DNA of 41,919 nt, taken from NCBI GenBank assembly GCA_020052935.1, contig JAGVOD010000074.1, forward strand, positions 1 through 41,919, given 5' to 3'. The notes under the pieces are model-generated. The model was given only the letters and a program-made list of their open reading frames with translations, did no database searches and had not been told where the DNA came from. Shown here piece by piece: positions 1-41,919 of this stretch. Position numbers and translations under genes: made by a program. The stretch is from an archaeon. GTDB lineage: Archaea > Nanobdellota > Nanobdellia > Woesearchaeales > UBA11576. Each line of letters begins with the position of its first letter. Position 1 is the first letter of the stretch.

Positions 1-471
1 ATCGACACTTGTCCTTCAGGTGAGGGTAATTGCTATTTCTTCAACTGCAATGGTGAGACATTTGAGGAGGTGTCAAGGCACATCACAAGCTCCAGGGGAT
101 ATGCTGATTCCCTTTTGGCATACAACCAGCAGCACAACACAGGACCGGGAAGCGATTGGCGATACTCTGACGGTAAGTGTTATGGTAAGATGATATACCC
201 TGATATGAGAGAACTGACGTCCATACCCATAAGCACAGGCTCTACCTATGAGTTTGATTGCATTGGCCTGACTTTCAAAGACATATCAAAGATAGTGACC
301 GGTTCTTCCCAATCCTGGCAGATGGTGAAGGGATACAACCAATCCCATAATCCGGGAGGGAATTGGAGCTATCAGGGCGACAGGTGCTCTGGCACTATCT
401 TGCTTTCACCTGAGCTGGTCAACCACCCTGAGAGGTTTCAGAAGAACAGCAGGCATTCTAGGAATCGTTAA
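1..471 (+). CDS. C-terminal part of a Cys-containing, probably secreted/surface protein (5'-truncated by window)
   Basis: Open frame continues from base 1 (IDTCPSGEGNCYFFNCNGETFEEVSRHI...) to TAA at 471; two related motifs YNQQHNTGPGSDWRYSDGKCYGKMIY and YNQSHNPGGNWSYQGDRCSGTILL. Confidence 0.75.
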   Translation: MDTCPSGEGNCYFFNCNGETFEEVSRHITSSRGYADSLLAYNQQHNTGPGSDWRYSDGKCYGKMIYPDMRELTSIPISTGSTYEFDCIGLTFKDISKIVTGSSQSWQMVKGYNQSHNPGGNWSYQGDRCSGTILLSPELVNHPERFQKNSRHSRNR

Positions 472-511
472 AACATAAGAAAAAGAAGTTAAAAAAATAA
501 ATGATTTGCCC

Positions 512-1180
512 TTATTCAGGGCAGTTGACCACGACGGATTCTGTCATCTTGTTTCCGTCATCTCCAGGCGACTGTATGTTGAGCTTGTTCACGCCTGCAG
601 GGTTGCCGTATCTCAGGTCGTCCTTGCCGATCTTTTCACAGACAGTCGATTCTCCCGCAGCGAGCTCTTCAACAGCGCATCCAGGGTCTTCATCAACCAT
701 GCCCCTCACCATGAAGTAGGTGTCATAGCCCTTGGCTACTCCTATCTTGCTTATCAGGAAAGGCCTTACTGTGTTGGTGTTTGTGACCTTTATTGAGATG
801 TAGTTGATTCCAGTCGCCTCTTCCTTGACGCAGTCGAAGTTAGAGAACCTTACTGGCTCTGCTGTGAAGTCGCGTGCGAGTGCCTGGTCCTTATTCTGTG
901 GCTCGCCCATCAGTCCTGTCTGCTTGTAGTCTCCAGTGTCAAGCTGTTCTGCCGTGACTAGGCCAGGTCCTGGCTCTGTAGTCGGGACTTCAACAACCGC
1001 TTCTTCTCCTTCTGCTCCTGCTCCCTCTGAAGCTGCTGCCTGCTCTCCACCTGGAGCTGTCGGCGCAGTCGGTGCAGCCGGAGCTGCTGGAGCTGTCGGC
1101 GCAGTTGGCGCTTGCTTTGCGCAACCTGCCAGAATCAGAAGTGTTATCGCGAATGCGATTGCTAGATATCTTAATTTCAT
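512..1180 (-). CDS. Lipoprotein with Ala/Pro/Thr-rich linker
   Basis: Signal peptide plus lipobox LILAGC, then APTAPTAPAAPAAPTAPTAPGG low-complexity linker and a globular C-terminus. Confidence 0.8.
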   Translation of the reverse strand: MKLRYLAIAFAITLLILAGCAKQAPTAPTAPAAPAAPTAPTAPGGEQAAASEGAGAEGEEAVVEVPTTEPGPGLVTAEQLDTGDYKQTGLMGEPQNKDQALARDFTAEPVRFSNFDCVKEEATGINYISIKVTNTNTVRPFLISKIGVAKGYDTYFMVRGMVDEDPGCAVEELAAGESTVCEKIGKDDLRYGNPAGVNKLNIQSPGDDGNKMTESVVVNCPE

Positions 1181-1373
1181 TTGGTCACCTCGTTTGTCAC
1201 ATTGTAAATGCGAGTATTACACCCCTCTATTCCGACCCAACACATCGGTATTTTATAAACTTTACGCTTATTTGGGCGTTCCAGGCTGTCTGGAGCCATA
1301 ATTCCGTAACTTAAAAAGCTACCAGTATACAAAAAACCTCACAAATGACGGTTTCTATTTAAGAAATCTCTGC

Positions 1374-1712
1374 TTATATTACCCTTACTTCCTCACCGAT
1401 TATCTCTGTTTTGTCGTCGTGCTCAGTGACCTTTCCTCGCACCTGGATGTAGTCTCCCTCCACAAGCAAAGGAGCCTTTCCGAACAGCACTACAGAAGTG
1501 ATCTCGTCTTTCTGTATGCGCAGGAAGGTTGTGCTGTTGCTCGAGCTTATTCCGACAACACTGCCTGTCACAACCACAGTCTCATCAACAGACTGCTCTA
1601 GCTTGTTGATCATTGTTTCGTCAACCTTGATACGCTGTGAGATGACGAACAGCGCGACTATCCCTATCATGCTGGCAACTAGCGCAATCCTGAGCAGAGT
1701 CTTCTCTTTCAC
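1374..1712 (-). CDS. Membrane-anchored OB-fold-like protein
   Basis: One TM segment (LLRIALVASMIGIVALFVISQ) then an OB-like segment (VVVTGSVVGISSSNSTTFLRIQKDEITSVVLFGKAPLLVEGDYIQVRGKVTEHDDKTEIIGEEVRVI). Start placed at an internal GTG because the longer ORF runs into an intergenic palindromic region. Confidence 0.6.
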   Translation of the reverse strand: MKEKTLLRIALVASMIGIVALFVISQRIKVDETMINKLEQSVDETVVVTGSVVGISSSNSTTFLRIQKDEITSVVLFGKAPLLVEGDYIQVRGKVTEHDDKTEIIGEEVRVI

Positions 1713-1870
1713 CCACAGACTTATGTTTTTTGTATTGATAAATGTTAAATCTAGAAACACGGAATATCTGCGAGAATCTCGCAAGCATTGCGGTTCTTTC
1801 ATATGTTTTTCCGGAAATCAGGTTTTTCTGCGGAAGTCTTGCGTTTAATCCGTTGTTTTTGCAGAGGGTG

Positions 1871-2026
1871 TTATTGAAAAGTATGCTGCCGCCCAATGCG
1901 AAGCGTATATCAGTGAGTTAATCACACGCGGCAGGGGGATGCCCCCTACGGGGATGCCGCGTTTCTTGATGTTCTTTCGTTAGCGGAGCCTGGCGGCAGC
2001 CATGCGGAGCATGAGCTTTTCAATAA
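1871..2026. repeat. Structured interspersed element, copy C
   Basis: Outer stem TTATTGAAAAG/CTTTTCAATAA; then GTATG-CTGCCGCC-[C]-A / T-GGCGGCAG-C-CATGC; GCGAAGCG box; inner stem ACGCGGC/GCCGCGT around AGGGGGATGCCCCCTACGGGGAT; 3' GCGGAGC box. Confidence 0.7.
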
Positions 2027-2075
2027 CACGTGCAGGGAGTAAGGTTTATATAAAAAAGCCTTCACTCATGTTTTC

Positions 2076-3170
2076 ATGGGGAGAAAAGATGGTGTTTTGC
2101 TGTTTGCACTGCTAGTCCTTGTTATGCTGATTTCTCTTTCAGGCTGTTTCAGGAAGACAGAAGTCATAATTTGCACCACGCCGCAGACCATTGTCGGCGA
2201 GCGTTGCTGCCTTGACGCGAACAACAACTCCCTCTGCGATGACACCGAGCTCTCAGAGAACGCGACAGCTGCAGGCATCTGCGGCAACGGTATCTGTGAT
2301 GAAGATATGGATGAGAACTGCACTACGTGCTGGAAGGACTGCGGCGCGTGCAAGAAGATTGTCTATGTATATGTCCCCAGGAACTTCACGCTCACCGAGC
2401 TCACCACAGACCTGAACAGGATCACGCGCGACGGGATTAAGTTCAGCAGGGACCGCCAGAACGCGAACAACGTATCTGATTTCCTTTTCTTCGACAAGCC
2501 TGTGCCGAGGTACTTCGCTGATTTCATGGGCATCAAGTACAAGCCGCTCTACAAGAGCAGGTGGATCGTGCTGAGCCAAATCGTCAATGAGAACTATAAT
2601 ATCACCGACCCCACATCATTATTGGATTACGTCAACATGAGCAACTGGTACTTGACATATAACAGGCGGACCGAAGAGATGGTTGCTTACGAGGCGAGGC
2701 TCAACTCAGGCAACGCGACATCAGATTATCCGACGCAGCCTACAGGCTACCAGAAGCAGTTCCGTTATTTGGATTGGACGTTCAAGAATTTCACAAAGAC
2801 AGAGTCTGTGGTCTACGAAGGAGTGTCTATCGTCGGCAACGAGACTGTCGAGTCTGTCTATGCCAGCATCACAGGCTACAACGTGACCTACAAGTACCAT
2901 GAGTACATGGACCTTGATTTCGGTGCTGTCGAGGCGTTCAAGGATGTTGATGAGACGCGGCTGGGCTACATCCACTCGCTTAGCTTCATCTGCGCCAGGA
3001 ACCTCGTCATCACGATATATGACTACGACTATGATGGTGGCTATGAGGGGATCTCCCCCCAAAATGTGCTTGACCAGATAAGCATGAACCGCCAAGCCCT
3101 CCAGAAGACTGCAGAGATGTTCGAGAGCTTGTGTAATGCGAAGTATTCTAACAAGAACTTTGTAGTTTGA
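2076..3170 (+). CDS. Cys-rich lipoprotein with CGNGICDxxMxxxCxTCxxDCG module
   Basis: Signal peptide with LSGC lipobox; CGNGICDEDMDENCTTCWKDCG motif; promoter-like tttatataaaaaa upstream. Confidence 0.8.
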   Translation: MGRKDGVLLFALLVLVMLISLSGCFRKTEVIICTTPQTIVGERCCLDANNNSLCDDTELSENATAAGICGNGICDEDMDENCTTCWKDCGACKKIVYVYVPRNFTLTELTTDLNRITRDGIKFSRDRQNANNVSDFLFFDKPVPRYFADFMGIKYKPLYKSRWIVLSQIVNENYNITDPTSLLDYVNMSNWYLTYNRRTEEMVAYEARLNSGNATSDYPTQPTGYQKQFRYLDWTFKNFTKTESVVYEGVSIVGNETVESVYASITGYNVTYKYHEYMDLDFGAVEAFKDVDETRLGYIHSLSFICARNLVITIYDYDYDGGYEGISPQNVLDQISMNRQALQKTAEMFESLCNAKYSNKNFVV

Positions 3171-3180
3171 TGTATTTCTT

Positions 3181-3365
3181 AGCAGTGCCCCTGCCATTAA
3201 CTACTGAAGCAGCACCACCGCAATTTTGCGGAGCGTTTCACAGCAAAAGAATCAGGCTCGACGGGGGGAAGCCCCATCCGGGGGTGTCGAGCTCATAGTA
3301 GAAGAATAAACAAGCGAAGCATTGCGTGGTGCTGCGAGTTGAGAGGAGCCTTGCGTGGCACTGCT
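3181..3365. repeat. Outer (older?) copy of the structured element enclosing copy B
   Basis: AGCAGTGCC (3181-3189) pairs with GGCACTGCT (3357-3365); the right end GGAGC-CTTGC-GTGGCACTGCT matches the right end of copy A (GGAGC-GTGGC-GTGGAGCTGCT). Confidence 0.5.
3209..3335. repeat. Structured interspersed element, copy B
   Basis: GCAGCACCAC-[C]-GCAAT / ATTGC-GTGGTGCTGC terminal stem; GCGGAGCGTTTCACA box; inner stem GCTCGAC/GTCGAGC; 3' GCGAAGC box. Confidence 0.75.
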
Positions 3366-3369
3366 GATA

Positions 3370-3996
3370 TCACTTCAATATCTTCCCTGTCTCGCAATAC
3401 CAGAGGTATAGGTCGAGTTCTCCTTGCGTCATGCCGCACGCGTCTGCGACGCTTTTCAGCGCCTTCTCTATGATGACGTAGTTCTTTGGGGTCAGCGTCT
3501 TCGGTCTTTTCACGACGCCGTACCTCTCGAGGAAGTCTACGATGTGGAAGTCGATTATCGCGTAATCATCGAAGCCGATATTACGCAGGAAGTGGCTTGC
3601 TTCCTTGTATCCGAGGCCTTTGACGTTTTTCACCAGCCATTCGCGCCGCAAGTCATTGTCCTTGAAAGAAGATATCTTATTCTTGAGCCCAGCAGCATGT
3701 CGTCTCGCTTCGTAGATGTATTTCGCGCGGGTGTTTGGGAACCTGTGCCCCAGCGAGCGTAGTTTTGCGGCGAGCTGTTTTTCAGACAGCGTGAGGAATC
3801 CGTCTCCGACAGCGCGTTGTATCCTTATGCCGCCTTCTGCAGTGTAATTCGCAGTCAGTATGCAGAAGCACATCTCCTTGAAGAGCTCTTTGCTGGGCTT
3901 CTTGCCGAGCGCCTTGAATTCCTTGGTGCGTTGCCGTACTTTTTTCTCCACATCTCCTGATTTCACGTCCATGACGCACTTGAGAACATCTTTCAT
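3370..3996 (-). CDS. ogg: N-glycosylase/DNA lyase, archaeal Ogg2-like (8-oxoguanine glycosylase)
   Basis: HhH-like VKGLGYKEASHFLRNIGFDDYAIIDFHIVDFL; CxxLTANYTAE segment; length ~208 aa. Confidence 0.85.
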   Translation of the reverse strand: MKDVLKCVMDVKSGDVEKKVRQRTKEFKALGKKPSKELFKEMCFCILTANYTAEGGIRIQRAVGDGFLTLSEKQLAAKLRSLGHRFPNTRAKYIYEARRHAAGLKNKISSFKDNDLRREWLVKNVKGLGYKEASHFLRNIGFDDYAIIDFHIVDFLERYGVVKRPKTLTPKNYVIIEKALKSVADACGMTQGELDLYLWYCETGKILK

Positions 3997-4024
3997 TCTG
4001 ATCAAAAAGAATAAAAAATTACGC

Positions 4025-4399
4025 TTACGCCTTCCACAGCCCGTGCAGGTTGCAGTATTCCCGAGCGACAACGTTCTCTGCCACTATCTTGAACACTGCC
4101 TGCGGCTTGTCTCCGGGCTTGAGATACTGTCGATATACTTTGCCGTCTGCGATTATCTCTATCCATTCGATGTAGTGCGCAGCCTCCATCGGATGCTTCT
4201 TAGCTCCGATCTTGACCTTTACCGCCGTCTTTGTTATCTTTAGGACCGGCACGTGCTTCTCCTGCGCAGCGTCTGTCGTGTTGGGGTTGAGCAGTTCCAT
4301 GTTCTTTCCACAGCAGACCAGTGTCCCGCCGCTTGCGTGCACTACCTCGACGATGTTGCCGCACACGCTGCACTTATAGACTTGGTTGAGTTCTGTCAT
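4025..4399 (-). CDS. dfx: Desulfoferrodoxin / superoxide reductase
   Basis: YKCSVCGN...CCGKNME N-terminal Fe site; [20 protein letters not shown] and [10 protein letters not shown] signatures. Confidence 0.93.
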
Positions 4400-4417
4400 T
4401 TTTACACCTCATATGGA

Positions 4418-5335
4418 TTATTGTTTCTGGTTAGCGATGTATCTTGCCGCCTTGAGCAGCGCCATGCAGCCCTGCCCTGCAGCTATGACGTATTGGTATT
4501 CGTGCCCTGACGCGCAGTCTCCTGCCGCGAATATGCCCGGCACGCTCGTGTTCATCTGGCAGTCTATCGCTATATGCCCGTCTGGCTCTGTCTTGACTAC
4601 GTCCTTGAACAGGTCTGTATTCGGCACCCTTCCTATCTCTATTATGACTCCATCGACGAGGATATCTTTTATGTTCCCTTTCCGTCGATACTTCAGGCCT
4701 TTGACGAGTTTGTCTCCTGTTATCTCGAGTGTCTCGGCTTCGAATATCGTCTCTACTTTCGGGTTGCTCTTGATTTTCTCCATCAGGTATGCGTGGCCGA
4801 TGAACTTTTCGCCGATGACTATCACATATATCTTTGATGCTATCTCTTTCATGAAATCTGCTGCTTCCAGCGCAGCATTGCCCCCGCCGACAACAGCCAC
4901 TCTCTTGCCAGAGAACAGCGGGCCGTCGCATATTGAGCAGTACGCCACGCCTTTCCTTGCGAACTTCTCTTCGCCAGGCACATTGAGCTTGCGGGACCGG
5001 GCGCCGGTCGCTATTATCAATGTCTTTGTCTCATACTCCCCTTTGTCGGTTGTCACGATGAAGTTCTTGCCTTTCTTTTTCACGGCTCTGACAGACTCTT
5101 TCTTCAGCTTGACTCCGTTGAATTGCAGCTGTTTCTCTATCGCGTCGCTGAACTCAACGCCGGTCGTCTTTACTATGCCAGGATAGTTGAGTATGTCTCC
5201 GCTGGCCATCATCTGGCCGCCCGCATCTGGGGATATCAGCTCGAACCTCATCCTCTTCCTGGATGCGTATATCGCTGCTGTCGCTCCTGCAATGCCTGCG
5301 CCGATGATTATTGTTTCGTATATGATTTCCACCAC
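4418..5335 (-). CDS. trxB: Thioredoxin reductase-like FAD/NAD(P)H oxidoreductase
   Basis: GAGIAGATAAIYASRKR, redox CSICDG, GGGNAALEAADF, and FAAGDCASGHEYQYVIAAGQG motifs. Confidence 0.93.
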   Translation of the reverse strand: MVEIIYETIIIGAGIAGATAAIYASRKRMRFELISPDAGGQMMASGDILNYPGIVKTTGVEFSDAIEKQLQFNGVKLKKESVRAVKKKGKNFIVTTDKGEYETKTLIIATGARSRKLNVPGEEKFARKGVAYCSICDGPLFSGKRVAVVGGGNAALEAADFMKEIASKIYVIVIGEKFIGHAYLMEKIKSNPKVETIFEAETLEITGDKLVKGLKYRRKGNIKDILVDGVIIEIGRVPNTDLFKDVVKTEPDGHIAIDCQMNTSVPGIFAAGDCASGHEYQYVIAAGQGCMALLKAARYIANQKQ

Positions 5336-5339
5336 TGTT

Positions 5340-5600
5340 TCACTTCTTCGTTTTCTTGGTCTTGCTCATCTTCGCCAGCTCCGCCTCTATCTCCTCAGGC
5401 ACGAAGCCGACTATCATCTTTCCGTTTATCTCTGTCTGCGGCACTCCCAGCTCCCCAGATTTTGATGTCATCTCTTCCACGGCTGAAGAGTCTGAAGACA
5501 CATCTATGTTCTCGAAGTCTATCTTCTTCTCAACGAGCCAGGCCTTGAGCTTCATGCACCAGGGGCAGGTCGGTAAAGTGTATACCTTGATTTTTGCCAT
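5340..5600 (-). CDS. Glutaredoxin/thioredoxin-like protein
   Basis: YTLPTCPWCMKLKAWL CxxC, GVPQTEI cis-Pro. Confidence 0.9.
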   Translation of the reverse strand: MAKIKVYTLPTCPWCMKLKAWLVEKKIDFENIDVSSDSSAVEEMTSKSGELGVPQTEINGKMIVGFVPEEIEAELAKMSKTKKTKK

Positions 5601-5711
5601 GATTCGACCTCCTCAGTCAAGCCATAATCTTGACGCGTATTTAATTTTTGCCATCATGCTCAGGATTTGCAAATCATAAATATTATATACCACAACAGCG
5701 CATTTCGCCTT

Positions 5712-6251
5712 ATGAACCAGAAGCAGATAGGGACTATCGTAGCTATCATCGGCATACTCCTGATGATATTCACCATACTGGCGAAGAACAACGAGGATAG
5801 GCACATCGCCGCTTTTGTCGAGAAGGAAGGCACGTGTTACGCAGCAGATGGGACGTGCCTGCACGAGCAGAGCCGCAACCTTTTCCTTTTTGGAGGCATC
5901 CTGTCTGCGGCATTGATTCTGCTAGGAGCATACCTCATATTCTTCGACAAGACACAGAAGGTGCTTGCAGAGCATCAGGTCAAGGTCTCATCTGCGCTGA
6001 GGGACTTCAAGAGACAAGAGACAGAGAAAGAGACGTTCCATGCTTTCCTGGCAGGGTTCTCTGCTGAAGAGCAGTCAGTGCTTAAAGCGATAAAAGAGCA
6101 GGACGGCATAAAGCAATCAACGCTGAGGTTCAGGACAGGCATGTCCAAGTCATCCCTATCTCTCCTGCTCAAGAGCCTTGAAGAGCGAGGGATAATCTCC
6201 AGGAAGGAATCAGGCAAGACCAACGAGGTATTCCTGAGGAAGAAGTTCTAG
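5712..6251 (+). CDS. Membrane-anchored winged-helix (MarR-type) regulator
   Basis: Two N-terminal TM segments and C-terminal wHTH (IKQSTLRFRTGMSKSSLSLLLKSLEERGIISRKESGKTNEVFLRKKF). Confidence 0.75.
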   Translation: MNQKQIGTIVAIIGILLMIFTILAKNNEDRHIAAFVEKEGTCYAADGTCLHEQSRNLFLFGGILSAALILLGAYLIFFDKTQKVLAEHQVKVSSALRDFKRQETEKETFHAFLAGFSAEEQSVLKAIKEQDGIKQSTLRFRTGMSKSSLSLLLKSLEERGIISRKESGKTNEVFLRKKF

Positions 6252-6338
6252 ATACCCACGATAATTTTATAAATGAGGCAAAATTCTTCATGTACCAGAG
6301 GTGTAGGTAGCCTCAGAGCCTAATTCTGAGATATCAAT

Positions 6339-6851
6339 ATGACAAGGATACTAGAGTTGCTAAAGAAGGCAGGAGAAGCCAGTCCCAACTTCAGGGCCAG
6401 GTTGACCTATGACCATGGACCGCTTCCACCTATCAGGGCATATCTTCACAATGCAGGCATTGACGAAGCATTCGACTGCCCCAAACGCAAGACCGTGGAA
6501 GCCAAAGTGGAAGAGCACCTGATAAAGACATTGATAATGAACCGGGGGATCATCAACGGCGCAGACTACCTCCTCGCAGCGATATGGGGCGATAAAGGCG
6601 CGAAGATGATAGACCTATTCAGATACTCAGGCCTTGGCGGATGGCCAGGCAACCCTGACTTTGCAGGATTCGTATTCAGGAACGGCGTCTACATGCCTGA
6701 AAAGAGAGAACTCACTTGCGGCGACACGCTCATCGTGCTCGGCCAAGAGGAAAGATACAGGCGCACAACCAAAGACCTCAAAGAGTACGTGGAACATTCT
6801 CCAAGCATAGATGGCCTTGTCTCTGATACTGGCCAAGTCATCTGTTTATAA
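6339..6851 (+). CDS. Hypothetical protein
   Basis: 170-aa ORF with ATG and upstream TATA-like ttttataaat; no recognised domain. Confidence 0.6.
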   Translation: MTRILELLKKAGEASPNFRARLTYDHGPLPPIRAYLHNAGIDEAFDCPKRKTVEAKVEEHLIKTLIMNRGIINGADYLLAAIWGDKGAKMIDLFRYSGLGGWPGNPDFAGFVFRNGVYMPEKRELTCGDTLIVLGQEERYRRTTKDLKEYVEHSPSIDGLVSDTGQVICL

Positions 6852-6987
6852 ATGACCTGGAACGGTTATAAACGGTCCTGGACGATAATTCTGTAGTTAT
6901 AGCCGTTTTTGACACTTAGTTTCGCGTCGAATGGTATTAATAAACGCTGCTTCTACAAGAATGCATCAATCCGCAAGGTGATGTGAA

Positions 6988-7194
6988 ATGAAAATGATCT
7001 GTATCGATGTAAAAGGGATGCACTGCCCAAGCTGCGAGACCCTCATAAAAGAGGGCTTGGAGGAGCTGGCAGGAGTGAAGTCAGCAGCGGTCTCGCACAA
7101 GACAGGTAAAGTCGTTGTCGAGTTCGATGAGAAGAAGACAAGCGAGAAAGAAATCAAGCAGGTCGTCAGGGGCCTGAAATACCAGGTACACTAA
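6988..7194 (+). CDS. Heavy-metal-associated (HMA) copper chaperone
   Basis: GMHCPSCETLIKEGLEEL motif, 68 aa, beta-alpha-beta pattern. Confidence 0.9.
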   Translation: MKMICIDVKGMHCPSCETLIKEGLEELAGVKSAAVSHKTGKVVVEFDEKKTSEKEIKQVVRGLKYQVH

Positions 7195-7195
7195 G

Positions 7196-8677
7196 ATGAA
7201 ACGCAAAAGAACAGGATTCATAGCAGAAGGCACCACGTGCGAGAGCTGCGCAGAAGTGATCAAGAGGCAAGCCCTGAAAGTAGAAGGCGTAGAGCACGCA
7301 GAGTTTGACTACGCGACAGAGACCGGCAGCGTGACATTTGACCCTGAAAAGACCGACATTGACGAGATACTCTACAAGATAGAAGAGAAAGGGTACAGGT
7401 GCTTCATACTGGCAGAGGAGAAGAAGCACGAAGCGCCAAAGACAAGGGTAAACAAAAGCATAGTAGGATGGGTATTCGGGATAATCGGGATACTCATAGC
7501 AGGCTACTTCATACTGCAGCTCGCAGACAAGATAAGCCTTCCCCAACTGAGCCAGAACATGAGCTATGGGCTGCTGTTCGTCGTCGGCTTGCTGACCGGC
7601 TTCCACTGCATAGCGATGTGCGGCGGGTTCGTCGTCTCATACACTGCAAAGGCCGCGCAGGAAGGCAGGAAATCATACTCATCCCACCTGATGTACGCAA
7701 TAGGCAAGACCGCGTCATACACAATCATCGGAGCGATGTTCGGCCTGGTCGGTTCGATAATAGCATTCACGCCCATGATGAGAGGCATCGCAGGCGTCCT
7801 TGCAGGAATCTTCTTGCTTCTGTTCGGGCTCAAGATGCTCAACGTCTTCCCTGCACTGAGGAGGATACAGTTCAGGACTCCGAGGTTCATCGCCCGCTTT
7901 GTCGGCGAAGAATCCGAGTCAAAATCAAGCCCGCGGGTGATAGGCCTGCTGAATGGATTGATGATAGCGTGCGGTCCGCTACAGGCGATATACATAATGG
8001 CAGCAGGCACAGGAAGCATGGTAGAAGGTGCTAAGCTTCTTTTCATCTTCGCCATAGGGACATTGCCAGTCATGCTGGGCTTCGGCTACCTGACAAGCTT
8101 CATCTCCAGCAAGATGACGCACAAGATACTCAAGGCATCTGGAGCGATAGTCATAGTGCTCGGCCTGATAATGCTCAACAACGGACTGAGGCTGACAGGC
8201 ATAGGATATGATGTCGGGTCGATAGTGAAGTCAGTCAGCGCAGCAGGAAGCGGGAAAGATATAGCAACAGGGACGCTGACAGATAATGTCGCGCTGCTCA
8301 ACGACGGGTTCCAGGAGATAAGGATGGACGTCACAGCAAGAGGATGGGAGCCAGACACGTTCGTACTCAAGAAAGGCGTTCCTGTAAAGTGGATCATCAA
8401 CGGCAAGGAGATAACGAACTGCAACCGGGCCATACAAGTGCCGAAACTAGGGCTAGCATTTGACATCAAACCAGGCGAGCAGACAATAGAATTCACGCCG
8501 ACAGAGTCAGGCACGATACCCTGGAGCTGCTGGATGGGCATGATACCAGGAACATTTATAATAAAGGATGACATCAGCGACGTCAATCCAGAAGAGATCA
8601 AGGCAGGCGCCGCACCATCCAGGCCCGCAGGAACTTGCGGCATGGGCGGAGGAGGCGGCTGCGGCTGCGGCATGTAA
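7196..8677 (+). CDS. HMA + TauE/SafE-family membrane domain + cupredoxin-like domain fusion
   Basis: N-terminal [15 protein letters not shown] block [22 protein letters not shown] typical of the SafE/TauE/DsbD-like group; C-terminal periplasmic [51 protein letters not shown]; Cys/Gly/Met tail [13 protein letters not shown]. Confidence 0.88.
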
Positions 8678-8693
8678 TAAAAAAGAGGTCAAG

Positions 8694-10889
8694 ATGAAAA
8701 CAGCCAATCTTCGCATAACAGGGATGCACTGCGCCAGCTGCGCAGCGATAGTCAACAAAGCGCTCTCCAAGACCGAAGGAGTTAAGGAAGCGAATGTCAA
8801 TTTCTCTACTTCGAAAGCTCTCGTGACATTCGACGAGAAAAAGCTAGACGAGAAAAAGCTCGTGCAGATAGTGAAGGGCAAAGGCTACGGCGCTGAGCTG
8901 ATACAAGACCACGAAGACCCCGAAAAACAGGCAAAGCTGCAGTCAGCAGAGATAAAGAAAGTGCGGGACCTGTTCCTGACAAGCCTCGTGTTCACAGTGC
9001 CCGCATTCATTATCGGCATGGTGTTGATGTGGTTCGGCGTAGAAGTGCCGTACAAGGAATACCTGCTATGGCTCCTCGCCACGCCGGTGCAATTCTACGT
9101 CGGATGGCAGTTCTACAAAGGGACATGGCACTCGCTGAAGAACAAGACAGCGAACATGGACACGCTTATCGCAGTGGGGACCAGTGCAGCATACTTATAC
9201 AGCGTCTATGTTGTCCTGTTTGCGCCGCAACTCGGGCAGTATTTTGAGACGTCCGCGATACTGATAACGCTCGTTGTGCTGGGCAAGTACCTCGAAGCAG
9301 CAGCCAAAGGCAAGACATCAGAAGCCATAAAGAAGCTCATAGGATTATCACCGAAGATCGCGACAGTCATCAGGAAAGGCAAGGAGATACGGATAAGCGT
9401 GGACGACGTAGTGGTGGGAGACATAATAGTAGTAAAGCCTGGCGAAAAGATACCTGTAGACGGCAAAGTGGTCGAGGGAGACTCTTCTGTGGATGAGAGC
9501 ATGATAACCGGAGAGAGCATACCTGTAGAGAAGAAGAAAGGAGACAAGGTCATAGGCGGGACTATTAACAAGCACGGCAGCCTCAGGTTTGTCGCGACGA
9601 AAGTAGGTGAGAATACGACGCTGTCGCACATAATCAGGCTCATCGAGGATGCACAAGGCAAGAAAGCGCCGATACAGAGGTTCGCAGATGTCGTCTCTGC
9701 ATATTTCGTCCCGATAGTCATCATCATCGCAATAGCGACTTTCCTGGTCTGGCATTTCGCGCTCGACAAGGAATTCTCATTTGCGCTCATAACCTCTGTC
9801 GCAGTCCTCGTCATCGCATGCCCCTGCGCGCTCGGCCTTGCTACGCCTACTGCGATAATGGTAGGCACGGGAAAAGGCGCAAAGCACGGCATACTGATCA
9901 AGGGCGGGGAGGCGCTCGAGACAGCGCACAAGCTGAGCTTCGTGGTGTTCGACAAGACAGGCACGATAACAAAAGGCACGCCAGAAGTCACAGACATAAT
10001 CCCTCTCAACAAGGAAAAGGAAGAGAAGATACTCAAGATAGCAGCCAGCGTCGAGAAACCATCAGAGCACCCGCTCGCAGAAGCAATCGTGAAGAAGGCA
10101 AAGGCAGGGAAGATTGCGTTAGGGAAGGTCACAGCATTCAAAGCGATTCCAGGTTACGGAATCAAAGCCAAGCTCAATGAAAAACAATACTACTTCGGCA
10201 ACGCCAAGCACATGAAAGAGAACAGGATAGATGTGAGAAAGATCGGCGACAAGGTGCGACTTCTGGAAGAGCAGGGGAAGACCGTGATGATGCTCGCGGA
10301 GAACAAGAAGCTCATCGGCATCATAGCTGTCGCTGACACTATCAAACAGAGCTCAAAGGAAGCTGTGCAGAAGCTCGAGCACATGGGCGTCACAGTATAC
10401 ATGATAACAGGCGACAACGTGCGGACTGCCCGAGCGATAGCAAAGCAGGCAGGCATAGAGCATGTCTTTGCAGAAGTGCTGCCAGACCAGAAAGCAGGCT
10501 ACGTAAAGACGCTGCAGAAGAAAGGCAAGGTTGCGATGGTCGGCGACGGCATCAATGACGCTCCGGCTCTTGCGCAGGCAGACATCGGCATTGCGATGGG
10601 CTCAGGAACAGATGTAGCGATGGAGACAGGCAACATAGTGTTGATGAGGAACGACCTTCTCGATGTCCCAAAAGCGATAAGGCTCAGTAAGGTCACGATG
10701 TCGAAGATAAAGCAGAACATGTTCTGGGCACTGTTCTACAACGTGCTCGGCATCCCGATAGCCGCAGGCATACTTTACCCCGCAACAGGTTGGCTCCTCT
10801 CGCCGATAATAGCTGGGGGCGCGATGGCGTTGAGCAGCGTGAGCGTTGTGACGAACTCGCTGATGCTGAAGTACAAGAGCCTTGTCTGA
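8694..10889 (+). CDS. copA: Copper-translocating P-type ATPase
   Basis: [58 protein letters not shown]. Confidence 0.96.
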
Positions 10890-10967
10890 TGATGGATTTT
10901 CAATAAGGCAGGGCTTTGAAAAGGTTTAAATAAGCGGGTGTCTCCTGATCTGCCCGAGGTGAATCTC

Positions 10968-11180
10968 ATGAATAAACTATTAGTGTCTGTGTTTTTTCTG
11001 ATTATATTGAGCACATCAGCTCTCGCACAATACGGGATGATGGGTGGTTACGGCCCTGGCGGATATGGTGTGTTCTGGATGGGGCTGCTCGGGCTGGTAT
11101 ATCTCGCACTGGGTTCTTTTGTGTTCGCAGTGGTGTTCTGGCTGACGCATAACTGGCTTGTCAAAGGGAAGAATAGGTGA
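10968..11180 (+). CDS. Small membrane protein (signal peptide/TM)
   Basis: MNKLLVSVFFLIILSTSALAQYGMMGGYGPGGYG..., TM, KGKNR end; tttaaataag promoter upstream. Confidence 0.7.
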   Translation: MNKLLVSVFFLIILSTSALAQYGMMGGYGPGGYGVFWMGLLGLVYLALGSFVFAVVFWLTHNWLVKGKNR

Positions 11181-11590
11181 TTGTTATGAAGAAAGCCTTC
11201 ATTGTATGTCTATTGGTTGTTCTACTGCTAGTTGTTGGCTGCTATGGCCAGAAGACCGAGACGCAACCAGCTTCCCCACCTACACAGACCCAGACAGTTG
11301 GTGCTGAGGGTGCTCCTTCTTCGGAGTCGGGCGCGGCTGCAGGAGCTGCCGTCGTGATAAGCGGCTTCTCGTTCAATCCAAGAGAACTGATAGTGGCGAA
11401 AGGGACTTCTGTCACCTGGACCAACAAAGAGCCTACGAAGCACACCATCGTCTCTGATGATGGCAAGTTCGAGTCGACTACTCTGGCACAGGGTGCGCGC
11501 TGGAGCTACACATTCAACGAAGCAGGGACATTCTCATACTATTGCGGCATACATCCAGGTATGAGAGGGACTATAATTGTGGAGGGATGA
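11177..11590 (+). CDS. Cupredoxin (plastocyanin-like) lipoprotein
   Basis: Lipobox LLVVGC; type-1 Cu site pattern KHTIV...FSYYCGIHPGMRGTIIV. Confidence 0.9.
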   Translation: MIVMKKAFIVCLLVVLLLVVGCYGQKTETQPASPPTQTQTVGAEGAPSSESGAAAGAAVVISGFSFNPRELIVAKGTSVTWTNKEPTKHTIVSDDGKFESTTLAQGARWSYTFNEAGTFSYYCGIHPGMRGTIIVEG

Positions 11591-11811
11591 AAATGTTAGA
11601 GAGCATAACATTCTTCAAGTTTTTGGGCATGCCCTTGATAATCTGGGGAGGGATATTTACCTTCCTGTGCTTTCTCTTCACTGCTTCGATTGCCGTTATG
11701 AACAAGCGCGGCATCCACACAATCCCGTTCAAGTGGCATCCCCGGATGGCGATATTCTCCATACTGTTCGGCCTGGTCCACGGCATCCTGGGCATACTTA
11801 CGCTTTTCTGA
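11587..11811 (+). CDS. Small 2-TM membrane protein
   Basis: ATGA overlap with the preceding cupredoxin stop; TM segments, HPRMAIF and LVHGILG. Confidence 0.65.
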   Translation: MKMLESITFFKFLGMPLIIWGGIFTFLCFLFTASIAVMNKRGIHTIPFKWHPRMAIFSILFGLVHGILGILTLF

Positions 11812-11821
11812 GGTGATGATT

Positions 11822-11965
11822 ATGGCTAAGAAGTTCTGGCGTTGCAATGTATGCAACGACATCCACTATGGAATTGCAGGTCCTGAACTCTGCCCCACAT
11901 GTGCAACGAAGAATGCATATGTTGAGATTGACAGTTCCGAGGCCAAGAAGGTGACTGGCCTTTGA
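11822..11965 (+). CDS. Rubredoxin-like two-CxxC protein (47 aa; below ORF-track threshold)
   Basis: MAKKFWRCNVCNDIHYGIAGPELCPTCATKNAYVEIDSSEAKKVTGL*; CxxC...CPxC. Confidence 0.85.
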   Translation: MAKKFWRCNVCNDIHYGIAGPELCPTCATKNAYVEIDSSEAKKVTGL

Positions 11966-12228
11966 ACGAAGCTGACCTCAATCGTGTCTGGCAGGAATTC
12001 ACAGAGAAGAATGATTTCAAGCTCAATCCAGACCAGAAGCATGTTGACATGATAACCAAGGGCATTCTCATCAATGAGCAGAAATATGGATTGAAGCTAT
12101 GTCCTTGTAGGTTGCGGAACGGCACCCCCGAGCGGGACCTTGAGCTTATCTGCCCCTGCAATTTCAAGGCTCATGATACCTGGCAGAAGAAGGGCATGTG
12201 CTGGTGCGGTTTGTTCGTCAAGAGGTAA
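11962..12228 (+). CDS. Ferredoxin-thioredoxin reductase catalytic-chain-like [4Fe-4S] protein
   Basis: TTG start overlaps the upstream TGA; CPCRLRNGTPERDLELICPCNFKAHDTWQKKGMCWCGLF Cys pattern. Confidence 0.88.
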   Translation: MNEADLNRVWQEFTEKNDFKLNPDQKHVDMITKGILINEQKYGLKLCPCRLRNGTPERDLELICPCNFKAHDTWQKKGMCWCGLFVKR

Positions 12229-12806
12229 TGAGAGGTTTGGGCATGCAGAAAAAGAAGATGGTAGTCCGGCCATACGGCCCTTTGATGGTAGAGCACAGGA
12301 TAATAGAGCAGATTGTCCCTCTGATACGCGCAGAAGTCAGGAACATAGACAAGAGCAAGTCTATCGACCCGCACTTCATCAACGTGACTGTTGGCTTTCT
12401 GAGGACGTATGCTGACAAGTGCCATCATGGCAAGGAAGAGGATATACTTTTCAAGGCACTCAAAGAGAAAGAGCTGTCAAAGGGGCATTTCGAGACACTG
12501 CGGCAGCTTCTGGAAGAACATGACCTCGCCCGCAGCAATGTCAGGGAGCTGCTTGATGCAAAAGCCAGGTATGTCAAAGGGGATAAGACCGCAGTGGCTG
12601 AGATAAGGAAAAGGCTTTTGGCGCTTGCGAAGATTTACCCGGCGCACATCGCGCTTGAGGACAAGCATTTCTTCATAGAGGTCATGAAGTATTTCAGCGA
12701 CAAGGAACAGCAGAAGATGGTGAGGGATTTCTGGGAGTTTGACCGTAAGATGATCCACGAGGAATACAGGGAGAAGGTATCCCGCCTTAAGGCCGAGCTG
12801 CAATAA
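12228..12806 (+). CDS. Hemerythrin HHE cation-binding domain protein
   Basis: LMVEHRIIEQIV, CHHGKEEDILF, LLEEHDLAR, YPAHIALEDKHFF; TAATG coupling to upstream gene. Confidence 0.88.
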   Translation: MRGLGMQKKKMVVRPYGPLMVEHRIIEQIVPLIRAEVRNIDKSKSIDPHFINVTVGFLRTYADKCHHGKEEDILFKALKEKELSKGHFETLRQLLEEHDLARSNVRELLDAKARYVKGDKTAVAEIRKRLLALAKIYPAHIALEDKHFFIEVMKYFSDKEQQKMVRDFWEFDRKMIHEEYREKVSRLKAELQ

Positions 12807-12959
12807 CCCCAAAAAGAAGACATCAGGAACTGTCCTAAGGCATTCTTAGAGAATCTCCGAGGCTTTCACCAGCGATATCTTTATAAACTTATTTAAACTC
12901 CCTGTTTGGCAGCAAGGAGCATTGCTCTCTGCTAACAGAACAGTCGAGGGGGTATAAAT

Positions 12960-13052
12960 ATGAAACTCTGGGCAATGTCGGATGATGACGATGATAATGA
13001 CAATGACAGCGATGACTATGGTGGTGATGACGACTCTGACAAGGATGATTGA
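12960..13052 (+). CDS. Asp-rich microprotein (30 aa)
   Basis: ATG..TGA: MKLWAMSDDDDDNDNDSDDYGGDDDSDKDD*; upstream TATA-like elements. Confidence 0.4.
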   Translation: MKLWAMSDDDDDNDNDSDDYGGDDDSDKDD

Positions 13053-13119
13053 TTGCCTCATAATCTTTTGATTTTTTGCTTTTGCCGCCTTCTGAAGAGA
13101 GTGTCAAGGAAACCAGAAC

Positions 13120-14442
13120 ATGAAGCTACGCCAACTGCCTGCAGATTTCAAGGTCGAGGAGATTGGTGATATACCCATCTCTAAGACCAAGGATAATTTC
13201 AAGCTGTACACCCTTGAGAAAGAAGGTATCGAGACATTCTACCTCCTGAGCTATCTTTCCAAGAAGAACAACATCCCTAGTTCTGAGCTTTCTGTCGCAG
13301 GGCTTAAGGACAAGCACGCAGTTACAAAGCAGTACTTGACGATTCCTGCGAAGTATGACCTGATGACCACGCAGGAGAAGAACTTCAGCATAAGGTTCGT
13401 GGGATACACCAACCGCAAGCTGAAGCTTGGCGACCTGCAGGGGAACCGTTTCGAGATTACTGTGCGGGACATAAAGAAGGGAGAGCTTGACGGGGTGTAT
13501 GAGAAAGCAAGGACTATCGCCCAGATCGGTGTCCCTAACTATTTTGATTCTCAGCGTTTCGGCAGCGCGCTTAGCGGCGAGTTCATCGCGAAGTGCATCC
13601 TCCAGAAGGATTACGAGAGGGCTGTCAAGATATTCCTGACTAGCTTCACAAAGTCTGAGAAGCGCAGCACAAAAGACGAGAAGCGGAGCATACTTACTAA
13701 CTGGGGGGACTTGTCGAGGTTGAGGCTCAGCAACAAGACCCTGGCGATTCCGATAGAGGAATACCTGAGGACAAAGAGCTGGCTTTCTGCGTACAAGCGC
13801 ATCCCTCCGAATCTTAGGGAGATATTCATCAGCGCATACCAGAGCTGGCTCTGGAATGAGTGCGTCAAGGAGCTTTTGAGGAGGAACCTCAACACAAAGT
13901 ACCTCTATTCCATAGAGTACAACATTGGCAGCCTGCTGTTCTACAAAAAGTTGGCGCATGACGAGATGCAGAGGCTGCCGAAGGCATTCAAGACTGTCAG
14001 CGACGAGATTGTTGCTTATTGGCAATGCAGGAGCAGCTCCACCGCCACATTGCGCAGCGTTTCACAGAGAGATAATCAGACTCGACAGGGGGACGTCCCT
14101 TACGGGGATGTCGAGTCTGGAGAAAGAGAATCAAAAAGCGGAGCGTGGCGTGGAGCTGCTGAGAAAGATTCCATGAGACTTGAAAAGAGCATCATCGATA
14201 AGATACTCGCGAAAGAGGGGATCATGATAGAAGATTTTAAGATAAAGGACGTGGTCGGCAACTTCTTCAAGACGAGGGAGAGGGAAGTCATCCTCAGGCC
14301 GTCTGGTTTCAGCATAAAGCAGCCGATGATAGACGAGCTGAATGACAACGGCCGCGACAGCCGTTTCAAGATAGTTGTCTCATTCACTCTGCCCAAGGCC
14401 AGCTACGCGACGATAATAATCAAACGTTTATTCAACCAGTAA
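13120..14442 (+). CDS. truD: tRNA pseudouridine synthase TruD, with a 43-codon in-frame insertion
   Basis: VAGLKDKHAVTKQYLTI, GNRFEITVRDI, GVPNYFDSQRFG, FISAYQSWLWNE motifs. Confidence 0.93.
   Translation: MKLRQLPADFKVEEIGDIPISKTKDNFKLYTLEKEGIETFYLLSYLSKKNNIPSSELSVAGLKDKHAVTKQYLTIPAKYDLMTTQEKNFSIRFVGYTNRKLKLGDLQGNRFEITVRDIKKGELDGVYEKARTIAQIGVPNYFDSQRFGSALSGEFIAKCILQKDYERAVKIFLTSFTKSEKRSTKDEKRSILTNWGDLSRLRLSNKTLAIPIEEYLRTKSWLSAYKRIPPNLREIFISAYQSWLWNECVKELLRRNLNTKYLYSIEYNIGSLLFYKKLAHDEMQRLPKAFKTVSDEIVAYWQCRSSSTATLRSVSQRDNQTRQGDVPYGDVESGERESKSGAWRGAAEKDSMRLEKSIIDKILAKEGIMIEDFKIKDVVGNFFKTREREVILRPSGFSIKQPMIDELNDNGRDSRFKIVVSFTLPKASYATIIIKRLFNQ
14032..14160. repeat. Structured interspersed element, copy A, inside truD
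   Basis: AGCAGCTCCAC-[C]-GCCAC / GTGGC-GTGGAGCTGCT; GCGCAGCGTTTCACA; CAGACTCGACA/TGTCGAGTCTG; 3' GCGGAGC. 129 bp, starts and ends at codon boundaries. Confidence 0.8.
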
Positions 14443-14447
14443 GATAT

Positions 14448-14514
14448 AGCGAATTCAGTAAATAGTGGAACATTTTGCAACCACCACGTGGCGGGTTTAT
14501 GGACTGAATTCGCT
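14448..14514. repeat. Perfect 12-bp inverted repeat with 43-nt loop left of TA module
   Basis: AGCGAATTCAGT (14448-14459) / ACTGAATTCGCT (14503-14514). Confidence 0.85.
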
Positions 14515-14517
14515 TAT

Positions 14518-14554
14518 TAGCCAATTGATGTTCACATATTTAATCAATTGGCTA
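14518..14554. repeat. Perfect 12-bp inverted repeat with 13-nt loop
   Basis: TAGCCAATTGAT (14518-14529) / ATCAATTGGCTA (14543-14554). Confidence 0.85.
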
Positions 14555-14643
14555 TAGCATTCTTGTTTCTACAGAGCTTAAAAATCATAAGTTTTAAATA
14601 TGCCTTTGGCAATATCTATGATGACGTGTCTGAATCAGCAACC

Positions 14644-14829
14644 ATGCAGGGAATATATGAAGAATTGAAGTCTTTAAAAGAGGAAGTGCTATTCATAAAG
14701 AAGCACATGTTTGACCCGGACACTATAATGACAACAGAGGAAAAGAGCATATTTGAACGAAGCATGAAAGAGTTCAAGGAAGGCAAGACAGTTCCCCTAG
14801 TTTCGGTAAAAAAGAAGCTGGGGTTGTAA
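14644..14829 (+). CDS. Putative RelB-like antitoxin
   Basis: 61-aa acidic/helical ORF immediately upstream of a RelE-like gene; MQGIYEELKSLKEEVLFIKKHM...; TTTTAAATATG TATA-like element upstream. Confidence 0.75.
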   Translation: MQGIYEELKSLKEEVLFIKKHMFDPDTIMTTEEKSIFERSMKEFKEGKTVPLVSVKKKLGL

Positions 14830-14834
14830 GAAGG

Positions 14835-15068
14835 ATGTTCAGTGTAGAGTTCTCGAGTTCTGCAGACAAATTCATTGGAAAGTGCGAGAGACCGCTCGCG
14901 GAAAGGCTTTTGGACAGGATTGAGAAGTTGTCAGAAGACCCATTTCCCGCAGATGTCAAGCGCGTCGTGAACATGAAGGAGAAGGTGTTCCGTGTAAGGG
15001 TGGGTGATTATCGGATACAATACTCAGTGATATATGAGAAGAATGTGATATTTATCTCAGATATATAG
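14835..15068 (+). CDS. RelE/ParE-family toxin
   Basis: VEFSSSADKFIGK...ERLLDRIEKLSEDPFPADVKRVVNMKEKVFRVRVGDYRIQYSVIYEKNVIFISDI. Confidence 0.9.
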   Translation: MFSVEFSSSADKFIGKCERPLAERLLDRIEKLSEDPFPADVKRVVNMKEKVFRVRVGDYRIQYSVIYEKNVIFISDI

Positions 15069-15106
15069 CAAATGACACAATTTTTTATACAATATTGTCA
15101 TTTGCT
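15067..15106. repeat. Perfect 11-bp inverted repeat right of TA module
   Basis: AGCAAATGACA (15067-15077) / TGTCATTTGCT (15096-15106). Confidence 0.8.
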
Positions 15107-15193
15107 TATTACGAACAGGCAATTATTTTCGTATTATTATTTTTGTCTGCGAGTATAGATAAACGACCAAGAGCATACGACTAAGCACGACCT

Positions 15194-16963
15194 TCATTTC
15201 TTATGGAGTTTTTTTGCGCGCGACGCGACCACTGTGCCACGGGCAGTCCCATCGAGGATGCTGTTGTCGGCGTTGATGCTGAACCAGTCGTAGTAGTCGC
15301 TGAGGCCGAGCACCACAGCCCGGTCCGTATCTGTGTCTGGTCTGTTGTTTAGTCTCCACAAGTAAGGTTTGTATCCGCTCAGCCATTCACAGGCATTACA
15401 GAAATTGTCAAGGTCTGATATACCAAGCAATGCATGGACTGGCGGTTGAAGGCCGCTTGTTGCATTGACCCAACCATTTGGTCCAACAAGGTCTTCTTCG
15501 ACAGTTCTTTGTTCTGGCTGCATGTAATCATGGATTGCATCATCATTTCCGCTTGCGTACCTTATCTCCTGGACAACCTCCTTGTCTTTATTGGCGCGAT
15601 ACCTTGCCCTCGTGCCTGTCATCATCCAGTGCTTCTTAAAATCCTTGGCGAACATTTCTTTGACTTTTTCGACGAGTTTTTTCTGTCCTGTATCAGGGTG
15701 TGCCCTGTTCTCGTAGAGTGCCATTATGGTCGCCGTGTAGAGTTCAGCGTCAGCCAGCTTCCATTCTTTTCCTTTCAGCCTTTCGATGTGCTGGTCCTGC
15801 GTCAGGGATTCTCCGCCGTGCAGCAGTTCCTTGCTCCAGTCGACAGTCCTCTCTTCCTTGTTGTAGATTACGCCGTGTATCCTGTACCTGTCAGCAAGCT
15901 CTTCTATGAAGAATCCGCTGCCTGAATATGATGTCACGAGTGTTGCAGGCAATGCTTTCTCTCCTTCGACAAGCACTCCGTTCTGGAGCTCTTTCTTGGC
16001 TTCATTGTGTCTTGTCCTGACAAGGTATTTGAAAAGCCCGTCAGGCACGAGCCTCGAAAAGAATCTTTTCAGGCGTCCTCCTTCCTTTCTCCTGGAGAGT
16101 GTTTTCCCTTCCTTTATCTGCTGCAGATACTTTGCTACTTCGTCGATGCTTTTCGGCCTGAGCTCAGGGTCAAAATGCGTGAGCTGGTCGACAAGAATGC
16201 CAAGCGATGGGTTTTTGAACTCGAACTTGCCTGAATAATTCAGGTTGAAGCCGTCAAGCACGTCTTCAGGAGAGATGCCTGACGCGAGTTTAAGTATTGT
16301 AGGTCCGATGCTGTACAAGTCACTTTTATTGGTAGCTTGCCCCGCGAAGACTTCCGGCGCGCTGTAGCCCATTGTGCCGAACATCGTCGAGCCTCCGATA
16401 GTCTTGGCAATCCTCTGCTGGACGATGCCAAAATCAATCAGGTATAGCTTTCCGCTTTCTTTGTCAAGCATGATGTTGCTTGGCTTGATGTCGCGGTGTA
16501 CCACATGCGGAGTCTGGCCGTGCAGGTATTTCAGCACTTCAGTAAGTTGTAGCATGACGTCTACAATCTTCTCTTCAGCCAGCGGTCCTTCCCTCTCGAC
16601 TATCTTCTCAAGGCATTCGCCAGGCACCAGTTGCTGCGCCATGAACAAAGAATAATCTCTTCCTTCCTGGTGTTCAAACAAGTCATGGACTTTAGGGATC
16701 TGTGGGTGGTCAAGTCCTTTCAGCACTTCATATTCCCTGCCAAACAGGTCCACGCCCTTGAAAGCGTCAAGTCCGTCAATTTTCTTTCCGAACCTGTGCT
16801 CGCGGACGCAATACTCAACACCATCCTTCTCAGATCGATAAGCTATTGCAAGTCCACCGCTACCTAGAACCTCAAGAAGCCTGTAGCCATTGACTATCCT
16901 GATTGGATTGCCCGGCTCGGCCTGCATTATGATAGCCTCTTGTCCTGTCGCCGCTTCAGTCAT
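15194..16963 (-). CDS. Hanks-type Ser/Thr protein kinase with uncharacterised C-terminal region
   Basis: LGSGGLAIAYR, HRDIKPSNIMLD, LIDFGIVQ, GTMGYSAPEVF; ~300-aa C-terminal extension without a recognised family. Confidence 0.9.
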   Translation of the reverse strand: MTEAATGQEAIIMQAEPGNPIRIVNGYRLLEVLGSGGLAIAYRSEKDGVEYCVREHRFGKKIDGLDAFKGVDLFGREYEVLKGLDHPQIPKVHDLFEHQEGRDYSLFMAQQLVPGECLEKIVEREGPLAEEKIVDVMLQLTEVLKYLHGQTPHVVHRDIKPSNIMLDKESGKLYLIDFGIVQQRIAKTIGGSTMFGTMGYSAPEVFAGQATNKSDLYSIGPTILKLASGISPEDVLDGFNLNYSGKFEFKNPSLGILVDQLTHFDPELRPKSIDEVAKYLQQIKEGKTLSRRKEGGRLKRFFSRLVPDGLFKYLVRTRHNEAKKELQNGVLVEGEKALPATLVTSYSGSGFFIEELADRYRIHGVIYNKEERTVDWSKELLHGGESLTQDQHIERLKGKEWKLADAELYTATIMALYENRAHPDTGQKKLVEKVKEMFAKDFKKHWMMTGTRARYRANKDKEVVQEIRYASGNDDAIHDYMQPEQRTVEEDLVGPNGWVNATSGLQPPVHALLGISDLDNFCNACEWLSGYKPYLWRLNNRPDTDTDRAVVLGLSDYYDWFSINADNSILDGTARGTVVASRAKKLHKK

Positions 16964-17097
16964 TTTTCCTCCAGCAGCTTGCGTACTGCATACTCAAAGA
17001 GGTGTGACTTATTGCGGAATGTGCCGTCCCTGAGGCGCTCTTTCGCCCCCATTAAGACGTTTTCATCAACTGTTATAGATATCTGATATTTTGCCAT
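16960..17097 (-). CDS. Ribbon-helix-helix (CopG-like) 45-aa protein
   Basis: Read from reverse complement: MAKYQISITVDENVLMGAKERLRDGTFRNKSHLFEYAVRKLLEEK*; ATGA overlap with kinase start. Confidence 0.75.
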   Translation of the reverse strand: MAKYQISITVDENVLMGAKERLRDGTFRNKSHLFEYAVRKLLEEK

Positions 17098-17147
17098 TAT
17101 GTTCTGATGGAAAATATCACAACTATTTAAACCTTTTGTTTTTTCAC

Positions 17148-17159
17148 CACTAATTAGTG
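17148..17159. promoter_or_regulatory. Perfect 12-bp palindrome, candidate RHH operator
   Basis: CACTAATTAGTG flanked by T-run/A-run; next to the TATA-like TTTAAATAGTT (bottom strand) of the RHH-kinase operon. Confidence 0.5.
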
Positions 17160-17230
17160 ATAAAAAACATAAAAATACGACCAGGCCCCGTTTTATTTAT
17201 AAAACCTTCCGGCGGGATGAAATCTCAACA

Positions 17231-17342
17231 ACCGGATTCAGTTCCGGTGAATTACCGGATTCACATCCGGCAAACAGGTAAATACAAAAGTTATTTAAAT
17301 AGGGTGTGCGTCTTATTATCAAATACCGGATTCACATCCGGT
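17231..17342. promoter_or_regulatory. Three palindromic operator-like sites upstream of ATPase
   Basis: ACCGGATTCAGTTCCGGT (17231-17248), ACCGGATTCACATCCGG (17254-17270), ACCGGATTCACATCCGGT (17325-17342), bracketing TTATTTAAATAG (17291). Confidence 0.65.
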
Positions 17343-17390
17343 AAATCTCCGGGTGCGGTTCAGTAAGCTAAACGTCTTGCTCAACCAGGG

Positions 17391-18824
17391 GTGCAGAAGA
17401 TGGATTTTTACAACAGGTCAGCAGAATTGAGGGATATCACATCGAAGTACGATGAGCTGTCATCAGGGGAGCTTTGCATCATATATGGCCGGAGAAGGTT
17501 AGGAAAGACTGCTTTCATAAAAAAATTCATGGGCCAGATCAAAGGCAAGGCGGTCTATTACTTCGTGAACAAGACCAACAGGAAAGAGCTTCTGGAGTTG
17601 CTGTCCGACAGCATATTTGACCAGACCGGGGAGCGGGAAATATTCACGGAGTGGGAACACTTTTTTGGCTACCTTCATAAGAAAGCATCAGAAGATAAGT
17701 TTGTGTTTGTGATGGATGAGTTCTCAAGGCTCAAGGAGCATTCCCCTGACTTCATCACGAAATTCCAGGATTTCTGGGATTCAAAGCTGTCAAAGACAAA
17801 GATAATGTTCATCGCAATTGGCTCTTCCATGAGCATGATGTTTGACATATTCATGGACAAGACAGCGCCGTTGTATGGAAGGATGACCTGGAAGATACCG
17901 TTCAGGCCGTTCAGGTACGTTGATTTTAGGGGGATGTTCAGTGAGGTGGATGAAAGCAAGAGAGTGGAACTGTTCTCTGTATTCGGAGGCACCCCTCATT
18001 TCCTTTGGTTTGTGAAGAAACACGCAGACAAGCCGCTCATGGATATCATTGACCGGCTTGTTCTTTCAAGGACCGCCCCACTGAAGGATGAACCTAACAA
18101 CTTTATAACCATGGAGCTTAAGAAAGAGACGAATTACAATTCCGTGCTCCATGCGATGGCGAAAACAAACGGGACGAGGGAGGAGATGGTTGTGCACACA
18201 GGCATAGACCAGAAAGACATCGACTATTATCTCAACAACTTAAGCGATCTTTTGTGCATAACAAAAAAGCTCACGCCGGTATTTCACGACAAGGGGCAGA
18301 AGACCAGGTATCGGTTTGATGATAATTTCTTTGGTTTTTGGTACAAGTACATCTTCCCGAACTGGTCTTTGATTGAATTGGGCAATGCCGAGATGCTGAA
18401 AAGCAAGATATCCTCGGACATAAACAGTTTTACAGGACACAGGTTTGAGGAGATAATACAGGAACTCCTGGTATTATATAATGGCAAGAAGATAAAAGGG
18501 CTGTCGATAGACTTCACTGAGATAGGCCCGTGGTGGGGCAGGAACAGGAAAGGGGAAACTGAAGAGATAGACCTCCTTGCCAATGACCCGCAAAGCAGGC
18601 AACAGATCGTATGTGAGATTAAATGGACGGGCAGCCTTGTTGACTCAGGCTGCGTAAGCAGTCTCGTTGAAAAATCAAGATTATTGAACACTGCTGGAAA
18701 GATCAATTACCTCATCGTATCCAGGTCAGGATTTGAATCAGGATGCATTAAATACATGGATGAGAAAGGAATTGTACATCTGGATTTAAAAGAGATGAGT
18801 GAATTATTCGATGATGTGGAATAG
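17391..18824 (+). CDS. Archaeal AAA ATPase (PF01637-type) with C-terminal DUF234/PD-(D/E)XK-like region
   Basis: Walker A YGRRRLGKTAFIKKF; Walker B FVFVMDEFSRL; C-terminal EEIDLLANDPQSRQQIVCEIKWTG. Confidence 0.85.
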   Translation: MQKMDFYNRSAELRDITSKYDELSSGELCIIYGRRRLGKTAFIKKFMGQIKGKAVYYFVNKTNRKELLELLSDSIFDQTGEREIFTEWEHFFGYLHKKASEDKFVFVMDEFSRLKEHSPDFITKFQDFWDSKLSKTKIMFIAIGSSMSMMFDIFMDKTAPLYGRMTWKIPFRPFRYVDFRGMFSEVDESKRVELFSVFGGTPHFLWFVKKHADKPLMDIIDRLVLSRTAPLKDEPNNFITMELKKETNYNSVLHAMAKTNGTREEMVVHTGIDQKDIDYYLNNLSDLLCITKKLTPVFHDKGQKTRYRFDDNFFGFWYKYIFPNWSLIELGNAEMLKSKISSDINSFTGHRFEEIIQELLVLYNGKKIKGLSIDFTEIGPWWGRNRKGETEEIDLLANDPQSRQQIVCEIKWTGSLVDSGCVSSLVEKSRLLNTAGKINYLIVSRSGFESGCIKYMDEKGIVHLDLKEMSELFDDVE

Positions 18825-18825
18825 G

Positions 18826-20073
18826 ATGGAAAAGACACTCGAGATCAAATCAATAGCATCGACAGGGAATGGCGCGGGCTACATAGAGGAAGGTGGCTTC
18901 AAGGTGCCTTACTTCGTCCCGTTCACCTGCCCCGGAGATGTTGTGAAAGTAAGGGAGATAGAAAAGAGAAAGAAATACGTGGAGGCAGAGCTGGTCGAGC
19001 TCGTGAAGGCGTCTCCTCACCGCAGCGACGTGAAGTGTAAGCACTACACAATATGCGGCGGCTGTAATCTCCTGCACATAAAATACGAGACGCAGCTCGG
19101 ATGCAAAAAAGAGGTTCTCGCTCATGTCCTGGCAAGGTCAGGCATATCCTTCCCAGAGATAGAAGTGATGTCGTTGGACAATCCTTTCAATTATCGTTTC
19201 CGCGCAAAGGCTTTCTTCGAGTGCAGGGACGGCAAGCTCATCTGCGGGTTCAACCAGCGCAAGACCAACTACGCTGTTAGGATAGATGAGTGCCACATCG
19301 TGCACAAGAAGATCCTCGAAGCCATAAAGGCGATAAACAAGGCCAAGCTTACGATCCAGAACAGGTTCATAGGTTTCTTTGTCGTGAATGAAGAAGACTT
19401 GTCAGTCACCCTGCAGCTCACTATCAGCAGGAAGTTTCCAGGATTTGAGGAGGCGTTCAAAGGAACAGTGGATGAGTTTGTGTACCGGGGGGAGAAGCAG
19501 GAATATTCTCTGAGGTATAGCTATGAGATAGACAAAAAGGAATACTCGCTCTCATACTCTTCATCATTCATCCAGTCCAACCTCGCGCTCAACAAGAGGA
19601 TGGTGGAAGCTTTGTTTGATTGCCTGAAAGGCATCAAGCAGAAAAAAGCTCTTGCAGACCTTTACTGCGGCAATGGCAACCTGTCGTTGCCTCTCACGGC
19701 GGTGTTCGGGAAAGTGGTCATGGTCGAGGGCGAGCCATACTCGTTCGCCAACCTGCAGAAGAACATCCAGCTTAATGCCGTAAGCAATGCTGAGGCATGC
19801 AACTCTGACGTGCGCGAGTTCTCGATGAAGAAGCTGTCTTTCGATGCGGTCATACTGGACCCTCCGCGCATAGGCTGCGGAGAGGATGTCATCAATAATA
19901 TCGCAAGATGGTCTCCTGAGACCATCATCTATGTCTCGTGCAATCCAGTCGTCGCATCCAAAGAGCTGAAGTTGCTTATGGGCGACAGGTACAGGATAGA
20001 CAAGACTGTGATGATCGACATGTTCCCGCACACGAATCATATAGAGTTCATCGCATTCCTGAGGAGGAGATAG
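18826..20073 (+). CDS. RumA/RlmD/TrmA-family RNA (uracil-5-)methyltransferase
   Basis: TRAM-like N-terminus, CKHYTICGGCNLLHIKYETQLGCKK Fe-S motif, DLYCGNGNLSLPL, LDPPRIGC, YVSCNPV. Confidence 0.92.
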   Translation: MEKTLEIKSIASTGNGAGYIEEGGFKVPYFVPFTCPGDVVKVREIEKRKKYVEAELVELVKASPHRSDVKCKHYTICGGCNLLHIKYETQLGCKKEVLAHVLARSGISFPEIEVMSLDNPFNYRFRAKAFFECRDGKLICGFNQRKTNYAVRIDECHIVHKKILEAIKAINKAKLTIQNRFIGFFVVNEEDLSVTLQLTISRKFPGFEEAFKGTVDEFVYRGEKQEYSLRYSYEIDKKEYSLSYSSSFIQSNLALNKRMVEALFDCLKGIKQKKALADLYCGNGNLSLPLTAVFGKVVMVEGEPYSFANLQKNIQLNAVSNAEACNSDVREFSMKKLSFDAVILDPPRIGCGEDVINNIARWSPETIIYVSCNPVVASKELKLLMGDRYRIDKTVMIDMFPHTNHIEFIAFLRRR

Positions 20074-20093
20074 CATTGAAAAGTGTGTATTTG

Positions 20094-20267
20094 GCGGCGC
20101 CGCCGTGAGTTTGCGAGGCGTTTAGTCAACAACAACGCGGGCGTTGTCGGGGGTCTCTCCGACCGAAGGGAGCGAGATGCCAAAAACCTTCGGTTTTTGA
20201 GCAGCCCCCTACGGGGGGACAGCCCATAGAACAAAACTCACGCACGCCGAGCCTCACGCGGCGCCGC
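20094..20267. repeat. Structured interspersed element, copy D (with apical insertion)
   Basis: GCGGCGCCGC-[C]-GTGAG / CTCAC-GCGGCGCCGC; GCGAGGCGTTTAGTCA box; TGTC-GGGGG ... GCCCCC-TAC-GGGGG-GACA; extra hairpin CAAAAACC-TTC-GGTTTTTG. Confidence 0.7.
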
Positions 20268-20278
20268 GTGAAACAAGT

Positions 20279-21112
20279 TTGAAAAAAATGATACCCATAT
20301 TCACGAAGAAAGAAGCCGAGCAGATTCTAAATGCAGAGGATTCAGTAGAAGCTTCGCTTGACCTTGGCCTCTCGAAGACAAAGATAGATATCGAAGATGG
20401 CTTTGCAGTCATCGCAGGCCAGAAGATCCCGATTGATGAATTCAAGAAAGTCAAAGAAGGATTTTTCTACGTCGTTGAAGACTCGACGCTGAAGAAGGTT
20501 GCGATATTCTCTGACGAGACGAACCTTTACTACAAGCTCCTCCCTACGACAGACTGGCCGACCATCACCTTATCCTCTGTTCCGATGCACCGTCACATCC
20601 ACATGTCTCCGAAACGCGACACAGAGACTAAGATAAAGGAGATATCTCCTGTCAAAGGCAGAGTCCTGGACACTTGCTGCGGCCTCGGCTACACTGCGAT
20701 AATGGCTGCGAAGTACGCAGACGAGGTCATCACTTTCGAACGGGATGAGAACGTCGTTGGATTGTGCCGGCTCAACCCATTCTCTCAGGAGATATTCACG
20801 AACAAGAAGATAAAGCTGACAGAGGGCAGCATTTTCGAGGAGATTTCAAGATTCAAATCCGAGTCTTTCGACCGCATCATCCATGACCCTCCGACTTTCA
20901 AGGTCTCTCCAGAGCTTTACTCAGACGGATTTTACGAAGAGCTCTACAGGGTCATGAAGAAAGGCGGCATATTGTATCACTACGCCCCTTCCCCCGGCAA
21001 GACAAAAGGCAAGGCTTTCTACGAGAACATGATCAAGCATCTCAAGGCAGCCACGGATTTCGAGGACATAGAATACCACGAGAGGTCGTCTGGGATAAGA
21101 GCGACCAAGTGA
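20279..21112 (+). CDS. SAM-dependent methyltransferase, COG2521-like
   Basis: GRVLDTCCGLGYTAIMAAKYADEVITFERDENVVGLCRLNPFS; DRIIHDPPTF. Confidence 0.85.
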   Translation: MKKMIPIFTKKEAEQILNAEDSVEASLDLGLSKTKIDIEDGFAVIAGQKIPIDEFKKVKEGFFYVVEDSTLKKVAIFSDETNLYYKLLPTTDWPTITLSSVPMHRHIHMSPKRDTETKIKEISPVKGRVLDTCCGLGYTAIMAAKYADEVITFERDENVVGLCRLNPFSQEIFTNKKIKLTEGSIFEEISRFKSESFDRIIHDPPTFKVSPELYSDGFYEELYRVMKKGGILYHYAPSPGKTKGKAFYENMIKHLKAATDFEDIEYHERSSGIRATK

Positions 21113-21152
21113 TTCAAAAACTTTATAAACCACCATCGCTGCCTGGCCAGCC

Positions 21153-21305
21153 ATGACAGTCACGTACCAATGCGCTAACTGCAATTATCGTTTTGAGATG
21201 GGTTCTGATAGGCGTACACTGGTCTGCCCTTATTGCAACAAAAAGACGCTGAAGACGCTGTCGCGCGGGCCGAGCTTCACTGACAAGCTGATAGAAGAAG
21301 CTTGA
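21153..21305 (+). CDS. Zinc-ribbon protein (RpoP-like), 50 aa
   Basis: MTVTYQCANCNYRFEMGSDRRTLVCPYCNKKTLKTLSRGPSFTDKLIEEA*; CxxC...CPYC. Upstream CTTTATAAAC. Confidence 0.8.
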   Translation: MTVTYQCANCNYRFEMGSDRRTLVCPYCNKKTLKTLSRGPSFTDKLIEEA

Positions 21306-21616
21306 CTTCTATTGAACCAGAAAATATCTCAACAATATTTGGTTCTGTTTTTCTCATCGTAAATCTTGCGGAATACTCGCAATATTTCCGAAAAATTCTG
21401 CATTAACCGGAAAAGCATCCAACGACTTCGGAAGAGTTACGGTCTGACCGATATTCTTACGTTTTTCCGTCGAGAGAATTGATAAAGGAAGAAAACATAG
21501 TAGAAGACAAAGAGAAAAAAAACCAGGTCGCATAACCTGGCACCAGGCTAAAATCTGGCAAGTCCTACCAAGGCAGAGAATATCACGCTTGCAAAGTATA
21601 TAAGTTTTGCTGTATT

Positions 21617-21844
21617 GGTTCAGAAAGACGTTTTCTGAACCCTAGAAACCCGCAGGGTTTCTATTGTGCAATGGCAGGGTCGCATAACCAGGTATTGCGC
21701 TGAGCTGATGCCTCAGTGGGATCGACCAATCCCTCGCGGGTTCAAAAAAGTAGAGCCCCCAGACTTGGAAAATGCTCAAAGAATCGAAGATTCTTTGGCA
21801 TGCCAGAACCAACAGGTTCTGAGCATCCCGCCCCTGCCGCACAA
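21617..21844 (+). ncRNA. Unassigned structured RNA candidate
   Basis: TATA box agtatataag ~20-25 bp upstream; 8+ nested stems including GGTTCAGAAA/TTTCTGAACC, TAGAAACCC/GGGTTTCTA, closing stem TTGTGC..GGCAGGG/CCCTGCC.GCACAA; no plausible ORF. Confidence 0.6.
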
Positions 21845-21934
21845 TAACATATGACCTTTGTAACCATAGGCGACAACTATGCGTTATTGACAGGCGTAAC
21901 GGGCCCCACGACGTATTTACAACCATTTAAATAG

Positions 21935-22007
21935 CACTTAAGTGCTCAATAAATAGCACCAAAGTGGAAAGATATATAAACGAGTAGCAATAGAATACAC
22001 CAAGGTG
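21935..22007. promoter_or_regulatory. Three CACYNARGTG palindromic sites around TATA box of HEPN/MNT operon
   Basis: CACTTAAGTG 21935-21944, CACCAAAGTG 21957-21966, CACCAAGGTG 21998-22007; TATA gatatataaa 21971-21980. Confidence 0.65.
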
Positions 22008-22013
22008 GAAATA

Positions 22014-22544
22014 ATGGAAACAAATGAAGCGTCCGATAAGGCAGCGGTGCCAAGATGGACTGATCTCCCAGCAACAGAGAAAGAGAACTATCTTGCTTTC
22101 CACAGGAACGCATCTGAAGAAGACTTGAAGCATGCAGAGAAAAACATTCTCGAGTTTCCTCGCTGGAGCATAATCTCCGGTTATTACTGCATGCACAACC
22201 TGACAAAGCTTTTCATTGCTGAGAGGTTCAACACCAAGATATCAAGTCCTGAGATACATGCAAAGGCGATTGAGGCGCTTGAGCATTTCATCAGGGATGA
22301 CGCGCTAAAGGAGAAACTGCTTGTGCTGCTGAAAGAGGCGAAGGACATCTACTACAGCGCTGAGCGGCTCAAGGAGAAGACGTTGCCCGTACTCTTGAAG
22401 CGCGGCAAGCAGGAGCGGGGCAAGGCGCAGTACTATTCTGAGGATTACACAAAAGAAAGCAAGGTGAATTCCCAAAAAGCGGCTTATTTTCTCGATAAGA
22501 TAGTAAAGCCATACGTCGGATTGGTGAAGGGGTTGATGGAATAA
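22014..22544 (+). CDS. HEPN-like domain protein (putative toxin partner)
   Basis: All-helical; HAEKNILEFPRWSIISGYYCMHNLTKLFIAE and RGKAQYYSEDYTKES; followed by overlapping nucleotidyltransferase gene. Confidence 0.75.
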   Translation: METNEASDKAAVPRWTDLPATEKENYLAFHRNASEEDLKHAEKNILEFPRWSIISGYYCMHNLTKLFIAERFNTKISSPEIHAKAIEALEHFIRDDALKEKLLVLLKEAKDIYYSAERLKEKTLPVLLKRGKQERGKAQYYSEDYTKESKVNSQKAAYFLDKIVKPYVGLVKGLME

Positions 22545-23143
22545 TGCTGTTGGATGTCTGTTTGGGTACCAGGACTGCCTGGAAGATATTGTTTGTCTTT
22601 GCCGAGGCGCCCGGCAAGGCAGTCTCGAGGAAAGAGATACAGCAGCTTACGAAGTTAGGCAACAAGGTTCTCACCAAGTTCCTGTTACTGCTTGAAAAGT
22701 TTGGCATGATAACGTCGAGCAAGATTGGGAAGGCATATTACTACAAGCTCAATCTAAGCAACCCTTTCGTGGAGCAGATAATAGAGACGATCCTACTGGA
22801 GAAGAAGCAGCTTAACAACCCCGATTTTGCAGCCCTGAATGTTCTGCGCGAGTTCGTGTATGAACTGACAAACGCAGACCTTGAGAACCTCGAGCAAGTC
22901 ATCCTGTTCGGCTCGTATGCGAAGAGGACGTTCAGCAAGGATTCAGACATCGACGTGGCGATAATCACTGCCGAGAAAAGTGCAGATGACGAGCTGCTCA
23001 TCACAGACATCATCGACAGGCTTCATAAGCGTTTCAGGAAGGAGATACAGCCGCACCACTACACAGCAAATGAGTTCAAGGAACGAAAGAATAAGGACAA
23101 GCTCATAAAAGAGATATTGAAAGACGGGATAAGATTAGTTTAA
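22544..23143 (+). CDS. wHTH + minimal nucleotidyltransferase (MNT) protein
   Basis: wHTH-like N-terminus; NTase motif LFGSYAKRTFSKDSDIDVAII; 1-nt overlap with HEPN gene. Confidence 0.88.
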   Translation: MLLDVCLGTRTAWKILFVFAEAPGKAVSRKEIQQLTKLGNKVLTKFLLLLEKFGMITSSKIGKAYYYKLNLSNPFVEQIIETILLEKKQLNNPDFAALNVLREFVYELTNADLENLEQVILFGSYAKRTFSKDSDIDVAIITAEKSADDELLITDIIDRLHKRFRKEIQPHHYTANEFKERKNKDKLIKEILKDGIRLV

Positions 23144-23169
23144 CGCGCCGTCATATGAATTAACGTAAC

Positions 23170-23541
23170 TCACCTATATGTCATTAGTACATTTTCGTTG
23201 CTTGGTGCGAACAGCCCGGAATAATCGTTAAAAAATTCTGCTCTAACTAAGTGAACAACTTCTCCCGATTGGAGTGTGGGTGTTTGCGGCAGGTTTCCTT
23301 CTTTTACAAAATATTGGATTCGTGGCTCCTTACTCCCATATGATGTAGGGAACTTCCTTTCTAAAGTCATAACATCAGGTCTAGCATCACCATCTAAATC
23401 TGTCAGTGTAGCCCTATATAGAGAGTCTTCGATTACTGTTTCTCCTACTCCTAATGGTTCTTCAGCAGAGTCATCAACTACATGATTACAGCCAATACCT
23501 AATAGAACTGCTGTAGCCCATGAAATCATAGTTTTATGCAT
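23170..23541 (-). CDS. Small lipoprotein-like/secreted protein with DLDGDARPD motif
   Basis: Signal peptide MHKTMISWATAVLLGIGC; TLTDLDGDARPDVMTLE (FG-GAP/EF-hand-like). Confidence 0.6.
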   Translation of the reverse strand: MHKTMISWATAVLLGIGCNHVVDDSAEEPLGVGETVIEDSLYRATLTDLDGDARPDVMTLERKFPTSYGSKEPRIQYFVKEGNLPQTPTLQSGEVVHLVRAEFFNDYSGLFAPSNENVLMTYR

Positions 23542-23623
23542 TTTAAATACCTCTCCAACACATTAATTGAAAAGTAGTAACTAAACGAAATATTTAAATA
23601 TTAGGGTTCCCCTAGGGGAGCCT

Positions 23624-24373
23624 ATGGATGAAAACGTGTTGAAGGAGATTGGACTAACAGGTTCGGAAATCAAAGTCTACTTAGCATTATTAGAACTCGG
23701 AGACTCGACAAGAAGCGATATTGTGGATAAATCAGCAATATCCGGATCAAAAGTATATGATGTACTAGAAAGATTACAGGAAAAAGGATTAGTTTCCATA
23801 TACCTGAAAAATAAAGTCAAACATTTTAAGCCTACAAATCCAAAGCAAATTTTATACTATCTTGAAAATAAAAGAGAACAGATAACCAATATAGAAAAAG
23901 AAGTAAACGTTATACTCCCAAGTTTACTCTCACAATTTAATTCATCAAAGGAAGAACAAGAAGTCGAATTATTAAGTGGACTAAAAGGTCTTGAAATATT
24001 ATTCAGGGAACAAATAGACATCCTCAACAAAGGTGAAATCTGTTATGTTATCGGAGGAACAAAAGGGATACAAGAACAAGCTGTAGTCTCTTTCTTTCAA
24101 AAAATACATGATTTAAGAGAGACAAGGGGAATAAAAACAAAAATGTTGTACAATCTACGGCAAAAAAAAGAAACTGAAAAATTTTATTCATCAAAAAAAT
24201 ACCCATCTACAACTACCAGATATATCTCACACACCTCTCCAGTTGCTATAAACATATACAAAGATCGGACAGCAATAATAGTTTTCGGAAAAAGCATAAC
24301 AGCAATACACATTAAATCTGCAGACATTGCAAGCAGCTTTATGGAATATTTCAAGATTTTGTGGAATCAATAA
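23624..24373 (+). CDS. TrmB-family transcriptional regulator
   Basis: LKEIGLTGSEIKVYLALLELGDSTRSDIVDKSAISGSKVYDVLERLQEKGLVS plus TrmB C-terminal region. Confidence 0.92.
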   Translation: MDENVLKEIGLTGSEIKVYLALLELGDSTRSDIVDKSAISGSKVYDVLERLQEKGLVSIYLKNKVKHFKPTNPKQILYYLENKREQITNIEKEVNVILPSLLSQFNSSKEEQEVELLSGLKGLEILFREQIDILNKGEICYVIGGTKGIQEQAVVSFFQKIHDLRETRGIKTKMLYNLRQKKETEKFYSSKKYPSTTTRYISHTSPVAINIYKDRTAIIVFGKSITAIHIKSADIASSFMEYFKILWNQ

Positions 24374-24416
24374 CCACCAGTCACCGCTTCGCTATAGACT
24401 GGTGGAAAAAGGAATT

Positions 24417-24740
24417 TTATCCGAAAGTAAGGAGCTTGTCTGATTCCTCGACCATCGTAAGAAGGTCTTTCATTGTTGATATCGGGCAGACATTGGTAGC
24501 GTCTTTGTGTCTCGCTTTAAGACAGGTGCCACAGGCGAGGATCTGTCCTTTTCCTGCCAGGTATTGCTCTATCTGTCCCCTGATGTCATGTTTTTCGTCT
24601 TTGATGTCTTCTGCTTCCACTCCCTCGTTCATAAGAAATACCCTGACTTCATGATTTGCTTTCAATGCAATTACCCCGAATCTGAATGCGTTCCAGACGA
24701 CTTCTGGCTTGTTGGTTTCGATTACAATCCCTATTTTCAT
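24417..24740 (-). CDS. DsrE/DsrF-like sulfur-relay family protein
   Basis: MKIGIVIETNKPEVVWNAFRFGVIALKANHEVRVFLMNEGVEAE...ILACGTCLKAR. Confidence 0.82.
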   Translation of the reverse strand: MKIGIVIETNKPEVVWNAFRFGVIALKANHEVRVFLMNEGVEAEDIKDEKHDIRGQIEQYLAGKGQILACGTCLKARHKDATNVCPISTMKDLLTMVEESDKLLTFG

Positions 24741-24745
24741 ATTTC

Positions 24746-25048
24746 TCACCTTAGGAGTTCTTTTCTCATCTCTTCATACTGCTTTTTGGTTATTTCTCCT
24801 TTAGCATATCTCTTTTTTAGTATTTCCACTGCGTTGTCCTGCTTGTTTTCTTGTGTCTTTGTTTGTGCTGCATTGATGAGTGTGTACACGAGCCAGATGA
24901 CGACTCCCCAGAATAGGAGCATGAAGACCCATCCGAACCCCATCCCGAATCCCATCATGCCGTAGCCGCCCATTCCAAAGCTTCCGAATAATATGATGAG
25001 AGCTACTGCGACAAAGACAGCTATCCATGCATTTTTGTTTTGTTCCAT
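24746..25048 (-). CDS. 2-TM protein with C-terminal SHOCT motif
   Basis: ILKKRYAKGEITKKQYEEMRKEL SHOCT signature. Confidence 0.85.
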   Translation of the reverse strand: MEQNKNAWIAVFVAVALIILFGSFGMGGYGMMGFGMGFGWVFMLLFWGVVIWLVYTLINAAQTKTQENKQDNAVEILKKRYAKGEITKKQYEEMRKELLR

Positions 25049-25059
25049 GATGATTCACC

Positions 25060-25350
25060 TCACAATCTATGTTTTTCAGCCAAGACTTCTCTTATGATGT
25101 CAAATGCCTTGATTATTTTTGGTCGGGTTATTTTGTAATAGACATTTTTCCCGTCTCTTCTGGAAGTGACTATCCCTTTGGACTTCATTATGGCAAGATG
25201 CTGCGATATATTTGCCTGACTCAGTTTAGTACGTTCTATAAGTTGGCTGACGGATAATTCCTTGTCTCTGAGCAGGTTGAGTATTTCAAGTCGTATAGGG
25301 TTCGAAAATACCTTGCACATTTCTGCATGCAATTCATAAATCTCACTCAT
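25060..25350 (-). CDS. ArsR-family transcriptional regulator
   Basis: ALHAEMCKVFSNPIRLEILNLLRDKELSVSQLIERTKLSQANISQHLAIMKSKGIV. Confidence 0.93.
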   Translation of the reverse strand: MSEIYELHAEMCKVFSNPIRLEILNLLRDKELSVSQLIERTKLSQANISQHLAIMKSKGIVTSRRDGKNVYYKITRPKIIKAFDIIREVLAEKHRL

Positions 25351-25638
25351 ATAATCATATTAGAATAACCTAATATTTAATTGTTTCGGTCATGGTTGGA
25401 TACTTCCTCGCTCATCAGAGCATTCCTTCTCATGTCCTACTACCTCCCTCCACCATCGCAGCATAAGGAGATTATGTCTGGTCTGACTTTCGAGTTGGGC
25501 CATATAGCTTCAGCTTCAACAATTCCCAATCATCAAATCCCTATGCACGCCCGTACCTTTGTACGATTCAGGTGTGCTTAGAGGGTGTTTGGATGAGATT
25601 ATGTAATGTAATGCGTTTGTAATGAGCCACTGAGAAAG

Positions 25639-25737
25639 ATGTTTCCGTCGATACTGGCAGCTATTGCGATTGGCGTCCTGTTCGGAATCGGGACAGGCAG
25701 GATTGATGGTAGTGTTCCGCTAAAATCTTCTTCTTAG
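25639..25737 (+). pseudogene. Short hydrophobic ORF, possible truncated membrane-protein 5' end at element junction
   Basis: MFPSILAAIAIGVLFGIGTGRIDGSVPLKSSS*; resembles the start of a multi-TM permease that stops abruptly next to the integrase module. Confidence 0.3.
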
Positions 25738-25747
25738 AGGTTTGCCG

Positions 25748-25764
25748 TACAAATGCCGTACAAA
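25748..25764. repeat. 17-bp direct repeat, copy 1
   Basis: TACAAATGCCGTACAAA, identical to 27090-27106. Confidence 0.85.
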
Positions 25765-25786
25765 AAATAAAAGGAGGGAGAGCTAT

Positions 25787-26254
25787 ATGGTGTACGGGTC
25801 TAGAGCCATGATAAACCACCAAATAAGGGAAAACGGGAAAAAGCGCAGCATTTTTGACAAGGTGAATGAAGTCAAACAGCACATTAAGGCGATTATTCCA
25901 GAATTAGATGGCGACAGGTTGATACATATGTTGTCTCATTGTCGCAACTTTCATGATGGGAAGCTTCACTATGGACGAAGGGGAATCCCTGAGAATATCC
26001 AGAGAATAAGGGAATTGACTGAGACAGAAAAGATTCTCTATGCCTTGCTTCTTAAACTAGAACTCAATCCTAGCGTAGTCTATAGATGGTTTCTTGCTAC
26101 GAGAGTTCCTGCTGACATAAAGGAGAAGCTAGCCAAGGGTCAGATTAGTCAGAAGAAGGCATTGGAGATAAGTGCCAATAGGAAGCGGGTGAAGGAAAGC
26201 AATGTTGGACTTCTTATGATGGAAGAGATAAGGACAATCATGAGTTCGTTATGA
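25787..26254 (+). CDS. ParB/KorB-like HTH DNA-binding protein
   Basis: LELNPSVVYRWFLATRVPADIKEKLAKGQISQKKALEISANRKR ParB-like HTH. Confidence 0.65.
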   Translation: MVYGSRAMINHQIRENGKKRSIFDKVNEVKQHIKAIIPELDGDRLIHMLSHCRNFHDGKLHYGRRGIPENIQRIRELTETEKILYALLLKLELNPSVVYRWFLATRVPADIKEKLAKGQISQKKALEISANRKRVKESNVGLLMMEEIRTIMSSL

Positions 26255-26264
26255 TGCGAGGTGG

Positions 26265-27083
26265 TTGAAGATGAGCAATAATAACCGTCTGCCAAGCGCT
26301 TTGAATGTTGAGCAGTTGAACAAGATTTTTGAGGCTATTAATCAGCCGAAACTTTCCATAGGTGCATTTGTGACATTCTTCTGCGGCCTGCGTCTTAATG
26401 AGATTTGCAGGCTGAAGGTTGAGGATGTCGATCTTATGAACAGGCGGCTGAAAGTTGTTGACTCAAAGAACCCTAACAGGTCTATTGCTGGCTATGGTAA
26501 GGATAGGTACGTGCCTATACCTAGGAAGGCAATCGGACCCATCACCAAGTGGCTAGAAATCATCGGTACTGACAGCAAATGGTTTTTGCCTTCCATGACT
26601 ACCCCTGACGCTCATATTCGTGGTAAAAGCCTCTACGAGCAGTTCAGGGACTCTTTAAGGAGGTCTAATCTTCTTATTCCTACACTGCCTTACATTGAAA
26701 AGACAGGCCCTCACAAGGGCATACAGAAGGCCAGGCACAAGTATTATTTCCACACGTTGAGGCATTCTTATGCTACTTATCTTTTGAGCAAAGGTGTTGA
26801 CATTTACACCATCTCTAACCTTCTTGGGCATAATCAGGTCACGACTACGCAGATATACGCTAAGATAAACACAACCCAGCAAAAGTTAGCGGTTGAGGAT
26901 GCTTTCAGTGCCCCACTGATGGAATTCAGGCCGAATCATCAACAAGGGATGCGACAGATAGAGCAGCCAATGCAGAACAACGAGAGCTTGGAGCGATTGC
27001 GCTTAGAGGTTGAAAGAAACAGGATAGAGCTTGAGAAAATGAAGATGATGAGAGGGCAGATCATCGTTGAACGCATGGTTTAG
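26265..27083 (+). CDS. Tyrosine recombinase/integrase
   Basis: FCGLRLNEICRLKVEDVD, HTLRHSYATYLLSKGVDIYTISNLLGHNQVTTTQIYAKI. Confidence 0.94.
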   Translation: MKMSNNNRLPSALNVEQLNKIFEAINQPKLSIGAFVTFFCGLRLNEICRLKVEDVDLMNRRLKVVDSKNPNRSIAGYGKDRYVPIPRKAIGPITKWLEIIGTDSKWFLPSMTTPDAHIRGKSLYEQFRDSLRRSNLLIPTLPYIEKTGPHKGIQKARHKYYFHTLRHSYATYLLSKGVDIYTISNLLGHNQVTTTQIYAKINTTQQKLAVEDAFSAPLMEFRPNHQQGMRQIEQPMQNNESLERLRLEVERNRIELEKMKMMRGQIIVERMV

Positions 27084-27089
27084 TTGTCA

Positions 27090-27106
27090 TACAAATGCCG
27101 TACAAA
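27090..27106. repeat. 17-bp direct repeat, copy 2
   Basis: TACAAATGCCGTACAAA followed by TTATTTAAACTC. Confidence 0.85.
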
Positions 27107-27182
27107 TTATTTAAACTCAGTTTTCTAGTATTCTTTCTGTAAGTGCGCGCGCACTTCATAAACAACTCGGAGGTGGGTTATT

Positions 27183-27347
27183 GTGAAGTGCAAGATATGC
27201 TGTAAGAGACTAAGGAACGACGAAGACAAGCTTTGCAGCGATTGCTTTGACTTCTATTCGTGGAAATACAAGACGGAAGAAGGCGTCGATAAAATCCTTG
27301 AACAATACGAGGTGCAGAAAGATGCTGACAAGAACCACTCGGAATAA
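27183..27347 (+). CDS. Small Cys4 zinc-binding protein (54 aa)
   Basis: GTG start: MKCKICCKRLRNDEDKLCSDCFDFYSWKYKTEEGVDKILEQYEVQKDADKNHSE*. Confidence 0.7.
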   Translation: MKCKICCKRLRNDEDKLCSDCFDFYSWKYKTEEGVDKILEQYEVQKDADKNHSE

Positions 27348-27636
27348 TGTCTTGCTCTACCTGACGTTTTGGGCAGTTTACGGCCCTCTTGTCATTGTTA
27401 CTTGGCACTCTGGTGGCGGGACTCTCTTCCAGCTCTCTATTGTGCTGCTGATTGGCCTGGGGATTGTCCTTGCTGGCTTGTTTGTCAAGGAGCGTTTCCT
27501 CGACAGGGAAGAGGATGATTATGACTTCCTGGAAGAGGAACCTGATGAAGAGCGCAGGGAAGGATTGGCTGCGACAGAATGTTTTGATAATGTTTTCAAG
27601 CCTGATTTCGGCAGGGTCGAGTATGACCTTGACTAA
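27322..27636 (+). CDS. 2-TM membrane protein in T4SS operon
   Basis: Hydrophobic N-terminal half then acidic tail; located between small Zn protein and VirB2-like gene. Confidence 0.65.
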   Translation: MLTRTTRNNVLLYLTFWAVYGPLVIVTWHSGGGTLFQLSIVLLIGLGIVLAGLFVKERFLDREEDDYDFLEEEPDEERREGLAATECFDNVFKPDFGRVEYDLD

Positions 27637-27652
27637 CCATGCGGAGGTATGA

Positions 27653-27988
27653 ATGATGAACAAGACAATATTGCTTTTTGCCTTCCTTGGGCTGTTGCTG
27701 TTGCCGTTGGTGCTTGCTGATGTCGCGAGCCTGAACACGACAGTGAGCCCTGAGGATAAGGCCAAGTTTGACGCAATCCTGACGCCGGTGATGAAGATTT
27801 ACAACTTCATCAAGTACATCGCTTCAGCAGTGGCGCTATTGTTCCTGTTGTATGGCGGCATCAGCTACATGACTTCAGGCAACGACCCAAGGCAGAAAGA
27901 CACATCCAAGAACATCATAATGTATGTCATCATAGGACTCTTGGTGATTTGGGCTGCGCCACTGATTGTCGAGCTGCTGGTGGGATGA
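27653..27988 (+). CDS. VirB2/TrbC-like pilin subunit
   Basis: Signal peptide, then two TM segments (IYNFIKYIASAVALLFLLYGGISYMTSG, NIIMYVIIGLLVIWAAPLIVELLVG), typical size and topology. Confidence 0.75.
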   Translation: MMNKTILLFAFLGLLLLPLVLADVASLNTTVSPEDKAKFDAILTPVMKIYNFIKYIASAVALLFLLYGGISYMTSGNDPRQKDTSKNIIMYVIIGLLVIWAAPLIVELLVG

Positions 27989-29352
27989 TGAAAAATCTTC
28001 TTTTTCTCTTCTTGTTGCTCGTTCCAGTAGCTTCAGCTATTGACTGCTCTAAGACGATGCACGCTGATTTGTGTGAGCAGGTCATGTCGAGTGATGCGGC
28101 GAGCGATGAGAAGGAGTGGTTGGTGACTGAGCTTATCCAGGATAGGCGCAACAGTCCTAACCACGAGTTTGTTTATGACTGGAATACTAAGGTTGATACT
28201 TTCCTCCCCCCTGAGGGCATTACCAAGTACAGCAGCGGTTTCATCAAGGATTCTTGGCTTAAGCTGCTGGCGGTAATGCCCTCTTTCCTCGAAAACGACA
28301 CTCTTTACGTCAATGACACTGGCGAATTGCTCTCTGCTTACAATCATAGGATTGAGATTCCTCCTGATTACAGAAGTCCTGGCTATCCGCAGACCAAGGA
28401 CGGCGATTGCGCGACGTATTATCATCTTGTGGAGCATACTGCTGTGTTTGACGCCTTCAACAACCACGCTTATCTCGGCAGCAGTCACCTTGTCAATTAC
28501 ACCGCTAATTGTGATGCTGAGTTCTCAGGAAGGTATGACATCCTTCTCAGGACTGACATCGACCATTGGAAGTGGAACAAATACTGCTGTGCAAAGAACA
28601 AGAAGGGAAAGTGCACAAAATACTGCTACACGTGCAAGTTCAGCTACACTCAGCACAAAGTAGACAACGTGACAGTGACCGACAAGATAGGGACAAAACA
28701 CTTTAAGCAGAATATGACTGCGAGCTTCAGTCTGCTCGATCAGTATGAGAACACGAGCAAGGGAAAGCTGAAAGCAGGCAATTTCTCATCACTGCATCTT
28801 GAATTTGCAGAGTCTAACTTCACAGAGTACAATTACGTCTATACTTTGAACAGGAGCATACCGCTGCACAACATCCTGACTGTCAAGGCGGAGAAGCTCA
28901 ACAGGAAAAGCGCAAGAAACCTGAACTTCATAGGCAACGAGACATACATAATGACTTTGAAGAACACGAGCAACTGCACTATAACGCTTCAAGATCATTT
29001 CTCTACGAAGAACTTACCTTGTAATCTGACTGCGCCAGAACCCGACGCAGTGATAGAGACTGACAAGACAAGCTACGATGACAACGAGACAATACATGTA
29101 ACCATGATGCCTGACAAGGAGTTTAACCTCACCTACGCAGGCAAGAACTATACTGCAAGCGGTTCAATCAACCTGAAAGCTGAGTATCCTCACAACAGGA
29201 TAAGCATCTTCCAGAAAGGCAAGGAGATAAGCAAGGTCATTCAGGTCAAGGACAAGCAGCCGTGGAACGTTCTTCTCAGCGTAACCATGTTCGGCGGGCT
29301 GAACTACATCCTCGTGGGAATAGTCAGGAAGACGTGGGGTGGTCTGCTTTGA
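27985..29352 (+). CDS. Secreted/membrane-anchored T4SS-associated surface protein
   Basis: Signal peptide MMKNLLFLFLLLVPVASA; Cys-rich CCAKNKKGKCTKYCYTCKF; many N-x-S/T sequons; C-terminal TM. ATGATGA overlap with VirB2-like gene. Confidence 0.75.
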   Translation: MMKNLLFLFLLLVPVASAIDCSKTMHADLCEQVMSSDAASDEKEWLVTELIQDRRNSPNHEFVYDWNTKVDTFLPPEGITKYSSGFIKDSWLKLLAVMPSFLENDTLYVNDTGELLSAYNHRIEIPPDYRSPGYPQTKDGDCATYYHLVEHTAVFDAFNNHAYLGSSHLVNYTANCDAEFSGRYDILLRTDIDHWKWNKYCCAKNKKGKCTKYCYTCKFSYTQHKVDNVTVTDKIGTKHFKQNMTASFSLLDQYENTSKGKLKAGNFSSLHLEFAESNFTEYNYVYTLNRSIPLHNILTVKAEKLNRKSARNLNFIGNETYIMTLKNTSNCTITLQDHFSTKNLPCNLTAPEPDAVIETDKTSYDDNETIHVTMMPDKEFNLTYAGKNYTASGSINLKAEYPHNRISIFQKGKEISKVIQVKDKQPWNVLLSVTMFGGLNYILVGIVRKTWGGLL

Positions 29353-30182
29353 CTGAGTGCGGACTATCCAACCTCGCGACATGCATACCTGAGAAGTTAT
29401 TCGAATATATACTCACAATAGTCAATGCTCCGTTCCAGCCTTTGCTTGACGCCATAAATTCCTTGATGACGCAGCCAGTCAACATCCACATCTTTGAAAG
29501 CTTGTGGGTGATAATCATATACATAATCTCGATGTTCTACGGTCTCTTCCTTCTTTTCGCAGGGTTTAACTTCATGATTTCTGGCTACGACGCTGCTAAA
29601 AGGGAGAACGCAAAAGAATGGCTTAAGAACACCGTCTTGATGATACTGTTCGTCCAAGCCAGCTTCCTGATTTACGAGCTCGTAATAGAAGTCGGCGCGC
29701 TGCTGGCAGCAGGCGTGATGGACATCATAGACCCGCACTTCTTCCTCCTGACAGCAGACAGCATAACAAACATCGGCCTTGAACTGCTTCTCGGCATGTT
29801 CTACGGCATCATACTTGTCATAACCGTGGTGTTTCTTGCTTTACGCTACCTGCTAGTGGCTGTTGGTGTGTTGTTCTTCCCTTTCGCGCTGTTCTTTTAC
29901 TTTATCCCACCACTGCAAGAATACGGGAAGGCACTGCTGAACATACTTCTCGTGATAATCTTCGTGCCGTTCTTCAACGCGCTCATCTTGTTTGCAGCAT
30001 CAGCCTTGCTCGACCTGCCAGTGTTCGACAACTTCAAGATTGTGCTGATGATATCCGCCTTCCTGCTCATCAACCTATTGTCTCTTTTCCTCATCATACT
30101 TGGAATATTCAAGGCAACCACTTCCGCAGCCAACTCAGACGCAGGAAAAGCGATAGGAGCTGCCGTAAAGTATTTCGCATAG
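29349..30182 (+). CDS. VirB6/TrbL-like polytopic membrane protein
   Basis: 6+ TM segments; TTGA overlap with preceding gene; VirB2/VirB4 neighbourhood. Confidence 0.75.
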   Translation: MTECGLSNLATCIPEKLFEYILTIVNAPFQPLLDAINSLMTQPVNIHIFESLWVIIIYIISMFYGLFLLFAGFNFMISGYDAAKRENAKEWLKNTVLMILFVQASFLIYELVIEVGALLAAGVMDIIDPHFFLLTADSITNIGLELLLGMFYGIILVITVVFLALRYLLVAVGVLFFPFALFFYFIPPLQEYGKALLNILLVIIFVPFFNALILFAASALLDLPVFDNFKIVLMISAFLLINLLSLFLIILGIFKATTSAANSDAGKAIGAAVKYFA

Positions 30183-30184
30183 AA

Positions 30185-30246
30185 GTACCCGTAGGCGAAA
30201 ACTACCAGGTATTGCACGAAGGAGGGTAACGAGCCTCCCGACGACT
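30185..30246 (+). other. Two-hairpin structured motif, copy 1
   Basis: GTACC-C-GTAG-GCGAAAA-CTAC-CA-GGTAT then GGAGG-GTAACGAG-CCTCC then CGACGAC. Confidence 0.6.
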
Positions 30247-30293
30247 GAGTAATATTTATAAATGAACTGCGCCTAACAGATGTATTGGGGGTT

Positions 30294-31772
30294 ATGGTGG
30301 AAAAAGTCAAGAAAATAGTGCTATTCTGTGTACTTCTGCTGATTATTATAGCAGTGGCGGGATGTGGAGGAAAGCAAGGCGTTCTTAAATCTAAACCAGT
30401 TATTCAAAAATCAATCACACCTCCAGTTGAAACGCAAGAGCCAGTAATTGTTGATGTTATTCAGAACAATGATTCTGTTGTAGTTAATGATACTTCGGGC
30501 GTCAATAAGAAAATCAATCTTGAAAGATTTGACCAGTCTTTGATCTTTGACACGGTGACTTATGACTTTGGAAGAACTGACAACCCTCCAACCAAGTACG
30601 TATTATTTAATACATCTTTTAGTATTAAAGCTGTTGGCTATTCTGACCAAAATGATGCTATGAGCATCCAAATTAATGAAGAGACATTTCAAGGTCTTAA
30701 ACGCGGGTCTGTCGTCGAACTAAAAGATGGCACACTTTTTGGTGTTGTGGCGGTTGTATTTCCTTCTTGTGCGCGCATCCAAAACTGCAATCCTTACCCT
30801 TATGCGCGATTCTACTTGTGGAAAAAAGATGAATTCATGTTCCACTGCGATTCTAATGAGGATTGCGTGTCTGTTCTTGGAGATTGTTGCAGTTGTGATG
30901 ATGGTGGTTTTAATATTCCTATGGGCGCATCATACGCGAATAGTTGGAGCGAGAAGATCTCAAATGAAAGTTATTATGAGACAAGAGATTTAAGAGATTG
31001 TGGGAAATCGCAGTTTTGCAAGGGCGATATTCAGCTTGGTAGTTGTTACAAGAAGCCAACCTGCACAAACAAGACCTGCGTACTCGCTAATGACCCTGAA
31101 ACTCCCCCTCCTTCAGAGCTTGACGTTGGCGAAGAAGTCGCGTTCATACCAAATTTTCATAGTGAAGAATATAAGAGAATAACTATTGACCAGTATACTA
31201 ATATGTTGTGGGGGCATCACGAAATTAACGAAAGCATTATTGGCAGGCCAATTTATTTTGATGGTCAGGTGTTTGTTCCTCCTTGGTATTATGGAAATGC
31301 GGGCACGAATGCGATCATACTTGTTGATGGAGACATTTCAGGAGTGCTGGAAAATGAGATGCTTCTTCATTCATTCATAAACATTAATTGCGTAGTTAAT
31401 AATTTTAAAGTTGAACACTGCACAGACCTCGAGCCATTCGCAAAATACGCCTTTTTCGGTTATCTGGTGCGACTTCCTCCCGACCCTATGAACTACGGAG
31501 AAAATATCAAATTGGACCTGCGTGCCGTAAAGAAACTAGAAGAGCCAGAGAGAAAGTATGCCTCGCTTGAGCCAACACGATGCCATGAAAATCTCGATTG
31601 TGGTTGGATAGCTGCCGACTGCTGGGAAGGATATTCGTGGGAATGCCTTAATAAGAAAGCAGAAGAGTATTTCTGCAAATATGGCAAAAGCTATGCTGGC
31701 GGCGGAGAACCGACGCCAGGAGCACCCGGAACACCCTGCACGTGTAAAGCAGGCAAATGTGCCGCGGGATAA
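30294..31772 (+). CDS. Cys-rich lipoprotein
   Basis: Lipobox VAGC; several Cys pairs; TATA-like aatatttataaa upstream. Confidence 0.75.
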   Translation: MVEKVKKIVLFCVLLLIIIAVAGCGGKQGVLKSKPVIQKSITPPVETQEPVIVDVIQNNDSVVVNDTSGVNKKINLERFDQSLIFDTVTYDFGRTDNPPTKYVLFNTSFSIKAVGYSDQNDAMSIQINEETFQGLKRGSVVELKDGTLFGVVAVVFPSCARIQNCNPYPYARFYLWKKDEFMFHCDSNEDCVSVLGDCCSCDDGGFNIPMGASYANSWSEKISNESYYETRDLRDCGKSQFCKGDIQLGSCYKKPTCTNKTCVLANDPETPPPSELDVGEEVAFIPNFHSEEYKRITIDQYTNMLWGHHEINESIIGRPIYFDGQVFVPPWYYGNAGTNAIILVDGDISGVLENEMLLHSFININCVVNNFKVEHCTDLEPFAKYAFFGYLVRLPPDPMNYGENIKLDLRAVKKLEEPERKYASLEPTRCHENLDCGWIAADCWEGYSWECLNKKAEEYFCKYGKSYAGGGEPTPGAPGTPCTCKAGKCAAG

Positions 31773-31784
31773 GAGGCCACAACA

Positions 31785-32240
31785 ATGCCAAAATGCGGAT
31801 ACTGCAAAGCAGAAGTCGAGAAAGGAGCGAAAAAGTGTCAGAGTTGCGGGCACATCTTCTCTCGCAAAGATGAAAACTGGTTCAAGCGGAACAAACACAT
31901 TTTGATTGGATTAGGAATAGGGATAGTTTTCAGTTTATTCTTTGTATATCATACAATCAATAAATATTCTTATAAGCTTTCGGCAGCCATTATAATGGCT
32001 GTTATTTGGATGGTGGTGTGGCTTTTTATTGGTTGCTTAATTGCTATATTAATCACGTTAAAAAGTGTTTTTGCGTGGTGTACTTTTCTTAGCGGTTTTA
32101 TTGCCTTTTTTTACTCTGTGACTTTTGCAGAACTTGATTATGCGGGAGGTTTATTGCAAATCCAATTTATTACTGTTTTCGGCATTATTTGCGGAGCAGT
32201 GATAGGATTTTTTGTTACTAAAATAGCGAAGATAAAATGA
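31785..32240 (+). CDS. Zinc-ribbon + multi-TM protein
   Basis: MPKCGYCKAEVEKGAKKCQSCGHIFSRKDENW then 4 TM. Confidence 0.8.
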   Translation: MPKCGYCKAEVEKGAKKCQSCGHIFSRKDENWFKRNKHILIGLGIGIVFSLFFVYHTINKYSYKLSAAIIMAVIWMVVWLFIGCLIAILITLKSVFAWCTFLSGFIAFFYSVTFAELDYAGGLLQIQFITVFGIICGAVIGFFVTKIAKIK

Positions 32241-32560
32241 AAAGTAAAAATAAAACAACTAACTGGTGGCAAGAAAGGACGTGTGCCCAGAAAGGTTCTA
32301 TATTCGGTTTGGTTGCAGCCATTCTTGGCGATATTTCAATTCTCACTGCAACCACTCCTTTCGCCATACTTCTTCTACCTTTTTACATATTAATAATGGT
32401 TGTATACCTATTATATGAATTGGTGTTTGGATTTCAAGGAGAGTTTGGTGCTCTGATCCCCGCAATGATATTGTCCTTAATAATTTATCCGCTGTTAGGA
32501 TACCTAATTGGATTAATAGTCACAAAAATTAGGGGTAGAAACTTAAATGGAAAAAATTGA
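32237..32560 (+). CDS. Small multi-TM protein
   Basis: ATGA overlap with upstream gene; hydrophobic. Confidence 0.6.
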   Translation: MKSKNKTTNWWQERTCAQKGSIFGLVAAILGDISILTATTPFAILLLPFYILIMVVYLLYELVFGFQGEFGALIPAMILSLIIYPLLGYLIGLIVTKIRGRNLNGKN

Positions 32561-32577
32561 TCAACTAAGAAATTAAC

Positions 32578-33024
32578 ATGGCACAAAAAAACACAATAGC
32601 AACCATTCTTTTCATGATTGCGGTAGTTCTTTCAGTAATCGGGGTGTTCCTCTCCTTCTGGAGGCGTTCAGGTTTAGGATTCGCTGCGATTGTGACTCCT
32701 CTGTTTGTGCTTTTCTTCGGGGGATGGGTTGCGATAATAGTGATAAGGAACAGAAACAGAAAACTGACCAAAGAGGAATTTGAACGAAGTGTTAAAACGT
32801 ATGGGAAGAGGCTTATGATTTATAGAATTATTTACGGGTCGATTGTCATTCTGGCCGTCGGAGTTCCCGGATTCATCTTTTTTATCAACGATGCAACACT
32901 CACGTCTGCACTGTTAACCCTGTTTGGCTTTGGTTTTGGCGCTTTCTTGATTATTGGCAGCAAGTTCCTTGCCAGACTGGAAATCAAGATTCTTTGCCGG
33001 TTGCAAGAGCGTATGCAGAAATAA
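32578..33024 (+). CDS. Multi-TM membrane protein
   Basis: 4 TM segments with charged linkers. Confidence 0.6.
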   Translation: MAQKNTIATILFMIAVVLSVIGVFLSFWRRSGLGFAAIVTPLFVLFFGGWVAIIVIRNRNRKLTKEEFERSVKTYGKRLMIYRIIYGSIVILAVGVPGFIFFINDATLTSALLTLFGFGFGAFLIIGSKFLARLEIKILCRLQERMQK

Positions 33025-33132
33025 TTTCCTTCTGTTTCTATATCGCTATTGGCATAATCTTCCTTAAGCGACAACTAACGAGTCAAGAACTAAGTCGCAA
33101 CAGAGGCTCGATGACGAGTTGACAAATAGCAA

Positions 33133-33516
33133 CTAAGTTTTACTCTTCATAGCGAACCAAAATTCAGTCATGCCTGCTGAAATAAAGTAACCCATAAGAC
33201 CATACAAAACAATCAGACTTAGACTGGTCGGAAAGAATAAATGCAGGAAAGGAACTGCACACAATATTACGAAAATTAGGCACGTGAAAACAACACCTAA
33301 GTCTCCTTCCATCTCAGAAAAAATCAATTGTAGGATTCTAATAACAATGCCGCCTATAAAAAATATGATAATCATTGAGATGAGGTTCCGATGCACTTCT
33401 TCTTGTATTGTAATAATTCCAAAAAAGGTTGCTATAAAAAATGAGAAAAATATCGCAGACCTTACCGCGGTGTGTCGTGATTTTATTTTTGATATAATCT
33501 TATCCAAGATTCTCAT
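33133..33516 (-). CDS. Multi-TM membrane protein
   Basis: Start set at MRILDKI because the longer ORF overlaps the virB4-like start. Confidence 0.5.
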   Translation of the reverse strand: MRILDKIISKIKSRHTAVRSAIFFSFFIATFFGIITIQEEVHRNLISMIIIFFIGGIVIRILQLIFSEMEGDLGVVFTCLIFVILCAVPFLHLFFPTSLSLIVLYGLMGYFISAGMTEFWFAMKSKT

Positions 33517-33570
33517 TGTTGCTACCACCAATTGATTTAACAGAGTTTCCGTATATAAACCTTCCTTCTC

Positions 33571-36500
33571 ATGCCTTACGAAATACCCGCCGAGATAGCT
33601 TATGAGGAGAAGATTATCTTTGGGCTGACTTTCAGGCAACTTATCTACTGCCTGTTGTTCAGCCCCTTAGTGATAGCTATATTGTTCAAGGCGCCGTTTG
33701 ACATCTACACCAGGGTTGGCTTGGCGTTGATCCCTGCCGGCATTTGTGCTTTGTTCATCTTTACGCCAATCATAAAGTGGTTTCTTGATTGGTACAGGTG
33801 GCTTGATTGGAGGGAGTTCTATCTCATGGACAATCACATGAAGAGGATGTTCCGGCTTGACAGGATAAAGGACTCGGCAGTGCATGTTTCAGGCAGGAGA
33901 TTGTCCGTCATCAGAGTTGAGCCGATTAATTTTAGCATCAGGAACAAACAGGAAAAAGACATTACCATAATGGCGTTCCAGAGATTCCTGAACAGCCTTG
34001 ACTTCCCTGTGCAGATTGTGATAGCTACTGATAGCATCAACCTTGACCACTACACATCCACCCAAGAGATGAAGGCAGAGGATGTTGCCAGGAAGACCAA
34101 AAACGAGCAGTACACCGAGCTGTTCAAGGACTACAAGGCGCATCTGTATAGCACTGTGTCGAAGGGGAGTCTTGTAAATCGTATCTTCTATCTTGTTATC
34201 CCTGAGAGCGGTCGTCTTGGTTTAGGCATTCAGGTTGATGTGTGCTGCGACCTATTGAAGAATATCGGTTTGAGGCACAAGGTTCTTGCTGGTGAGGAGT
34301 TGAAGCAGGCATTGGCTGGCTTTTTCAACAATCTTTACGTTGATGATGACAAGAAGCCGCTGATGGATGAAGTTGAGGGTGATGAGAACAAGCTTCACTA
34401 TGCTGTCGCCCCGAAATGTGTCCGCAATCACATGGACTGCATCCAGGTTGGTGACAAGCTCACAAGGACGATTGCTGTCAAGGGCTATCCGAGGATTGTT
34501 GAGGCTGGTTTCCTTGATAAACTCATAACAATAAATGGGGATTTTGACCTGTCCATCCATATCGAGCCTTTTGAGATTGAGCATATGATGGTTACGCTCA
34601 ACCGCGAGCTTCAGAAGCAGCGTGCCGACCTGTATGCGATGCAGCAGAAGGGAATTATCAATCCTGCGCTTGAAATCAAGTATAAGGACACTCGTGCTGT
34701 GATGGAGAACATCCAGATGGGCAACGAGAAATTGTTTAACGTCTCGCTTTACATCACCTGCAAGGGCTCGTCGATAAAAGAGCTTGACCTGCTGACGAAG
34801 AAGGTTGAGTCCGAGCTTAATGCGTTGCTTATGCTTTCTTACAGGCTGAGGTTTCTCATGCACAAGGGAATAAAGTCCACTTTCCCTGTTGCTGAGAACG
34901 AGCTGGGCGTCAGACGAAGTGTTACTACGAAAGCGCTCTCTGCGTTTTTCCCTTTCACGAGCCAGTTCTTGCAGATTGATGAGGATGGCATCTGGCTCGG
35001 CCTCAATGGGAATAACATCCCAATTATCAAGGACTTGTTCAAGCTCTACAACATCAACGGTGTGATTCTTGCGAGCAGCGGAGGCGGGAAGAGCTATTTT
35101 ACAAAGCTCATGATCTCCCGCCTCTTGCTCAACGGAACAAAAGTCATGGTCGTTGACCCGCAGTCAGAATACACTGACCTCGTGCAGAGGTTCAACGGCC
35201 AGCTTGTCACCATATCAAGGACATCAAACACAATCATAAACCCTCTTGACTTGATGGGGCATGACTTCGATGAGAAGAAGCTGACGCTGATGGACTTGTT
35301 CCCTGTCATGCTGGGCCAGACAAGCGAGATACAAAAAGCAGTCCTCGACAGGGCATTGACCATAATATACGCCAGCAAAACAATCACCAACAATCCAGAG
35401 ACTTGGAGAAACGCCCCTCCCATGATGAGCGACCTGCTCAACCAGCTCAAGAAGATGTCAAAGACTGCCACGAAAGTGGAGTCAGAGACATACAGGAGTC
35501 TCATAAACCGCATCGAGATGTATGTTACAGGAGTTTTCTCTTTCCTCAATAAGCAGACAAATATCAACTTCAACAATCACCTTGTGTGCTTTAACATTGG
35601 TGACATGCCAAACCAGGTAAAGCCGACAGTCATGTTCCTCATCCTTGATTATGTCTACATGAAGATGCGCAAGGACATAGAGCGCAAGATACTCGTAATT
35701 GATGAAGCATGGAGCCTCTTAGAACGCACAGAGGACGAGAGCTACATCTTCCGCATAGTCAAGACGTGCAGGAAGTTCAACATGGGCTTGCTTCTGATAA
35801 CGCAGGACGTGGGAGACCTCTTGAAGAATGAGGCAGGTAAAGCCCTGTTGAACAACTCAGAGTATACATTACTATTAAGACAAAAACCGGCAATCATCGA
35901 GCAGGTCGAGACAACATTCAGGCTGAGCCAGCAAGAGAAAGACCACCTGCTGACTGCGAAGGCAGGAGAAGGTATAATCATAATCTCTAATGAGCACTCT
36001 GAGATAAGGATAGTCGCAAGCCCTGAAGAGCACAAAATCATAACCACAAACGCTGATGAGCGCCTGAAGAAAGAGAGGGACAATGCCAAAGAACCAACCG
36101 CCAAATACGAAACCCCCACCCCACCCGCCCAACAAGACAAAGGATTCTACAAGAAAGCCAACCTTTCAGAGACCGAAGCTAAACAGCTTCTTGAAAAGGG
36201 ATACATCGTCAGCGAGCACGTAGGCCTGTTTGGAGGCCGCAGGGAAGAATATCTCCTGAAGCCCAGGCATAATGAGAGTCCAGAGCACTTCTTCACAGTC
36301 AAGGCAATAGAGGAATACCTGCGCCAATACACCGACAAGGTCGTGCTTTACGAGACCACCAATCCAGACATAGTTTTCAAAGCAAACGAGCAACAGATGG
36401 CAATAGAAGTTGAGACTGGAAAGCGCCATCCTTCACGGCTCACTGAAAAAGTAAATGAGCTGAAAAGCTCCTACAAAAATGACTGGTTCTTTGTCGTGAC

Positions 36501-36696
36501 AGATTGGAAAGACAAGGAGAGATACTCCAAGTTAGGCCAAACCTTCGTTAGAAGGGATCTTCCGAATGTCCTGAAATACATCTTCCAGCCAAACAAAAAC
36601 CGAGGTTCTAATTCGGCCAATATGGCCGCTCAGAACCTCGAAAAACCCATTTCCGAGGTTCAAAAACCGTGCCAAGATAATGCTTCAGCAGCTTGA
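33571..36696 (+). CDS. PrgI-VirB4 type IV secretion ATPase with C-terminal nuclease-like extension
   Basis: N-terminal PrgI-like TM region (FGLTFRQLIYCLLFSPLVIAIL); Walker A ASSGGGKSYFTKLM; Walker B RKILVIDEAWSLL; C-terminal TTNPDIVFKANEQQMAIEVETGKRHPSRLTEKVNELK. Confidence 0.9.
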   Translation: MPYEIPAEIAYEEKIIFGLTFRQLIYCLLFSPLVIAILFKAPFDIYTRVGLALIPAGICALFIFTPIIKWFLDWYRWLDWREFYLMDNHMKRMFRLDRIKDSAVHVSGRRLSVIRVEPINFSIRNKQEKDITIMAFQRFLNSLDFPVQIVIATDSINLDHYTSTQEMKAEDVARKTKNEQYTELFKDYKAHLYSTVSKGSLVNRIFYLVIPESGRLGLGIQVDVCCDLLKNIGLRHKVLAGEELKQALAGFFNNLYVDDDKKPLMDEVEGDENKLHYAVAPKCVRNHMDCIQVGDKLTRTIAVKGYPRIVEAGFLDKLITINGDFDLSIHIEPFEIEHMMVTLNRELQKQRADLYAMQQKGIINPALEIKYKDTRAVMENIQMGNEKLFNVSLYITCKGSSIKELDLLTKKVESELNALLMLSYRLRFLMHKGIKSTFPVAENELGVRRSVTTKALSAFFPFTSQFLQIDEDGIWLGLNGNNIPIIKDLFKLYNINGVILASSGGGKSYFTKLMISRLLLNGTKVMVVDPQSEYTDLVQRFNGQLVTISRTSNTIINPLDLMGHDFDEKKLTLMDLFPVMLGQTSEIQKAVLDRALTIIYASKTITNNPETWRNAPPMMSDLLNQLKKMSKTATKVESETYRSLINRIEMYVTGVFSFLNKQTNINFNNHLVCFNIGDMPNQVKPTVMFLILDYVYMKMRKDIERKILVIDEAWSLLERTEDESYIFRIVKTCRKFNMGLLLITQDVGDLLKNEAGKALLNNSEYTLLLRQKPAIIEQVETTFRLSQQEKDHLLTAKAGEGIIIISNEHSEIRIVASPEEHKIITTNADERLKKERDNAKEPTAKYETPTPPAQQDKGFYKKANLSETEAKQLLEKGYIVSEHVGLFGGRREEYLLKPRHNESPEHFFTVKAIEEYLRQYTDKVVLYETTNPDIVFKANEQQMAIEVETGKRHPSRLTEKVNELKSSYKNDWFFVVTDWKDKERYSKLGQTFVRRDLPNVLKYIFQPNKNRGSNSANMAAQNLEKPISEVQKPCQDNASAA
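36601..36640. repeat. Nested perfect palindrome in 3' end of virB4-like CDS
   Basis: CGAGGTTCT (36601) / AGAACCTCG (36632) with inner CGGCCA / TGGCCG; a further CCGAGGTTC at 36653. Confidence 0.8.
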
Positions 36697-36716
36697 ACCC
36701 GTTGAACCAAGACACC

Positions 36717-37103
36717 ATGAAACTACCCCATTTCATCAAAAAGCGAATTGACACGCGCAAGATCAAGCGTCTTACGCTAGAGGACAAGCGCAAGCTCGTC
36801 ACGGTCATTGAGCACAGGCAGAAGGAGGAGGAAGAGGAGAAAAAAGAGGAAGCCGCTCCGCAGCAGGAGCCAACTAAATCAGAACAACCTGAACCGGAGG
36901 CCAACAAGATGGAGACCAAAACCAGCATACAATTGGAAGGCAAGGAAGAGGAGAGCGCAGCCCCTCAGCAGAAGAGGAACGTTCCCCTGATAGAGACGCA
37001 CATCAGTAAGAGCAAGGATGGTAAGTACATCATCCACAAGACAGTCATCACAGACATCAAGCCAGTGGCGTATTACGAGAAAGTCTTTGCGGGCTCTGAA
37101 TAG
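36717..37103 (+). CDS. Charged, low-complexity hypothetical protein downstream of VirB4
   Basis: Glu/Lys/Gln-rich central region and conserved-looking ends. Confidence 0.55.
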   Translation: MKLPHFIKKRIDTRKIKRLTLEDKRKLVTVIEHRQKEEEEEKKEEAAPQQEPTKSEQPEPEANKMETKTSIQLEGKEEESAAPQQKRNVPLIETHISKSKDGKYIIHKTVITDIKPVAYYEKVFAGSE

Positions 37104-37136
37104 AGCCCTTATTTTTATTATTCATAGAAATGCTTG

Positions 37137-37196
37137 CATAAACAGGCGAAAACTGCTTATGTGGTACTACGATGGGTAACGCTCCGTCCGATGACA
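37137..37196 (+). other. Two-hairpin structured motif, copy 2
   Basis: CATAA-A-CAG-GCGAAAA-CTG-C-TTATG then GATGG-GTAACGCT-CCGTC then CGATGAC. Confidence 0.6.
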
Positions 37197-37197
37197 A

Positions 37198-37812
37198 TCA
37201 CTTCAGCTTAAATACAAGGCCGTAAAGATTGTGTTCGTCATCTATGATATCTTTTGTTTCTTTAATTGATATGAATCCATTTCGATGCATCAAATCCGAA
37301 ATCTCTTCCGGAGAAATAGGTTTTACCAATTTCATTAATCTTCTTGCGAATTCGTCCATTTGAGACGGTTTTGGCTTGATGAATGGATGCTCCTCGATGA
37401 AGATTATTTTTCCTTTTTTATTAAGGAGGCCTTTCCATCTTGCGATTGCTTTGTTTCTGTTCTGAATGTAAAAGAAAAGATTACAACAAATGATGGTATT
37501 AAACTTCTGGTCATATGATTCGAGTGTTTCAGAATTGTCATTCGTAAAAGCAATCTTCTGATTTTTCTTTTTAGCTAATCCTGTCATTTTTTTGGAAAAG
37601 TCATTAGCACTTATGTTTGAGAACCTGTTTGATAAGTGACTCAATAAAAAACCGCTTCCACAGGCAAGATCAAGGATTGGTTCTTCGATTTCGTCCACTA
37701 TTTCGTTGATTATTTTTAATTGTGCAGAATAGTGTCCTGTCTTTTTCATGTGCTCATCGTAATACTCGCAGTAGAAATCATATAAGTCTTTTATTTCTTC
37801 AGCAGGTGTCAT
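37198..37812 (-). CDS. Class I SAM-dependent methyltransferase
   Basis: PILDLACGSGFLLSHLSNRFSNISANDFS; NTIICCNLFFYI. Confidence 0.88.
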   Translation of the reverse strand: MTPAEEIKDLYDFYCEYYDEHMKKTGHYSAQLKIINEIVDEIEEPILDLACGSGFLLSHLSNRFSNISANDFSKKMTGLAKKKNQKIAFTNDNSETLESYDQKFNTIICCNLFFYIQNRNKAIARWKGLLNKKGKIIFIEEHPFIKPKPSQMDEFARRLMKLVKPISPEEISDLMHRNGFISIKETKDIIDDEHNLYGLVFKLK

Positions 37813-37816
37813 TTTA

Positions 37817-38173
37817 TCAAAAGCTCATGAATTTAACAGCAGAGTGTTTTGCAGGGGCATAAAGGTAAAATTCTTTTTCAACACCAAAAGGAATAACTAC
37901 GACCGGTGTTTCTAGAACATCTTCACATTTTGTGACCAGTTTTTCAAATAAATTGCCCGCCTCTTTTTCAGACGCTACTTTGTTGTCAAGATGTGAAAAA
38001 GGAACAAGAATTAGTTGACCTTGATTTTTTATAGCTATTTTCTTTGTTGCATTTATTATGGTCTTTTCTGTATCAACTGGTTCAAAATGGCAAAACACCA
38101 CAAACCCCTGATAGATTTCTTCCTTAAGATAGCCGAACTTCCCTTGGAAACACAAAGCTTTCATACACATCAT
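37817..38173 (-). CDS. Stand-alone archaeal ThrRS editing-domain-like protein (tRNA-Thr_ED family)
   Basis: QLILVPFSHLDNKVASEKEAGNLFEKL and PVVVIPFGVEKEFYLYAPAKHS match the archaeal ThrRS NTD pattern YPfAHLSs.La.p..A...l and aPFGyyKaF.i..KGHp; no synthetase body follows. Confidence 0.68.
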   Translation of the reverse strand: MMCMKALCFQGKFGYLKEEIYQGFVVFCHFEPVDTEKTIINATKKIAIKNQGQLILVPFSHLDNKVASEKEAGNLFEKLVTKCEDVLETPVVVIPFGVEKEFYLYAPAKHSAVKFMSF

Positions 38174-38284
38174 AAACTAGGGGTGATATAAAAACATTTC
38201 TTCAAAAATGAAGTTTACAATTATTTTCCAAACATTCAAATTAGCCCTCTCAAGCCTTTTAAGGTCATTTTACACTTCCTTCTC

Positions 38285-38401
38285 ATGCACTACGTCATCG
38301 CCCCGTCTTTGCAGCATACGGGGAAGCCATCCTTCGGTTTGGTCTTCTCCAACATAGCTTTTGCTCTCTTGGATGATAAAAATAGGAGGTCAGGAGAATA
38401 A
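38285..38401 (+). CDS. 38-aa ORF coupled (TAATG) to P-loop kinase
   Basis: MHYVIAPSLQHTGKPSFGLVFSNIAFALLDDKNRRSGE*. Confidence 0.3.
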   Translation: MHYVIAPSLQHTGKPSFGLVFSNIAFALLDDKNRRSGE

Positions 38402-39012
38402 TGCCCCAGAACCTTATCGTGATGTGTGGCATTTCGTGCTCTGGCAAGAGCACTGCTGCCAGGAAGCTTCAGGAGGCGTTAGGCATTGAGTTGATTTCTA
38501 CAGACATGCACAGGAAGAACTCTGACTTAAACAAGGTAAGCCTTGACCGCAATCCGTTGGAGAGATTTGTGGTGTATTACGAGGCGCTGAAGAATGTAGA
38601 GGATATTCTCGCGCAGGGAAGTGACGTAATCATTGATGGTACGTTTATCCTTCGCCTTCTCCGCCAAGGCGCTTACTATTCTGCATACAGCACTGGCTCG
38701 AATGCTTATGTCGTGCATTGCGTGTGCAATGATTATGGTCTCATCCAGCAGAGGTATGGTCATAGGAAGAGGAATAATACGATGTTTGAGGCGTGGTCGA
38801 AGATTGAGGGCCACAATGTGAAGTTCAGGGAGTTTGAGGATTTAGACAGGGAAGTGCTGCCTGACGGCAGGCCCGTGCCTATTGTCCGTAATGATACAGG
38901 GAAGTCGAAAGCGGATGTTCTTTACTCTGACGGCAGCGAGACTATAGATTTGATTGTTGATACTTTGAACAAGCCTGAGATGCTTTACTTGGCAGAGGTC
39001 GAGCATGGATAA
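38401..39012 (+). CDS. AAA_33-type P-loop kinase, paralog 1
   Basis: MCGISCSGKSTAARKL Walker A, DVIIDGTF. Confidence 0.85.
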   Translation: MPQNLIVMCGISCSGKSTAARKLQEALGIELISTDMHRKNSDLNKVSLDRNPLERFVVYYEALKNVEDILAQGSDVIIDGTFILRLLRQGAYYSAYSTGSNAYVVHCVCNDYGLIQQRYGHRKRNNTMFEAWSKIEGHNVKFREFEDLDREVLPDGRPVPIVRNDTGKSKADVLYSDGSETIDLIVDTLNKPEMLYLAEVEHG

Positions 39013-39631
39013 GAGCCTGTTGATCACCTGTGGGCTGCAATGCTCAGGCAAGAGCACGCTTACAGGTAGATTGGGCAGCGGTCTCGGCATTGAGACTGTT
39101 TCTTCGGATGCTGTCAGGGTCAAGCTCTTGGGCAATCCTAAGGTCATTGGCGCAAACCCTCTTGAAAGGTATCTTGTCTACTATCAAACTCTTGAAAATG
39201 CCAGACGCGTTCTTGACACTGGCCAGAGCGTCATTATTGACGGCACGTTCAGCAAGCGTTTGTTCCGTCAATCAGCCTATTTCCTGGCTGCTGAGTTGGA
39301 CGTTTCCATGTATGTCCTGCACTGCATATGCAACAATTACGGTCTTGTAAGGCAGAGGTATGAGCGTAGGTGCGAGCAGAAGCGTAACAACACCCACATA
39401 TTCGATGGCTGGGCAGAGATAGAGACATTCCACAGGACATACCAGGACTTCGAGCAGCTTGACCGCGAAGCCATGCCAGATGGAAGGCCAGTGCCTATAA
39501 TTCGCTATAACTCTGAAAAGGACAAAACTGAAATCGTTTATTCTGATGGAAGTGAGACGATAGAGACTATAGTGGGGGCAATAAATGGTGTTACCGCAGA
39601 AAGACGTTACCTGAAAGCGGTGGGTCAGTGA
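39005..39631 (+). CDS. AAA_33-type P-loop kinase, paralog 2
   Basis: TCGLQCSGKSTLTGRL, SVIIDGTF; collinear with paralog 1. Confidence 0.85.
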   Translation: MDKSLLITCGLQCSGKSTLTGRLGSGLGIETVSSDAVRVKLLGNPKVIGANPLERYLVYYQTLENARRVLDTGQSVIIDGTFSKRLFRQSAYFLAAELDVSMYVLHCICNNYGLVRQRYERRCEQKRNNTHIFDGWAEIETFHRTYQDFEQLDREAMPDGRPVPIIRYNSEKDKTEIVYSDGSETIETIVGAINGVTAERRYLKAVGQ

Positions 39632-39732
39632 GGAGAAGAAATCGTCCAGAACACACCACGCAGTCTACTGTCAAACAGACAACAAGGTAAAGAAGTGATT
39701 AATAGTTACAGGCAAGTTTACAAACTAACCGT

Positions 39733-40659
39733 TTATTTTTTCAATATCTCTTCTATTTGAGCAACTATCTTTGGTTCATACGTTTTAAATCGCGCAAGTT
39801 CATCAGAATTGATTTCTATAAAACCAGGGCATCTCAATATAAGTATTATAGACATAGTGTTATAACTTTCTTTGAGGTATTGATACCATTTCATAAACTC
39901 TTCGGAATCAAAGTGAATATTTAGAATGGAACTTTTAACATCATTGCCGTGTTTATACGCTTTGTTTGGTCTATTATGAGTGTATTTAGACAATTCAAAA
40001 TAAAACATCTCAAGTTTTTTCTTGAACCCATATTTTGCATCATACTCGGACAAGTTTTGCTCTTTAAAAATCGCAGCAATGATCTCTTTAAAGTGAGGAA
40101 ACTTCTTGGTTGTCCCAGTATCTGGATTGGTATATGTCTCATGACCTAAGCTCCATTGACTATAAGCATTTGCTCTTTTACATTTCGCCTTTGGAGAACC
40201 AGAAAGCACCACCAACGTTTGTTGTACATTTCCAAATCTTCGTAACGCAACTTCTTTATCAGGTTTTACCCAATCAACAAAATTACCCTCTTTATCAACC
40301 CAATAGGATTTCAACATTTTAACATCTATTAAATCAAAATAAGTTCTTGTCAAAAAATCATCAAGAGCAGTTCTTAACTCAGAAATAGCACACCGATAAA
40401 ACCCGTGCGTAGCCAGAAATAGAGAAGTCTCAAAGATATTACTCACGTTAAAAAGCGCATCTGCTAAGATAGGTCTGAAATTCAACTTTCCAAAGTCGTT
40501 GAGCCAAAGATTAAAACTCGAACTGTAATCTTCAGCGGATACAGCAACAGTTCCATCAGAATCATGTCTGGTCACCCGTATAATGCCTGCCAATTCAGTA
40601 GTTGTTTTAGCATAAACAATATCTGTCCTCTCCTTAACCAGTTCAGTATATGTTGACAT
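39733..40659 (-). CDS. Uncharacterised, possibly HEPN-related protein
   Basis: Mostly helical; CAISELRTALDDFL and ELSKYTHNRPNKAYKHG resemble HEPN/ApeA-type C-terminal regions. Confidence 0.45.
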   Translation of the reverse strand: MSTYTELVKERTDIVYAKTTTELAGIIRVTRHDSDGTVAVSAEDYSSSFNLWLNDFGKLNFRPILADALFNVSNIFETSLFLATHGFYRCAISELRTALDDFLTRTYFDLIDVKMLKSYWVDKEGNFVDWVKPDKEVALRRFGNVQQTLVVLSGSPKAKCKRANAYSQWSLGHETYTNPDTGTTKKFPHFKEIIAAIFKEQNLSEYDAKYGFKKKLEMFYFELSKYTHNRPNKAYKHGNDVKSSILNIHFDSEEFMKWYQYLKESYNTMSIILILRCPGFIEINSDELARFKTYEPKIVAQIEEILKK

Positions 40660-40786
40660 AAACTCTCTACAAATAATGCCTATTAAAATACTTTCGCACG
40701 GTGATATGATTTAAATTCCAAAAAATCAGAAGTTTCAACACAAAGACAACGATATGTTTCCGTCAAGAACTATCATAATTTTGTTC

Positions 40787-41905
40787 TCATAACACATACT
40801 TTTCAACTGCGGCGTCTCCTTTAAAATCACCAAGTGTTAAAGGTCTTAATTTAGCTTGGTTGTATAATTGTTCGATGAGTTGCCCGTCAACCACTATTAC
40901 TCCCAAGCTTTGAGCACGATTACAAAAGTCGGCAGCACATTGTGAAGTGACTATGACAGGAATAACATCTATCAGGGGTTCTTTTATTTGCTCTTTCACA
41001 AGATTTGCTGTGGATGCTATTTTATCAATGATATCTCCCGCGGTTAAGGTGATTTTACAGTCGATGACCAGAAGGGTTCCAGATGTCTTTTCGTATGCAA
41101 GAATGTCTGCTGCGCCTATTTCTATATTTGAATCATCTTTGAATATATCATGCCCTGCAAGAAGCACCGTTTCGAATCCACCCAGTGTAAGCAGATTTCC
41201 AACAGCTGTCTCAAATGCAATCTGAGGGGCATCTTTCTTTTTAGACTTTTTTGGCGATTTAAGTGTGTGCAAAAGCGCATCATCTCTGAAGAACAGAGAG
41301 GCAGCGCGAAAAAGCGGAGAAGAAACAAACCCTGATTGCAGGAGCAATTCTTTGACATGTGAGTATTTGCGGTCAACCACTTCCCCCAGCACTGGATGCA
41401 GAAGGTTTAACTGAAAAGCATCAGAATCCGCAGATTCTTTCTGAATGGTTGGCAGAACCAATTTTGTTTTAGAATAATCCTCTTCTCCCGTGACAACATC
41501 ATATGAATAGTGGTCTTTGGCCTCATAATTTCTGCTTTTTAAAGTTACGGATAGCTTAAGAGGTCCCAGGTCTTTGTGGTGAACTACCGAGATTACCGGC
41601 AGATATTCTTCGTTAATCTTCACATCTGAAATTCGGGCATAAATTGGAACAGAGAAATACCACGTTGCCGTTCCATTACGTCCTTTGATTCCTAACTTAT
41701 GCCGGATAAAAGTCTCCAAATCAGTGTACCCGAATTTTTTAATGCATTTCTCAATTAGTTCGGTATCAGTATTTACTAATTTGGAAGGTGCAACTTCTTT
41801 AGGTTGGGACAAACCTGCCTGCCAAATAGGCCATTCCTCAGTAACATACTCGAAACCGCCATTATACCCGCCAAGGTCAATAACCTGGTTTAGAGTCACT
41901 TTCAT
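40787..41905 (-). CDS. PD-(D/E)XK restriction-endonuclease-like protein
   Basis: AVGNLLTLGGFETVLLAGHD...IGAADILAYEKTSGTLLVIDCKITLTAGDI: D...DCK nuclease core (Mrr-like). Confidence 0.72.
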   Translation of the reverse strand: MKVTLNQVIDLGGYNGGFEYVTEEWPIWQAGLSQPKEVAPSKLVNTDTELIEKCIKKFGYTDLETFIRHKLGIKGRNGTATWYFSVPIYARISDVKINEEYLPVISVVHHKDLGPLKLSVTLKSRNYEAKDHYSYDVVTGEEDYSKTKLVLPTIQKESADSDAFQLNLLHPVLGEVVDRKYSHVKELLLQSGFVSSPLFRAASLFFRDDALLHTLKSPKKSKKKDAPQIAFETAVGNLLTLGGFETVLLAGHDIFKDDSNIEIGAADILAYEKTSGTLLVIDCKITLTAGDIIDKIASTANLVKEQIKEPLIDVIPVIVTSQCAADFCNRAQSLGVIVVDGQLIEQLYNQAKLRPLTLGDFKGDAAVEKYVL

Positions 41906-41919
41906 ACTTCCCAGATAAA

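What the first reader, a model, noticed from the sequence alone, without database searches (positions are those of the whole stretch)
1871..20267. New family of at least four interspersed 127-174 bp structured elements with a conserved bulged-C terminal stem
Seen directly at 1881-2005 (C), 3209-3335 (B), 14032-14160 (A) and 20094-20267 (D). All are one long hairpin with the same architecture: terminal stem with one unpaired C on the 5' arm (A GCAGCTCCAC-C-GCCAC/GTGGC-GTGGAGCTGC; B GCAGCACCAC-C-GCAAT/ATTGC-GTGGTGCTGC; D GCGGCGCCGC-C-GTGAG/CTCAC-GCGGCGCCGC; C GTATG-CTGCCGCC-C-A/T-GGCGGCAG-C-CATGC), then a 5' box GCGNRGCGTttMa, an inner stem, an apex, and a 3' box GC[GC][GA]AGC. Stem sequences differ between copies while pairing is kept (CTCC/GGAG vs CACC/GGTG; CTCGAC/GTCGAG vs CGCGGC/GCCGCG), so structure rather than sequence is selected. 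I know no named archaeal repeat with this signature; novelty is inference.
Basis: partly seen in the sequence, partly recalled or inferred. Interest (0 to 1): 0.92.

Follow-up and report, generated by a model that had tools for sequence, protein, structure and literature searches.

The report
Strand-locked hairpin mobile elements in Woesearchaeota
This archaeal genome carries about 130 copies of a folded, 120-190-letter mobile DNA element that almost always points the same way relative to the chromosome's own strand bias, whatever the neighbouring genes do, which suggests that its spread or survival is tied to DNA replication.

Summary
The four structured copies are real, and a covariance model built from 12 copies finds about 130 in the 1.64 Mb draft genome and relatives in 25 of 59 genomes of the same order. 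A pattern for the apex hits only Woesearchaeota/Nanoarchaeota MAGs among 84,980 species. Rfam has no match. The copies are not independent RNA genes. They are intergenic whatever the neighbouring gene strand. Their outer stem is 99.3% Watson-Crick with almost no G-U, despite many double changes. At least one class is a MITE, with terminal inverted repeats and 8-9 bp target duplications (9 bp in a relative with fresh copies). Copy A is an in-frame insertion in truD. The unexpected feature is polarity: 122 of 127 copies point along the same chromosomal strand, as judged by a strong third-codon A/T asymmetry that does not depend on gene direction. I read these as trans-mobilised, structured miniature elements whose insertion or survival is tied to replication direction. 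No Y1 or DDE_Tnp_1 transposase was found in the host, so the mobilising enzyme is unknown, and leading versus lagging polarity is undetermined. New variant of a known kind.

The parts
14032..14160 (+). Copy A (type 1). Outer stem GCAGCTCCAC-C-GCCAC / GTGGC-GTGGAGCTGC; 5' box GCGCAGC at 14052-14058; inner stem ACTCGAC/GTCGAGT; apex AGGGGGACGTCCCTTACGGGGAT; 3' box GCGGAGC at 14138-14144. In-frame insertion inside truD.
   Evidence: Sequence; CM hit 139.8 bits; fold z -6.5; homologue G017 truD lacks the insert
13120..14442 (+). truD (tRNA pseudouridine synthase D) reading frame interrupted by, and open through, copy A
   Evidence: Pfam TruD 2.4e-70; alignment with the 51%-identical homologue without insert
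3209..3335 (+). Copy B (type 1 core), between a + gene (ends 3170) and a - gene (Ogg-like, ends 3370)
   Evidence: CM hit 132.9 bits
3181..3365 (+). Second outer stem around copy B (AGCAGTGCC 3181-3189 with GGCACTGCT 3357-3365): nested form
   Evidence: Flank pairing analysis
1868..2029 (+). Copy C, full extent (type 2, TIR class): terminal inverted repeat GTGTTATTGAAAAG (1868-1881) / CTTTTCAATAACAC (2016-2029) around the core 1881-2005, with a GCGGAGC mini-hairpin CATGCGGAGCATG at 2001-2013
   Evidence: Inverted repeat 14/14; CM hit 98.5 bits
1860..1867 (+). Probable degenerate target-site duplication of copy C, left (TGCAGAGG)
   Evidence: 6 of 8 match with the right side; class-wide enrichment
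2031..2038 (+). Probable degenerate target-site duplication of copy C, right (TGCAGGGA)
20094..20267 (+). Copy D (type 1) with about 45 extra bases forming additional hairpins at the apex; intergenic between a tRNA (uracil-5-)-methyltransferase gene (ends 20073) and a methyltransferase gene (starts about 20279)
   Evidence: CM hit 41.6 bits, E 9e-7; Pfam

Best explanation
The copies belong to a large, diverse superfamily of non-autonomous, highly folded mobile DNA elements (MITE-like) of Woesearchaeales. Each has nested stems around a conserved core: two GCGNAGC boxes facing each other, an inner stem, and an apex GGGGGATGCCCCCTACGGGG. At least the class with terminal inverted repeats (such as GGCNCTGTTGAAAA or GGCTCTGTCCCGAAT) was inserted by a cut-and-paste type transposase supplied in trans, leaving 8-9 bp target duplications. 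The stems are kept perfectly Watson-Crick at the DNA level, by template-switch correction of inverted repeats and/or because a hairpin form is a substrate. Insertion or survival depends on replication direction, so nearly all copies point the same way along the chromosome. Shown: family, copy number, structure, covariation, target duplications in one class, in-frame gene insertions, strand polarity. Inferred: identity of the transposase, coupling to the replication fork (for example through the sliding clamp PCNA or exposed lagging-strand template), and the correction mechanism.
For: Copy number and family: 133 matches in the genome and matches in 25 of 59 relatives. Mobility: 8-9 bp direct repeats in about 14 copies against about 1 expected, concentrated in the TIR class; a relative (L238/G062) with near-identical 165-bp copies, 15-bp TIRs, and 9-bp duplications matching at 8 or 9 of 9 positions in 7 of 9 assessable insertions; copy A absent from a truD homologue and a second in-frame insertion in a methyltransferase gene. 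DNA-level stems: outer helix of type 1 1092/1100 Watson-Crick, 5 G-T, 1 A-C. Polarity: 97 of 99 copies on multi-copy contigs share one orientation against 72+-3 expected; independent of gene strand; third-codon A/(A+T) 0.38 for genes on the element strand against 0.75 for genes on the other, p=3e-58; 122/127 copies concordant, TIR class 36/36; unsupervised check 59 to 2; same polarity over 388 kb (4/4) and 235 kb (4/4) in two other genomes. Precedent: orientation bias of insertion sequences with replication through sliding-clamp binding (PMC5371812).
Against: No autonomous partner was found: neither Y1_Tnp nor DDE_Tnp_1 is in G000, G001 or G002, and no long TIR pair appeared in the relative with fresh copies. 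Type 1 copies, the majority, have no detectable target duplications. In same-genus relatives orientation coherence is weaker, chiefly among low-scoring copies, and G025 is mixed. The two cdc6 contigs give opposite polarity, and in G060 the element orientation does not flip at cdc6, though that genome has no strand skew.
Confidence: 0.66

Rival explanations
1. Single-strand (HUH/Y1, IS200/IS605- or REP/RAYT-like) elements: the folded strand is excised from and inserted into the lagging-strand template, giving orientation bias without target duplications. This could hold for type 1 copies, with the TIR class a separate MITE wrapper around the same core.
For: Strong orientation bias and subterminal hairpins are the hallmark of IS608-type transposition (PMC5371812, PMC6006769). 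Type 1 copies show no target duplications. The + strand folds slightly better than the - strand.
Against: No Y1_Tnp in G000, G001 or G002, which carry 130, 35 and 19 copies, and presence of Y1_Tnp does not follow element presence over 59 genomes. The TIR class has 8-9 bp duplications, which Y1 transposition does not make, yet shows the same polarity (36/36).
Confidence: 0.14
2. A functional chromosomal signal: hairpins that work only as single strands on one replication strand (for example priming or fork-polarity sites), dispersed by transposition and then kept in one orientation by selection.
For: Near-perfect polarity in both classes, conserved unpaired boxes and apex, about one copy per 12 kb, and persistence of old degenerate copies with correct polarity.
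Against: 34 of 59 relatives have no detectable copies, so any function is dispensable. Copy number varies widely between species of one genus (about 130, 35, 19 and 0). Two copies sit inside protein genes.
Confidence: 0.12
3. Structured RNA family (regulatory RNA, ribozyme or mRNA element).
For: Massive covariation and stable folds as RNA; box-middle positions pair more than expected (47 against 35 of 65).
Against: Orientation is independent of flanking genes: up-/down- 32, up+/down+ 30, up-/down+ 25, up+/down- 18. G-U is nearly absent from the outer stem. No Rfam relative. Target duplications.
Confidence: 0.05
4. Rickettsia-palindromic-element-like coding repeats, adapted to in-frame insertion in proteins.
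For: Two copies (A in truD and one in a methyltransferase gene) are in frame, sense, and read in the same frame ending SGAWRG.A.
Against: Only 4 of 134 copies lie inside called genes; copy lengths are not biased to multiples of 3, and stop-free frames are barely above shuffled (1.62 against 1.44 per copy).
Confidence: 0.03

Closest known systems
Prokaryotic MITEs, especially those with GGC...-type inverted repeats and 9-bp duplications (IS5 family, IS903-like ends; resemblance of the ends recalled from memory)
   Same: Short, non-coding, multi-copy, terminal inverted repeats, 8-9 bp target duplications, mostly intergenic
   Different: Long covarying nested stems and conserved internal boxes; one TIR frame carries several unrelated hairpin cores; near-absolute orientation along the chromosome; no partner transposase found
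IS200/IS605 and REP/RAYT systems
   Same: Hairpin-based elements whose orientation follows replication direction (PMC5371812, PMC6006769)
   Different: No Y1 transposase in hosts; 8-9 bp target duplications in one class; elements about four times longer than REPs
Rickettsia palindromic elements (from memory)
   Same: Palindromic, about 100-150 bp, can lie in frame inside protein genes
   Different: 97% of copies here are not inside genes, and there is no reading-frame adaptation
Integron attC sites (considered)
   Same: Imperfect hairpins with extrahelical bases, sequence-variable stems
   Different: No copy has both R-box motifs at its ends (0 of 130); interspersed singly, not in cassette arrays

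Membership tests
MITE (miniature inverted-repeat transposable element) | Terminal inverted repeats | tested here: met
   TIR class: perfect 14-15 bp TIRs. Most type 1 copies show only the core stem or remnants of GTATTTGTTTAGCT.
MITE (miniature inverted-repeat transposable element) | Target-site duplication of constant length | tested here: met
   9 bp in G062; 8-9 bp in about 14 own copies. Not seen in type 1.
MITE (miniature inverted-repeat transposable element) | No coding capacity | tested here: met
   Median 131 bp, stop-free frames barely above shuffled
MITE (miniature inverted-repeat transposable element) | Autonomous partner with the same ends | tested here: not met
   No DDE_Tnp_1 in own genome, no 0.6-3 kb TIR pair in fetched loci apart from two neighbouring MITEs, none in G062. 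Genomes are incomplete, and other transposase families were not searched.
IS200/IS605 or REP/RAYT | Y1 HUH transposase in the genome | tested here: not met
   PF01797 absent from G000, G001 and G002
IS200/IS605 or REP/RAYT | Insertion without target duplication | tested here: inconclusive
   True for type 1, false for the TIR class
IS200/IS605 or REP/RAYT | GTAG-type tetranucleotide at the foot of the hairpin | tested here: not met
   15 of 130 copies
Rfam RNA families | Match to a covariance model | tested here: not met
   0 at gathering score in the window; 0 at E<=1 in L238 and L171
Integron attC | RYYYAAC / GTTRRRY ends | tested here: not met
   0 of 130 copies have both
ISfinder-listed element | Sequence match in ISfinder | not testable with these tools
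   No ISfinder copy is held

The most novel reading that the evidence does not exclude
The core hairpin is a replication-strand-specific DNA signal carried by transposable frames. It acts only as exposed single strand on one side of the fork, so insertion or selection fixes it in one orientation across the chromosome. This would be a class of mobile, replication-polar hairpins with a role at the archaeal fork.
Probability: 0.15. Interest if true: 0.88.

Novelty: new variant of a known kind. Interest (0 to 1): 0.7.

Why it matters
It describes an apparently undocumented, order-wide family of structured miniature mobile elements in uncultivated archaea whose orientation follows the chromosome's strand bias in 96% of copies. 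That makes coupling between archaeal replication and transposition testable, and offers a ready orientation marker for ordering draft contigs. It is also a warning case: overwhelming covariation without G-U intermediates can come from DNA-level upkeep of inverted repeats and should not be read automatically as conserved RNA.

Tried and rejected
RNA gene or regulatory RNA: rejected on transcription-independent orientation, near absence of G-U, no Rfam match and target duplications. Y1 transposase as mobiliser: PF01797 absent where copies abound. DDE_Tnp_1 partner: absent from the own genome, and those in relatives do not carry the same ends. attC sites: no R boxes. Coding-adapted repeats: no frame or length bias. 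GCGNAGC boxes as independent DNA mini-hairpins: possible, but relatives (for example G025, GCAAACGCT facing AGCGTTTGC) and pairing of the box middles (47 against 35 expected of 65) favour the boxes facing each other. Polarity from cdc6: contigs C57 and C60 give opposite answers, and G060 has no skew. tRNA orientation: too few tRNAs to use. Viral contigs: no match. The simple box pattern alone was uninformative, because its reversed control also matched often.

Full report
WHAT WAS CHECKED. The four structures exist at the stated coordinates. Copies A, B and C fold far better than shuffled sequence as DNA (z -6.5, -3.4, -3.1). From the own genome, which is 1.64 Mb in 117 contigs and 85% complete, a box pattern and a stem script gave further copies. 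Twelve of these were aligned, and a covariance model R1 was built. R1 finds 133 matches in the genome, about 120 of them at E<1e-7. In the fetched neighbourhoods it finds 134 copies at E<=0.001. The consensus of the common form is GGCAGTGCCACCGCCATTTTGCGAAGCGTTTCACAG...ATCA-CTCGACAGGGGGATGCCCCCTACGGGGATGTCGAG...ATCAACAAGCGTAGCCTGGCGTGGCACTGCC.

DISTRIBUTION. R1 matches occur in 25 of 59 genomes of the same order. A broader model R2 finds 35, 19, 42 and 21 copies in four close relatives. A pattern for the apex, scanned over 84,980 prokaryote species, hits 47 stretches, all from MAGs titled Woesearchaeota, Nanoarchaeota, Nanoarchaeia or unnamed archaeon. Viral contigs give none. Rfam gives none. 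Full-text searches found no description of such a family; ISfinder could not be consulted.

ANATOMY. Copies have nested stems. Type 1 (A, B, D; about 95 copies) shows the GCAGYGCCACCGCC/GGCGTGGCRCTGC stem. About 17 of these lie inside a second, similar outer stem, and some have remnants of an outer repeat GTATTTGTTTAGCT. Type 2 (C; about 37 copies) has a shorter core stem, an extra GCGNAGC mini-hairpin in the 3' arm, and an outermost inverted repeat such as GGCGTTATTGAAAAG, GGCTCTGTAGAAAGT or GGCTCTGTCCCAAGA. The apex is variable, and 26 of 134 copies carry about 50 extra bases of hairpins there. The two boxes face each other; their middle bases pair more often than expected (47 against 35 of 65).

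STRUCTURE IS KEPT AT THE DNA LEVEL. Across 134 copies, 603 cells have both partners changed (shuffles 129+-15) and the covariation score is 0.583 (shuffles 0.159). In 85 clean type 1 copies the outer helix is Watson-Crick in 1092 of 1100 cells, with 5 G-T and 1 A-C, although columns vary freely (for example TA 45, CG 37, GC 3). RNA stems evolving one base at a time would show many G-U intermediates. Perfect two-arm changes fit template-switch correction of inverted repeats, a documented route to apparent covariation (PMC8794818), or a strict need for a DNA hairpin. This step is inference. The inner helix is less perfect (544 of 589 Watson-Crick, 18 G-T, 8 A-C).

MOBILITY. Copy A is an insertion in truD: the homologue in G017 (51% identical over the search alignment) lacks it, and the frame reads through. 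A second in-frame insertion lies in a methyltransferase gene of L144; both are read in the same frame. Four copies lie inside called genes and at least 105 are intergenic, in sequence that is about 80% coding. Direct repeats of 8-9 bp flank the TIR class (about 14 copies with score >=5 against about 1 expected from mismatched flanks) but not type 1. In a relative, L238/G062, 165-bp near-identical copies have 15-bp inverted repeats and 9-bp duplications, perfect in two and 8/9 in five more of nine assessable. In that genome the same ends also enclose other, unrelated hairpin cores. This is a MITE signature. The ends resemble IS5/IS903-type ends by memory only.

MOBILISER. The Y1 transposase family is absent from G000, G001 and G002, and its presence does not track the elements. 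DDE_Tnp_1 is absent from G000 and from most carriers, and the ones found do not carry these ends. In G062 no longer element with the same ends was seen. The enzyme is unknown; draft genomes leave room for it, and other transposase families were not searched.

POLARITY. On contigs with several copies, 97 of 99 share the contig's majority orientation; random orientation gives 72+-3. Orientation does not follow genes: both neighbours antisense 32, both sense 30, divergent 25, convergent 18. The genome has a strong strand asymmetry: third-codon A/(A+T) averages 0.38 for genes on the element strand and 0.75 for genes on the other, with 96% of genes separable and p=3e-58. Using this, 122 of 127 copies are concordant, and 36 of 36 in the TIR class. 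Part of that test is supervised, but an unsupervised version gives 59 to 2. In other genomes, 4 of 4 copies over 388 kb and 4 of 4 over 235 kb on single contigs share a strand. In same-genus relatives the signal is weaker, mainly where weak matches are involved, and in G025 it is absent. I take the asymmetric strand to be a replication strand; this is inference. Which strand is leading could not be settled: the two cdc6 contigs disagree, and G060 has no skew and no flip at cdc6.

MECHANISM. Replication-dependent orientation is documented for IS200/IS605 elements, for Tn7 through TnsE and the sliding clamp, and for several DDE insertion sequences whose transposases bind the clamp; one IS1634 transposase also binds archaeal PCNA (PMC5371812). 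The simplest account here is trans-mobilisation of a folded, asymmetric element by a fork-coupled transposase, with stems corrected by template switching during replication. What is unusual is the strictness (36/36 in a class with target duplications) and the elaborate conserved core, which a MITE does not need. That leaves open a direct role of the core at the fork.

VERDICT. A real, apparently undescribed, order-wide superfamily; ordinary in being MITE-like, unusual in its nested structure and strand lock.

Noticed in passing
G000 contigs, e.g. L227 1724-5290 (A3=0.90) against element-strand genes (A3 about 0.38): The host genome has an extreme third-codon A/T strand asymmetry with almost no G/C skew, which is unusual and could be used to orient and order contigs.
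   Followed up: partly
L238 and G062 (L327-L350): One TIR frame (GGCTCTGTCCCGAAT, 9-bp duplications) encloses at least three unrelated hairpin cores in the same genome, suggesting exchange of cores between MITE frames.
   Followed up: partly
L226 215-1441 and L227 4-144: Two different cdc6/orc1 genes; the L227 one starts a cdc6-DP1-DP2 (PolD) operon. Local strand composition gives opposite polarity at the two sites.
   Followed up: partly
L144 140-895 (-): A methyltransferase gene carries an in-frame copy within its SAM-binding fold, ending in the same peptide motif (SGAWRG.A) as the truD insertion.
   Followed up: partly
window 17244-17352: Imperfect inverted repeat of 27 bp (CCGGTGAATTACCGGATTCACATCCGG) not related to this family.
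   Followed up: no
L127, L155, L166 contig ends: Several contigs end inside a copy, so assembly breaks at these repeats and the true copy number is probably higher.
   Followed up: no
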